From Aradus depressus (lineage: Eukaryota > Arthropoda > Insecta > Hemiptera > Aradidae): DNA of 64,000 nucleotides. Shown here one piece after another: positions 1 to 64,000 of this stretch. A program made the position numbers and the translations under genes. The notes beneath the pieces were generated by a model that made no database searches, was not told the origin of the DNA, and saw only the letters and a program-made list of their open reading frames with translations. Position 1 is the first letter of the stretch; each line of letters starts with the position of its first letter. Location: positions 9,092,249-9,156,248 of the forward strand of contig OY759223.1 of the NCBI GenBank assembly GCA_963662175.1, in the 5' to 3' direction.

Positions 1-705
1 CACACTGGTTTTGAAAAAAGGGAACCTATGCCAACATCAGGATGGTAATAACTCATTTTCCGAAAAATTGTGGGTTGGTCCGCTCTGGCTCCAAACTCCT
101 CATATGTACAGAATATATGCCCAGATATACATAACTTAAATTTAGAGAATGGCCCAAAATATAAAACAAAAAGATTCAATTAGTGTTAAGAATTTAGTTT
201 TTAAGATTTTTTTTCTTTCGATTTTTGTTTGTTTCAATGTTTAGTTTTTAATTTCAATAATGTAGATTTAAGAAAATAAACCCAATATTTGTCCTCGAAA
301 ATTCTATTCTATTTATTTTCCTTGTTGGCCCAGTAATATTATTTGAAAACCTTTGGATTAGATTTAATATTATTTAAAATTATTAAAAATGGCATCTCTC
401 TTTAGAAATCCAACTGAAAAGTTTGTAAATTGCATTTTTTTTAATACGTGCACTTTTTTAAAAATTGCACGTCTTGAACTTTAGATATTTTTTTAGGGCC
501 CCTTTTCGAAAAACTACTGTAGAAATCAAAATGTTGTAATAGAAAAGAGATAAATTTCTACAGGAAATGTGGTAATTTATTGTTTCTTTGTGTTTTAATT
601 ATTATTGTTTATTTCATTATTATTTATCATTTATTTAAGATTAACATTTAAGCCTTTTTATTACCACAACTCAATATTTGATTTACAAAAATAATTACTT
701 CCAAA
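1..705. other. AT-rich stretch, no gene seen
   Basis: AT-rich sequence with poly-A and poly-T runs. I see no open frame of useful length, no splice-flanked exon and no recognisable repeat end. The missing 5' exons of the receptor gene that starts at 5,246 could lie here, but nothing supports that, and they are more likely to be upstream of the window. Confidence 0.5.
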
Positions 706-1304
706 TCCTCATACCATCTTTCGTGTCGATACATTCACACATGAAATTTCATATTTAAAGTCAAAATCCAATGAGGACATAATTTCAGCAATAACAGCCT
801 AAGGAGAGGGGGGGGGGGGGGGGGGGGAGAGGGCTCAATTCAAAAACTCTAATAACTGCTGATGTAGTGAATGTATCGACACAAAAATTAATATGAGGAT
901 TCGGAAGCCACTATAAGCAGGGGCGTAGCCAAGATTTTGAGCAGGGAGGGGCAAAATTAGACTACATGAGGGGGGTATAGACTGCCGGGGGCACAGCGCT
1001 GCAGACTTTTGTTATTAATTTTGGAGACTCGGACCACTAGAAGCTCCCCCTGAGATAACCACTGACTGTAATACTTAAGCTAACTTTACATGATCAGCAA
1101 AAATGCAATGCGCAGCAGCAGCAAATGCACGCTGTGGTTTCTGTGCTTTTAGAATTAAATGACTTACAGCCAATAGCATGCATTTGCTGCTGCTGCGCTT
1201 TGCATATTACTGAGCATGTAAAATCAGCTTTAAGCGTATATAAAGTATAACATAAATGAAGATTTTGAGCGAGAAATTAAATGATCGAATTCATGTATAT
1301 TTAA

Positions 1305-2888
1305 CATGACACAACTGACACAACTTACCACCCCTCTTCAGCTAACTCCCCCACCAAAGGCATTCAATCCCAATGAAGTTGAACTGACAATCAAACAACT
1401 CCCTTTACGCAAATCTCCAGGTCATGATCTGATAACCGCTGAGATACTAAGACAGCTACCGAGAAAAGGACTAATTTACTTGACGAACCTATACAACTCA
1501 GTACTACGACTATGTTACTATCCCCTTGTCTGGAAGATGTCAGTAGTAATTCTCAAACCAGGGAAAACCCCAGACCAGGCCTCGTCATACCGTCCTATAA
1601 GTCTGCTTCCTGTGATATCCAAACCACTAGAGAGACTTCTACTGGACAGACTAACCTACGTCACTGCACAAGACAACCTTCTCCCAGACCATCAATTTGG
1701 CTTTCGACAAAGACATTCGACAATACACCAGTGCCATCGTTTGGTCGATTACATCGCCACCAGCTTTGAAAGAAAAGAGTTTTGCACAGGCGTATTTCTG
1801 GACATTGAAAAAGCGTTTGATCGTGTCTGGCACCCAGGCTTGCTATACACACTTAAAACTCACCTTCCTCACACATATTATTTAATACTTAAGTCATTCT
1901 TAGAGAACAGAAACTTTAGGGTGTCTGAGGGATCTTTTTCATCGCATTTTTTGGAGGTCAAAGCTGGAGTCCCCCAAGGAAGTTCCCTCAGTCCCCTACT
2001 CTTCTCTCTCTACACATCACACATTCCACAACACGAAAACACACTACTCGCTACGTACGCAGACGACACAGCCATTCTCTCAACACACTCAGACCCAACA
2101 CAAGCAAGCTCACACTTACAGGAACATTTACACCAGCTAACAGATTGGGCCAACAAATGGAGAATAAAAATTAATGGAGACAAATCTCTGCAAACCACAT
2201 TTACCCTCAGACACAACACTTGTCCACCAGTTTACATTAACAACCAGCCCATTCCTGCATCCGACACTGTACGATATCTAGGACTTCATTTAGACAGACG
2301 TTTAACTTGGACAACTCATATCAGACTGAAACGCACAGACCTCAAAAGACGATTTGGACGACTGAAATCCATCATTGGACGACGATCGACATTATCGCTT
2401 GAAAACAAACTTCACATTTACAACACTATACTAAAACCCATCTGGACTTACGGCATCGAGATATGGGGATCAGCCAAAAAATCAAACATACAACGCCTTC
2501 AGTCAATACAATCCATCATACTACGCCACATTGCCAATGCACCATTTTACGTTTCCAACCTCACATTACATAATGACCTCAATATCCCATTTGTACCTTC
2601 TGTTATCAAGACACGATATCAAAATTTTCACGACAAACTCCATCATCACGCCAATCCACTTATACAAGAATTATCTACAAACATTCTCCCCACAAATCCA
2701 CCACGACGCCTCAAGCGGATATGGCAGAGGGACCTGCTCCAGGACTAGCCTGGACTCCTCTTCGGTCACGTACCTCAGCAGTACAGCCACGCACCTGACA
2801 CTGCTCTATTTATCACAATTGCTAATGGCAAATGTTATTATGCCGTTGTAAATATATAAATAAATAAATAAAATAAATGTATATTTAA
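1305..2888 (+). mobile_element. Jockey-type LINE, 5'-truncated, with 12-bp target duplication
   Basis: A 5'-truncated non-LTR retrotransposon. The target duplication ATGTATATTTAA lies at 1,293-1,304 and again at 2,877-2,888. The 3' end is a short A-rich tail made of AAATA repeats. The endonuclease part is gone, leaving the reverse transcriptase and a short 3' UTR. It is nested inside the hAT-like element at 918-2,993 and is the youngest layer of that stack. A decayed minus-strand relative lies at about 11,990-12,577. Confidence 0.85.
1306..2748 (+). CDS. Jockey-clade reverse transcriptase, 5'-truncated but uninterrupted
   Basis: This 480-residue frame has the reverse-transcriptase core in order: FGFRQRHST (131-139), the first metal-binding aspartate in FLDIEKAFD (164-172), GVPQGSSLSP (221-230), and the catalytic YADD box (251-254), followed by the thumb region up to the LINE C-terminus. 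There is no RNase H domain, which fits the Jockey clade. The Met used here is simply the first in-frame one after the truncation point; the N-terminal endonuclease is absent. The core has no stop or frameshift, so insertion was recent, but the copy lacks its 5' promoter and endonuclease and is probably dead. It belongs to the element, not to the host. Confidence 0.9.
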   Translation: MTQLTQLTTPLQLTPPPKAFNPNEVELTIKQLPLRKSPGHDLITAEILRQLPRKGLIYLTNLYNSVLRLCYYPLVWKMSVVILKPGKTPDQASSYRPISLLPVISKPLERLLLDRLTYVTAQDNLLPDHQFGFRQRHSTIHQCHRLVDYIATSFERKEFCTGVFLDIEKAFDRVWHPGLLYTLKTHLPHTYYLILKSFLENRNFRVSEGSFSSHFLEVKAGVPQGSSLSPLLFSLYTSHIPQHENTLLATYADDTAILSTHSDPTQASSHLQEHLHQLTDWANKWRIKINGDKSLQTTFTLRHNTCPPVYINNQPIPASDTVRYLGLHLDRRLTWTTHIRLKRTDLKRRFGRLKSIIGRRSTLSLENKLHIYNTILKPIWTYGIEIWGSAKKSNIQRLQSIQSIILRHIANAPFYVSNLTLHNDLNIPFVPSVIKTRYQNFHDKLHHHANPLIQELSTNILPTNPPRRLKRIWQRDLLQD

Positions 2889-3115
2889 ATAAATATAATA
2901 TGACTTGTTTTTTACATGTACATTTAAGCAAAACACAATTTTTGTTATCTTGGTTTTTGCTCTGGCCAGGGGGAGGGGGCACGTGCCCCCCTGACTATAA
3001 GTCAAATATTGAGTTTTAGTTCAAACGTTCGATTGGTTTTCGAGGGAGAGCAAAAATGTAATTGATTAATTATTGCTAGGGAAGTACATAGTCGGTGATT
3101 AACCGATGATTTTTT

Positions 3116-3624
3116 TTTATGTTATACGTTAGGAGTTGTGAGGACTAGGGGTAATTTAACGCCCCCCAGATATCTAGGTTAGGCGTTTGTATCTCCCAAA
3201 ACAAAACCTGGCTACGTTCGATTGTAACGTAACAATCGAAGTTATTTCCGAGCAACGTCAGGTGAACCAGCAAGTGCAATATAATTTTTCAATTAATATA
3301 AATATAAGTGTTTTGTGTTATTCTATTTTGTATTTTGTAGTCTAGACGGTTGGTAGGTAGGATAACAGTAAACGTGGCTAGAGAGAGAGGTTATTTTTAT
3401 GTTCTAATTAGAACACCCGATAAGGTCTAACGAGTGACAACCAGAGGGTGCTGCAGTCTCTCTATTCTGCTACCGTGGACAATACCTAAAGGAAACACTA
3501 GCTTAATTATGCATCTGTTTAGAAATGCATATACTCATATGTATGCTTCTCTTCTCAGTGGTGGGTTTAGAAACCTTGGGCTCTGTAAGTTGCCTTCAGT
3601 TTTCTCTTAATTGTTTAATTCTCC
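3116..3624. other. No gene seen
   Basis: Moderately AT-rich DNA between two family A repeat copies. No exon-like segment, RNA gene or repeat end is recognised. Confidence 0.4.
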
Positions 3625-4103
3625 ACCTGTACGAAGTATAGAAGAAGTTATATAATTGGTCAAGAATTCGATGTCGAGTTTTCAACGGAATTGTATGTTT
3701 TCCGATTCCCTGATCCAATGAATGAAAAAATGAAAAAAAAAAAAAAAACTGCCTGCCTGTGTGTTGTTAAATCCCAAATACTGCCGATGTAATGAATGAA
3801 TCCACATGAAATTTTATATTAAAATTCATAACCTCATAAAGACAACACCTATTAATTTTAAGCGAAATCGGCAGAAGGGAAGGGGGTCGGATGGGGGCTC
3901 AACTCAAAACTTAGGGGCTTAACTCCCGATGTAATGAATGTATCGACATAAAAATCAGTATGACTATTTAGGAGCCTCTATGTAAGTCAACTATTGAATA
4001 TAAGAGCGAACGGTCGACTAGTTTTGGAGGGGGAGCGGAAAGTTAATTGATTATTTCGTTCTGGGGAAGTACATTGTCGGTGATGCACCGACAACTTTTT
4101 TTT
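3625..4103 (+). repeat. Dispersed repeat family A, near full length
   Basis: This copy carries the 5' part (TACGAAGTATAGAAGAAGTTAT, then a TTTTCAACGGAATT segment), the middle G-rich block, two versions of the GATGTAATGAATG word, and the 3' end GGGGAAGTACATTGTCGGTGAT followed by poly-T. The start of full copies (ACTTCCCCAAATATACG) and their end (GGGGAAGTA) form a short terminal inverted repeat. There is no coding capacity. Confidence 0.7.
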
Positions 4104-4127
4104 TTCTTTCTTATAGGTTTAGGTTAA

Positions 4128-4443
4128 GGGTTTTGGTTTTATGACTCATGTCCGGGCATTAACTACGAGGTCAAATCGCCTACCACCAGAGCGCTCTTTT
4201 GTCACTCTGTTAGACATGAGCTCGACTCTACTGTGGGAGTCCTAAATTTTTATTCACCTAGGGCAGGGCAGGGGTCTTTAACGAGTACCTTGGAACCATC
4301 GCTTAACGTCCCATCCGAAGGACGGCGTGCTTAAGTTTATTTTACCTCCCAGATAAAATAAACTAAGGGCCTCGGTCGGGTTTCGAACCCACGTTCTTGA
4401 GCTCAGAAATCGAGCATGCATACCACTGAGCTACCGGCGCCCT
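4128..4443 (-). repeat. tRNA-derived SINE (family S), full length
   Basis: Read on the minus strand, this begins with a tRNA-like head. It has an A-box-like TAGCTCAGTGGTATGC and a B-box GGTTCGAAACC, spaced as in a tRNA gene, so an internal RNA polymerase III promoter is implied. The body continues with ACGCCGTCCTTCGGATGGGA and ends near CGGGCATGAGTCATAAAACC. It is the best-preserved of about ten copies in the window. It is not a functional tRNA gene, because the acceptor stem and body do not fold as one. Confidence 0.8.
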
Positions 4444-4451
4444 CTACTTCC

Positions 4452-4812
4452 TTATATCACAAAGTTCCAATGACATACATACCACATACAATGACATACA
4501 TATATACCGATATCATCTCATGAAAAAATGTTCAGGGGACCTCTCTATTATCTTTATACTAAAGCTATATAATATATAGCTAGTATATTATACTTTCTTA
4601 GATATAGCTTTAGTATAAAGAAGTATAATCGTGCAAAAATCCGAGATTTTCAACGTAATTTCAAAGTCCCCTGATCATTTTTTCATAAGATGATATCGGT
4701 ATATATGTCATTGTATGTGGTATATATGTCATTGTATGTGGTATGTATGACAATGTATGTGGTATGTATGTCATTGTATTTGGTATGTATGTCATAGGAA
4801 CTTTGTGAGCGC
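4452..4812. repeat. Fold-back element with a 22-bp minisatellite in one arm
   Basis: The left arm (4,452-4,545) reappears inverted at about 4,660-4,812: ACAAAGTTCCAATGACATAC on the left pairs with GTATGTCATAGGAACTTTGT on the right. The right arm is longer because a unit of about 22 bp (GTATGTGGTATGTATGTCATT) is repeated about four times. The loop between the arms contains a second smaller inverted repeat around CTTTAGTATAAAG. No coding capacity. Confidence 0.75.
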
Positions 4813-5245
4813 TCCAACTCCCTTTGGATGTCATCTGATTAGATTTTGACCAAAATCAGACCAAAATTAAGACTACTTTACTTCGGGACCTAAATTAGAT
4901 TTTACAATATTTATGACAAATAAAAATCTCTCTTAAATTAAAAGAAAACTTAAAGGCACGTTTTATATAAAGCATTATTTTTCGAAGGTTTTCACCAAGT
5001 TTTCAGAGTTTGGAATGTAACTGAAAATGCGCTGAACTCCTTGGGTGCATCTTCCTGATGTCTTCTTTGCTGTCATTGGTTGATGCTAAGATCAATTTTT
5101 TCGTAGTTTTCTGAAATTCTTCTTCAGTTTTTTTTCTTCTTTGACTATATTCTTGGACGTTACAATTTATTCTATTTTATTCCGAATGTAAATATTCAAA
5201 ATAACGAGTACTAATAAAAATAATCCCTTGATTATTGTTGGTTAG
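4813..5245. other. Intron or 5' flank, no feature beyond the splice acceptor
   Basis: AT-rich sequence ending in the acceptor TTGTTGGTTAG in front of the first recognisable receptor exon. No other feature is seen. Confidence 0.5.
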
Positions 5246-5494
5246 TTGCGGCTGCTGTCCCGAGGCTACCAGAAGACTTCGCTATGGTCCACCCTGGACA
5301 CCCTCCACGACTGGCTGGGCGTCCGGAGCCAGCTTTACCCTGGAGACTGTGAACCTGTCGTTGACTTCCTTTCCCAGGTGTTGCACCAGATCAACCGAAC
5401 CAACTCCTGGCAGGAACTACTCAATACGACAAAGGTCTTCTACGGCTGTGTGAGTCGCCTCTTGGCCAGTCATCAGGCGCTCCTTCATGATCAG
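5246..5494 (+). CDS. Receptor exon 1 of those visible (GAIN helical part)
   Basis: 83 codons, phase 0 at both ends, between acceptor GGTTAG and donor GTCAGT. It encodes a helical segment with a DCEPVVDFLSQVL stretch and an N-glycosylation site (NRT), compatible with the helical subdomain of a GAIN fold. It is clearly more GC-rich than its flanks. Confidence 0.85.
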
Positions 5495-8400
5495 GTCAGT
5501 CTAGTTGGAGGTACCGATGGCCTGATGACCAATCACTATCCTTCCTAGCCGAAGAATCCAGGATTGTCGTCAATCCATGGAAAAATAGTTTGATTTGTCT
5601 TTCTTTTTCGTTTAAAAGTATCAAAATGTCATCGATACAATATAATAATATCATGTAATATTATTTTTAAATGGATTTTTCTCTAAAATGTCCTTCTTAA
5701 TGTTCTCCATGCATATTCTCCTATCTACAAACAGAGAAGACAGGCTAGATCCGACAGCTAGTCTCTCTTCCTGCCTATATATATTGATGAAGGTAAAATA
5801 ATTTAGCGTTACTTCCGGTTCAAAAAAAAAAAAAAAACATAATTATATTTTTTCAAAAGTGGGCTTATTTAAAATGGTAATAATTCCATTTTTAACCCCC
5901 GACACAAAAGGAGGGGTGTTATAAGTTTGAAGCCTTCGTCTGTCTGTGGCATCGTAGCTCCAAGACGGCTAAACCGATTTCAAAGCGGTTTTTTCGTTTC
6001 AAAAGCTGATATTTTCGATATGGTTCTTAGCCATGTTTGGTGGAAATCGGGTATGTCGTTTCCAAGATATTCAGGTTTCATCAGAGCCTGTGTAAAGATC
6101 TCGGCCTCTATTACAGCTAGAGACTTGGAGTTTGAGCTACAAATGTTTATAAGGCCAAGCCCCTCCTCCCCAAGCCTCCCCCCTAAACCTCCAAGCCCCC
6201 CCCCCCCCCCCCCTTTAATTTTTTACTCTATGGATTCATATCGAACTGTCATTACCGCGTATAAGATGTTCCATATGGATTTGAGAGTTATTTTATGGCA
6301 ACATTTTATCATTTATTTTACCATGTTATTTATGGTTTAACGAAACTAAAGATTACTATTATTACTGACACTTTATTGATGTGTTTATCAGCTGGAGGCT
6401 ATGTTTGCAGTAACCACCTTACTTTTTGTTGCAGAAAGTACAAGAGGTACAAATGGTTGTGGACCATTGGTCCCTGTTGTGGAGTCAACATCAGAACGGT
6501 ACCATTGGTCACCTCTCCTACGATGAACTTGTTATTGACACCATTAAGATTCAAGATGACACCCACACTCAGTACAGCTACTATATTCCTCTTCTTTCCA
6601 CAACTCCCAGGTTAGTTTATAGTTAGTTCTTCGAAACTTAAATAAGACTTTCTTCTCCTGGAATCAGATTTTTTGTGGTATTGACGTGATGTAATTATAC
6701 ATTCTATACATGAAAATTTTAAAAAAACTTTATTTGTGAAAGTAAAGTTACAAGATATTTACATCAGACGTGAAGAATTTTTATAATATACATTTTCCAC
6801 AGCTTTATTCTTCTCCGTTACTTTTCCAGCTATATGATGTATAGGGGAACTTATGCAATCGGTCGGAATTTTCATTCGATCCCTAATAACTGCCGAGTTT
6901 GTTAGTTACTCATGCCCGAGCTTTAACTATATGGTCATATCGCCTACTACCAGAGCGATCTTTCGTCATTCTGGTGAACCGCCCGACTATACTGTGGGAG
7001 TCCCAAATTCTGCCTACCCTAAAACTTTATTCACGTAGGGTAGGAGTCTTGAGTACCTGACATTGGACAGGCTCGGGGCCATCACTTAGCGTCCCATCCG
7101 AAGGACGGCTTATAGCCTGACTCGGTTCTGTGAAGGTAGATCCGAAGCAGTAAAACCTTATGCTTTCTACAGTTTTACACTGATTTAGAATATGAACCCG
7201 AGTCTCGTTTTCCTCGCCACATTCCCTACACAGAGGGATTCAGCGTTGCCCATATTGTGCAGATGTTTGTTCAAATGACAGCCCCATAGTTCTTAGGTTC
7301 TTTCTGTCAGGAACTCCTTTCACAGCCCAAAAGTTATAAAGTATTATTAGATCTCACAAAATCAGCTAAGGCTCACTATCTTTTTAATAATTATTACTGT
7401 TCAAATTCTTTTGAAAAATTCCACATTGGCATATTATGAATTGGCATGATGAGGCACGTAGCTGAGGTCTAGGTAGATATTGTGGAATATGCCCGGGCTT
7501 TAACTAAGTCGTCATGTCGTCAGTAGGCGCTAGAAATCAGAGCGCTCATTCGTCACCTTTGTTGGTTCTTCTGGAGGTCTTCAGCCACACTCCCCTGTAG
7601 AGCTGACTCATCCTTTCCCTTCCATTCCCTTCTCTCCTCCAGATGGCGTCTCCGCAGACCTGCCTCATCTCTTCGTCCCATCTAGCTTCTCTTCCTGTCC
7701 CTCTGTTACCCCTCCAGGATAGCTTTCGTCTACCTCCCGTCTGTCCATCTCAACATGTGGCCTCCCCACTTCCACTTCTTCTTGCTCATCTTTCTTATCA
7801 GGATTTTCATATTCTTGTTGTTTTCGACTCATCCACTTGTCTTCCTCTCTTTCAGGGTTATCCTAGTCATGTTTCACAGCCATACGTCAGAACAGGTAGA
7901 ACTTTGTAATCTCAGATCTCTGAGTACTTTTTTCACATTCATTTCCACTTTTGATCTATAGGTACTCTTGTTCTTAAGGGAAGCTCTTCAAGCCTGACGG
8001 CATCTTAATGTTTCTCCTTCTTGTCTTTCCAATACAATCTATTGACCTATTGGTTGTTCCTGCTTTAACGTCATCTAATTGTGTTGCTATATTCCATCAC
8101 CAGATGGTATCAGTTCCCTTGCCGATATCAATGTTCATATCTACTTTTTTTAATAAATGTTTATATAGAATCTATATTATAGATTATTGTTCACAAATGT
8201 TTATTTCTTATATAAGTTTAACAATTTTCAGTTATCCTTCATGGTATACAGCCAAAATTGCGGTACAAGTCGCTGCCCAGAGAGAGACTGACGACAATAT
8301 TCAACATAGCATAATCACCATTATCAATTACAGAAATATATCTCAGTTTTTGCCCAAAAGATCCTCTCAAATACTCAGGTAATACCATATTATACTTAAT

Positions 8401-11400
8401 ATTTTATTCTATATAACATTTTTTCTGCGATTTGGAAATGTTACTGAACTCATAGGTATTTAAAAAATACAGTAGACTCTCCCTTATCCGGCGCTCGCAA
8501 AATAATATCAAATTTGTTAAACTAAAATTAACATTCAATTATTAGATTATCAATTATATGAGCCACGTGTATTTACGAGCACATAATAATTCCGTAACTC
8601 ACGAATCTTTTATGTATTTTTATTATACATACATATGTACATTGTATTTATAATGAAGGGAACGCTAATAAAATATTTTATTACTTCACTTAATTAAAGA
8701 CATATTTCAAAATATCTTTTTAATGCTTGGACGAATATATATGTACATATGTACGTACATAAAATAAATCAATGTACAGTATGTACATATTTGTCAATTT
8801 AATAAATGTCATAAACAAATTACATACGTGTTTTATACATTAGCTCACCTAAAAAACTTTTTTTATGCTTTAATTGATATATTTTTTCTCATTAATTGAT
8901 GATTTCCGTTATCCGGCGTTTTCTGTTATCCGACGTCACGTCGGTTTCGGCAACGCCGGATAAGGGAGAGTCTACTGTACTGTAGTTAGTTATTATGACT
9001 CATGCCCAGTCTTTAACTACTAGATCATATCGCCTACTACCAGATCGCTCTGGTGAACATGAGCCTGACTCTACCGTGGGAGTCCTCAATTTTGCCTACC
9101 CTTTATTCATTCAGAGTAGGGGAGACTCATTAAAGACTTAATGAGTACCTGTCATCATACAGGCTCGGGACCATCACTAAATGGTTCACAAATTCAGATT
9201 TCTATTGGTTTTAATACCTTTAATATGGTGGGTGTAGTTAATTTTCCTTTTCTCCCTCCTGCAACCACTATTTTGATATATAAATTTAGATTCACGAAAA
9301 CTTACGTTTACGATTCATGACATTACTGGTTGATATTATTATATTTGTTTTACTTCCACAAATATACGAGGTATTAGGGAAGTTATCCAATCGGTCAGAA
9401 ATTCGTTTCAACGGAATTTTATGTTTTCCGACCTCCTGATACCAAAAATTAATAAAAAAAAACATTAAGGCGTAGTCAAGGTCCACGCGTAGATTTTCCG
9501 TGAAAACGTTTTTTCATTTTCTTTTCGATGCTGCCGTAGCTCTTGCATTTGCTCAGCACTAGACTTTTTAGGTTTTTTTAAAATTCCTTTTGATGCGAGC
9601 TTTCGTCTGATTTGGGTTTTCTAAAATTCCGCGCATATTTACGATTCATATGAGACGACATATTAAATTTTTTTGCAATTTTCAATTTAATACCGATTTT
9701 TACATATATTTCTGCGAATATTTTTATTGTTTCACTTTGAGTCCTAGTAGTGCTCCTCAAGCTCTTTACATTGACACCCGAAACAACGTCCTATCTAAAC
9801 ACTAATTTCTAATTTTACACAACGCTAATTCGCAACAATCATCCGCCGGCGCCCACACTAGCCCGATAACGTCACAGGCAAAACAAACACGTACAGACAT
9901 GCTCTATTCATTGTGATCTCAACCGTTGTTATCGCATTTTTAGTCTCGTAGTTATTACCGATTGAAATCTGACGGTATTTTGTAACACAAGAAAGTTTGA
10001 CCGGCTATCACTGTGCTTAACTAGCGAATAGACGTTTTCACGTCAAAAAAGTTCTGTATGTGAACATGAAAAGTGAATGTATCAACACGAAATTTTATAC
10101 GTATTTCCAGAACCCCATAAGAACGACACCTATTGATTTTCAGCGGAATCAGTTGAAGCGGAGGGGGGCTAATCTTAAAAACTCTAATAACTGCCGATGT
10201 AATGAATGTATCGACCCAAAATTTAGTATGAGAATTCAGAAGCCACTATGAAGTAAATATTGAGTTTTAGCCCAAATGGTCGATTGGCTTTGGAGGAGAG
10301 CATAACGTAATTAATTATTTATTATACGAGAATTATTAATAAATAAATGTTTTTTTTTTTTTGCAGGGATGGGAGTGAGATAACGTTTGAGATCCAGTCG
10401 ACTGTACTGAGCCTGTCCAGTATTGGTAGACTGAAGATGCGACTGGAACTTGAACTGACCAGTAGCAGTCCTGCCTCTTCTGAGATGGTCAGCTCATCTC
10501 TTGAGGACTGGAACCTTACCTGTGGCTTTGCACCGTCCCTTTCTTCTCGGGCCTGGTCCTTCGGTGACTGCTCCCTCCTGGGAGTGAAGCGCTACCCCGG
10601 TCAACAGAGTACAGTCACCAGGTGTCTTTGTCATAGTCCTGGCGTCATCACGGTTCTCATCACTCGACACTCGGCTGCTGTAGGTTCACATTATATATTT
10701 TATTTGAATATTGTTACGAAATTAATCGTTTCGACTTATTTATCTGTGATGTCAGCTGTTTTTGAGCATTTCTTAAATTTTTTTAATTGACTATTATTTA
10801 AAACACGATGTATTAAACCATAATTGATTATAGATTGAGAATATGCATAATATTATGTATGTGTACACGTATCGACTTTCAGTCAAATCGGCCAAAGGGA
10901 AGGGGGGATTAGGGAAGAGGCTTAACTCAAAATGTACCGACACAACACTTATTAATTTTTTGGGAAGGGACGGAACAGAGGGATATTCAACTCAAAAACT
11001 CTAGTAACTGCCAGTGTAATGAATGTATCAACATGAAATTGATTTTTTAAAGTCAAAACACAATGAAGACATAATTTGTCAAATTTCTGTGATTTCGGCA
11101 AGTCAACTGTCGCAAGTTCATTGCAGATGATTCCCCGGCGACTTCTTCGTTCTGTGTAAGGCTTTTTATTTTCATTATTTAAGTAAATAAAAATCAGGAT
11201 TTTTGCAGGGGTTGTGACGTTTCGTCGTTCTCGTCCCGCCCCCAAACTGTTAAGCTGGGCCCGGCTGTACATTGGGCAGTCATTTCCTTATCGTCAAGAT
11301 ATATTCAGACATGCCACTGTGACTGCGGCGCACGCGGCTGTGAGACAATACGCGACTGCGACATAATAAATGGTCTTCTGTTTCCTGTAAACTCAAACTG

Positions 11401-13255
11401 TGTACTATAAGTTCCTCAATTTTTGTAACTCTGCTAAGGCTGATTTCTTATCTGGATTTTCTCATGGGGACAATTTATTCCTTTTTAAAGGTTTATTTTT
11501 TTGTATTGGGGTTTTTAAAATTTTTAATTTAATATTTTTTAAAGAAGCATTTGCAGACCAATTTAATTTTTTATAAGATCGCAAAAGAGTATCCTCTGGT
11601 TTCTTCATAGTGCTCGTACAGTATAGTGTATATAATTTGATATGTTTGCCTCCAGGAGAAGGGAGATTGGCTGGCGCCAGGCGATGCCTCGTCAGTGCTA
11701 GCCCTGGGCTGCGGTTGCTGTCTTATAGAGCTGGCCCTCTCTGCTGTACTCCTCATCGTCCGATGGTGGTCTCACAGAACCTCCATACAGTTACTCAAGA
11801 TCCAGTCCTGCCTCTCCGCCTCAGCACTCATGGCTATCTTTATCTATCTGTCCAAGGCACCTCCTCACAAGGTAAGAACGCAACTTTCCCATAGAGCTCT
11901 TAGTGAGCTGTGCTCACAATTTGATAAATTAAATATTATTACAGTAAAATTATAGTGAATTTATATGAAAAAGTGAATTTATATGAAAATAAAGTCCCTC
12001 TGCCGTGCCCACTTGAGGCGTCGTGGCAGATTTGTGGGGAGAGTGTTTGTGGATAATTGCAGAATAAGTGGATTGGCGTGACGATGGAGTTTTTCGTGAA
12101 AATGGATACAAATGGGTTGTTGAGGTCATTATGCAATGTGAGGTTGGAAACGTAAAATCGGTTATTTGGCGTAGTATAATGGATTGTATTGACTGAAGAC
12201 GTTGTATGTTAGATTTTTTGGCTGATCTCCATATCTCGATGCCGAAGTCCTGATGGGTTTTTGCATAGTGTTGTATATGTGAAGTCTGTTTTTAAGCAAC
12301 TTTTGAGGTATGTGCGTTTCATTCTGATGTTGCCCAAGGTAAACATCTGTTTAAATGAAGTCCTAGATATCGGACAGTGTCGGATGCAGGAATGGGCTGG
12401 TTGTTAATGTAAACTGGTGGACAAGTGTTGTGTCTGAGAGTGAATGTGGTTTGCTGAGATTTGTCTCTATTAATTTTTATTCTCCATTTGTTGGCCCAGT
12501 CTGGTGTAAATGTTCTTGTAAGGGTGTGTTGGTTGGGTTGGGTCTGAGAGTCGCCTGCGTATGTAGCGATTAGTTTGTACTGGAAACATTCCTGAAACTA
12601 AAATACAAAATATAACACACTTCTTTCAAATAAATAATGTTAATATTAACTGCTATAATTTTTAACCATCTGAGAAGTAAGTCCATGTCAAATTTCGAGC
12701 TTATAGCTCCAGTGGTATGTCACTTTTAGCCTTCCATAAATATATATTGATGTAGAAGGGTAGAGTGATGAACTGGCCAGCAGAGCCGGCCACCCAAAAA
12801 TACCCCGGAAGGCGTGGGGGGAATGTTGAGGTGAATCCCTCGGCTTTACTTCCACTGGCGTTGTCCTCTGTATTCTGCTTCTGCTTCTTTTTCTTCAATA
12901 TATGTCGAACCCAGAGCGAGCTGGGCAGGGCACACTAGTTGGACCAATGGTATCAAAAGTTCCAACTAGCGGCCCCTTAACCCAGGGCTGCTGAGGGAGC
13001 GGGAGCCGATCAGGGGTAGGGTCAGGCGTCAGCTGAGCCTAGGGGCCCTCTAGCACGGATTCCCAACCGCTCAACAGCCCCGGACCGCACCCGCGCTCGC
13101 CACGGGCCTAAAAGGTTTGGAGACTGTGGCGTGATGGTAGTTCCACCTAGTAGCTTAAAGGTGAACTACCATCACGGGCCAATCATGTTAAATTGGAGAA
13201 GTTTTTATAGTTGTTCTAGGCTCGTGCGAGAATGTCACGGGAAGAGAGTTGGTAT

Positions 13256-13333
<78 letters not shown>

Positions 13334-16300
13334 TATGATTACTTTTAAGCTTAATACCAATACCTATATTAATTTTTTTTTTCTTTGATATTATTTCAGA
13401 GTCTGTACTCTCCGTTCAGCTTGGTGATCCAGATTCTCTTCTTGCTGGCAATATGTTCACATTTAGGAAAACTGTTAGTGGTCTATACAGAAGTGGTTTT
13501 CACACCTAACGTCAAAAGTATAAAATATACTGTCTTCGGTATCACTACTGGTAAGTTACCTTTAGATTTCAATAACTTGCATATTCTAGTTTTGTTCCAA
13601 TCCTTTATGAACGAAACATTATACATAAGTTTATTTTAAATAATAGCAGTAAATACTGCTGAATCTTTAATCTATTCGACAATAACAAAAAATTCTCATG
13701 AAATTCCGGACTAATATTTTTTTACTCCTATTCGAATTAGGAATAACATGGATTAATATACAAGGTCTCTCATTTAAATAATAATAATAATAATTTTTAT
13801 TTCCATTAAACCATAACATGGTAATAGGTAGAATAAGTCATAAGAATATTTATATTAAGATAGGTATTATTATATTAAATATCTTAAAGTCTGACTCTCA
13901 TGGATTAGAATTAACAATACTATTTATTAAAAAATAAAATGAAATGAATAAATAAACAAATACTTGAAAATATGAGTACGAAAAAAATAATTTTATACAA
14001 TAGATAAAATATATAATAAATACAGTAGAGGTTAGGTTTAGGTTTTATGACTCATGCCTGGGCTTTAACTACGAGGTCATATCGCCTACTACCAGAGCGC
14101 TCTTTCGTCACTCTGCTGGACATGAGCCGACTCTACTACGAGTACCTGACATCGAACAGGCTCGGGACCATCGCTTAACATCCCATCCGAAGGACGGCGT
14201 GCTTAAGTTTATTTTACCTCCCAGATAAAATAAACTAAGGGCCTCGGTCGGATTTCGAACCCACGTTCTTGAACTCAGAAGGCAAGCACGCATACCACTG
14301 AGGTACCTTCGCCCTCTAAATACAGTAGATAATTGATTTTAATTTAATTAAAATTAAGATTTTTTGATAACTTTTCCGGAAGTGCCTTTTTCATGACATT
14401 TCGGGACGTTCTCGCGTCCCATCCTTCAAATGGATCAAAACAATATACCGTTTTATCCCACAAAACCCGAGCTGTAATACCGTTCGTTTGTTAGTTATTA
14501 TGACTCATGCCCGAGCTTTAACTACAAGGTCATATCGCCTACTACCAGAGCGTTCTTTCGTCACTCTGAAGCACCAGACTCTACTATGGTAGTCCTAAAT
14601 TTTGCCTATCCTAAATTTTTATTCACTTAGGGTAGGGGTCTTTAACGAGTATATACAATTTCTAATTACATCCTCTCGTCGACAATAACTCCTGGGCTTC
14701 TTTCTTTATCAAACCATATCTTCCCAAAAGCCCTCCTACATCTTCCAAATACTCCAATTTAAATCCCATATCCACCAGAAAGTCACCAGATCCCGTCCCT
14801 CTGATCTTTACCTTCCTTCCCACAGGACAACAACCTACCACAACTCCTTCCTTATCCAGGCTCACTCCCTCTGCAATTCTCTCCCTCTCCAGATTCGCCA
14901 TGCTCCTACTCTCCTTTCATTTAAGTCCCTACCTTTTCCATTAACTCTGCAAACCTCTAATTCCTATGGGATAGTTCTCTTCTTCCTTTAAGTCTCTCAC
15001 TCCACTGGAAATACCTACATCAAATGAAAATAAATAGGTCTCTAAAAATCGTATATATTGATACGAATTTGAAGATTTATAAATTTTGTTAAAAGTTATT
15101 ACAAAATGGAGTTAACAGAAATGTGCGGGATAGTCAATAGTGTGGGATAGGGCCAAAACATGAAAATCTCCAAAATTGAGGGATAGGGCCTTTGGCCTGG
15201 AACGCATCGATATATTTTCTTTCGGACCTCTATTTCTCTTTATAATTACTCATCAATATTATTATTATTCTTATTTCGTTTGTTCTTATTTTTATTTTTT
15301 TTTTAGTTTATTTTTATTGTTTTAATAATTATAATTATTATTGCCTGCCATTAACATTTATTGTTTCTTTAGTTAATAACTAGAGATCTCTTTTCTTTTT
15401 TCTTTATTCTCTCTCAATTGCCTGATACGTGTATTCTTTTGTTTATTTCTTATGTTATTATTCTTAGGGGACTTATCTCCCAGAATAAAGATTATTTTTC
15501 ATTTCATTTAACCCATAGATCTACTTTTTATTTATTTTTTTTTTTTTTTAATTTGAGGAGTGAGTGTTCTGATATGGCTCATCAGCCTGGTTGCCCAGAG
15601 CCTCACCGCACTGCCCCTTCTCTCCTGGTGGGCCCCCGCCCCCTCGCCTGTCTTCTACATCAGTGTTGTCTCCGGAGCTCTAATTGTTACACTCTTCTTG
15701 TTCCTCTTCTTCAATCTTTTCCGCAGACTCAGATACCTTCGGTGTATGAAAGACTCAAAGTCAAATCGGATTATAAACAGAAGGTAAGTAGAATTTATTT
15801 ATATTATAATAACAAATGAAATTAACAATTTTTTAATACAGCTTTGTATCTCTCAGTTTACGAAGCTCTTTCTTAGGCGACTCATGTATTTCGTTGTACT
15901 CGTACACCTCCTAAACCACTTTACCGATCACATTGAAATTTGCCACGATGGTAGTGGACACGGTGACGATGGTTTACTACTAAAAAAATCTGAAATCGAA
16001 CATACCACGAAGGAATAATCACCGAAAAACGAAATCCCCATTGAAATCAATAGAGACAAAATTCTCGCGTAAGGTAGATTTTTTCGATTTCAAATGTAAA
16101 AATCCGGGCGAAGCCCTTTTCTGTTTACCATCGGACACCACTTTTTTTGAGCCGTTTTTTTCAGTGTTTCTAACGTACAAACTTCTACTTTTTTTCGATA
16201 AAAATATTCTTCAACATACATAAGGTGAGAAGTTACTGATAATTATTAAAACATTAACTGAGTTTTTTATACAGATATGCCTGACTCAGCTCAGACAAAC

Positions 16301-19300
16301 AGCGGAATGTATTGCACACCTAGTTTATTTTATGTTTTTTTCTTTAAGGCATTTCGACCACGAGGGTCATGGATGCAGGTCTCTGGGGATCCTAGCGGGC
16401 TAATTTGGATAGGCGCAGATTAATAATAATAAAGGTCGAGATTGCTATATAAGGAATAGAAAGGCTACGTGATGAAGACAATTTTGTTTTATAATTTAGA
16501 TAAGAGGTTTGTGAATTGCAAGAAATGAAATAGTTGGAAATATCCACCGCAAGGTCGCAATTTTCACGCTGGGGACTATATGCCATGCATTCAGATAGAA
16601 TGTGTCTGACAGACAGTCCCACCCCGCAGAACTGACAGAGAGGGGGTTCCTGAGCCATCAGATATCCATGGGTCAGCCTCGTCTGCCCTATACGTAACCG
16701 AATTAAAATTACTTCTTCTTTCCTTTTTTCTCTTATTGTTGAAGTCTTCCAAACTCGATTGGACCTTTGATGGTCCTTAGCTTATTATCGGTCATACCGA
16801 GCCACCGAATCTGCTATTTGATCCAGACTCTTTCCTTGATGTAGGCAACGAAGTTACAGGGACCTCGGATGTGGGTAGTCCTTCTAGTATGGCGCGCCTG
16901 GCATTCTTATCTGCTGACTCATTACCTGCAATGCCACAATGACCTGGGATCCAGAGGAAAGTAACTGAAGTCTGGTTTCTTCTTATTGGCCATAGGGCCA
17001 TCAGTATGTTTTGGACAAGGAGATGTTCTGAATACAGATTCCCCATGGCCAATAGAGCCAACAGGGACTCACTACAGACTATCAGTTGGCTTTCATTTGG
17101 GATAGAGACATTATTCTTATATATTTGTAATGAAAATAAAATATAAATTAACATGAATTGAATACACACAAAATAAGAGTTGAAAAAATATTGATTCAAT
17201 GGGTAACTTTATTGATATAAAGAATTATCTTACAGCAATGAGTTCTATAAATAATCATTAATACAATTTCTAAATAATAAGGGCTTAACTAAAATAAAAC
17301 AAAGCAGATAGATAACATTTATTAACAAAACAATAGGAGTGATTTCTTCATACTAAAAAATAATATAATAATCTAACCAAAAAAAAAAAAAAAATACAAT
17401 ACTTATATTAATAAAAACAGTTAAATGAAATAAAACCGTAAATAGATAAACATTAGTCTTTTCTTGGCAGAACAAAGAAATAAATATCATGAAACTATTA
17501 GGAAGTTGTGGAGATGTGTTTGTCGTTGAGAGACATCTAGCGGAACATCTCTCAAATAACTAGCCAAGTATTTATCTCTTAACATGGCATAGCCTAACAG
17601 AAATCCTCTAAATGCCAGAAAAAATCAACTATAACTATATTATAATTATATAGGTACATATACAAAATAATAGGTAAAAAAAAATATTATAAAAAAAATA
17701 ATAAATAAATAAAAAATAATAAACATAAAGTATAATAATAAAGATAAAATAAAATCAATATAAAAGTATAATTTTAATAATATTTTATGTGTATTCTTAT
17801 GTGTTCCAGGATTGGACTGTTGAAGAGGACCATAGTTCTGTTCACATCGATCATAAGTGTGGCTGTCTCTTCTATTCTATATGTAAACTCCCCCAACAAA
17901 ATTAATATTTATATATTCAGTACATTATCAGCTTTATTTGTAAGTATATATCTTACTTCTAAATTTTCAGTTACATTTTTTAAAAAAAATCCTCGCCTAT
18001 GGACCAGAGGATGTCTGTCTGACTGTGTGTGTGTCTGTGAACACGATAACTCCGAACAGAATGAATGTATCGAAACGAAACTTTATATATGTTTCCAAAA
18101 GTCCTCTAAATTCGACACATATTGATTTTCAGTCAGATCGATCAAAGGGAATGGAGATTAGTGGGAAGCTTAAAACAAAAAATACTAATAACTGCCGTTG
18201 TAATGAATGTATTGACACCAAACTTCATATGTATATTTAAAACTATATAAGAACGACTTTTCAGGCAAATCGACCTAAGGAAAGGGGGAATTAGTGGGAA
18301 GCTTGACTCAAATACCATAATATCTGCCGATGTAATAAATATATCAACTCAAAATTTAGTATGAGGATTCAGAAGCCACTATATAAGTCAAATATTGAGT
18401 TTTAGTTCAAACGGTTCTGCATTGAAGGGAGAGTGAAAACGTAATTGGTTAATTCGTGCTGGGGAAGTACATAGCCGGTGATTCACCGACGACTTTTTTT
18501 CATACTGATTACAAAATCATTAATAATTATAATCATTAACAATAACTATGATAACTAACGCTTGCTTTTTTAATTTTCAGGGATTTTTTACATTTTTATG
18601 TTACATTGTTCACTGTGAGACAACATTTAATGTCAAATTAATTAAACAATTGAAATTAAACCCTGAAAAGGAACAGGAATACAGTTCGGACTCCGACTAT
18701 AATTTATTTAATTGTAAGTACTTTTATGCTTTATTTATTATTATTAGGGGCGCTCAGAAGTAGCGTGCTAGACTCAAGATAGCATGATCAAAACCCGGCC
18801 GAGGCCCTTAGATTTTTTATCTGAAAGGTGAAAAAACCTTGAGCACGCCGTCCTTCGGTTGGGGCGTTAAGCGATGGTCCTGAGCCTGTGCCAAGTCAGA
18901 TACTAAAGGTCCCTAATCTAGATTAATAAACCAAGGTTGGGAAAAGGTACTTCCCCAAAGCGACTTAGGACTCCCTCAGTAGAGACGGGCTCATGTCCAC
19001 CAGAGCGACGAAAGTGTTCTCTGGTAGTAGGCGATATGACCTCGTAGTTAAAGCCCGGGCATGAGTCACAATAACTAACATTATTTATTATTTGTATTGT
19101 TTAATAATATAACAGAGGTTGGATGACTCATATCATGTGATATGGAAGGGAATAAAATTATTTATATAATATATATTAACATATAAATCATATGCAATAT
19201 ATTTTTACTGTATTTACTGCAAAGTAAACATTTTGTTTATATAATGTGCAGTTTTGTCGTGTCAAGAGTCTGGATATAAAACAGATAATCTGGAAGAACG

Positions 19301-22300
19301 TGTCATATTTGAAACATTTTTAAGGAGAAATCTTATTTTATAGAATTTTTTATGGAATTAATAAAATTTCGCTTTAACGTCAACATTAATTTTTATTAAA
19401 GAAGGGAGTTTTTTTTTTTTTTTTTTTTTTTTTATGGAAAAGTTATATTTTTCAACGGTTAGTTTATATATTTCATAAACCGTCTCCTCAAAAATTTATG
19501 ACCTGACACTTTCTTCGCCTGAACCTTCCAGATACCTAAATTGTCTCTATTTTATCTATAACTGGCTTCCTTTATTACTTAATTGTTCTTGGTGACATCA
19601 GTTCGATTCTACTCTGTCCTAAATTTTGCCTACCCACTTTGAGTATCTAGGAAAAGGGGTTATTATATATTATTATAAACATAATAATACCTAATAAGGT
19701 ATAACAAATAATGTAAATAGTTTAGTCGGTCAGAGTTTTCTAGTCTTGACGGAGGGTGTTGGAGGGGGGGCCAGGAATTCAAAGGGAAAGTTTAACACAA
19801 AAACTCTAATAACTGTCGATGTAATGAATGTGTCAACAAAAAATTTTATATTTAAATTCAAAAATTCCATAAGCAACACACTGATTAATTTTCCGCGAAA
19901 TCAACCGAAGGGTTGGATAAGAGGAGGCTCGGCTCAAAAACTTTAATAATTGTAATGAATGTATCGATACAAAAATTAATAAGAGGATTCAAAAGTCCCA
20001 TATGTAAGACATTTATTAATTTTTAGCACAAACGGTCAATTTTGGTTTTGAGGTAGTGTTCAATCTGGGGAAGTACAACCCCGGCGTTTCACTGGCGAAT
20101 TTTTAAAGAAGCATTTGCGGACCAATTAAAGTTTCTATCAGATTGCAAAACAGTATTCTCCGGTTTAGACAATAAATTTATAGAAAGCTCAATGGCCTAT
20201 AGTCGTTTGTTTCGACTCATGCCTATTTGCTTTGTATGTAACTAGATCAATAACCCGACCGAAGCCCTTAGTTCATCTTATCTGGGAGGTAAAATAAACT
20301 TAAGCACGTCGTCCTTCGGATGGGACGTTTAGCGATGGTCCCGATGTGTCAGGTACTCGTTAAAGACCCCTACCCTAGGTTAATAAAAATTTAGGGTAGG
20401 CAAAATTTAGGACTCCCACAGTAGAGTCGGGCTCATGTTCACCAGAGTGACGAAAGAGCGCTCTGGTAGTAGGCGATATGACCTCGTAGTTAAAGCCCGG
20501 GCATGAGTCATAAAACCTAACCTATAACTAGATCAACTGTAAACTTATATATGTATACTTTAAGTGATGTCTTTCCAGGCCGTTTAGGCCGGTTACAATA
20601 CTTATACTAAAAGTCTAAGTAAAAATGTCTTAAAGTTTCAAGTTCATTTTATAATGAAACTTCCTTTTCACTTATAATAAATAAATATATTTATATATCA
20701 ATTTAAATTCAGATGTAACAAATAACATTTGTTTATCAGAACCCAGATAGCTTTCCAAATTACCTTTAGGTAGTTCTGTTCCTTCAGTTATAATGTAAAT
20801 AGAGCCCACCCTCTTGAACAAGTTATAAGACTTGTCAATTTAAGTCCTTGTGAAGGATTTACTTGAAATTTGTATTTTTGAGAAGTAGGGCACAAATCGC
20901 AGCGGTGTAAACACCGAAACTGGCAGTTAATGTATTTCACATTTCGTTTTGGAATACACTAGATATATTTTTAAATGGGATGTTTTCATTTATTACGTCC
21001 CTGTTTAACACCCTTATTCATATATTATAGGATATGATTAATTCGTCAAAAAAAACATCATCGATAAATGAAAGGAAATGATTAATCACATCAATATAGT
21101 ATGAATTAAAGAAAAAAACAAAGGCCCTTAGGTTTTCTATTTGGGAGATGAAAAAACCTTGCCCATGCTGTCCTTCGGATGGGACGTTATGCGATGGTCC
21201 CTGTACTATATCAGTTACTTGTAACAGACCCCCTACCCTAGGCAACTAAGCCTGGGTAGGCAAAATTTCGGACTCCCCCAATATATATATATATATTGTT
21301 ATAGAAGAGATTATACCCTTTAGCGGTAAAATATATATATTTATATATGTGTTGCAGTTTTCACCAAACAGGAAGGTGAAGTGGAGAGTGAATCAGGGCC
21401 GCCATGTCTGAAGGGAGTCCCTCAGTCGATCATGATGACAGAGCTGGCCAACAAACAACAGCCAAACAAACCTAAGATGGTCACTTTCAACGGAGATCCT
21501 CCTCTGTGTCAGTACATACCAGAGCTTCTTACTTACTGTCCCTCATTCTGTCCGTTTGTCTGGTTATCATGCTGAAACGGGTTAACGCAAACTGTGTTTT
21601 TAAAGATGGCTTAACTTTTATTATAGGCTGTCTAGTAACCAATTTGAAAAGAATTAACGAGAGTTAAATCGAAAATATGTTGTTACATCTCCAGCTATAA
21701 GAAGTACAGGGAAATACTGTAATCAGTCAGAAAGATGTCGAGTTTTCAACAAAATTTCATGTTTTTTGACCTTTCGATTCCAAAAATTAAACAAAAAAAA
21801 TTTACATCTGTCTATGAACACGATAATTCACGATAGAATTAATGTATCACGAAATTTTATATGTGTATCCAGAACTTTCTAAGCCAAATTGACCAAATTT
21901 AACTGTTATAGAAATAAAAAAAAAAAAAATTAGGTGAATGGCTCGAATGAACCTTTACCCTTCAGATCAGCAGATACTCTTTGCCAGATTCTGTTCAATA
22001 TTTTCGGGATAGTAAAATTTTGTGGATTGGTGATTTTAATGTGCCATCTGACAACATCCTCACGTACTTTTAAGGACTTTCTTCTTCATATAAGTACATC
22101 TATCTTGTTTTGTACTTATTAAAGTATTATTTCTTCTTTTTCAGATGAAAAACAGGTGAGCAATGTCGACTTAGAAGTATACCCAAACAGTCCAAAAAAG
22201 TACAAACCCCCCATGGTCACAGAAGAATGTTCCCCTTTGGCCACACTAGACATCGTACCCTCCATAGAGATACGAGATCCACAGTCAGAGACCAGTCAAG

Positions 22301-22569
22301 AGGAGGTGTACCAAATCTGGACACCTACAGAGCAACTTTCGGAAAGAGCAGACATATGTCCTGAAGAGCCACAACCTCCGAAAACGGATGAGTTAACAAG
22401 TTCAGAGACATCTCCTGCGGACGTTCTGGACAGGATATCTCACGATTTGGAGTATCTTCTGAGTCGGCCGACCACTCCCAAAGTGTCCACCTATCAAAGA
22501 CACAAAACCAGACCCAGCATCGATCCATCTTCGTCCAATTCTACCTACGTTACTAAAACCACTCTATGA
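5246..22569 (+). CDS. Adhesion G-protein-coupled receptor, 5'-partial, 11 exons
   Basis: Eleven exons join in phase into 771 codons plus a stop: 5246-5494, 6435-6610, 8232-8378, 10367-10679, 11656-11871, 13400-13550, 15558-15783, 17810-17939, 18581-18713, 21358-21507, 22145-22569. All junctions have GT/AG ends. Residues 1-295 are an extracellular GAIN-like region ending in a GPS motif with the expected W, C and CxC spacing. Seven hydrophobic helices follow at about 308-332, 341-361, 372-400, 410-432, 450-475, 500-517 and 523-548, then a polar 220-residue cytoplasmic tail ending KTTL, a class I PDZ ligand. The GPS cleavage triad is absent. Any N-terminal adhesion domains and the signal peptide are upstream of the window. 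A non-cleaving GPS plus a C-terminal PDZ ligand would suit the ADGRA group, but that placement is a weak inference. An AATAAA signal follows the stop. Confidence 0.88.
5893..6230 (+). repeat. Dispersed repeat, family B
   Basis: Starts TTTTAACCCCCGACACAAAA and contains GTCTGTGGCATCGTAGCTCC and CGGCTAAACCGATTT. Very similar phrases occur as dispersed repeats in many insect genomes, notably Lepidoptera (from memory, not checked). It lies in the intron between the first two visible receptor exons and has no coding capacity. Confidence 0.5.
6435..6610 (+). CDS. Receptor exon 2 of those visible (GAIN region)
   Basis: Acceptor TTTGTTGCAG, donor CAG|GTTAGT. 176 nt; it enters in phase 0 and leaves in phase 2 (AG + T = Ser). 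It encodes MVVDHWSLLWSQHQNG and on to STTPR, again within the extracellular GAIN part. Confidence 0.85.
6896..7110 (-). repeat. SINE family S, truncated copy
   Basis: Minus-strand copy running from the conserved tail (ACTCATGCCCGAGCTTTAAC as read on +) to GTCCCATCCGAAGGACGG. The tRNA-like head is missing. A further 75-bp tail fragment occurs at about 7,485-7,560. Confidence 0.7.
7561..8231. other. CT-rich intronic stretch
   Basis: A long pyrimidine-biased segment (about 7,590-7,870) with open frames on both strands but no recognised domain, then AT-rich sequence leading to the acceptor at 8,231. It may be an old LINE fragment; I cannot place it. Confidence 0.35.
8232..8378 (+). CDS. Receptor exon 3 of those visible (GAIN region)
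   Basis: 147 nt between acceptor ACAATTTTCAG and donor CAG|GTAATA, phase 2 in and phase 2 out. It encodes YPSWYTAKIAVQVAAQRE through SSQIL, with an N-glycosylation sequon at NIS. It joins in frame to the neighbours on both sides. Confidence 0.85.
8470..8977. mobile_element. Pogo/Tigger-like MITE, 508 bp
   Basis: Perfect terminal inverted repeats CAGTAGACTCTCCCTTATCC / GGATAAGGGAGAGTCTACTG flanked by TA on both sides (8,468-8,469 and 8,978-8,979). TA target duplication and CAGT... ends with the word CTTATCCGGC are typical of pogo/Tigger-derived non-autonomous elements. The interior is AT-rich with no transposase. Confidence 0.85.
8985..9185 (-). repeat. SINE family S, truncated copy
   Basis: Minus-strand copy without the tRNA-like head, abutting the MITE at 8,470-8,977. 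It is recognised by GACTCATGCCCAGTCTTTAAC and ACAGGCTCGGGACCATCACT. Confidence 0.7.
9355..9470 (+). repeat. Dispersed repeat family A, 5' fragment
   Basis: Carries only the first part of family A (AAATATACGAGGTATTAGGG, then GTTTCAACGGAATTTTATG), followed by poly-A-rich sequence. Confidence 0.6.
9471..10039. other. Intronic stretch, nothing recognised
   Basis: Short open frames occur on the minus strand, but none has a recognisable domain or a splice context. No repeat end is recognised. Confidence 0.4.
10040..10320 (+). repeat. Dispersed repeat family A
   Basis: Contains the ATGTATCAACACGAAATTTT word, the G-rich block GCGGAGGGGGGC, and CGATGTAATGAATGTATCGA, ending near TGGAGGAGAGCATAACGTAA. 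It lies about 50 bp upstream of the GPS exon. Confidence 0.7.
10367..10679 (+). CDS. Receptor exon 4 of those visible (GPS motif)
   Basis: 313 nt, acceptor poly-T + GCAG, donor GCT|GTAGGT; phase 2 in, phase 0 out. It encodes the beta-rich end of the GAIN domain and the GPS: a first Cys in LTCGFAP, then WSFGDC, then RCLCHSPGVITVLI. The Trp and four Cys sit as in known GPS motifs. In the aligned CxCxHLT position the protein reads C-L-C-H-S-P-G, so all three cleavage residues are replaced. Confidence 0.88.
10840..11075 (+). repeat. Dispersed repeat family A, rearranged copy
   Basis: The AAATCGGCCAAAGGGAAGGG block and the TAATGAATGTATCAACATG word are present, but the order is shuffled and both ends are missing. 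Confidence 0.55.
11076..11655. other. Intronic stretch with one short duplicated segment
   Basis: No gene is seen. The segment 11,542-11,605 (AAGAAGCATTTGCAGACCAA to CCTCTGGTTT) occurs again at about 20,102-20,165 with a few changes, so it is a piece of a dispersed repeat whose ends I cannot define. Confidence 0.45.
11656..11871 (+). CDS. Receptor exon 5 of those visible (TM1-TM2)
   Basis: 216 nt, phase 0 both ends, acceptor GCCTCCAG, donor AAG|GTAAGA. It encodes a short linker, then TM1 (LALGCGCCLIELALSAVLLI) and TM2 (LLKIQSCLSASALMAIFIYL) joined by a short basic loop (RWWSHRTS), as in family B/adhesion GPCRs. Confidence 0.9.
11990..12577 (-). pseudogene. Jockey-type reverse transcriptase fragment
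   Basis: The minus-strand translation matches the 3' half of the element at 1,305-2,876, from just around the YADD box (here YAGD-like) through DWANKWRIKIN and CPPVYINNQPIPASDTVRYL, but with stops and frameshifts. It is an old, 5'-truncated copy of the same family. The 16-bp word TGAATTTATATGAAAA occurs twice just beside its 3' end (11,955-11,985). Confidence 0.8.
12640..13127. other. GC-rich island of unknown nature
   Basis: Between about 12,700 and 13,120 the base composition rises well above the surrounding intron (runs such as CCGGACCGCACCCGCGCTCG). There is no convincing exon. It looks like the 5' part of a LINE or another transposon insertion, but no domain is recognised. Confidence 0.3.
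13128..13174. repeat. Short hairpin
   Basis: GTGATGGTAGTTCCACC and GGTGAACTACCATCAC pair with one unpaired base around a 12-nt loop. The stem follows the GC-rich island at 12,700-13,120. Confidence 0.6.
13259..13329. repeat. (TA)n microsatellite
   Basis: About 35 uninterrupted TA units just upstream of the receptor exon at 13,400. Similar runs occur at about 30,550-30,591 and 30,965-30,998. Length is likely to vary between individuals or assemblies. Confidence 0.95.
13400..13550 (+). CDS. Receptor exon 6 of those visible (TM3)
   Basis: 151 nt, acceptor TTATTTCAG, donor ACTG|GTAAGT; phase 0 in, phase 1 out. It encodes TM3 (LVIQILFLLAICSHLGKLLVV followed by YTE) and the start of TM4. The SHLGKLLVVYTE segment occupies the place of the usual HYFxLAxFxWMLVE stretch. 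The conserved Cys at the top of TM3 is missing. Confidence 0.88.
14030..14317 (-). repeat. SINE family S, near full length
   Basis: Minus-strand copy with the tRNA-like head at its right end (B-box GGTTCGAAATCC, A-box-like CTCAGTGGTATGC) and the tail at its left (GACTCATGCCTGGGCTTTAA as read on +). A middle segment is deleted relative to the copy at 4,128-4,443. Confidence 0.78.
14492..14650 (-). repeat. SINE family S, tail fragment
   Basis: Carries TGACTCATGCCCGAGCTTTA through GGGTAGGGGTCTTTAACGAG, with no head. It abuts a LINE fragment on its right. Confidence 0.7.
14651..15010 (+). pseudogene. LINE (L2/CR1-like) C-terminal fragment
   Basis: The + strand encodes, with breaks, FKSHIHQKVTRSRPSDLYLP, then HNSFLIQA and NSLPLQIR, and ends in a LLSFKSL-type motif. 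This is the usual C-terminal tail of L2/CR1-type ORF2 proteins (LW(D/N)SLP...APS...FK). A better-preserved copy lies at 34,311-34,622 on the minus strand. The clade is a best guess. Confidence 0.65.
15011..15557. other. Intronic AT-rich stretch
   Basis: Nothing recognised apart from the phrase GGATAGGGCC occurring twice (about 15,144 and 15,181) and the long pyrimidine tract with the acceptor at 15,557. Confidence 0.4.
15558..15783 (+). CDS. Receptor exon 7 of those visible (TM4-TM5)
   Basis: 226 nt; the acceptor is poly-T then ATTTGAG, the donor AAG|GTAAGT. Phase 1 in (G + GA = Gly) and phase 2 out. It completes TM4 (VSVLIWLISLVAQ) and encodes extracellular loop 2 (LPLLSWWAPAPS) and TM5 (FYISVVSGALIVTLFLFLFF), followed by a basic stretch (RRLRYLR). 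The loop has no Cys. Confidence 0.9.
15784..16380. other. Intronic stretch, probably repeat-derived
   Basis: Phrases such as CATTGAAATTTGCCACGATG and ATCCGGGCGAAGCCCTTTTC read like dispersed repeat sequence, but no ends or second copy were found in the window. Confidence 0.35.
16381..17130 (-). pseudogene. I/R1-type LINE: RNase H and zinc-knuckle end
   Basis: Read on the minus strand, first comes an RNase H segment with a VCSESLLALLAM stretch (where the catalytic Asp is usual) and SVTFLWIPGHCGIAGNESAD, then after a break the C-terminal knuckle CQFCGVGLSVRHILSEC (CxxC...H...C). This order is that of LINEs with an RNase H domain (I, R1 or LOA type). Breaks and stops show it is dead. It is inserted opposite to the receptor gene. 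Confidence 0.8.
17131..17809. other. Intronic AT-rich stretch
   Basis: Very AT-rich, with long A runs. Nothing recognised before the acceptor GTGTTCCAG. Confidence 0.5.
17810..17939 (+). CDS. Receptor exon 8 of those visible (TM6)
   Basis: 130 nt between GTGTTCCAG and TTT|GTAAGT; phase 2 in (AG + G = Arg), phase 0 out. It encodes intracellular loop 3 (IGLLKR), TM6 (TIVLFTSIISVAVSSILYV) and the start of TM7. Confidence 0.88.
17985..18500 (+). repeat. Dispersed repeat family A, long copy
   Basis: Contains CTGTGTGTGTGTCTGTGAAC, two versions of the TAATGAATGTAT word, the AAATCGACC and G-rich blocks, CAGAAGCCACTATATAAGTC, and the end GGGGAAGTACATAGCCGGTG. It is the best reference copy for the 3' half of the family. 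Confidence 0.75.
18581..18713 (+). CDS. Receptor exon 9 of those visible (TM7)
   Basis: 133 nt, acceptor TTAATTTTCAG, donor AATT|GTAAGT; phase 0 in, phase 1 out. It encodes the rest of TM7 (GFFTFLCYIVHC, in place of the usual QGFFVFLFHC) and the first part of the cytoplasmic tail. Confidence 0.88.
18747..19077 (+). repeat. SINE family S, plus-strand copy
   Basis: Runs from a degraded head (GGGGCGCTCAGAAGTAGCGT) through GCACGCCGTCCTTCGGTTGG to AAGCCCGGGCATGAGTCACA. The B-box is damaged, so transcription is unlikely. Confidence 0.75.
19078..19714. other. Intronic AT-rich stretch
   Basis: No gene seen; it contains a poly-T run of about 24 at 19,409-19,433. Confidence 0.5.
19715..20105 (+). repeat. 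Dispersed repeat family A
   Basis: Carries GATGTAATGAATGTGTCAAC, the AAATCAACCGAAGG block, a second TAATGAATGTATCGATAC word, and the end GGGGAAGTACAACCCCGGCG. Confidence 0.7.
20250..20523 (+). repeat. SINE family S, body and tail
   Basis: Plus-strand copy lacking most of the tRNA-like head; it starts near AACCCGACCGAAGCCCTTAG and ends with GGGCATGAGTCATAAAACCT. It is the cleanest sequence for the body of the family. Confidence 0.78.
20524..21119. other. Intronic stretch, nothing recognised
   Basis: No exon, repeat end or RNA gene recognised. Confidence 0.4.
21120..21283 (+). repeat. SINE family S, internal fragment
   Basis: Covers AGGCCCTTAGG through CCTTCGGATGGGACGTTATG to AAAATTTCGGACTCCCC; both the head and the tail are absent. 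Confidence 0.65.
21358..21507 (+). CDS. Receptor exon 10 of those visible (cytoplasmic tail)
   Basis: 150 nt after acceptor GTGTTGCAG. The donor is taken as T|GTCAGT at 21,508 because it restores phase 1 into the next exon; reading through instead would hit a stop at 21,573. It encodes a polar tail segment (TKQEGEVESESGPPCLKGVP). The read-through form is a possible alternative C-terminus. Confidence 0.75.
21660..21920 (+). repeat. Dispersed repeat family A, 5' part
   Basis: Contains AGCTATAAGAAGTACAGGGA, GATGTCGAGTTTTCAACAAA, GTCTATGAACACGATAATTC and ATGTATCACGAAATTTTATA. The 3' half is missing. Confidence 0.55.
22145..22569 (+). CDS. Receptor last exon (cytoplasmic tail, stop)
   Basis: Acceptor CTTTTTCAG; phase 1 in (T + AT = Tyr). 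425 nt to the TGA stop. It encodes a Pro/Ser/Thr/Glu-rich cytoplasmic tail with several TP and SP dipeptides, a possible helix (ADVLDRISHDLEYLLSR), and the terminal residues VTKTTL. S/T-X-hydrophobic at the C-terminus is a class I PDZ ligand. Confidence 0.88.
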
Positions 22570-22663
22570 ATTTTATGAATGTGAATATGTATATAGTTAT
22601 TTATTTATTATATATTTAATAAGTTATTTGAAGTATTGAGTAAAATATTTAATGTTCCCTGTC

Positions 22664-22669
22664 AATAAA
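22664..22669 (+). terminator. Polyadenylation signal AATAAA
   Basis: AATAAA lies about 95 nt downstream of the receptor stop codon, a normal distance for a short 3' UTR. Confidence 0.6.
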
Positions 22670-24296
22670 CTTCCGTTTTATTTAATTGTGAGGCGTCATA
22701 TGGAAAGGAACTTAATTTACAGAACAGCCGAGAAACAAGAAAAATATCACAATTCTAGATTTTTAGAGTTTCCTTGGAAAATATTCTTATGTGTTCAAGT
22801 TACATTTTACGTTGTTGTTATAGTACATAGTTGTTATGGTATGTCAGTTGTTGTCACTCAAGAGATATACGATGGACGCCTGTTCTTTCATAGTGTGATT
22901 GAGAAAAATATTATTTTTATATATAATTGTATACAACATATTATATATACTAGTATCAAATCAAGTATATCCTTCCTCTAACATATAATATTCCTTATAT
23001 CACACATGTTACCTCCAAACACTTCAAAGAGACACATATTGCACTTGTCCGCTACAAATCTCACTTTCAAGAAATTACTGACTTGCCTAACAGAAATAGA
23101 ATTTTCATGTTTAGATTCACTCTCCCTCCAGACCATTTGGGCTAAATTTCAATATTTTACTGACATAGTGGCATCTGAATTTTGTATCGATACATTCATT
23201 TATATCGGGATAAATTTTTCCATTTATTTTTTGGCTTCTCAGAAAGTAGCAATTAAAACGTTTTGGGAAGCACTCCCATCATCAGTGTCTATAATACTTG
23301 TGTTCTTTATGTTGACTATTCCTTCTGTCAATCAGAATCTTTATTTTATAGAACATATTTATTGAGTCAACCTTCTATATTTAAATATCTAGTCAAAATT
23401 GATTATTTGTTATAGTGGAATTGTTATATAATCAATTCGGTGTTTAAATATAGAATTCGACTCAATAAATATGTTCCATAGAAGGAAGATTCTGATTGAC
23501 AGAAAGAATAGTTAACCTAAAGAACACTATTATAGACACTGATGATGAGAATGGTTCCCAAAACGTTTGTATTTTTTTTTTTTTTTTTTGTTTTTGTTTT
23601 TTTAAATCAAAACAAAATGGGAGAAGTATTGCTGTAATAATATATTTTTCACAGCTATATTATTCTCCCATTTATATTTTCATTTTTACAATTTATCAAA
23701 TATAGTCGTCGATGAGTGCCCATCATCAGTATTTACAATTTATTTGCTAATCTTTGGTTTTAGTATGGTGTTATATATGTGAAGTTTGTTCTCTAGTGAT
23801 AATGTGGATCGTCATCCGGTCATTGATTTCAGTCGTCTAAATTGTCTGTTGAAGTGCTTGAGTACTTCAATTCTAATATCAATGAATTTTATAGTTGGAG
23901 ATCTATTTTATTTTTTTTTTTTTTTCTTCTTTCAATCAGCTATAATTCCTCTATTTGAAAATAGTAAAAAGTCTCAAAAACTTATATATGGTAACCTACC
24001 CTTTCCTATGACGCCTCTCATTTATTTCATTTAAAAAAAATCATTTAAAACTTGAGGTAGCAAAAAACGAAACAAAAAATATATTATACAGTTGCCGAAA
24101 TCTCTGATAAAATTGTTGATTTCTCAATGACTAATTGGATAACTTTTGATTACCTCAAACTTAATTGTTGATGACTATTGAAGTATTTTTGATGATTTAG
24201 TGTATTATTTTTGAGTTGAAACATCAACTTTGAATTTTCTTGTAAATGTTATAGATAATTTTGTTTTCTTGTCAATTCTAATTATATTAATTATTG

Positions 24297-24470
24297 TGAA
24301 TCATGCCCGGGTCTTAACTACAAGATCCTACCGGAGCGCTCTCTAGTCGCTCTGATGTACATGAGCTCGACTCTACTCTGGAGAGTTCTAAATCCTTCTG
24401 CCTACTCAGGTTTTATTATCTAGGATAAGAGTTTTTAACGTGTACCTGACACCACACAGGCTCGAAATCG
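24297..24470 (-). repeat. SINE family S fragment, left member of a head-to-head pair
   Basis: Minus-strand tail and body (TCATGCCCGGGTCTTAACTA to ACACAGGCTCGAAATCG). It faces the plus-strand fragment that begins at 24,485. Confidence 0.7.
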
Positions 24471-24484
24471 TCTCAAAGAATGGT

Positions 24485-24668
24485 GTCAAACCATGAGCAC
24501 GCCGTCCTTTGGATGGGAATAGGAGCCTGTACAATGTCAGATACTCGTTAAACAAGGAATTATCCTGGATTGGCAATATTTAGGACTCTCACCGTAGAAT
24601 CGGACTCATATCCATCAGAGCGACGAAAAAGCACTCTAGTTAAAGCCCGGGCATGAGTCACAATAACA
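24485..24668 (+). repeat. SINE family S fragment, right member of a head-to-head pair
   Basis: Plus-strand body and tail (GAGCACGCCGTCCTTTGGAT to GCCCGGGCATGAGTCACAAT). Together with 24,297-24,470 it forms an inverted pair with a short spacer. Confidence 0.7.
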
Positions 24669-25237
24669 AACTGTACTAATTAAAAAATAAAATGGTTCTT
24701 GTATTATTCGTTAATGTATTTTCAAAAAGAGTGAGTTATTGGTGATATGAAAACAGTATTATTATGATTAATCGTATACTTCTTGTGTTGAGTATATTTC
24801 AACGTTTACTTCAACTTTGTAAATATTAAATAGATATTTTTTTTCTAGTAACTTTTCTATTTATTAATGTTCTATTAGCCATTATTAATGGAAGTTTATT
24901 GACAATTGTTTAAAAAAATTAAACTTAATTTATTGTTAAATGTTTCTCGCTCAAAATATTCCCAGGGTATTGTTATATCTATATTAACGGTTTTTTTTGT
25001 GTTTTTTTAACGAAATTTCTTATAAGTAGAAGAGATTGTGTATTTGTGTTATATGTATTATTGTGAACAATGTGTTAATTTATTTACAAAGAGTATATTG
25101 AGTTTGATGCTGTACCATGCATGTATAAAGCTGTACATAGCATTTTTCAGGAAGAACATGTATAATTTTCGGAAAGGTGTACATACATATTTTAATGGTA
25201 CATTGTATAACTTAATTTTTCTCACAAATTTGTTTTC

Positions 25238-26406
25238 TAAGAAAAGGACCCCGCACATTTCTTATGTAAATTGGCCCCCGGTTAAATTGGTTGGAAGTGT
25301 TACCTATGATAGATATTGAGCTCCTGAACAAATGTCTCCATAGACTCGAAGCTTGAAGAATCGAATATTTTGGAAAAAACGCATCTCAAAGTCAATCGTT
25401 TTCCCAACTGTCTCAAACCTGTGAAGTACTATGTTTTCAAAGGAATTTCATTTTTCTGCAAATGGTTTTTTTTTTGTTTTTTTAATCTACTGCTCACATA
25501 CTTCCTATATGATATTTTACGAAAAAAAGGGATTTGTGAACAAAAAATATTGGAATAACAATTGAAAATGAATATTTTATTTAGACTGATATTAGTGATT
25601 TTTTTATATATAAACAATAATGCTTCTGCTTGCTTTATGTGGATTTTTGGTTCTCCTATATTCACAACTTCTAAGTTGAGGAACGCGAACATATTGTGGA
25701 AACTTGTAATAAATGAATAAAACAAACTTATTTTTGAAATATTGTCTATTCCACTAAAGATATATATATATATACAACTACCAATTAAAAATATATACAA
25801 CTTTCGGCTTTATACCATCGTCAGGTCTAGTTATGAACATCATAACTAGACCTGACGATGGTATAAAGCCGAAAGTTGTATATATTTTTAATTGGTAGTT
25901 GTATATATATATAGACAATATTTCAAAAATAAGTTTGTTTTATTCATTTATTACAAGTTTCCACAATATGTTCGCGTTCCTCAACCCTAGAAGTTGTGAA
26001 TATAGGAGAACCAAAAATCCACATAAAGCAAGCAGAAGCATTATTGTTTATATATAAAAAAATCACTAATATCAGTCTAAATAAAATATTCATTTTCAAT
26101 TGTTATTCCAATATTTTTTGTTCACAAATCCCTTTTTTTCGTAAAATATCATATAGGAAGTATGTGAGCAGTAGATTAAAAAAACAAAAAAAAAACCATT
26201 TGAAAACATAGTACTTCACAGGTTTGAGACAGTTGGGAAAACGATTGACTTTGAGATGCGTTTTTTCCAAAATATTCGATTCTTCAAGCTTAGCTTCGAG
26301 TCTATGGAGACATTTGTTCAGGAGCTCAGTATCTATCACAGGTAACACTTTCAACCAATTTAACCGGGGGCCAATTTACATAAGAAATGTGCGGGGTCCT
26401 TTCTCT
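25238..26406. repeat. Large near-perfect palindrome, about 1.17 kb
   Basis: The left arm (25,238-25,835) and right arm (25,841-26,406) are reverse complements with a 5-bp spacer (AACAT). The outer ends pair as GGACCCCGCACATTT and AAATGTGCGGGGTCC. The main difference is about 21 bp (GGAATTTCATTTTTCTG and flanks) present only on the left and bounded by CAAA on both sides, as expected of a small deletion by microhomology. There are a few other small differences. A transcript would fold into a long hairpin. Part of the arm sequence (ACCTGACGATGGT...) occurs again at about 30,505-30,640. Confidence 0.9.
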
Positions 26407-26671
26407 TAAATGTTAATCTATAGTTCGTTATATACCTATTTAATACATTTTTTTTTTTTTAAATATGTCAAAAGTTCACATATATTCCACATTTCAAATC
26501 GACATTGCCCCGATTTTAACTGCGGTACACTCTTTGAAAAAGCATTAAATTTTTCAAACAAGGAAAATAAATAAAAACAGAACACATGTTTAACTTTTAT
26601 ATTCCACAAAAATGTATATTACATAAAGTGTAGGAAAATCAAATATGACTTCTAAACTATGTGCTGACGAC

Positions 26672-27440
26672 TAGGGTGGCCCTTATTTTGAAAAAGTTTA
26701 AATTTCTCACACCTCCACCCGGAATTTTGTTGAAAATGATGAAAAAATGACCCCTGAATTTTTTCACATTTTTTTGACCATATTAACCCATGCCTGTAAG
26801 ATGTTAAAGTTTAACATTGAGTTTAAATGGGGATTTTACGATTCGAGAGAATTTAGAGCGTAACTTTTGATGCCTCGAATGGATTGTTCTGAAATTTCGT
26901 ATTCTTACGTTTTGGGGGTCGCTGAATTCAAATTAAATGTCAAAAATCAAGTTTTGACAGTTACACTTGTCAAAAAACTGTTATTAATTTTAACTAATAA
27001 ACAATTTTCTCAAAAAATCCATCCGTGATGTGATTTTATAGGTCACTGATTTCAAATTTGATGTCAAAAAACTGTCAATAATTCAAAATTAAAAGCATTA
27101 TTCTGAATCTATTAATTAGTATTCCAATGGTATAATTTGATGTTTAATTCAGCGACCCCTAAGACATATATAATCATATAATTGAAAAATGTATTCATGA
27201 AATTGTATATAAATTTGAATTATTGACATTTCAGGCATCACAAGTTACGCTCTAAAGTCTCTCGAATCGCAAAATCCCCATTTAAACTCAATGTAAAACT
27301 TTAACACCTTACAGGCACTGGTTAATATGGTCAAAAAAATCTGAAAAAATTCGGGGGTCATTTTTTTAACATTCTAAACAAAATTCCTGGTGGAGGTCTG
27401 AGAAAAAGAACTAAACTTTTTCAAAATAAGGGCCACCCTA
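26672..27440. mobile_element. 769-bp MITE with long terminal inverted repeats
   Basis: Ends TAGGGTGGCCCTTATTTTGA and TCAAAATAAGGGCCACCCTA are exact inverted repeats; similarity extends about 210 bp inward on each side (for example ACTCAATGT / ACATTGAGT and CCCCATTTAAA / TTTAAATGGGG). The 8-bp direct repeat CTGACGAC flanks both ends (26,664-26,671 and 27,441-27,448), pointing to a hAT-type transposase. No coding capacity. Confidence 0.88.
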
Positions 27441-27891
27441 CTGACGACGGCTTAAACCAAAACAGGTACACTTTATGTATATATTGTTGTGGAATTGGAC
27501 AATATAAAAGTTAATATACAATAAATAATGTTTTTATTTATTTTAAGTTGGATTTTTTTTTTGGCGATAAATACACGTTTTTAGTATGTTATTAACTTAA
27601 TTTCTCATAAAACGCATCAAATTGAGTGCTGAAATTTTGCACGATTCTATCCAAAACGTCCCTTATCTACCAAATTTTATTATAATCGGACATATTCCGA
27701 GTTCAAAATTGTACTTTTCTGCGTCGACTTGTTCTGAAACGGTTTCAATATGCAATAAAAGACGTGAATTGTTCTAAAGCTACATTTTTTACCAGCTTCT
27801 CCTCTTAAAAAAATCTCATTATTATTGTTATATTTGTTCGCATTATGTTTAATAATTAGCAGAAATTGTTTGTTGGTTTCTTTTCTCACTA

Positions 27892-27986
27892 TCAAAATTT
27901 GTAAGTCAGGTGTACAAAATTTGTAAGTCAGGTGTACAAAATTTGTAAGTCAGGTGTACAAAATTTGTAAGTCAGGTGTACAAAAT
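27892..27986. repeat. Tandem repeat, 22-bp unit, about 4 copies
   Basis: The unit AAATTTGTAAGTCAGGTGTAC plus an extra A is repeated with almost no change, which suggests recent expansion. Confidence 0.92.
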
Positions 27987-27989
27987 ATT

Positions 27990-29520
27990 AACCACTTTTT
28001 GAATTACTTATTTAAAAAAAAAAAAAAAAAAAAACTAAGATAAAATTAAACTCCAGATCTCAATTTTACCGCATCATTATATTAAAATAAGAGAAAGTTG
28101 ACTCCGCCTTGTAGTTCATAAAAATTATCGGTTTGAGAAGTTTCTACATGTTTATCAACAAAAAAATATGCGATATTGTCAGTCCATTGTAAGCACATCA
28201 ACTTTTTACTGTACAATTTGGGTACTTATTGTTACATTCTTTCGCGGACATTTTTAACTACGAGTTTCATTAGTTTACCTTTATAGAATAGTTTAAAATA
28301 TTTTCCTAAACGACAAAAGAAATGAACGAAAATATATACTGGGATATTATTATAGTAAAAATTAAATACAGGAAGTGTTTGCGCACCTTTCTATCTCAAT
28401 TCGTTGCCGAGATATGATTTTTTAAATTTTTTTTTCGAGAAAACCACGTTTTTTGCCATCAAATCCCACATTTCTCCCCTTTAAATCAACTTTTCTCAAC
28501 TTTTGACCACATTTTCGAAATCAGCGTTAAATTTATTGTGCGTTCGTTAGTGGGGACACTCACAACTAATTTAAGACGTCAAACTTAAATTTTCATCCAT
28601 AAGTTTTTAAAATATGTTAAATCAAAAAAAAAAGTCGACTTTTTGGAAAAAAACTGATTTTTAACGAAAAACCAATTCATTTCTGAATTTTGACAAAATT
28701 TTCGGATTCTATGGAAAATTTCCAACAAAAAGCTATATGCCTACATTTTTTTTCATGTAAAATGGTTCATTTGGGAACGACAATATTGTATCCATAAGAA
28801 AAATCGTTAAAAAGCATGAATTAACTAATATCGCTCCACAGTTAGTCACAGCGATTTTTTCAGATTCTTATGACGATTTTTTGGTTCGTTTGTGTCTAAA
28901 GTATCAAAAAATGAAGTCACTTTTCATTTTCAAAGTCGTGATATGGGCCGTCATGTCGAGTTCATGTGGAATTACCCTTATATAATTTACGGGGAATATA
29001 CTTATTTAATATTGATTATATAATTATATAATATATAATTATATAATATGTAATTCTGATCTCATTACTGTAAGTTATTATTTATTTTCATCATTAGTCA
29101 TTTTGTAGATAATAATGTATTTATTTATATATTGGTTTCATTGGACGGGGGGAGGGGGGGGGGGGGGGGGGGGAGCACAGTGACAAGAGTGGGGGTAAGG
29201 AAGGGAACCCAGGAGGGACAATGCACAAAATGAGCCAGTCAATTATTTTAATACAATATATCTACAGACAAAAAACATCTCAAATATCCTAAGTTTATAT
29301 AATTGTTAACAATAGTATCGCACACCTTCCAACGTAAGGACTCTCCCATCCATAACCTCTATTTCCCTCTTGCTCCTGCCTCTAAAGTCACTGAGAAGAC
29401 ATGGATGTCCTAATTGAAGTGATACACACAAGACAACAAGAACAGACTAATGCCCTATTTCACTAACAATTCCTAAACTTTAATTGGGCCATTAATGAAT
29501 TTTTAATGGATACTTAAAAA
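27990..29520. other. AT-rich region, nothing recognised
   Basis: Contains poly-A (28,013-28,034) and a poly-G run (about 29,148-29,174). No exon, RNA gene or transposon end is recognised. Confidence 0.45.
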
Positions 29521-29529
29521 TTATTTGTT

Positions 29530-30260
29530 CATCAACATCTAATGCCAGTTTTCAGGCAAGACAGTCTCCTAGCTAAGTCATCCCTGGAACGAGCACTTAA
29601 CTTAAATTGTGTTTCACCATAGCATTCCATACCTAAGGGCTTCCTTGTCAGGGGAATTTTTGATGACATGTATTGTTGCTTTCTGACGTTTGTTGAAACG
29701 ACTCTTTTAAAAATAAGCTTAAATATGAAATGAAACATTATTGCTTATAGAAATATCTTACAGCAAGTATAGATAATATATAAATAGAAACTTAATAAGC
29801 CAGTGAATTAAATTATAAAAAGTGAAAATGTATTTGGTACAACAGAAATTATAAATATAAATAAAAATAATAGAAAAATGCAAAATGTACCTTGTAAAAG
29901 AAAATAACTAATGAATAAATAAAAGATAATGTAATGTTCTTAGCACTGTTTAAAAATAAGATTCCAAAATAAATGAAAAAAACATTTCATTACTTAGGCA
30001 TAAATGATAACTAGAAAAGAGACATGTAAGATTTTAAATATTTGCAAAAACAGAAAATGTATTATATATTATAAACATTAATGTATTATATATTATAAAT
30101 AGAGAAAAAAATTAGATAAGTGCAAAACTTCATCAAATAGTACCCTAACTCTAGGATGCCCTCAGTTAGGTATGGAATGCTAAGATAAAGCACAATTTAA
30201 GTTAAGGGCTAGTTTAAAGTATGACAGCTTAGGAGATACTGTTTACATGTCTTGGGTGAC
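29530..30260. repeat. Inverted-repeat element (probable MITE), diverged arms
   Basis: The left arm (about 29,540-29,670; ATAGCATTCCATACCTAAGG, CTTAACTTAAATTGTG) matches the right arm (about 30,135-30,255; TTAGGTATGGAATGCTAAG, CACAATTTAAGTTAAG) in inverse orientation. The arms are imperfect, so the insertion is older than the palindrome at 25.2 kb. The outer ends are not clear. Confidence 0.55.
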
Positions 30261-30549
30261 TTCACTTTTTTTCTAAAAGTTGTATTAATAAATATTGTTT
30301 GTTGTAATACATTTTTGAAATTATATTTGAAATTTGTTGTGATTCATTGTTTTATTTAAGGGCTGTTAGTTTATCTACGTTTTTATGATTTGGTTTTTTA
30401 TTATTACTTATTTTAACAAGATTTTCTTTTAATTGTTTAATGTTTCTAAAATAACAAATATTTTGTAAACTATGTAGCAGTCTGCCAGTTATAATTTATA
30501 TTTTGGTTCATAACTAGACCTGACGATGGTGTAAGGCCGAAACCGGTAG

Positions 30550-30593
<44 letters not shown>

Positions 30594-30963
30594 TTAGTGG
30601 AATAGACAATATTTCAAAAATAAGTTTGTTTTATTTATTTATTTATATTTTGTCAGATATATTATATATTATTTATAATTGTTGATAAACCGGTGCTTCT
30701 CCGTTCGGAAATAGAGGATTCTATAGAATAGAAAGAAGATTCTGCTCAATTTGGCATTGCGATAATGTGACGACTGCCCTACCGATAACTGGATCTTGCA
30801 ACCAACAATACATCACTTTTGTATTACGATCGGTTTTACTGAAAAGTTCTGTTATAGTTTATAGAAAACAAGTCACGTTACCCTAACGAAAAGTTGAATA
30901 TAATTTTTTTTATGCCCTCCCACAGAACACACTGTGCAAACGGAGTGTCAATTAGTATATAGT

Positions 30964-31015
<52 letters not shown>

Positions 31016-31079
31016 CGTGTTTGCTTACGAAAACTTATCTCGAACCGTTTTAAACTTCAGATGCTAAGAGACTTAAATG

Positions 31080-31440
31080 GACGTTTAAACAGAAAGGAAT
31101 TGTGCAGTGAAGTCGACCCCAGCCGGTCATACCACTTTTTTCTGCTCTCGCCAGGAGCCGACAAACCGGCTGAACACTGAGTAGCCGGCCTCCGTCATCA
31201 GCTGCCGCAGATCCAGTCCCAGCTATGATCCAGTTCCTCTGCCCTAGTCATACAGTGGACAATCGAGAACTACATGTTCTGCAGTCTCGACGCCCATGAA
31301 CAGTTTGGGTTGTTGTTCCTCATAAAGAAAAAGAGTTTGGAGTTCAAATCTCTGTGATATCTGGGGCATCCAGTAGTCAGAATGTAGCCATGTAGAGTCG
31401 AGGCGTACTCGAACGTCCGGAAAGTATGTATACGTCGTTT
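31080..31440 (-). pseudogene. Probable LINE C-terminal fragment
   Basis: Read on the minus strand with frameshifts, it gives TTGCPRYHRDLNSKLFF followed by a segment like C-RLQN-V-DCPLY, resembling the knuckle region at the end of R1/LOA-type ORF2. It is GC-richer than its flanks. Assignment is tentative. Confidence 0.4.
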
Positions 31441-32104
31441 TATATACCTCTCTTCGTGTTCAAAAGAGAAATCTACCTACAAAAATCACAGTCTCGTTTA
31501 TGATCACGATTATAAACCGCTATACTAATATCGTCACAGTTAGACAATCCTTATTAATTTATACAACATTAAACCAAAATATAAATTAACTTATAATAAT
31601 AATTATGATTGACAGGCTGCTACAATTATATTTATATTTGCCATAATTACATGCCTAAACAAGTTTATTTTTTTATGTATGTAAAATAACCTTGTATATA
31701 TATATTGGACTTTGAATTCTAGTAATGTGTAAGGCTCACTATGATGCTGTTTGCAGCCGAATGTTTAATTATTATTAATTGTTTAAGTTAATATTCTTAC
31801 AAATATAAAAATAAAAAATAAAATGTTATAAGTGCCTTACTTCATGTTTTCGTTTTGAGTAGTATTTGAACTGTGGCTAGTTGAAGTGTTGACATTCCTG
31901 CTAAAAACTTGTGTTTTCTTACCCACTTTTGATAAATATTACTTGTCAACTTAAATGTTATTGTCCGAAAAACATTTTTGAAAAAAAAATAATAAAAAAA
32001 ATGTATTTAAAAAAACAATTACTGTTTTTTTTTGTTTTTTTTAATATAGGTACCCTTCTTCTTTCTAACCTTTTCTATGAAAACAAAATATTAAGAGAAA
32101 ATAA
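31441..32104. other. AT-rich region, nothing recognised
   Basis: No supported feature. Confidence 0.4.
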
Positions 32105-32300
32105 ATTTAAAAAAAGTCGGTGAATCCCCGGAAAATAATATGGTGTTTTGAATTTCGCCATTCTTATGAGGTTTTGAATTTCAATAGAAAAAAAATTTTA
32201 TGTCATTGTATACAATGACAATTATTGGGATTTTTGAGTTGACCCCTCCGATGTTCCCCTCCTCTTCTGCTGATTTAATGTGAAAATCAAATGAGCCGGT
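32105..32300 (-). repeat. Dispersed repeat family A, minus-strand fragment
   Basis: AAAGTCGGTGAATCCCCGG and TTGAGTTGACCCCTCCGATG match the inverted end and G-rich block of family A. Confidence 0.5.
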
Positions 32301-32639
32301 GAGGATGAGAGTGGTGTAAGTCAAAAAAATTCGAAATTGGGTTTATACAAAATTTTTGCTCTTTTATCACTACTCTAATTGTGAATTCAGTTTTACCTAT
32401 CGCCAGCATAAACACAATATCATAATCAATTTTAACAAAACCAGATTCCTGTTGAGAAAGAAAGTGGACTTTTTTGTCCATTCTATGTTCTATAACTTCC
32501 ACATTTTTTTATGGAAAAGCTTTAAAAGTTATTTTTAAATGCCAGTATTGATTTCCCCTACAAAATTTATAGGAATTATATTTTTAATTTTTTTTACTGG
32601 ATTACCAAAATAATTGTTTTCTTCCTGTTTCTATTCACC

Positions 32640-33190
32640 CTTTAGAAGATTGGACTACGAGAGCATTCTCAGGTTCATTAAGGAAACTGGGAGACTGAGC
32701 ACTTCATGAAGGGTTTGGTTCAGGTAGTATAAGTATAGTATAAATATAGGCATATAGTTAATATAATAAGGGGGAAGCCAAGCGCTTCCAGGGAAGGGAT
32801 AAAAGCACTGAGTAGTAATACACCAGCCCACCATATATATAATATTTTCTTCTTTCTGTGTCCCCTTGTTGACATCATCCATGGAGAAGGGAGCTGTGAT
32901 CCCTAACCCTAGTCTACTTGGATCAATTCTACTTTTTATGATCTAGGTCTCTTCGCTAGTTACAGCCGCCACCGGCTTCACTATCAGCTTGTGGCTAGCA
33001 CTCACCTCAGATTGTGGGACAAATAAATTGCGTTTACATACCTCAGAATATGAAGTTTCAGGAACGTAACCTTTACCAGTCTTGGTTAACTCAGCTTTGG
33101 ATTTGCATTTTAAAGCTTTAAATTCCTTTTTATATTGATTGAACACTTTAGTAACCACACTAACTGCTTCCAAGATATTTTTCTTCAAAT
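32640..33190. pseudogene. Possible LINE remnants
   Basis: At 32,646-32,699 the + strand reads RLDYESILRFIKETGRLST then stop, which resembles the C-terminus of some R1/I-type ORF2 proteins. At 32,943-33,188 the minus strand has an 81-codon Lys-rich frame (FNQYKKEFKALKCKSKAELT) that could be from an ORF1/Gag-like protein. Neither is certain, and they are in opposite orientations. Confidence 0.35.
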
Positions 33191-33221
33191 CTTTCCTTAA
33201 ATTTCGACTCTTTTCAGCAGT

Positions 33222-34180
33222 GGCGGCGAGTGGAGTCTAAAATTGGGGGGGCAAAGCCACCGGGGGGTCTGGGGGGTATCCCCAGCTGACGGGTCCTCCC
33301 CCGGAAATTTTTTTTAAAAATTGGTGCAATTTAGTGTGTTTTTAAAGCGATCTAGATACACAATTTTGTATCAGCACACTTAGTTTTATTTAGTAAAACA
33401 CCTAGTTTACCTCAAGTTACTAAAGAACTTACTCTATACAATTTTTTGTACCATATCACACAACAATATGGTTGTGTGGAAAAAGTTCAGACTTTTTGTT
33501 TTAAAACAATGTTAAGCGTCTGTTCTTCCGCCTACCGTACACTTCAACACATTTGTCTAAGTTGAGGTCCATCTTCTCAATGGCTAACATCGCACAGTCC
33601 GTCAGCCGGTCTTGAAGCATGGTGTTCCGTAAATAACTTTTTACTCTTTTCAACACACTAAAAGACCGTTCAGCAGATGCCGTGGACACTGGGACAGTCA
33701 AAAACAACTTTAGCAACTTAACAGATTTGGAAACACATTTTTATTGTGAATGTTTTCTGATTTAAATTGCTCCACTAATTTTGCTATCAGTTTGTTATCT
33801 GAAACAGGTTGTGGATCTGTGCTAGAAAACACATCAATTTCTGCTGACAGAGAGTCACTGTCAATCCCAAAAGCTTCACGAACAGCTGAGCAAGCCTCTT
33901 TTAGGTTACTAGAAATCAAGTTTTTCTTCAATGCAGCCGCTAACAGTGTTTCCATATGGTACAGTAACGTAAGCTGGTTTTTTTTCTAATCGTGACTTGA
34001 TGTTTTCATAGAGGGTGTCTAGCAGAGGATAGTAAAAAGTTCTTAAATAAAAGTGTGAAAAACCATTTAAGTGCTTCCTCAAAAAGCGGGGGGGCGACCG
34101 CCCCTGCTTCTCAGTGACATTTCTTAATAAACACAGAGCATTTTCAAGCTCATGCTCGCTCGCTTCCGCCATCTTTCATC
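33222..34180 (-). pseudogene. hAT transposase remnant (ZMYM1-like) with dimerisation domain
   Basis: On the minus strand, three pieces of one decayed transposase follow each other: 34,172-33,909 (NGFSHFYLRTFYYPLLDTLY), 33,955-33,710, and 33,716-33,501. The last contains LFLTVPVSTASAERSFSVLK and ends in the usual hAT C-terminal dimerisation segment (SAERSFS then L...S..R..M...RL). Frameshifts separate the pieces. The 3' end CAGTGGCGGCGAGTGG at 33,222 matches a common hAT terminus (CAGTGGCGG). The N-terminal half, with the zinc finger and first catalytic residues, is absent. Confidence 0.8.
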
Positions 34181-34310
34181 GTTCAGGAATGAATGCTTAT
34201 AAAATAAATATATATAGTGACTAAAAGAGAACATGTGATCCAACTGGGATGATGAAACTGTCTACAGTTCTCTTTTTTTCCCCGGAAGACGAAAACTATC
34301 CCATAGGATG

Positions 34311-34622
34311 CTAGCCTTGGAAATCAGACGTTTGATGAGTTAGGAGGTGCTGGAAGAGCAGGGATTTAAAGGAAATAAGACTAGGAGCTTGGCGAATCTG
34401 GAGAGGGAGAGAGTCCCAGAGGGAGGTAGCCTGGATAAGGAAGGAGTTGTGATAGGTTGTAGTCCTGTGGGCAGGGAGGTAAAGATCGGAGGGACGGGAT
34501 CTGGTGACTTTTTGATGGATGTGGGATTTAAATTGGAGCGTTTGGAAGATATAGGAGGGCTTTTGTGATGATAAGGTTTGGTAAAGAAAGGAGCCTAGGA
34601 AATAACTATGACGAAAGTCCAC
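34311..34622 (-). pseudogene. LINE (L2/CR1-like) C-terminal fragment, best copy
   Basis: A 103-codon minus-strand frame contains FKSHIHQKVTRSRPSDLYLP, HNSFLIQATSLWDSLPLQIR and APSLISFKSLLFQHLL, the typical end of an L2/CR1-type ORF2. It is the same family as 14,651-15,010. A 5'-truncated retro-insertion. Confidence 0.72.
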
Positions 34623-34734
34623 CAGAGTAATATAAATATTTACAAAAATAAAATATGCATATTTTCCTTTATTTAAGAATAATTCGCCGTTTTTTACGCT
34701 TTAGCGCAGTCCTACTAATAGGCAGTGAACTAAA

Positions 34735-34810
34735 GATAAAATTGCAACAGTTTCGTGTCGATACATTTATTCTATCTGGAGTTATCGTGTTCACAGACAC
34801 ACAGATTTTT
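34735..34810 (-). repeat. Dispersed repeat family A fragment, inverted
   Basis: GTTTCGTGTCGATACATT and GTTATCGTGTTCACAGACAC are family A words in minus orientation, immediately left of a plus-strand copy. Confidence 0.6.
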
Positions 34811-34819
34811 TTTTTCTTT

Positions 34820-35370
34820 ACTTCCCCAAATATACGAAGTATAGAAGAAGTTATGTAATCGATCAAAAATTCGATGCGGATTTTTCAACAGAATTTAATT
34901 TTTTCCGACTTCTTCCAGATATGAAAAAAAAAAAAAATGTCTGTTTCTGTCTGTGAACACGATTTGACTTTCGACAAAATGAATGTATCCTCATGAAACC
35001 CCATAAGGACCAGCCAAATCAGTCAAAGAGGAGGGGGGGATCGGAGGAGGGCTCAACTCAAAAACCCCAATAACTCTCGATGTAATGAATGTATCGACAT
35101 GAAATTTCATATTTCAAGTGAAAACCTAATGAAGACATAATCTGTCAAATTTCAGCGATATCGGCTGAAGGGAAGGGGGGGGGGGGTTCAGGGGAGGGGG
35201 CAGAATTAAAAATTCTAATAACTGCCGATGTAATACATTTATCGATACAAAATTTAGTACAAAGATTTAGGGGCCAACTATTGAATATTAGCCGAAAAGT
35301 GTACTGAATAATTCTTTCTGGGAAAGTATTTTGCCGGTGATTCACCGACGATTTTTTTTTTTTCATTATT
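34820..35370 (+). repeat. Dispersed repeat family A, full-length copy
   Basis: Begins TACTTCCCCAAATATACGAA and ends GGAAAGTATTTTGCCGGTGA with poly-T, giving the short terminal inverted repeat of the family. It includes two CGATGTAATGAATGTATCGA-type words and two AAATCGGY-purine blocks, so about half of the element is an internal duplication. Confidence 0.75.
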
Positions 35371-35540
35371 TGAATCAGGCCATAACTGAGAAAAAAAAAA
35401 ATCAGTCTGAAAAAGATGAAGTTTCATTGAAAAACCGCATCGAATTTTTAACTGATTACATAACTTTTCATATACTTCATATAGCTGATAGGTAAAAATA
35501 ATGTTTTATTTATCTTCTAGCTGTCGCTTTATTACAACGA

Positions 35541-35547
35541 TATAAAA
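35541..35547 (+). promoter_or_regulatory. Possible TATA box of the MBF2-repeat gene
   Basis: TATAAAA lies about 150 bp upstream of the proposed start codon. If used, the 5' UTR would include an out-of-frame ATG at 35,653. An alternative is a spliced leader exon upstream joining the acceptor ATTTTATTAG at 35,677, which would remove that ATG. The sequence does not decide between them. Confidence 0.3.
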
Positions 35548-35689
35548 CATTTTATGTAGACGATAAATAACACATTTAACACTGCATTAACTGCAAGCTG
35601 TAAAAAAAGAAAGTGACAATTGTGCATTATAATAAGGTTTGATTATCCCAATATGAAAAATAAATATATTTTATTAGTATGTCTTGACA

Positions 35690-35814
35690 ATGGATATTGT
35701 TCTGATATACATAATATTGCAACTGTGGGTTTGGAAAGGAATTTTGGCACAAGAAAGACAATGTACAGAAGGGACTCACGATTTTCACATTGGAAAAAGA
35801 GAAAAAAATGACAG
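35690..35814 (+). CDS. MBF2-repeat gene exon 1: signal peptide and domain start
   Basis: 125 nt from ATG to the donor ACAG|GTAAAA, ending in phase 2. The start has A at -3 and G at +4 (ACAATGG), a favourable context. An earlier in-frame stop (TAG at 35,675) excludes an upstream start in this exon. A minimal ATG-TCT-TGA reading frame lies just before it at 35,679. An overlapping 52-codon frame from 35,653 is longer but has no signal peptide or domain and cannot join exon 2. Joining AG to the G at 42,720 gives Arg42 and restores the MBF2 pattern KREKNDRLGYETKL across the junction; this is the main evidence for the splice. Confidence 0.82.
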
Positions 35815-38800
35815 GTAAAATTATTTTAGTTTAAAAGTTACTATGAAAATTTAGTTCATTAATTAAATGTTGGTGAAATATTTTTCTGTTGTACTTCACT
35901 GAAATGAGGTGAATCATTGGCTATGTACTTCCTCAGCACGAATTAATCAATTATATTTTCGCTTTCCCTTCCAAGCCAATCGTCCATTTGGGCTAAAACT
36001 CAATATTGGTTGTAGGAGGATTAGGGTTATAGATGCTCAACATCTACGTCATAAGCATCTAAATACTTTGGGATGGAAACAGATGCATATCCATACATAT
36101 GCACATACACACACATATATACACACATCTATACATATATATATATACACATATACAGACATACATCCATATACATATATATACATTTTTTTTTTTTTTT
36201 TTTAAGTATTATTGTTTACTTTAACATTTTTGCTTGAATTATAGCTCGTCCATTAGTTTTGTATCACTAAAAAAGTCTATAGTTCTCTGGAGTGCCTCTC
36301 GGTGGTTGCCCAGGGCTGCTGGTAGTGCTCTGGTGATGCCTCTCCTGGCCAGCTCCTCCTGATAGAGTGGACACTCCTCCAGGATGTGCCGCACCGACAG
36401 CTCCTCCTCACACACTTCACACTTCCTGGCTTGCTCTCTTCTTATCAGGTGGCCGTGGCTCAGCCGACTGTGACCCACTCGTAGCCTCATCACTGCCACT
36501 TCTTCTCGTCGGTTATCCCTGATGGACGTTTTCCATGGTTCCACCCCTTTTTTGATGTTTTTTAATTTGTTGCGGCCGTCAACTTCGTTCCACATGTTGG
36601 TCCAACCCAGTTGAACCTTACTATGTAGTATCTGTTTGAGATCCGATTTTGTAGAAATTTCATTACATTCAGCAGCTGAAGTTGAGGCTTCTTTTGCAGC
36701 AAGGTCTGCTTGTTCATTTCCTTCTATGTCTACATGTGATGGAACCAACATAAAAATGACTGACTTGCCCTCAGATAAGATATAATCTGTGTATCTAAGG
36801 ATTCTACTCACGAGAGGAATATCAGTATACAATACTATATATTATATATATATATTGGTTATATATTATATTGGTTATATATTATTTTGCTTCTAAATTA
36901 TGTGTTGATACATTAATTACATCGGCAGTTATTAGATAAATGAATAGGTCGTACGTTATTAGATTTTTTGTGTTAATCTTTCTCCGTAATTCTCCGCTTC
37001 CCTTTGGTCGATTTGACTGAAAATAAATTGGTATCGTCCTTAGAGGGCTTTACATTCACAAGTGGAATTTCTTCTGGATACATTAATGCTATCGGAAGTT
37101 ATCGTGTTCACAGACAGACTTTTATTTCATTTTTGGAATCAAGAGGTCGGGAAACATGAAATTCCGTTGAAAACTCCGAATCGAATATTGACAAATTAAT
37201 TACATACTTTGTTTAGCTGGGGGAAGTAAAAAAACAAACAAAAAACAAAATTTCACATTTTTCATGATATAATAACTTAAGATATTATAGGTTCCCTATT
37301 CATATATTTACAATATATAATAATAATAGATTTACAGCAACATGCCTAGAAACAAAGTACCTGTAAGCCTAAGATACAATAATATAACGGCCGACCTCAA
37401 AACTGTACCCCTAGAAGAAGAGGAACATTCATCTCCTTGGCTCGCCCGCAAACCAAAGTGCCGCTTGGAGCTCACCACGAGACGTAAAGACAGCACGGAC
37501 CCAGCCGAGTACAAGCAAATGTTCTATCATATACTAAGCCCGTTCACTGACCCGCTCGTTATATATACAGACGGATCAAAAAAAGAAGACGCTGTAGAAT
37601 ACGCCTTTGTTGTTGGGTATCGGGAGGTCTCCAACAGGATAGATGGACGGTCTTCTATCCTCTCAGCGGAGTTGCTGGCACTCTCCGCAGCACTCAACTA
37701 CTTACTTTACTTTACTTTCCCTGGCGCTACGGTCCTTGTAGAACCTGGGCCTCCGCAACAATCTTCCGCCATTCTACTCTATCCTCGGCCTCCCGTCTCC
37801 ATCTTCTCACACCAATCGTTCTGAGGTAGTCCTCCACGTCCTCCAGCCAACGTAAGCGGGGTCTACCTCTTCTTCTTTGTCCTCCCGGGTGTCCCTCCAG
37901 TATCCTCCTCGGCAATCTGTCTGGTTGCATCCTCTGTAAATGCCCCAGCCATCGGAGCCGTCCCTGCTTCACTAATGCCACCAGGTCGGTCCGGGCTCTT
38001 GTACAGGTCCCTCAGCTCCCCATTGGTCCGTATCCTCACGTATCAGCACTCAACTACGCCATGGATAAAAAAGAAACGACAATATTAGTATGCAGACTCA
38101 TTAGGAGCATTGAAATCGCTAGAACAAATGTACCCTACCCACCCAGTAGCCAGGAAGATTATCCAGCACAACACTATGCTCAGAGAAGTTGGGAAAGATG
38201 TCCAGTTCATATGGATTCCCAGCCATATCAATATCCTAGGAAATGAGCTGGCAGATAAAGCGGCGAGACGGGCCCTAACATTGCAGGAGATGAGACCGTC
38301 TTTTCTAACGAAAAGGGAGATGTCTCGACCACACAGGATCAAAATTCAAGAGAGCTGGCAACAAATGTGGAACGAGATCCAGGATAACAAGTTAAAGTAC
38401 ATCAAACCAACAGTCCCCCCTGGTCCTCTTCAGAAGTAAGCGAATTGAGGAAGTGGTAATAACAAGACTACGGATAGGCCACAGCAGGCTCACACATGGC
38501 CACCTTATCACCAAAGACAAGCCACCTCAGTGCAACACCTGCAACAGCCCCCTCAGTGCAACACCTGCAACAGCCCCCTCAGTGCAACACCTGCAACAGC
38601 CCCCTCACTATCAAACATATCTTTGAAGACTGCAACATCTACACAGGTTGGGCATACCTAGGTTCCTCACGCAATGTCTCGGCGATGACGAACAGCATAT
38701 CAAAAACAAAAAAAACATTAAAATACTGAGTAGATACAGTCCCGAGACAAACAATATTATCAATCTAAAGTGAATATGTAGGTGTAATGACCAAGAAGTG

Positions 38801-41800
38801 GAACACCTTAAAACATATGTGGGCAACAACCGGCCCGCTGTAAGATTTGGTCCGGCCCGCGAGACATTTTGAAAAACCAAATTTTAAAAAAAATAATATT
38901 ACACTACTTACTCACACTCACTCCAAATGAGGAAGATCGAGTAGGATGGGGTTTGTCGCTTGCTCCTGCGGAATCAAGTGAGCGAGGAAGGCGAGTGAGG
39001 AAAAATTCATGTCATCGCGTGTTTGCTTATGGTCAAAAAATTTGCGTATTTTTTTTTGTGTTTTTTTAATGTGCCTGTTTGCGGATGCGATCGTATTCAT
39101 GTGATTGATTGATAGTGTTACGACCGAACAAAATACATGCAAAAGGAACCCCTTCCCGAGAATAGGCTCCTCGTGGCGGCGATCATCAAAGAGTTTGCTG
39201 GCGGCGCAACGAAAGATTATTGATTCTCAGTTGTTCTACACTAGACGATTCTAGATCATTCCTTCATTTTGCCTATATAAGCGGATGGATGGCCCGCACT
39301 TAAGTTCAGTTCTATTTGAGCTACCGAGGTGATAACTTCGACAAGCGATATCCCAGCGAACTGCTCGTGCCGTCAATTTGCTTTGTGACTTTGTGTGCAT
39401 CTTGAGTGCTTACTAATTATATTTTGTTATTAAGTTTATCGAACGAAAAGTACACGAAAATGAGGTCTGGTGGAAAGAAACGGAAAGTAGATGCAGAGGG
39501 TCGCCAGTTTAAAAAAAAAATGGACTGAAGAATTCTTTTTTATCTTGCACAATGGTAAGCCTATTTGTTTGCTGTGTAATGAATCCATTTCAGTGGTAAA
39601 AGAATTCAATATAAAGAGGCATTACTCAACTAAGCATCCTATGCTACACTCACTGACAGGACAAATAAGAAAAGACAAAATCCAGAAGCTTACAGCAAAT
39701 TTGGAAAACCAGCAGGAAATGTTTCATAAACAAAAAACACAACTTGATAATGTTGTGAAAGCTAGTTTTATAGTTGGTTCAAAATTGGCAATGTCATTAA
39801 AACCATTTGCCGAAGGAGAATTTATCAAGGACTGTATGTTAGAAGTTTGCAGTGTTTAGTGTCCTGAAAAGAAAAATGAATTTGAAAAAATTAGTTTGTC
39901 AAGACGAACTGTTGTCCGACGTATAGAAATGATGGCTAATGATATAAAAACAACATTGACTGACCGTATGGCTGGTTTTGAATCATTTTCCATAACATTA
40001 GATGAGAGCACCGATTTGTCTGACACAGCTCAACTCGAGGTGTTGATAAAGAGTTCACTGTTACTGAGGAATTGCTTGCTTTACAGCCGCTAAAAGGAAC
40101 CACTACAGGAGAGGACAGTTTTAATGAAGTTCAGAAGGTATTCACAAGTTTTGGCTTGCCATGGTCAAAATCAGTTAGAGTATGCACAGATGGTGCACCT
40201 TCTATGGTCGGCTTACGTAAAGGTTTCATCGGATTATTGAATGAAAAAGCAACTGAATGAAATGTGCAAAAAGATGATTTGATAGTCCTTCATTGCATTA
40301 TCCACCAACAGAACTTGTGTTCTAAGTCCATTCCACTCCAGAATATTATGAATATGGTAGTAAAAACCATCAATTTTATTCGATGCCGAGGGCTTAACCA
40401 TCGTCAGTTCAAGGCGTTTTTGGATGAAATATCAGCCGAATATGACGACGTAACATATTATTGTGAAGTCAGATGGCTAAGCAAAGGGAAAATGCTGAAA
40501 CGGTTTTACGAGCTTAGAAATGAGATAGCAGATGTTATGCAAATAAAAGATAAACCACTATCTCAATTGAGTGACCCAAAATGGATATGTGACTTAGCAT
40601 TTCTGGTTGACCTTACAGGCTATTTGAATGATTTTTTTTATTGATTTTTTTTTTATTTACAAATAGTTATTTACAACTGTATACACATAAATACAACAAG
40701 CAAATGTGCTAATAAAGAGATAATGGCAATGTCAAAATATCATGAGGGGAGAAATCACCCAGTGGTGACACTCCCTAGTCACTGTTTTTCTCTCGTTTTT
40801 AGCTAATCACTGTCACTGCTTCTGATCAGGAGATCTCTAGGCCATTGACGCTTAAGCCGTCGTTGGGGAAGTACGGCAGAATGGAGGGCACGGACCAGAG
40901 GATTATTGTGGGAACCAAGAAGGGAAAATAATTTTTTATATTTGGATTTAGCGACTTCAGTAATGAAAGGTACGTTAAGGTCTGTGTGAAGGGTTTTGTT
41001 GGAGACGTAGTAAGGAGCATTGTCTATTGTACGAAGGATTTTGGATTGAAGGGATTGGATGCGCTGGAGATTGGAAGCCTTGGAAGAACCCCAGAGTTCA
41101 AGTCCGTAAGTTCACATAGGTTTGAGTATTGAGTTGTATATAAGTCGTTTTGTTGTCAAAGTTAGTTGGGATCTTTTGTCTAGTAGTCTTAGTAGAAGTT
41201 TATAACGTCTGTTCATTTCTTGTCTTTTCAGTCTCGTGTGAGGATTCCAAGTTAGTCGTTTGTCGAGTATGAGGCCTAGATAGCGGACTTCGTTTTTTAA
41301 AGGGATGCGATTTTTGTTAAGGTACACTGGAGGGCAGGTATATTTTCGACGAAGGATGAAGAAGATGTGAACTGATTTTGTGTCGTTCACCTTCACTCTC
41401 CACTTTTTGTACCAGGACTGAAGGGTTATCAGGTGTTCTTGTAGGTGTCTGGATGATAGGACAGGGTCGGGATGAGGAGAGAGCAACGTGTATGGTTGAG
41501 TGGTGTTTTCGGAAACCAAACTGATGGTCAGGGATGATGTTTTGACCATCCAGTATGGAAAGGATTCTCCTTAGAAATTGTTTCTCAAAAACTTTTCCTA
41601 GAAGAGGAAGGAGGCTGATAGGTCTGTAGGATCTGGGGTGATGGGAGGGCTTGTTTGGTTTGGTTATCATTTTTATGACAGAGTGCTTCCAGGGGCTTGG
41701 GAAATGAGTGGTACGGAGGATGAATGATTTAAATTTGAAACTTAAAAAACAAGGACAGTTAGTAAATGATTTGTACAGCCATTTGAAAGCGTTTCAGAAC

Positions 41801-44800
41801 AAAATCCGCTTGTGGGAAGCACAGATGCTGTCTGGTAACAGTTACCATTTCACCACGCTCTCTGCGCATGAAAATATTGCTTATGCTCAATATACTGAAG
41901 AACTCAAGTTACTGTCGGAGCAATTTTCGAACAGATTTGGCGATTTCAAAAACATGGAAGACTGTTTCAATTTATTTGCTAATCCAACAAAAAGTAATGT
42001 ACAAAATGCTCCAATAAACTTGCAAATAGAGTTGATCGAGATTCAAGAAAACTCACTCCTAAAATCTAAATTTGAAGACGTGGAGTTGTGCGATTTCTAC
42101 AAAAAATACCTCGAAGAAGACCATTTTCCGCAGCTTAGAAAATTCGCAAGAAGATTGATTTGTGCGTTTGGCAGTACTTATAAATGCGAACAGTTCTTTT
42201 CAATGATGAAAGTTAATGAATCAAAACATCGTACAAGGCTCACTGAAGATAATTTGGAAAATTCTTTACGTCTTTGTATCAGTGGAATTAATTCAAACAT
42301 CAATGGATTAGTTTCCCAAATTCAAGCTCAAGTGTCTCATTGATTTCGGTGTCGCTACTTAACTTTCGTAGTTTGTAATAATTCCAAATTTCACGATTTA
42401 ATTATAATATTGTACCTATTTTTTTTCATTTCATTTTGTTATTTTAATAAATTGTATTATAATAACATTGTCTTATTATTTCATGTCTGATATCTATCGC
42501 TAAAAATTATGAAAACTACCTTAAAGTCCGACATTATTTTATTTTGAACCATCTACGCGGCCCGCGAACGTATTTGCACACTAAAGTTTGGCCCGCAACA
42601 TGTCAAAGGTTGCCCATACATGCCTTAAAACATCAAACAACAGCAACATATAATAATAATACGTAAACAAAATATATTTACTAATATACTATAAATTTAT
42701 TTTAAATCTATTTGTTTAGGCTTGGCTATGAGACGAAATTGGAAACAAAAAGAAAACATTGGGAAATTGTGGAAGATCAACTCACATATTTAACTAATGG
42801 TGACGATGTAATAACCTACGTAAAACTAAAAGATGTAAGTAATGATGGTAAAGGGGGCTGCGTCGTCGATTTGAGGGGGGGTCCTGGTCAAAACTATGTC
42901 AAAATACTGTTAAAGTCTCAGCCTAATTACGCAATTAACTTCTATATTGAAATTTTTATTCTATCTCCGTTAAATGAACGAAAACATTCAACTCGCCAGA
43001 AAGAACGGAATGATAATTTAGCTAAGAAAAAAAAAATTTTCGAGACAAGAAATAAAAAATTATCGAAAATATCCTGGAGTTTTGTCAACAACAGAAAACA
43101 AAATTTTACTTCTAAATCAGAGGTGAATGAATCGAATTCGAACATGATTCAAAATGAACAAGGATCGAATCAAGTGTATGGACTGGAATCGTCGAAGGAC
43201 GTAAGAAAACACGAAAATGTCCAAAGAGAGAAACGATCGCACACAAGAGGGAATAATGAAAATCAAGTCAAAGCGAATTATATGAAGAAAGCTGAAGAAC
43301 ATTCGCGTCTTTATAAGAACAAAAGAGAAATACCGGGAAGAAAGGATAACGTCACCAATACAGAAAAGTCATCAACGGATGAAAGAAAAAAATTACCAGA
43401 TAAAGAAACGGGCGGGGAGTCAGATAAAAAAGCAGAGAAAGAGCCAAATGAAGAAAGAAATGATGAACTAGATAAAGAGACAGACGAAAAGACTGATAAA
43501 GGAAAAGAAGACGATAATGAAGGAAAGCCGGATGCAGAAATAGAGGGAGAGCCAGATAATGAGCCAGAAGCAGAAGGAGAGAAGCCAGATGAAGAACCTA
43601 AAGGAGAGAAGCCAGATGAAGAACCTAAAGTAGAGAAGCCAGATAAAGAAACTAAAGGAGAGAAGCCAGATGAAGAACCTAAAGGAGAGAAGCAAGATGA
43701 AGAACCTAAAGGAGAGAAGCCAGATAAAGAACTTAAAGGAGACGAGGCAGACGAAGAGCCTGAAGGAAAGGAGCCAGATGAAGAGCCTGAAGGAGAGAAG
43801 CCAGATGAAGAACCTAAAGGAGAGAAGCCAGATGAAGAACCTAAAGGAGAGAAGCCAGATGAAGAACCTAAAGGACAGAAGCCAGATGAAGAACCTAAAG
43901 GAGAGAAGCCTGATGAAGAGCCTGAAGGAAAGGAGCCAGATGAAGAGCCTGAAGGAGAGAAGTCAGATGAAGAGCCTGCAGGAGAGAAGCCAGATGAAGA
44001 GCCTGAAGGAGCGGAGCCAGACGAAGAGCCTGAAGGAGGAAAGCCAGACGAAGAGCCTGAAGGAGAGGAGCCAGACGGAGAGCCTGAAGGAAAGGAACCA
44101 GACGAAGAGACTGAAGGAGAAGAGCCTGAAGAAGGGGAGCCAGATGAAGAGCCTGAAGGAGAAGAGCCAGACGAAGAGCCTGAAGGAGAAGACCCAGATG
44201 AAGAGCCTGAAGAAGGGGAGCCAGATGAAGAGCCTGAAGGAGAAGAGCCAGACGAAGAGCCTGAAGAAGGCGAGCCAGATGAAGAGCCTGAAGGAGAAGA
44301 GCCAGACGAGGAGCCTGAAGGAGAAGAGCCAGACGAAGAGCATGAAGAAGGGGAGCCAGACGAAGAGCCTGAACAAGGGGAGCCAGACGAAGAGCCTGAA
44401 GAAGGGGAGCCAGACGAAGAGCCTGAAGGAAAGGAACCAGACGAAGAGACTGAAGGAGAAGAGCCTGAAGAAGGGGAGCCAGATGAAGAGCCTGAAGGAG
44501 AAGAGCCAGACGAAGAGCCTGAAGGAGAAGACCCAGATGAAGAGCCTGAAGAAGGGGAGCCAGATGAAGAGCCTGAAGGAGAAGAGCCAGACGAAGAGCC
44601 TGAAGAAGGCGAGCCAGATGAAGAGCCTGAAGGAGAAGAGCCAGACGAGGAGCCTGAAGGAGAAGAGCCAGACGAAGAGCATGAAGAAGGGGAGCCAGAC
44701 GAAGAGCCTGAACAAGGGGAGCCAGACGAAGAGCCTGAAGAAGGGGAGCCAGACGAAGAGCCTGAAGGAGAAGAGCCAGACGAAGAGCCTGAAGAAGGGG

Positions 44801-47800
44801 AGCCAGATGAAGATCCTGAAGAAGGGGAGCCAGATGAAGAGCCTGAAGAAGGGGAGCCAGACGAAGAGCCTGAAGGAGAAGAGCCAGACGAAGCGCCTGA
44901 AGAAGGGGAGCCAGATGAAGAGCCTGAAGAAGGGGAGCCAGACGAAGAGCCTGAAGGAGAAGAGCCAGACGAAGTGCCTGAAGAAGGGGAGCCAGATGAA
45001 GAGCCTGAAGGAGAAGAGCCAGACGAAGAGGCTGAAGGAGAAGAGCCAGACGAAGAGCCTGAAGAAGGGGAGCCTGAAGAAGGGGAGCCAGACGAAGAGC
45101 CTGAAGGAGAAGACCCAGATGAAGAGCCTGAAGAAGGGGAGCCAGACGAAGAGCCTGAAGGAGAAGAGCCAGATGAAGAGCCTGAAGAAGGGGAGCCAGA
45201 TGAAGAGCCTGAAGGAGAAGAGCCAGACGAAGAGCCTGAAGGAGAAGAGCCAGACAAAGAGCCTGAAGAAGGGGAGCCAGATGAAGATCCTGAAGAAGGG
45301 GAGCCAGATGAAGAGCCTGAAGAAGGGGAGCCAGACGAAGAGCCTGAAGGAGAAGAGCCAGACGAAGAGCCTGAAGAAGGGGAGCCAGATGAAGAGCCTC
45401 AAGAAGGGGAGCCAGATGAAGAGCCTGAAGGAGAAGAGCCAGACGAAGAGCCTGAAGAAGGGGAGCCAGACGAAGAGCCTGAAGGAGAAGAGCCAGACGA
45501 AGAGCCTGAAGAAGAGGAGCCAGATGAAGAGCCTGAAGGAGAAGAGCCAGACGAAGAACCTGAAGAAGGGGAGCCAGATGAAGAGCCTGAAGGAGAAGAG
45601 CCAGACGAAGAGCCTGAAAGAGAAGAGCCAGATGAAGAGCCTGAAGGAGAAGAGCCAGACGAAGAGCCTGAAAGAGAAGAGCCTGAAGAAGGGGAGCCAG
45701 ATGAAGAGCCTGAAGGAGAAGAGCCAGACGAAGAGCCTGAAGGAGAAGAGCCAGACGAAGAGCCTGAAGAAGGGGAGCCAGATGAAGAGCCTCAAAAAGG
45801 TGAGCCAGATGAAGAGCCTGAAGAAGGGGAGCCAGACGAAGAGCCTGAAGAAGGGGAGCCAGACGAAGAGCCTGAAGGAGAAGAGCCAGATGAAGAGCCT
45901 GAAGAAGGGGAGCCAGACGAAGAGCCTGAAGGAGAAGGGCCAGACGAAGAGCCTGAAGAAGGGGAGCCAGATGAAGAGCCTGAAGAAGGGGAGCCAGACG
46001 AAGAGCCTGAAGGAGAAGAGCCAGACGAAGAGCCTGAAGAAGGGGAGCCAGATGAAGAGCCTGAAGAAGGGGAGCCAGACGAAGAGCCTGAAGGAGAAGA
46101 GCCAGATGAAGAGCCTGAAGAAGGGGAGCCAGATGAAGAGCCTGAAGGAGAAGAGCCAGACGAAGAGCCTGAAGAAGGGGAGCCAGACGAAGAGCCTGAA
46201 GGAGAAGAGCCAGACGAAGAGCCTGAAGAAGGGGAGCCAGATGAAGAGCCTGAAGGAGAAGAGCCAGACGAAGAGCCTGAAGAAAGGGAGCCAGATGAAG
46301 AGCCTGAAGAAGGGGAGCCAGATGAAGAGCCTGAAGGAGAAGAGCCAGACGAAGAGCCTGAAGAAGGGGAGCCAGACGAAGAGCCTGAAGGAGAAGAGCC
46401 AGATGAAGAGCCTGAAGAAGGGGAGCCAGACGAAGAGCCTGAAGGAGAAGGGCCAGACGAAGAGCCTGAAGAAGGGGAGCCAGATGAAGAGCCTGAAGGA
46501 GAAGAGCCAGACGAAGAGCCTGGAGAAGGGGAGCCTGACGAAGAGCCTGAAGGAGAAGAGCCAGATGAAGAGCCTGAAGAAGGGGAGCCAGACGAAGAGC
46601 CTGAAGGAGAAGAGCCAGATGAAGAGCCTGAAGAAGGGGAGCCAGACGAAGAGCCTGAAGGAGAAGAGCCAGACGAAGAACCTGAAGGAGGGGAGCCAGA
46701 TGAAGAGCCTGAAGAAGGGGAGCCAGATGAAGAGCCTGAAAGAGAAGAGCCAGATGAAGAGCCTGAAGGAGAAGAGCCAGACGAAGAGCCTGAAAGAGAA
46801 GAGCCAGACGAAGAGCCTGAAGAAGGGGAGCCAGATGAAGAGCCTGAAGGAGAAGAGCCAGACGAAGAGCCTGAAGAAGGGGAGCCAGATGAAGAGCCTC
46901 AAAAAGGGGAGCCAGATGAAGAGCCTGAAGAAGGGGAGCCAAACGAAGAGCCTGAAGAAGGGGAGCCAGACGAAGAGCCTGAAGGAGAAGAGCCAGATGA
47001 AGAGCCTGAAGAAGGGGAGCCAGACGAAGAGCCTGAAGGAGAAGGGCCAGACGAAGAGCCTGAAGAAGGGGAGCCAGATGAAGAGCCTGAAGGAGGGGAG
47101 CCAGACGAAGAGCCTGAAGGAGAAGAGCCAGACGAAGAGCCTGAAGAAGGGGAGCCAGACGAAGAGCCTGAAGGAGAAGAGCCAGATGAAGAGCCTGAAG
47201 AAGGGGAGCCAGACGAAGAGCCTGAAGGAGAAGGGCCAGACGAAGAGCCTGAAGAAGGGGAGCCAGACGAAGAGCCAGACGAAGAGCCTGAAGAAGGGGA
47301 GCCTGACGAAGAGCCTGAAGGAGAAGAGCCAGATGAAGAGCCTGAAGAAGGGGAGCCAGACGAAGAGCCTGAAGGAGAAGAGCCAGATGAAGAGCCTGAA
47401 GAAGGGGAGCCAGACGAAGAGCCTGAAGGAGGAGAGCCAGACGAAGAACCTGAAGAAGGGGAGCCAGATGAAGAGCCTGAAGAAGAGGAGCCAGATGAAG
47501 AGCCTGAAGGAGAAGAGCCAGACGAAGTGCCTGAAGAAGGGGAGCCAGATGAAGAGCCTGAAGGAGAAGAGCCAGACGAAGAGGCTGCAGGAGAAGAGCC
47601 AGACGAAGAGCCTGAAGAAGGGGAGCCAGACGAAGAGCCTGAAGAAGAGGAGCCAGACGAAGAGCCTGAAGGAGAAGAGCCAGATGAAGAGCCTGAAGAA
47701 GGGGAGCCAGACGAAGAGCCTGAAGGAGAAGAGCCAGATGAAGAACCTGAAGAAGGGGAGCCAGATGAAGAGCCTGAAGGAGAAAAGCCAGACGAAGAGC

Positions 47801-50800
47801 CTGAAGGAGAAGAGCCAGACGAAGAGCCTGAAAGAGAAGAGCCAGACGAAGAGCCTGAAGAAGGGGAGCCAGATGAAGAGCCTGAAGGAGAAGAGCCAGA
47901 CGAAGAGCCTGAAGGAGAAGAGCCAGACGAAGAGCCTGAAGAAGGGGAGCCAGATGAAGAGCCTCAAAAAGGGGAGCCAGATGAAGAGCCTGAAGAAGGG
48001 GAGCCAGACGAAGAGCCTGAAGAAGGGGAGCCAGACGAAGAGCCTGAAGGAGAAGAGCCAGATGAAGAGCCTGAAGAAGGGGAGCCAGACGAAGAGCCTG
48101 AAGGAGAAGGGCCAGACGAAGAGCCTGAAGAAGGGGAGCCAGATGAAGAGCCTGAAGAAGGGGAGCCAGACGAAGAGCCTGAAGGAGAAGAGCCAGATGA
48201 AGAGCCTGAAGAAGGGGAGCCAGACGAAGAGCCTGTAGGAGAAGGGCCAGACGAAGAGCCTGAAGGGGAGCCAGACGAAGAGCCTGAAGGAGAAGAGCCA
48301 GACGAAGAGCCTGAAGAAGGGGAGCCTGACGAAGAGCCTGAAGGAGAAGAGCCAGACGAAGAACCTGAAGAAGGGGAGCCAGACGAAGAGCCTGAAGGAG
48401 AAGAGCCAGATGAAGAGCCTGAAGAAGGGGAGCCAGACGAAGAGCCTGAAGGAGAAGAGCCAGACGAAGAACCTGAAGAAGGGGAGCCAGATGAAGAGCC
48501 TGAAGAAGAGGAGCCAGATGAAGAGCCTGAAGGAGAAGAGACAGACGAAGTGCCTGAAGAAGGGGAGCCAGATGAAGAGCCTGAAGGAGAAGAGCCAGAC
48601 GAAGAGGCTGCAGGAGAAGAGCCAGACGAAGAGCCTGAAGAAGGGGAGCCAGACGAAGAGCCTGAAGAAGAGGAGCCAGACGAAGAGCCTGAAGGAGAAG
48701 AGCCAAATGAAGAGCCTGAAGAAGGGGAGCCAGACGAAGAGCCTGAAGGAGAAGAGCCAGATGAAGAACCTGAAGAAGGGGAGCCAGATGAAGAGCCTGA
48801 TGGAGAAGAGCCAGACGAAGAGCCTCAAGGAGAAGAGCCAGACGAAGAGCCTGAAGAAGGGGAGCCAGATGAAGAGCCTGAAGGAGAAGAGCCAGACGAA
48901 GAGCCTGAAGAAGGGGAGCCAGACGAAGAGCCTGAAGAAGGGGAGCCAGACGAAGAGCCTGAAGGAGAAGAGCCAGATGAAGAGCCTGAAGAAGGGGAGC
49001 CAGACGAAGAGCCTGAAGAAGAAGGGCCAGACGAAGAGCCTGAAGAAGGGGAGCCAGATGAAGAGCCTGAAGGAGAAGAGCCAGACGAAGAGCCTGAAGA
49101 AGGGGAGCCAGATGAAGAGCCTGAAGAAGGGGAGCCAGACGAAGAGCCTGAAGGAGAAGAGCCAGCCGAAGAGCCTGAAGAAGGGGAGCCAGATGAAGAG
49201 CCTGAAGGAGAAGAGCCAGACGAAGAGCCTGAAGAAGGGGAGCCAGACGAAGAGCCTGAAGGAGAAGAGCCAGATGAAGAGCCTGAAGAAGGGGAGCCAG
49301 ACGAAGAGCCTGAAGGAGAAGAGCCAGATGAAGAGCCTGAAGAAGGGGAGCCAGACGAAGAGCCTGAAGGAGAAGAGCCAGACGAAGAACCTGAAGAAGG
49401 GGAGCCAGATGAAGAGCCTGAAGAAGGGGAGCCAGATGAAGAGCCTGAAGGAGAAGAGCCAGACGAAGTGCCTGAAGAAGGGGAGCCAGATGAAGAGCCT
49501 GAAGGAGAAGAGCCAGATGAAGAGCCTGAAGGAGAAGAGCCAGATGAAGTGCCTGAAGAAGGGGAGCCAGACGAAGAGCCTGAAGGAGAAGAGCCAGATG
49601 AAGAGCCTGAAGAAGGGGAGCCAGACGAAGAGCCTGAAGGAGAAGGGCCAGACGAAGAGCCTGAAAAAGGGGAGCCAGATGAAGAGCCTGAAGGAGAAGA
49701 GCCAGACGAAGAGCCTGAAGAAGGGGAGCCTGACGAAGAGCCTGAAGGAGAAGAGCCAGATGAAGAGCCTGAAGAAGGGGAGCCAGACGATGAGCCTGAA
49801 GGAGAAGAGCCAGATGAAGAGCCTGAAGAAGGGGAGCCAGACGAAGAGCCTGAAGGAGAAGAGCCAGACGAAGAACCTGAAGAAGGGGAGCCAGATGAAG
49901 AGCCTGAAGAAGGGGAGCCAGATGAAGAGCCTGAAGGAGAAGAGCCAGACGAAGTGCCTGAAGAAGGGGAGCCAGATGAAGAGCCTGAAGGAGAAGAGCC
50001 AGATGAAGAGCCTGAAGGAGAAGAGCCAGATGAAGTGCCTGAAGAAGGGGAGCCAGATGAAGAGCCTGAAGGAGAAGAGCCAGACGAAGAGGCTGAAGGA
50101 GAAGAGCCAGACGAAGAGCCTGAAGAAGGGGAGCCAGACGAAGAGCCTGAAGAAGGGGAGCCTGACGAAGAGCCTGAAGGAGAAGAGCCAGATGAAGAGC
50201 CTGAAGAAGGGGAGCCAGACGAAGAGCCTGAAGGAGAAGAGCCAGATGAAGAACCTGAAGAAGGGGAGCCAGATGAAGAGCCTGAAGGAGAAGAGCCAGA
50301 CGAAGAGCCTGAAGGAGAAGAGCCAGACGAAGAGCCTGAAGAAGGGGAGCCAGATGAAGATCCTCAAAAAGGGGAGCCAGATGAAGAGCCTGAAGAAGGG
50401 GAGCCAGACGAAGAGCCTGAAGAAGGGGAGCCAGACGAAGAGCCTGAAGGAGAAGAGCCAGATGAAGAGCCTGAAGAAGGGGAGCCAGACGAAGAGGCTG
50501 CAGGAGAAGAGCCAGACGAAGAGCCTGAAGAAGGGGAGCCAGACGAAGAGCCTGAAGAAGAGGAGCCAGACGAAGAGCCTGAAGGAGAAGAGCCAGATGA
50601 AGAGCCTGAAGAAGGGGAGCCAGACGAAGAGCCTGAAGGAGAAGAGCCAGACGAAGAGCCTGAAGAAGGGGAGCCAGACGAAGAGCCTGAAGAAGGGGAG
50701 CCAGACGAAGAGCCTGAAGGAGCAGAACCATACGAAGAGCCTGAAGAAGGGGAGCCAGACGAAGAGCCTGAAGGAGAAGAGCCAGACGAAGAACCTGAAG

Positions 50801-53800
50801 AAGGGGAGCCAGATGAAGCGCCTGAAGAAGGGGAGCCAGATGAAGAGCCTGAAGGAGAAGAGCCAGACGAAGTGCCTGAAGAAGGGGAGCCTGAAGGAGA
50901 AGAGCCAGACGAAGAGGCTGAAGGAGAAGAGCCAGACGAAGAGCCTGAAGAAGGGGAGCCAGACGAAGAGCCTGAAGAAGGGGAGCCAGATGAAGAGCCT
51001 GAAGGAGAAGAGCCAGACGAAGAGCCAGAAGAAGAAGGGCCAGACGAAGAGCCTGAAGAAGGGGAGCCAGATGAAGAGCCTGAAGGAGAAGAGCCAGACG
51101 AAGAGCCTGAACAAGGGGAGCCAGACGAAGAGCCTGAAGGAGAAGGACCAGACGAAGAGCCTGAAGAAGGGAAGCCAGACGAAGAGCCTGAAGGAGAAGG
51201 GCCAGACGAAGAGCCTGAAGAAGGGGAGCCAGATGAAGAGCCTGAAGGAGAAGAGCCAGACGAAGAGCCTGAAGAAGGGGAGCCAGATGAAGAGCCTGAA
51301 GAAGGGGAGCCAGACGAAGAGCCTGAAGGAGCAGAGCCAGACGAAGAGCCTGAAGAAGGGGAGCCAGACGAAGAGCCTGAAGGAGAAGAGCCAGACGAAG
51401 AACCTGAAGAAGGGGAGCCAGATGAAGAGCCTGAAGAAGGGGAGCCAGATGAAGAGCCTGAAGGAGAAGAGCCAGACGAAGTGCCTGAAGAAGGGGAGCC
51501 TGAAGGAGAAGAGCCAGACGAAGAGGCTGAAGGAGAAGAGCCAGACGAAGAGCCTGAAGAAGGGGAGCCAGACGAAGAGCCTGAAGAAGGGGAACCAGAT
51601 GAAGAGCCTGAAGGAGAAGAGCCAGACGAAGAGCCTGAAGAAGAAGGGCCAGACGAAGAGCCTGAAGAAGGGGAGCCAGATGAAGAGCCTGAAGGAGAAG
51701 AGCCAGACGAAGAGCCTGAAGAAGGGGAGCCTGACGAAGAGCCTGAAGGAGAAGAGCCAGATGAAGAGCCTGAAGAAGGGGAGCCAGACGAAGAGCCTGA
51801 AGGAGAAGAGCCAGATGAAGAGCCTGAAGAAGGGGAGCCAGACGAAGAGCCTCAAGAAGGGGAGCCAGACGAAGAGCCTCAAGAAGGGGAGCCAGACAAA
51901 GAGCCTGAAGGAGAAGAGCCAGATGAAGAGCCTGAAGAAGGGGAGCCAGACGAAGAGCCTGAAGGAGAAGGGCCAGACGAAGAGCCTGAAGAAGGGGAGC
52001 CAGATGAAGAGCCTGAAGGAGAAGAGCCAGACGAAGAGCCTGAAGAAAGGGAGCCAGATGAAGAGCCTGAAGAAGGGGAGCCAGACGAAAAGCCTGAAGG
52101 AGAAGAGCCAGACGAAGAGCCTGAAGAAGGGGAGCCAGATGAAGAGCCTGAAGGAGAAGAGCCAGACGAAGAACCTGAAGAAGGGGAGCCAGACGAAGAG
52201 CCTGAAGGAGCAGAGCCAGACGAAGAGCCTGAAGAAGGGGAGCCAGACGAAGAGCCTGAAGGAGAAGAGCCAGACGAAGAACCTGAAGAAGGGGAGCCAG
52301 ATGAAGAGCCTGAAGGAGAAGAGCCAGACGAAGAGCCTGAAGAATGGGAGCCAGATGAAGAGCCTGAAGGAGAAGAGCCAGACGAAGTGCCTGAAGAAGG
52401 GGAGCCTGAAGGAGAAGAGCCAGACGAAGAGGCTGAAAGAGAAGAGCCAGACGAAGAGCCTGAAGAAGGGGAGCCAGACGAAGAGCCTGAAGGAGAAGAC
52501 CCAGATGAAGAGCCTGAAGAAGGGGAGCCAGATGAAGAGCCTGAAGGAGAAGAGCCAGATGAAGAGCCTGAAGAAGAGGAGCCAGATGAAGAGCCTGAAG
52601 AAGGGGAGCCAGACGAAGAGCCTGAAGGAGAAGAGCCAGACGAAGAGCCTCAAGAAGGGGAGCCAGACGAAGAGCCTGAAGAAGGGGAGCCAGATGAAGA
52701 GCCTGAAGAAGGGGAGCCAGATGAAGAGCCTGAAGGAGAAGAGCCAGACGAAGAGCATGAAGAAGGAGAGCCAGATGAAGAGCCTGAAGAAGGGGAGCCA
52801 GACGAAGAGCCTGAAGGAGAAGAGCCAGACGAAGAGCCTGAAGAAGGGGAGCCAGATGAAGAGCCTGAAGGAGAAGAGCCAGACGAAGAGGCTGAAGGAG
52901 AAGAGCCAGACGAAGAGCCTGAAGAAGGGGAGCCAGACGAAGAGCCTGAAGAAGGGGAGCCTGACGAAGAGCCTGAAGGAGAAGAGCCAGATGAAGAGCC
53001 TGAAGAAGGGGAGCCAGACGAAGAGCCTGAAGGAGAAGAGCCAGATGAAGAACCTGAAGAAGGGGAGCCAGATGAAGAACCTGAAGAAGGGGAGCCAGAT
53101 GAAGAGCCTGAAGAAGGGGAGCCAGATAAAGAGCCTGAAGGAGAAGAGCCAGACGAAGAGGCTGAAGGAGAAGAGCCAGACGAAGTGCCTGAAGAAGGGG
53201 AGCCAGACGAAGAGCCTGAAGAAGGGGAGCCAGACGAAGAGCCTGAAGGAGAAGAGCCTGAAGAAGGGGAGCCAGACGAAGAGCCTGAAGGAGAAGAACC
53301 AGATGAAGAGCCTGAAGAAGGGGAGCCAGATGAAGAGCCTGAAGGAGAAGAGCCAGACGAAGAGCCTGAAGGAGAAGAGCCAGACGAAGAACCTGAAGAA
53401 GGGGAGCCAGACGAAGAGCCTGAAGGAGAAGAGCCAGACGAGGAGCCTGAAGGAGAAGAGCCAGACGAAGAGCCGGAAGAAGGGGAGCCAGATGAAGAGC
53501 CTGAAGAAGGGGAGCCAGATGAAGAGCCTGAAGAAGGGGAGCCAGACGAAGAGCCTGAAGAAGGGGAGCCAGACGAAGAGCCTGAAGGAGAAGAGCCAGA
53601 TGAAGAGCCTGAAGAAGGGGAGCCAGATGAAGAGCCTGAAGGAGAAGAGCCAGACGAAGAGCCTGAAGAAGGGGAGCCAGACGAAGAGCCTGAAGGAGCA
53701 GAGCCAGACGAAGAGCCTGAAGAAGGGGAGCCAGACGAAGAGCCTGAAGTAGAAGAGCCAGACGAAGAGCCTGAAGAAGGGGAGCCAGACGAAGAGCCTG

Positions 53801-56800
53801 AAGGAGAAGAGCCAGACGAAGTGCCTGAAGAAGGGGAGCCAGGAGAAGAGCCTGAAGAAGGGGAGCCAGACGAAGAGCCTGAAGAAGGGGAGCCAGACGA
53901 AGAGCCTGAAGAAGGGGAGCCAGACGAAGAGCCTGAAGGAGAAGAGCCAGACGAGGAGCCTGAAGGAGAAGAGCCAGACGAAGAGCCTGAAGGAGAAGAG
54001 CCAGACGAAGAGCCTGAAGGAGAAGAGCCAGACGAAGAGCCTGAAGGAGAAGAGCCAGACGAAGAGCCTGAAGAAGGGGAGCCAGACGAAGAGCCTGAGG
54101 AAGGGGAGCCAGACGAAGAGCCTGAAGGAGAAGAGCCTGAAGGAGAAGAGCCAGACGAAGAGCCTGAAGAAGGGGAGCCAGACGAAGAGCCTGAAGAAGG
54201 GGAGCCAGACCAAGAGCCTGAAGAAGGGGAGCCAGATGAAGAGCCTGAAGAAGGGGAGCCAGACGAAGAGCCTGAAGGAGAAGAGCCAGACGAAGAGCCT
54301 GAAGGAGAAGAGCCAGATGAAGAGCCTGAAGGAGAAGAGCCAGACGAAGAGCCTGAAGGAGAAGAGCCAGACGAAGAGCCTGAAGGAGAAGAACCAGATG
54401 AAGAGCCTGAAGAAGGGGAGCCAGATGAAGAGCCTGAAGGAGAAGAGCCAGACGAAGAGCCTGAAGGAGAAGAACCAGATGAAGAGCCTGAAGAAGGGGA
54501 GCCAGATGAAGAGCCTGAAGGAGAAGAGCCAGACGAAGAGCCTGAAGAAGGGGAGCCAGACGAAGAGCCTGAAGGAGAAGAGCCAGACGAAGAGCCTGAA
54601 GAAGGGGAGCCAGACGAAGAGCCTGAAGGAGAAGAGCCAGACGAAGTGCCTGAAGAAGGGGAGCCAGATGAAGAGCCTGAAGGAGAAGAGTCAGACGAAG
54701 TGCCTGAAGAAGGGGAGCCAGATGAAGAGCCTGAAGGAGAAGAGCCAGACGAAGAGCTTGAAGAAGGGGAGCCAGATGAAGACCCTGAAGAAGGGGAGCC
54801 AGACGAAGAGCCTGAAGGAGAAGAGCCAGACGAAGAGCCTGAAGGAGAAGAGCCAGACGAAGAGCCTGAAGAAGGGGAGCCAGATGAAGAGCCAGACGAA
54901 GACCCTGAAGGAGAAGAGCCAGGAGAAGAGCCTGAAGAAGGGGAGCCAGACGAAGAGCCTGAAGGAGAAGAACCAGATGAAGAGCCTGAAGAAGGGGAGC
55001 CAGATGAAGAGCCTGAAGGAGAAGAGCCAGACGAAGAGCCTGAAGGAGAAGAGCCAGACGAAGAACCTGAAGAAGGGGAGCCAGACGAAGAGCCTGAAGG
55101 AGAAGAGCCAGACGAGGAGCCTGAAGGAGAAGAGCCAGACGAAGAGCCTGAAGAAGGGGAGCCAGACGAAGTGCCTGAAGAAGGGGAGCCAGATGAAGAG
55201 CCTGAAGGAGAAGAGCCAGACGAAGAGCTTGAAGAAGGGGAGCCAGATGAAGACCCTGAAGAAGGGGAGCCAGACGAAGAGCCTGAAGGAGAAGAGCCAG
55301 ACGAAGAGCCTGAAGGAGAAGAGCCAGACGAAGAGCCTGAAGAAGGGGAGCCAGATGAAGAGCCTGAAGAAGGGGAGCCAGACGAAGAGCCTGAAGGAGA
55401 AGAGCCAGACGAGGAGCCTGAAGGAGAAGAGCCAGACGAAGAGCCTGAAGGAGAAGAGCCAGACGAAGAGCCTGAAGAAGGGGAGCCAGACGAAGAGCCT
55501 GAAGAAGGGGAGCCAGACGAAGAGCCTGAAGGAGAAGAGCCAGACGAAGAGCCTGAAGAAGGGGAGCCAGATGAAGAGCCAGACGAAGACCCTGAAGGAG
55601 AAGAGCCAGACGAAGAGCCTGAAGAAGGGGAGCCAGACGAAGAGCCTGAAGAAGGGGAGCCAGACGAAGAGCCTGAAGGAGAAGAGCCAGACGAAGAGCC
55701 TGAAGAAGGGGAGCCAGATGAAGAGCCAGACGAAGACCCTGAAGGAGAAGAGCCAGGAGAAGAGCCTGAAGAAGGGGAGCCAGACGAAGAGCCTGAAGGA
55801 GAAGAACCAGATGAAGAGCCTGAAGAAGGGGAGCCAGATGAAGAGCCTGAAGGAGAAGAGCCAGACGAAGAGCCTGAAGGAGAAGAGCCAGACGAAGAAC
55901 CTGAAGAAGGGGAGCCAGACGAAGAGCCTGAAGGAGAAGAGCCAGACGAAGAGCCTGAAGGAGAAGAGCCAGACGAAGAGCCTGAAGAAGGGGAGCCAGA
56001 TGAAGAGCCTGAAGAAGGGGAGCCAGATGAAGAGCCAGACGAAGACCCTGAAGGAGAAGAGCCAGGAGAAGAGCCTGAAGAAGGGGAGCCAGACGAAGAG
56101 CCTGAAGGAGAAGAACCAGATGAAGAGCCTGAAGAAGGGGAGCCAGATGAAGAGCCAGACGAAGACCCTGAAGGAGAAGAGCCAGGAGAAGAGCCTGAAG
56201 AAGGGGAGCCAGACGAAGAGCCTGAAGGAGAAGAACCAGATGAAGAGCCTGAAGAAGGGGAGCCAGATGAAGAGCCTGAAGGAGAAGAGCCAGACGAAGA
56301 GCCTGAAGGAGAAGAGCCAGACGAAGAACCTGAAGAAGGGGAGCCAGACGAAGAGCCTGAAGGAGAAGAGCCAGACGAGGAGCCTGAAGGAGAAGAGCCA
56401 GACGAAGAGCCTGAAGAAGGGGAGCCAGATGAAGAGCCTGAAGGAGAAGAGCCAGACGAAGAGCCTGAAGAAGGGGAGCCAGATGAAGAGCCAGACGAAG
56501 AGGCTGAAGGAGAAGAGCCAGACGAAGAGCCTGAAGAAGAGGACCCAGTTGAAGAGCCTGAAGAAGGGGAGCCAGACGAAGAGCCTGAAGGAGAAGAGCC
56601 AGATGAAGAGCCTGAAGAAGGGGAGCCAGACGAAGAGCCTGAAGGAGAAGAGCCAGACGAAGAGCCTGAAGAAGGGGAGCCAGATGAAGAGCCTGAAGAA
56701 GGGGAGCCAGACGAAGAGCCTGAAGGAGAAGAGCCAGACGAGGAGCCTGAAGGAGAAGAGCCAGACGAAGAGCCTGAAGGAGAAGAGCCAGACGAAGAGC

Positions 56801-59800
56801 CTGAAGGAGAAGAGCCAGACGAAGAGCCTGAAGGAGAAGAGCCAGACGAAGAGCCTGAAGGAGAAGAGCCAGACGAAGAGCCTGAAGGAGAAGAGCCAGA
56901 CGAAGAGCCTGAAGGAGAAGAGCCAGACGAAGAGCCTGAAGAAGGGGAGCCAGACGAAGAGCCTGAGGAAGGGGAGCCAGACGAAGAGCCTGAAGGAGAA
57001 GAGCCTGAAGGAGAAGAGCCAGACGAAGAGCCTGAAGAAGGGGAGCCAGACGAAGAGCCTGAAGAAGGGGAGCCAGACCAAGAGCCTGAAGAAGGGGAGC
57101 CAGATGAAGAGCCTGAAGAAGGGGAGCCAGACGAAGAGCCTGAAGGAGAAGAGCCAGACGAAGAGCCTGAAGGAGAAGAGCCAGATGAAGAGCCTGAAGG
57201 AGAAGAGCCAGACGAAGAGCCTGAAGGAGAAGAGCCAGACGAAGAGCCTGAAGGAGAAGAACCAGATGAAGAGCCTGAAGAAGGGGAGCCAGATGAAGAG
57301 CCTGAAGGAGAAGAGCCAGACGAAGAGCCTGAAGGAGAAGAACCAGATGAAGAGCCTGAAGAAGGGGAGCCAGATGAAGAGCCTGAAGGAGAAGAGCCAG
57401 ACGAAGAGCCTGAAGAAGGGGAGCCAGACGAAGAGCCTGAAGGAGAAGAGCCAGACGAAGAGCCTGAAGAAGGGGAGCCAGACGAAGAGCCTGAAGGAGA
57501 AGAGCCAGACGAAGTGCCTGAAGAAGGGGAGCCAGATGAAGAGCCTGAAGGAGAAGAGTCAGACGAAGTGCCTGAAGAAGGGGAGCCAGATGAAGAGCCT
57601 GAAGGAGAAGAGCCAGACGAAGAGCTTGAAGAAGGGGAGCCAGATGAAGACCCTGAAGAAGGGGAGCCAGACGAAGAGCCTGAAGGAGAAGAGCCAGACG
57701 AAGAGCCTGAAGGAGAAGAGCCAGACGAAGAGCCTGAAGAAGGGGAGCCAGATGAAGAGCCAGACGAAGACCCTGAAGGAGAAGAGCCAGGAGAAGAGCC
57801 TGAAGAAGGGGAGCCAGACGAAGAGCCTGAAGGAGAAGAACCAGATGAAGAGCCTGAAGAAGGGGAGCCAGATGAAGAGCCTGAAGGAGAAGAGCCAGAC
57901 GAAGAGCCTGAAGGAGAAGAGCCAGACGAAGAACCTGAAGAAGGGGAGCCAGACGAAGAGCCTGAAGGAGAAGAGCCAGACGAGGAGCCTGAAGGAGAAG
58001 AGCCAGACGAAGAGCCTGAAGAAGGGGAGCCAGACGAAGTGCCTGAAGGAGAAGAGTCAGACGAAGTGCCTGAAGAAGGGGAGCCAGATGAAGAGCCTGA
58101 AGGAGAAGAGCCAGACGAAGAGCTTGAAGAAGGGGAGCCAGATGAAGACCCTGAAGAAGGGGAGCCAGACGAAGAGCCTGAAGGAGAAGAGCCAGACGAA
58201 GAGCCTGAAGGAGAAGAGCCAGACGAAGAGCCTGAAGAAGGGGAGCCAGATGAAGAGCCAGACGAAGACCCTGAAGGAGAAGAGCCAGGAGAAGAGCCTG
58301 AAGAAGGGGAGCCAGACGAAGAGCCTGAAGGAGAAGAACCAGATGAAGAGCCTGAAGAAGGGGAGCCAGATGAAGAGCCTGAAGGAGAAGAGCCAGACGA
58401 AGAGCCTGAAGGAGAAGAGCCAGACGAAGAACCTGAAGAAGGGGAGCCAGACGAAGAGCCTGAAGGAGAAGAGCCAGACGAGGAGCCTGAAGGAGAAGAG
58501 CCAGACGAAGAGCCTGAAGAAGGGGAGCCAGACGAAGTGCCTGAAGAAGGGGAGCCAGATGAAGAGCCTGAAGGAGAAGAGCCAGACGAAGAGCTTGAAG
58601 AAGGGGAGCCAGATGAAGACCCTGAAGAAGGGGAGCCAGACGAAGAGCCTGAAGGAGAAGAGCCAGACGAAGAGCCTGAAGGAGAAGAGCCAGACGAAGA
58701 GCCTGAAGAAGGGGAGCCAGATGAAGAGCCTGAAGAAGGGGAGCCAGACGAAGAGCCTGAAGGAGAAGAGCCAGACGAGGAGCCTGAAGGAGAAGAGCCA
58801 GACGAAGAGCCTGAAGGAGAAGAGCCAGACGAAGAGCCTGAAGAAGGGGAGCCAGACGAAGAGCCTGAAGAAGGGGAGCCAGACGAAGAGCCTGAAGGAG
58901 AAGAGCCAGACGAAGAGCCTGAAGAAGGGGAGCCAGATGAAGAGCCAGACGAAGACCCTGAAGGAGAAGAGCCAGGAGAAGAGCCTGAAGAAGGGGAGCC
59001 AGACGAAGAGCCTGAAGGAGAAGAACCAGATGAAGAGCCTGAAGAAGGGGATCCAGATGAAGAGCCTGAAGGAGAAGAGCCAGACGAAGAGCCTGAAGGA
59101 GAAGAGCCAGACGAAGAACCTGAAGAAGGGGAGCCAGACGAAGAGCCTGAAGGAGAAGAGCCAGACGAAGAGCCTGAAGGAGAAGAGCCAGACGAAGAGC
59201 CTGAAGAAGGGGAGCCAGATGAAGAGCCTGAAGAAGGGGAGCCAGATGAAGAGCCAGACGAAGACCCTGAAGGAGAAGAGCCAGGAGAAGAGCCTGAAGA
59301 AGGGGAGCCAGACGAAGAGCCTGAAGGAGAAGAACCAGATGAAGAGCCTGAAGAAGGGGAGCCAGATGAAGAGCCAGACGAAGACCCTGAAGGAGAAGAG
59401 CCAGGAGAAGAGCCTGAAGAAGGGGAGCCAGACGAAGAGCCTGAAGGAGAAGAACCAGATGAAGAGCCTGAAGAAGGGGAGCCAGATGAAGAGCCTGAAG
59501 GAGAAGAGCCAGACGAAGAGCCTGAAGGAGAAGAGCCAGACGAAGAACCTGAAGAAGGGGAGCCAGACGAAGAGCCTGAAGGAGAAGAGCCAGACGAGGA
59601 GCCTGAAGGAGAAGAGCCAGACGAAGAGCCTGAAGAAGGGGAGCCAGATGAAGAGCCTGAAGGAGAAGAGCCAGACGAAGAGCCTGAAGAAGGGGAGCCA
59701 GATGAAGAGCCAGACGAAGAGGCTGAAGGAGAAGAGCCAGACGAAGAGCCTGAAGAAGAGGACCCAGTTGAAGAGCCTGAAGAAGGGGAGCCAGACGAAG

Positions 59801-62800
59801 AGCCTGAAGGAGAAGAGCCAGATGAAGAGCCTGAAGAAGGGGAGCCAGACGAAGAGCCTGAAGGAGAAGAGCCAGACGAAGAGCCTGAAGAAGGGGAGCC
59901 AGATGAAGAGCCTGAAGAAGGGGAGCCAGACGAAGAGCCTGAAGGAGAAGAGCCAGACGAAGAGCCTGAAGGAGAAGAGCCAGATGTAGAGCCTGAAGGA
60001 GAAGAGCCAGACGAAGAGCCTGAAGGAGAAGAGCCAGACGAAGAGCCTGAAGGAGAAGAACCAGATGAAGAGCCTGAAGAAGGGGAGCCAGATGAAGAGC
60101 CTGAAGGAGAAGAGCCAGACGAAGAGCCTGAAGGAGAAGAACCAGACGAAGAACCTGAAGAAGGGGAGCCAGACGAAGAGCCTGAAGGAGAAGAGCCAGA
60201 CGAGGAGCCTGAAGGAGAAGAGCCAGACGAAGAGCCTGAAGAAGGGGAACCAGATGAAGAGCCTGAAGAAGGGGAGCCAGATGAAGAGCCTGAAGAAGGG
60301 GAGCCAGACGAAGAGCCTGAAGAAGGGGAGCCAGACGAAGAGCCTGAAAGAGAAGAGCCAGATGAAGAGCCTGAAGAAGGGGAGCCAGACGAAGAGCCTG
60401 AAGGAGAAGGGCCAGACGAAGAGCCTGAAGAAGGGGTACCAGATGAAGAGCCTGAAGTAGAAGAGCCAGACGAAGAGCCTCAAGAGGGGGAGCCAGATGA
60501 AGAGCCTGAAGAAGGAGAGCCAGACGAAGAGCCTGAAGGAGAAGGGCCAGACGAAGAGCCTGAAGAAGGGAAGCCAGATGAAGAGCCTGAAGGAGAAGAG
60601 CCAGACGAAGAGCCTGAAGAAGGGGAGCCAGACGAAGAGCCTGAAGGAGCAGAGCCAGACGAAGAGCCTGAAGAAGGGGAGCCAGACGAAGAGCCTGAAG
60701 GAGAAGAGCCAGACGAAGAGCCTGAAGAAGGGGAGCCAGACGAAGAGCCTGAAGGAGAAGAGCCAGACGAAGTGCCTGAAGAAGGGGAGCCAGATGAAGA
60801 GCCTGAAGAAGGGGAGCCAGATGAAGAGCCTGGAGAAGGGGAGCCAGACGAAGAGCCTGAAGGAGAAGAGCCAGACGAGGAGCCTGAAGGAGAAGAGCCA
60901 GACGAAGAGCCTGAAGGAGAAGAGCCAGACGAAGAGCCTGAAGAAGGGGAGCCAGACGACGAGCCTGAAGGAGAAGAGCCAGACGAAGAGCCTGAAGAAG
61001 GGGAGCCAGATGAAGAGCCAGACGAAGACCCTGAAGGAGAAGAGCCAGACGAAGAGCCTGAAGAAGAGGACCCAGTTGAAGAGCCTGAAGAAGGGGAGCC
61101 AGACGAAGAGCCTGAAGGAGAAGAGCCAGACGAAGAGCCTGAAGAAGAGGACCCAGTTGAAGAGCCTGAAGAAGGGGAGCCAGACGAAGAGCCTGAAGGA
61201 GAAGAGCCAGATGAAGAGCCTGAAGAAGGGGAGCCAGACGAAGAGCCTGAAGGAGAAGAGCCAGACGAAGAGCCTGAAGAAGGGGAGCCAGATGAAGAGC
61301 CTGAAGAAGGGGAGCCAGACGAAGAGCCTGAAGGAGAAGAGCCAGACGAAGAGCCTGAAGAAGGGGAGCCAGATGAAGAGCCTGACGAAGGGAAGCCAGA
61401 CGAAGAGCCTGAAGGAGAAGAGCCAGACGAAGAGCCTGAAGAAGGGGAGCCAGACGAAGAGCCTGAAGGAGAAGAGCCAGACGAAGATCCTGAAGAAGGA
61501 GAGCCAGACGAAGAGCCTGAAGGAGAAGAGCCAGACGAAGAACCTGAAGAAGGGGAGCCAGATGAAGAGCCTGAAGAAGGGGAGCCAGACGAAGAGCCTG
61601 AAGGAGAAGAGCCAGACGAAGAGCCTGAAGAAGGGGAGCCAGACGAAGAGCCTGAAGGAGAAGAGCCAGACGAAGAGCCTGAAGAAGGGGAGCCAGATGA
61701 AGAGCCTGAAGGAGAAGAGCCAGACGAAGTGCCTGAAGAAGGGGAGCCAGATGAAGAGCCTGAAGAAGGGAAGCCAGACGAAGAGCCTGAAGGACAAGAG
61801 CCAGACGAAGAGCCTGAAGAAGGGGAGCCACATGAAGACCCTGAAGAAGGAGAGCCAGACGAAGAGCTTGAAGGAGAAGAGCCAGATGAAGAGCCTGAAG
61901 AAGGGGAGCCAGACGAAGAGCCTGAAGAAGGGGAGCCAGACGAAGAGCCTGAAGGAGAAGAGCCAGATGAAGAGCCTGAAGGAGAAGAGCCAGACGAAGT
62001 GCCTGAAGAAGGGGAGCCAGATGAAAAGCCTGAAGAAGGGGAGCCAGACGAAGAGCCTGAAGAAGGGGAGCCAGACGAAGAGCCTGAAGAAGGGGAGCCA
62101 GACGAAGAGCCTGAAGGAGAAGAGCCAGATGAAGAGCCTGAAGAAGGGGAGCCAGACGAAGAGCCTGAAGGAGAAGGACCAGACGAAGAGCCTGAAGAAG
62201 GGGAGCCAGACGAAGAGCCTGAAGGAGAAGAGCCAGACGAAGAGCCTGAAGAAGGGGAGCCAGATGAAGAGCCTGAAGAAGGGGAGCCAAACGTAGAGCC
62301 TGAAGGAGAAGAGCCAGACGAAGATCCTGAAGAAGGAGTGCCAGACGAAGAGCCTGAAGGAGAAGAGCCAGACGAAGAGCCTGAAGAAGAGGAGCCAGTT
62401 GAAGAGCCTGAAGAAGGGGGGCCAGATGAAGAGCCTGAAGAAGGGGAGCCAGACGAAGAGCCTGAAGAAGGGGAGCCAGACGAAGAGCCTGAAGGAGAAG
62501 AGCCAGATGAAAAGCCTGAACAAGGGGAGCCAGACGAAGAGCCTGAAGGAGAAGGGCCAGACGAAGAGCTTGAAGAAGGGGAGCCAGTTGAAGAGCCTGA
62601 AGAAGGGGGGCCAGATGAAGAGCCTGAAGAAGGGGAGCCAGACGAAGAGCCTGAAGGAGAAGAGCCCAACGAAGAGCCTGAAGAAGGGGAGCCAGATGAA
62701 GAGCCTGAAGAAGGGGAGCCAGACGAAGAGCCTGAAGGAGAAGAGCCAGACGAAGAGCCTGAAGAAGGGGAGCCAGATGAAGAGCCTGAAGGAGAAGAGC

Positions 62801-64000
62801 CAGACGAAGAGCCTGAAGAAGGGGAGCCAGACGAAGAGCCTGAAGAAGGGGAGCCAGACGAAGAGCCTGAAGAAGAGGAGCCAGTTGAAGAGCCTGAAGA
62901 AGGGGGGCCAGATGAAGAGCCTGAAGAAGGGGAGCCAGACGAAGAGCCTGAAGAAGGGGAGCCAGACGAAGAGCCTGAAGGAGAAGAGCCACATGAAGAG
63001 CCTGAACAAGGGGAGCCAGCCGAAGAGCCTGAAGGAGAAGGGCCAGACGAAGAGCTTGAAGAAGGGGAGCCAGTTGAAGAGCCTGAAGAAGGGGGGCCAG
63101 ATGAAGAGCCTGAAGAAGGGGAGCCAGACGAAGAGCCTGAAGGAGAAGAGCCCGACGAAGAGCCTGAAGAAGGGGAGCCAGATGAAGAGCCTGAAGAAGG
63201 GGAGCCAGACGAAGAGCCTGAAGGAGAAGAGCCAGACGAAGAGCCTGAAGAAGGGGAGCCAGATGAAGAGCCTGAAGGAGAAGAGCCAGACGAAGAGCCT
63301 GAAGAAGGGGAGCCTGACGAAGAGCCTGAAGAAGGGGAGCCAGACGAAGAGCCTGAAGGAGAAGAGCCAGACGAAGTGCCTGAAGAAGGGGAGCCAGACG
63401 AAGAGCCTGAAGAAGGGGAGCCAGACGAAGAGCCTGAAGAAGAGGAGCCAGACGAAGAGCCTGAAGGAGAAGAGCCAGACGAAGAGCCTGAAAAAGGGGA
63501 GCCAGACGAAGAGCCTGAAGGAGAAGAGCCAGACGAAGAGCCTGAAGAAGGGGAGCCAGACGAAGAGCCTGGAGGAGAAGAGCCAGACGAAGAGCCTGAA
63601 GAAGGGGAGCCAGACGAAGAGCCTGAAGAAGGGGAGCCAGACGAAGAGCCTGGAGGAGATGAGCCAGATGAAGAGCCTGAAGAAGGGGAGCCAGATGAAG
63701 AGCCTGAAGGAGAAGAGCCTGAAGGAGAAGAGCCAGACGAAGAGCCTGAAGGAGAAGAGCCAGACGAAGAGCCTGAAGAAGGGGAGCCAGATGAAGAGCC
63801 TGAAGAAGGGGAGCCAGATGAAGAGCCTGAAGAAGGGGAGCCAGACGAAGAGCCTGAAGAAGGGGAGCCAGACGAAGAGCCTGAAGGAGAAGAGCCAGAC
63901 GAAGAGCCTGAAGAAGGGGAGCCAGACGAAGTGCCTGAAGAAGGGGAGCCAGATGAAGAGCCTGAAGGAGAAGAGCCAGACGAAGAGCCTGAAGAAGGGG
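35690..64000 (+). CDS. Secreted MBF2-domain protein with giant super-acidic repeat, 3'-partial
   Basis: Two exons join in phase: 35,690-35,814 and 42,720 to beyond the window. Residues 1-20 are a signal peptide (hydrophobic core LIYIILQLWVW, likely cleavage after ILA). Residues about 29-121 form an MBF2 family domain, recognised by FHIGKREKNDRLGYET, the Trp at KHWEIVED, then ITYVKLKDVSNDGKGG, GGPGQNYVKI and SQ-INFYIEIF. MBF2 proteins are normally small secreted arthropod proteins of about 110-130 residues, named after a silkworm coactivator. Residues 123-235 are a basic, Asn/Lys-rich spacer with REKR|S (211-215), a furin-type site. Residues from about 323 on are 9-residue acidic repeats. At least 7,135 codons are present and the frame is still open at the window end. 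Function is unknown; an extracellular polyanionic matrix, glue or salivary role is inference only. Confidence 0.85.
35930..36010 (-). repeat. Dispersed repeat family A fragment, in the MBF2 intron
   Basis: TTCCAAGCCAATCGTCCATT and TGGGCTAAAACTCAATAT are family A 3' words in minus orientation. Confidence 0.55.
36085..36205. repeat. CA/TA-rich microsatellite with poly-T
   Basis: Degenerate ATACACACATATAC repeats followed by about 17 T. Confidence 0.85.
36239..36832 (-). pseudogene. I/R1-type LINE: RNase H end and zinc knuckle
   Basis: A 197-codon minus-strand frame without internal stop covers the last part of RNase H (MLVPSHVDIEGNEQADLAAK, with the His and Asp of the domain) and the C-terminal knuckle CEVCEEELSVRHILEEC (CxxC, H, C), then ends normally. 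The 5' part of the ORF is cut off at an AT-rich microsatellite. It is a separate insertion from the plus-strand relative at 37,342. Both lie in the intron of the MBF2-repeat gene. Confidence 0.85.
36900..37230 (-). repeat. Dispersed repeat family A, minus-strand copy
   Basis: GTTGATACATTAATTACATC, CTTTGGTCGATTTGACTGA and GTTATCGTGTTCACAGACAG are inverted family A words. The copy ends at CTGGGGGAAGTAAA. Confidence 0.68.
37702..38043 (-). mobile_element. RTE-type LINE 3' end nested in the RNase H region
   Basis: A 342-bp insert flanked by a perfect 14-bp duplication CAGCACTCAACTAC (37,688-37,701 and 38,044-38,057). Its left end is a (TTTAC)n tail, that is (GTAAA)n on the coding strand. The minus-strand frame reads RLRWLGHLQRM, RILEGHPGGQRRRGRPRLRW and ends W..IV.EA, the very common C-terminal tail of RTE-like reverse transcriptases. 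Only this tail was inserted. Confidence 0.85.
38524..38605. repeat. 26-bp tandem triplication in the LINE knuckle
   Basis: CCTCAGTGCAACACCTGCAA plus CAGCCC is repeated about three times. Since 26 is not a multiple of 3, each repeat shifts the frame, so it arose after the element had stopped coding. Confidence 0.88.
39274..39282 (+). promoter_or_regulatory. Probable TATA box of the hAT transposase
   Basis: TATATAAGC about 185 bp upstream of the transposase start codon, in the 5' untranslated part of the element. Confidence 0.5.
39460..42343 (+). pseudogene. hAT transposase (GTF2IRD2/ZBED5-like), decayed
   Basis: Starts at ATG 39,460 (MRSGGKKRK). A 10-A run at 39,511-39,520 adds one base and shifts the frame. 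A BED-like zinc finger follows (CLLCNESISVVKEFNIKRHY; C..C...H). Further damage: an in-frame TAG near 39,857, a deletion or frameshift near 40,040 after SITLDESTDLSDTAQLEV, and a TGA at 40,258. The core continues (CTDGAPSMVG, LHCIIHQQNLC, VRWLSKGKMLKRF), is interrupted at NDF by the LINE, and resumes at MNDLNLKLKKQG to the dimerisation end (FGSTYKCEQFFSMMK). The last 200 codons are intact. Family assignment is by the DESTD, DGAPSM and H-HQ-LC motifs. Confidence 0.87.
40635..41720 (-). mobile_element. Jockey-type LINE nested in the hAT transposase
   Basis: Flanked by the 10-bp duplication TGAATGATTT (40,625-40,634 and 41,721-41,730). Its poly-A end (poly-T on +) is at the left. The minus-strand reading gives RSYRPISLLPLLGKVFEKQF and PDHQFGFRKHHSTIHV, then a deletion removes the YADD core, and the thumb region follows (KVNDTKSVHIFFILRR, VRYLGLILDKRLTW). 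A TGG-to-TGA change interrupts LKPMWTYG, after which the C-terminus can be followed to its stop near 40,810. It is younger than the hAT element. Confidence 0.86.
42631..42719. other. End of the MBF2-repeat gene intron
   Basis: AT-rich sequence with a branch-like CTAATATAC and the acceptor ATTTGTTTAG in front of 42,720. Confidence 0.6.
42720..64000 (+). CDS. MBF2-repeat gene giant exon 2 (3' end outside the window)
   Basis: The frame beginning CTT GGC TAT at 42,721 is kept without a stop to 64,000, 7,093 codons, as checked by codon phase at the start of blocks throughout. It encodes the rest of the MBF2 domain (to about residue 122), a basic spacer, a Lys/Glu/Asp transition, and the repeat. 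Few ATG codons exist in frame and no stop, so a search for complete Met-to-stop frames would miss it and report shadow frames instead. Length changes between repeats are multiples of three bases, and the repeat has no Cys. One Trp (52,345) and one Tyr (50,731) were noticed, each one base away from the consensus codon. Confidence 0.85.
43573..44040 (+). repeat. Diverged 5' edge of the repeat array (GEKPDEEPK type)
   Basis: About 17 units of 27 bp with consensus GEKPDEEPK and scattered changes (VEKPDKETK, GEKQDEEPK, GDEADEEPE). The charge is mixed, with about two Lys per unit. Around 43,740-44,040 Lys is progressively replaced by Glu or other residues. Confidence 0.88.
44041..64000 (+). repeat. 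Homogeneous 27-bp coding tandem array, over 700 units
   Basis: Two alternating unit types, EPEEGEPDE (GAGCCTGAAGAAGGGGAGCC...) and EPEGEEPDE (GAGCCTGAAGGAGAAGAGCC...), each with 6 acidic residues in 9. The D codon is GAC or GAT and the pattern of these synonyms marks longer duplicated blocks. Shortened units (for example PDEEPDEDPEGEEPGEE, or loss of 9-18 bases) always keep the frame. About 78% of + strand bases are purines, against AT-rich flanks. The array continues past the window end. Confidence 0.95.

Follow-up and report, generated by a model that had tools for sequence, protein, structure and literature searches.

A predicted MBF2-headed giant acidic repeat protein in the genome of Aradus depressus

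The genome of Aradus depressus (Hemiptera; Aradidae) contains what we predict to be a two-exon gene, in which a signal peptide and an MBF2 domain are followed in the same frame by a very long array of acidic 9-residue repeats, in a product of more than ten thousand residues. The stretch analysed, hereafter the window, comprises 64,000 nucleotides of contig OY759223.1 (assembly GCA_963662175.1, positions 9,092,249 to 9,156,248 of the forward strand). Because the gene runs past its end, window numbering was continued beyond 64,000 ("window-extended") using the next 40 kb of the contig, C9 among the 74 contigs (697.7 Mb) of the genome searched. The product reads, in order, predicted signal peptide, MBF2, basic linker, transition, acidic array, 12-residue repeats and tail (Table 1); its computed mature mass is 1.137 MDa and its computed net charge at pH 7 about -6,145 to -6,150.

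Table 1. Features of the predicted gene. Positions above 64,000 are window-extended; residues are those of the joined product.
Feature	Position	Strand	Residues	Basis or remark
Possible core promoter, TATAAAA, ~150 bases 5' of ATG	35,541..35,547	+		weak basis; single match within 35,401-35,690
Coding exon 1, 125 nt: hydrophobic N-terminus, Cys25, first MBF2 positions	35,690..35,814	+		matches paralogs' exon 1
Predicted signal peptide, in exon 1	35,690..35,814	+	~1-20	prediction
Predicted single intron, phase 2, 6.9 kb	35,815..42,719	+		donor CAG/GTAAAA, acceptor TTTAG/GC
Exon 2, window part	42,720..64,000	+		runs on to 73,128
MBF2 domain, main part, with Cys89	42,720..42,957	+	43-121	PF15868, 51.2 bits alone, 64.1 joined
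Basic linker, pI 10.2, charge ~+16	42,961..43,389	+	123-265	composition
Furin-type site, R211-E-K-R214	43,225..43,236	+	211-214	R-X-[KR]-R motif; predicted
Transition, Lys-bearing units, e.g. PDEEPKGEK	43,390..43,824	+	266-410	sequence
Acidic array of 9-residue units, window part	43,825..64,000	+	411-9,835 (whole array)	runs on to 72,099
Second repeat (212 residues), nine 12-residue DAEEMIAPGHES-type units	72,100..72,735	+	9,836-10,047	
Unique tail (130 residues), Ser/Tyr/Asp	72,736..73,125	+	10,048-10,177	

Gene structure and the MBF2 domain

The frame of exon 2 has no stop between 42,706 and the end of the window (7,098 codons), and the ATG at 35,690 sits in a short frame (35,678-35,815) with stops on both sides. 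Joining 35,814 to 42,720 by a GT-AG intron yields 7,135 codons without a stop inside the window, and this was the single pair among the 16 donor/acceptor pairs listed that left the frame open. The initial annotation, according to which one spliced frame encodes a signal peptide, an MBF2 domain and more than 6,700 residues of acidic repeats, is borne out by this result. Its figure of more than 7,100 residues is right for the window, but the gene does not end there: the stop, a TGA, lies at C9:9,165,374-9,165,376 (window-extended 73,126-73,128), giving a predicted product of 10,177 residues and an exon 2 of 30.4 kb in total. A genome-level frame scan recovered an uninterrupted frame of 10,140 residues at this locus. 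Past the stop, AATAAA occurs three times, at 73,313, 73,329 and 73,338 (185, 201 and 210 bases downstream). Transposon remnants are present inside the intron.

The joined product was compared with the Pfam profile of the MBF2/REPAT family (PF15868), whose curated cut-off is 25 bits. It scored 64.1 bits (E 1.6e-17) over residues 34-121 and profile positions 1-89 of 90, covering the whole domain well above the cut-off, and so the MBF2 assignment made earlier stands, although the domain had been placed at residues 29-122. Exon 2 by itself scored 51.2 bits, and the joined constructs scored between 62.8 and 64.1 bits. Since profile positions 14-89 and the array share one exon, the fusion of MBF2 to the repeat is independent of the splice. 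Within the window, below about 43,560, MBF2 was found solely in the two known exons, and single-sequence phmmer searches of six-frame segments detected no further MBF2 at E<=1 in the 40 kb upstream or the 80 kb downstream of it.

A search of the whole genome with PF15868 gave 15 exon matches above the cut-off among 16 candidates scored, one of them being the giant gene; the same search was positive in 0 of 14 control genomes. The other 14 matches lie in frames of 68-229 residues, and three of them (L024, L026 and L027) are partial, starting at profile positions 40-43. In all 11 that cover the start of exon 2, an AG acceptor agrees with that of the giant in position and phase and is followed by an R-L-L-Y-type start; this AG was chosen by alignment with the giant, and most of these paralogs have other AGs nearby. 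For four of the 11 (L015, L017, L019 and L020) we identified a first exon that starts with hydrophobic residues and has a GTAAG donor in the right phase, and exon 1 of the giant matches these four. L018 has a weaker candidate, and for the remaining six no first exon was found within about 1.5 kb upstream under the hydropathy threshold applied, which we count against the model. Because the acceptor position and phase are common to 11 of 11 paralogs and exon 1 is matched in four, the join of 35,814 to 42,720 predicted in the initial annotation is well supported by sequence comparison.

Between 30,000 and 42,600 there are four other phase-compatible ATG...GTRA joins that could supply a first exon. 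One of the four is at least as hydrophobic at its N-terminus as exon 1 of the gene, a point counted against the model, and hydrophobicity alone therefore does not prove the splice. The three that were scored reached 52.6-53.2 bits for MBF2, versus 62.8 bits for the exon at 35,690 in constructs of similar length and 50.5 bits for exon 2 alone in the same comparison, and were rejected.

Aligned with ten paralogs (leaving out the three partial matches and L029, whose domain is almost the same as that of L028), the giant shows 22-32% identity. Its Cys25 is aligned with a Cys in all four paralogs that have an exon 1, its Cys89 with a Cys in nine of the ten, and it keeps the IT...D...GG.G core. The signal-peptide-like first exon and the phase-2 intron before R-L-L-Y are likewise predicted as in the paralogs. 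On its sequence the gene thus belongs to MBF2 and is unusual in size, since members usually measure about 100-130 residues, a length that is not part of the profile. A structure model of the MBF2 exon alone, built from one sequence, reached a pLDDT of 50.6 and so did not yield the MBF2 fold, which we count against the explanation proposed below.

MBF2 proteins had been said to carry normally nothing after the domain. Two paralogs are exceptions: L028 and L029 have a C-terminal extension within the MBF2 exon, with 210 and 120 residues from acceptor to stop, and thus share with the giant an MBF2 domain and an extension in one exon. Unlike in the giant, no acidic repeat was seen in their open frames, which suggests that the MBF2 family acquired tails either early or on more than one occasion. 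The linker of the giant matched nothing but itself in the genome at E<=1 (query 43,087-43,575). R211EKR is the sole instance, in the 7,135-residue window part, of R-X-[KR]-R, which we take to be a furin-type cleavage motif.

The acidic array and the C-terminal region

The array is built of Glu/Pro/Asp/Gly units with six acidic residues each, as originally described, and two of them, PDEEPEEGE (261) and PDEEPEGEE (255), make up most of the 727 units in the window. Asp and Glu account for 65% of the 6,725 window residues, which include 39 Lys/Arg, 4 Ser, 3 Thr, 1 Tyr, 1 Trp and no Cys. Throughout the window part the charge lies between -38 and -68 per 100 residues, and successive Pro are usually 4-5 residues apart and never more than nine. 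Pro at such short intervals, together with like charges throughout, leaves little room for a fold; a model of 120 array residues (single sequence, and thus weak) contained no secondary structure and had a pTM of 0.11. We therefore predict that the array is without a fold.

The units have been copied from one another recently. Among 662 exact 9-codon units in the window, 90 are distinct, and duplicates also occur at the kilobase scale, with 92% identity over 2 kb at a lag of 2,868 bases.

Since a tandem repeat may be open by chance, the other frames were taken as controls. Over the 28,524 bases of the array the MBF2 frame has no stop, and the other five frames have 8, 1,389, 6, 10 and 10, by which a gene in another frame or on the antisense strand is ruled out. 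The CCAGA motif occurs 991 times, always in the same phase, and reading the array in a single frame (9,508 codons) recovers 1,033 units interrupted by 38 off-unit runs; over 28.5 kb we detected neither a stop nor a frameshift. The 285 codons of exon 2 that precede the array are open as well, as were none of 20,000 Markov resamples. We also counted the kinds of single-base change from the two consensus units. Of 11 kinds that would make a stop none was seen, versus 47 of 85 other nonsynonymous transversion kinds (Fisher p=0.0005), the kinds not being independent because duplication spreads them. Synonymous kinds were seen in 20 of 30 cases and nonsynonymous kinds in 76 of 121, a result we count against the proposal made below: both occur so freely that individual residues of the array are under little constraint, and what can be said to be kept is the frame and the bulk composition.

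The tail beyond the two repeats contains 44 Ser, 15 Tyr, 15 Asp, 15 Glu, 6 Phe and 2 Cys, and 11 Ser-x-Glu motifs lie past residue 9,836. It matched no genome sequence other than itself at E<=0.001 and, queried alone, no Pfam entry at E<=10.

Comparison with known proteins

According to excerpts from the literature, the MBF2 family is insect-specific, its silkworm members are 100-118 residues long and have a predicted signal peptide, and infection and starvation induce MBF2-like genes (PMC8914287). Such excerpts also describe Repat33, a predicted secretory protein of 110 residues with an MBF2 domain (PMC8156158), an MBF2 gene expressed more highly than any other in the anterior midgut of Aedes (PMC9113746), and MBF2-domain-like proteins in robber-fly venom (PMC6615979). 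In insects, MBF2 proteins are reported from the gut, from blood cells and from venom (PMC6615979, PMC8914287, PMC9113746). In contrast to silkworm members of the size given there (PMC8914287), the giant has about 10,050 residues after the domain. No such fusion appeared among the matches listed for the word MBF2, many of them unrelated, in the titles and abstract openings of papers outside subscription.

The tiny first exon, single intron, giant repeat exon and unique ends predicted here from the sequence resemble the gene of the silk fibroin heavy chain (FibH), with no sequence in common. The array, however, is acidic and Pro-rich, whereas the repeats of FibH are Gly-Ala; Pfam searches of the giant recovered MBF2 at the N-terminus, nothing credible C-terminally and no fibroin domain. 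An excerpt on FibH gives a 67-bp exon, one intron, a repeat exon of 15,750 bp and non-repetitive ends (PMC10055898), and exon 2 of the giant is about twice as long as that repeat exon. Four Balbiani ring genes of Chironomus, which code for giant secretory proteins, are likewise large (about 40 kb) with tandem-repeat cores, but have four introns against the one predicted here, and the excerpt describing them mentions neither MBF2 nor acidic repeats (PMC4192438). The giant would function in the manner of giant secreted repeat polymers, without being a fibroin.

Searches of a protein collection gave no relative for a 160-residue head at E<=0.001 (25 candidates), nor at E<=10 for the giant (2,653 candidates) or a 1,000-residue query (2,759 candidates); these results say little, because the collection was searched without a positive control and may hold few insects. 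No relative was confirmed in viral contigs (8 pattern matches) or prokaryote contigs (85), and no credible match was found among solved structures, the best E being 0.46 for the head and 0.04 for the low-complexity tail. RNA families and tRNAs were looked for and none was found.

Possible roles of the giant chain

We propose that this two-exon gene encodes an MBF2-headed acidic chain of 10,177 residues which would be secreted and would act as a sticker-spacer-sticker polymer, giving a hydrated gel or glue crosslinked by ions; we give the proposal about an even chance. Secretion is predicted because the signal peptide is of the type found in the paralogs, a small family with signal-peptide-like starts, which counts in favour of a secreted polymer. 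The signal peptide would be cut near residue 20 and the chain secreted. The MBF2 domain and the basic linker would serve as the sticker at one end, and the tail, with its aromatic residues, Cys and Ser-x-Glu motifs, as the sticker at the other. Between them the array would act as a spacer carrying more than 6,000 carboxylates and kept swollen by charge repulsion for as long as Ca2+, Mg2+ or polycations did not screen its charge. Counter-ions, whether ions or polycations, would have to come from elsewhere, because about +16 in the linker is far too little to balance about -6,150, and cohesion would have to come from the ends or from ions, because the window array has no Cys, one Tyr and one Trp. 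Cleavage at R211EKR during packaging may release the MBF2 domain and the basic part from the chain. Secretion, furin cleavage and the gel or glue role are what we infer for the giant from its sequence. In wider terms, a small MBF2 protein of the immunity type may have become the head of a class of giant secreted polyelectrolyte, of 1.1 MDa, with some 6,300 carboxylates and an aromatic, phosphorylatable tail, serving as gel, glue or ion store, a tentative view to which we give slightly less than an even chance.

The chain might instead be secreted with the main job of holding calcium or other cations, as an ion sink, a mineral matrix of egg-shell or cuticle, or a lubricating coat, and not for adhesion or gelation. 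The excess of Asp and Glu over Lys/Arg in the window array speaks for such a role, as do the Ser-x-Glu motifs past residue 9,836, which secreted kinases could phosphorylate. An array almost devoid of Ser and Thr differs, however, from mineral proteins of the phospho-rich type, and the Tyr- and Cys-bearing tail suggests association, so that we regard cation-holding as the main function as somewhat unlikely. Another possibility is that a young MBF2 copy underwent runaway tandem expansion, tolerated while in frame, the length having no special role. Recent amplification, seen in the few distinct 9-codon units and in kilobase-scale duplicates such as those at lag 2,868, fits this account, as does the weak residue constraint; it is harder to reconcile with 28.5 kb of array free of stops and frameshifts and with a linker and tail that are still open, the tail being distinct in composition, and we judge it improbable.

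Mis-assembly of the repeat could also have produced the length of the array or the fusion, and tandem arrays this large are hard to assemble. Linker, array and tail are nevertheless contiguous in a 37.7-Mb contig, without N and without a frameshift, and one gapless exon holds MBF2 and the first repeats, which makes such an error very improbable. Hardly to be believed, finally, is the idea that the giant is an MBF2 coactivator acting inside the cell, with the acidic part as a huge activation region. Excerpts do relate that MBF2 was originally described as a TFIIA-binding coactivator (PMC8156158, PMC9113746), but the giant has a hydrophobic N-terminus that lines up with the starts of its paralogs, which resemble signal peptides, and silkworm MBF2 proteins are reported in an excerpt to have a predicted signal peptide (PMC8914287).

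If the proposed secreted gel or glue is correct, an MBF2 copy acting as the head of a polymer would offer a natural test of what MBF2 does extracellularly. The chain would rank as an unusually charged natural polymer, and its array, as an extreme natural polyanion, would inform ideas about gels and glues and about the binding of ions. Other proteins like it could escape notice, because standard trypsin proteomics would barely detect the array: the predicted digest of the giant comprises 28 peptides of 7-30 residues, which represent 352 of the 10,177 residues, and six of these peptides lie in the array.

MBF2 paralogs and their distribution

The MBF2 domains of paralogs L028 and L029 are near-identical, and both are extended at the C-terminus: acceptor to stop spans 210 and 120 aa, respectively, versus 84-92 aa in the other nine paralogs measured. 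The L028 tail carries, C-terminal to the MBF2 domain, a KR-S site resembling the QREKR-SH of the giant, the predicted gene joining an MBF2 head to an acidic repeat array. Ten MBF2 exon matches are clustered within ~70 kb of contig C10 (5,006,081-5,074,481), and the remaining five comprise two at 9.85 Mb of C10, one each on C13 and C5, and the giant on C9. Because the MBF2 exons of three of these matches (L024, L026 and L027) start at profile position 40-43, after an acceptor, an extra intron likely lies within their domain.

Transposon remnants and the array edge

Fragments of reverse transcriptase/RNase H are found on both strands of the window. Three of the four LINE-like fragments were scanned with Pfam, one alone (1285-2745) scoring above the cut-off; the other assignments are by eye. 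At the array edge, the first units bear Lys and are less acidic than the remaining array, as if an older unit had been retained there and the interior re-amplified since.

Features of the window and of the extended paralogs
Feature	Position	Strand	Remark
L028, MBF2 paralog	C10:5,074,305		C-terminal extension, same exon
L029, MBF2 paralog	C10:5,064,688	-	C-terminal extension, same exon
LINE-like RT/RNase H fragment (retrotransposon)	1285-2745	+	above Pfam cut-off
LINE-like RT/RNase H fragment (retrotransposon)	36242-36841	-	by eye
LINE-like RT/RNase H fragment (retrotransposon)	37330-38436	+	by eye
LINE-like RT/RNase H fragment (retrotransposon)	41115-41793	-	by eye
hAT-type transposon remnant	39491-42340	+	inside the giant's intron
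Spin-doc zinc finger	39,491-39,856	+	part of hAT-type remnant
hAT dimerisation region	41,708-42,340	+	part of hAT-type remnant
Lys-bearing first array units	43574-44134		PDEEPKGEK type
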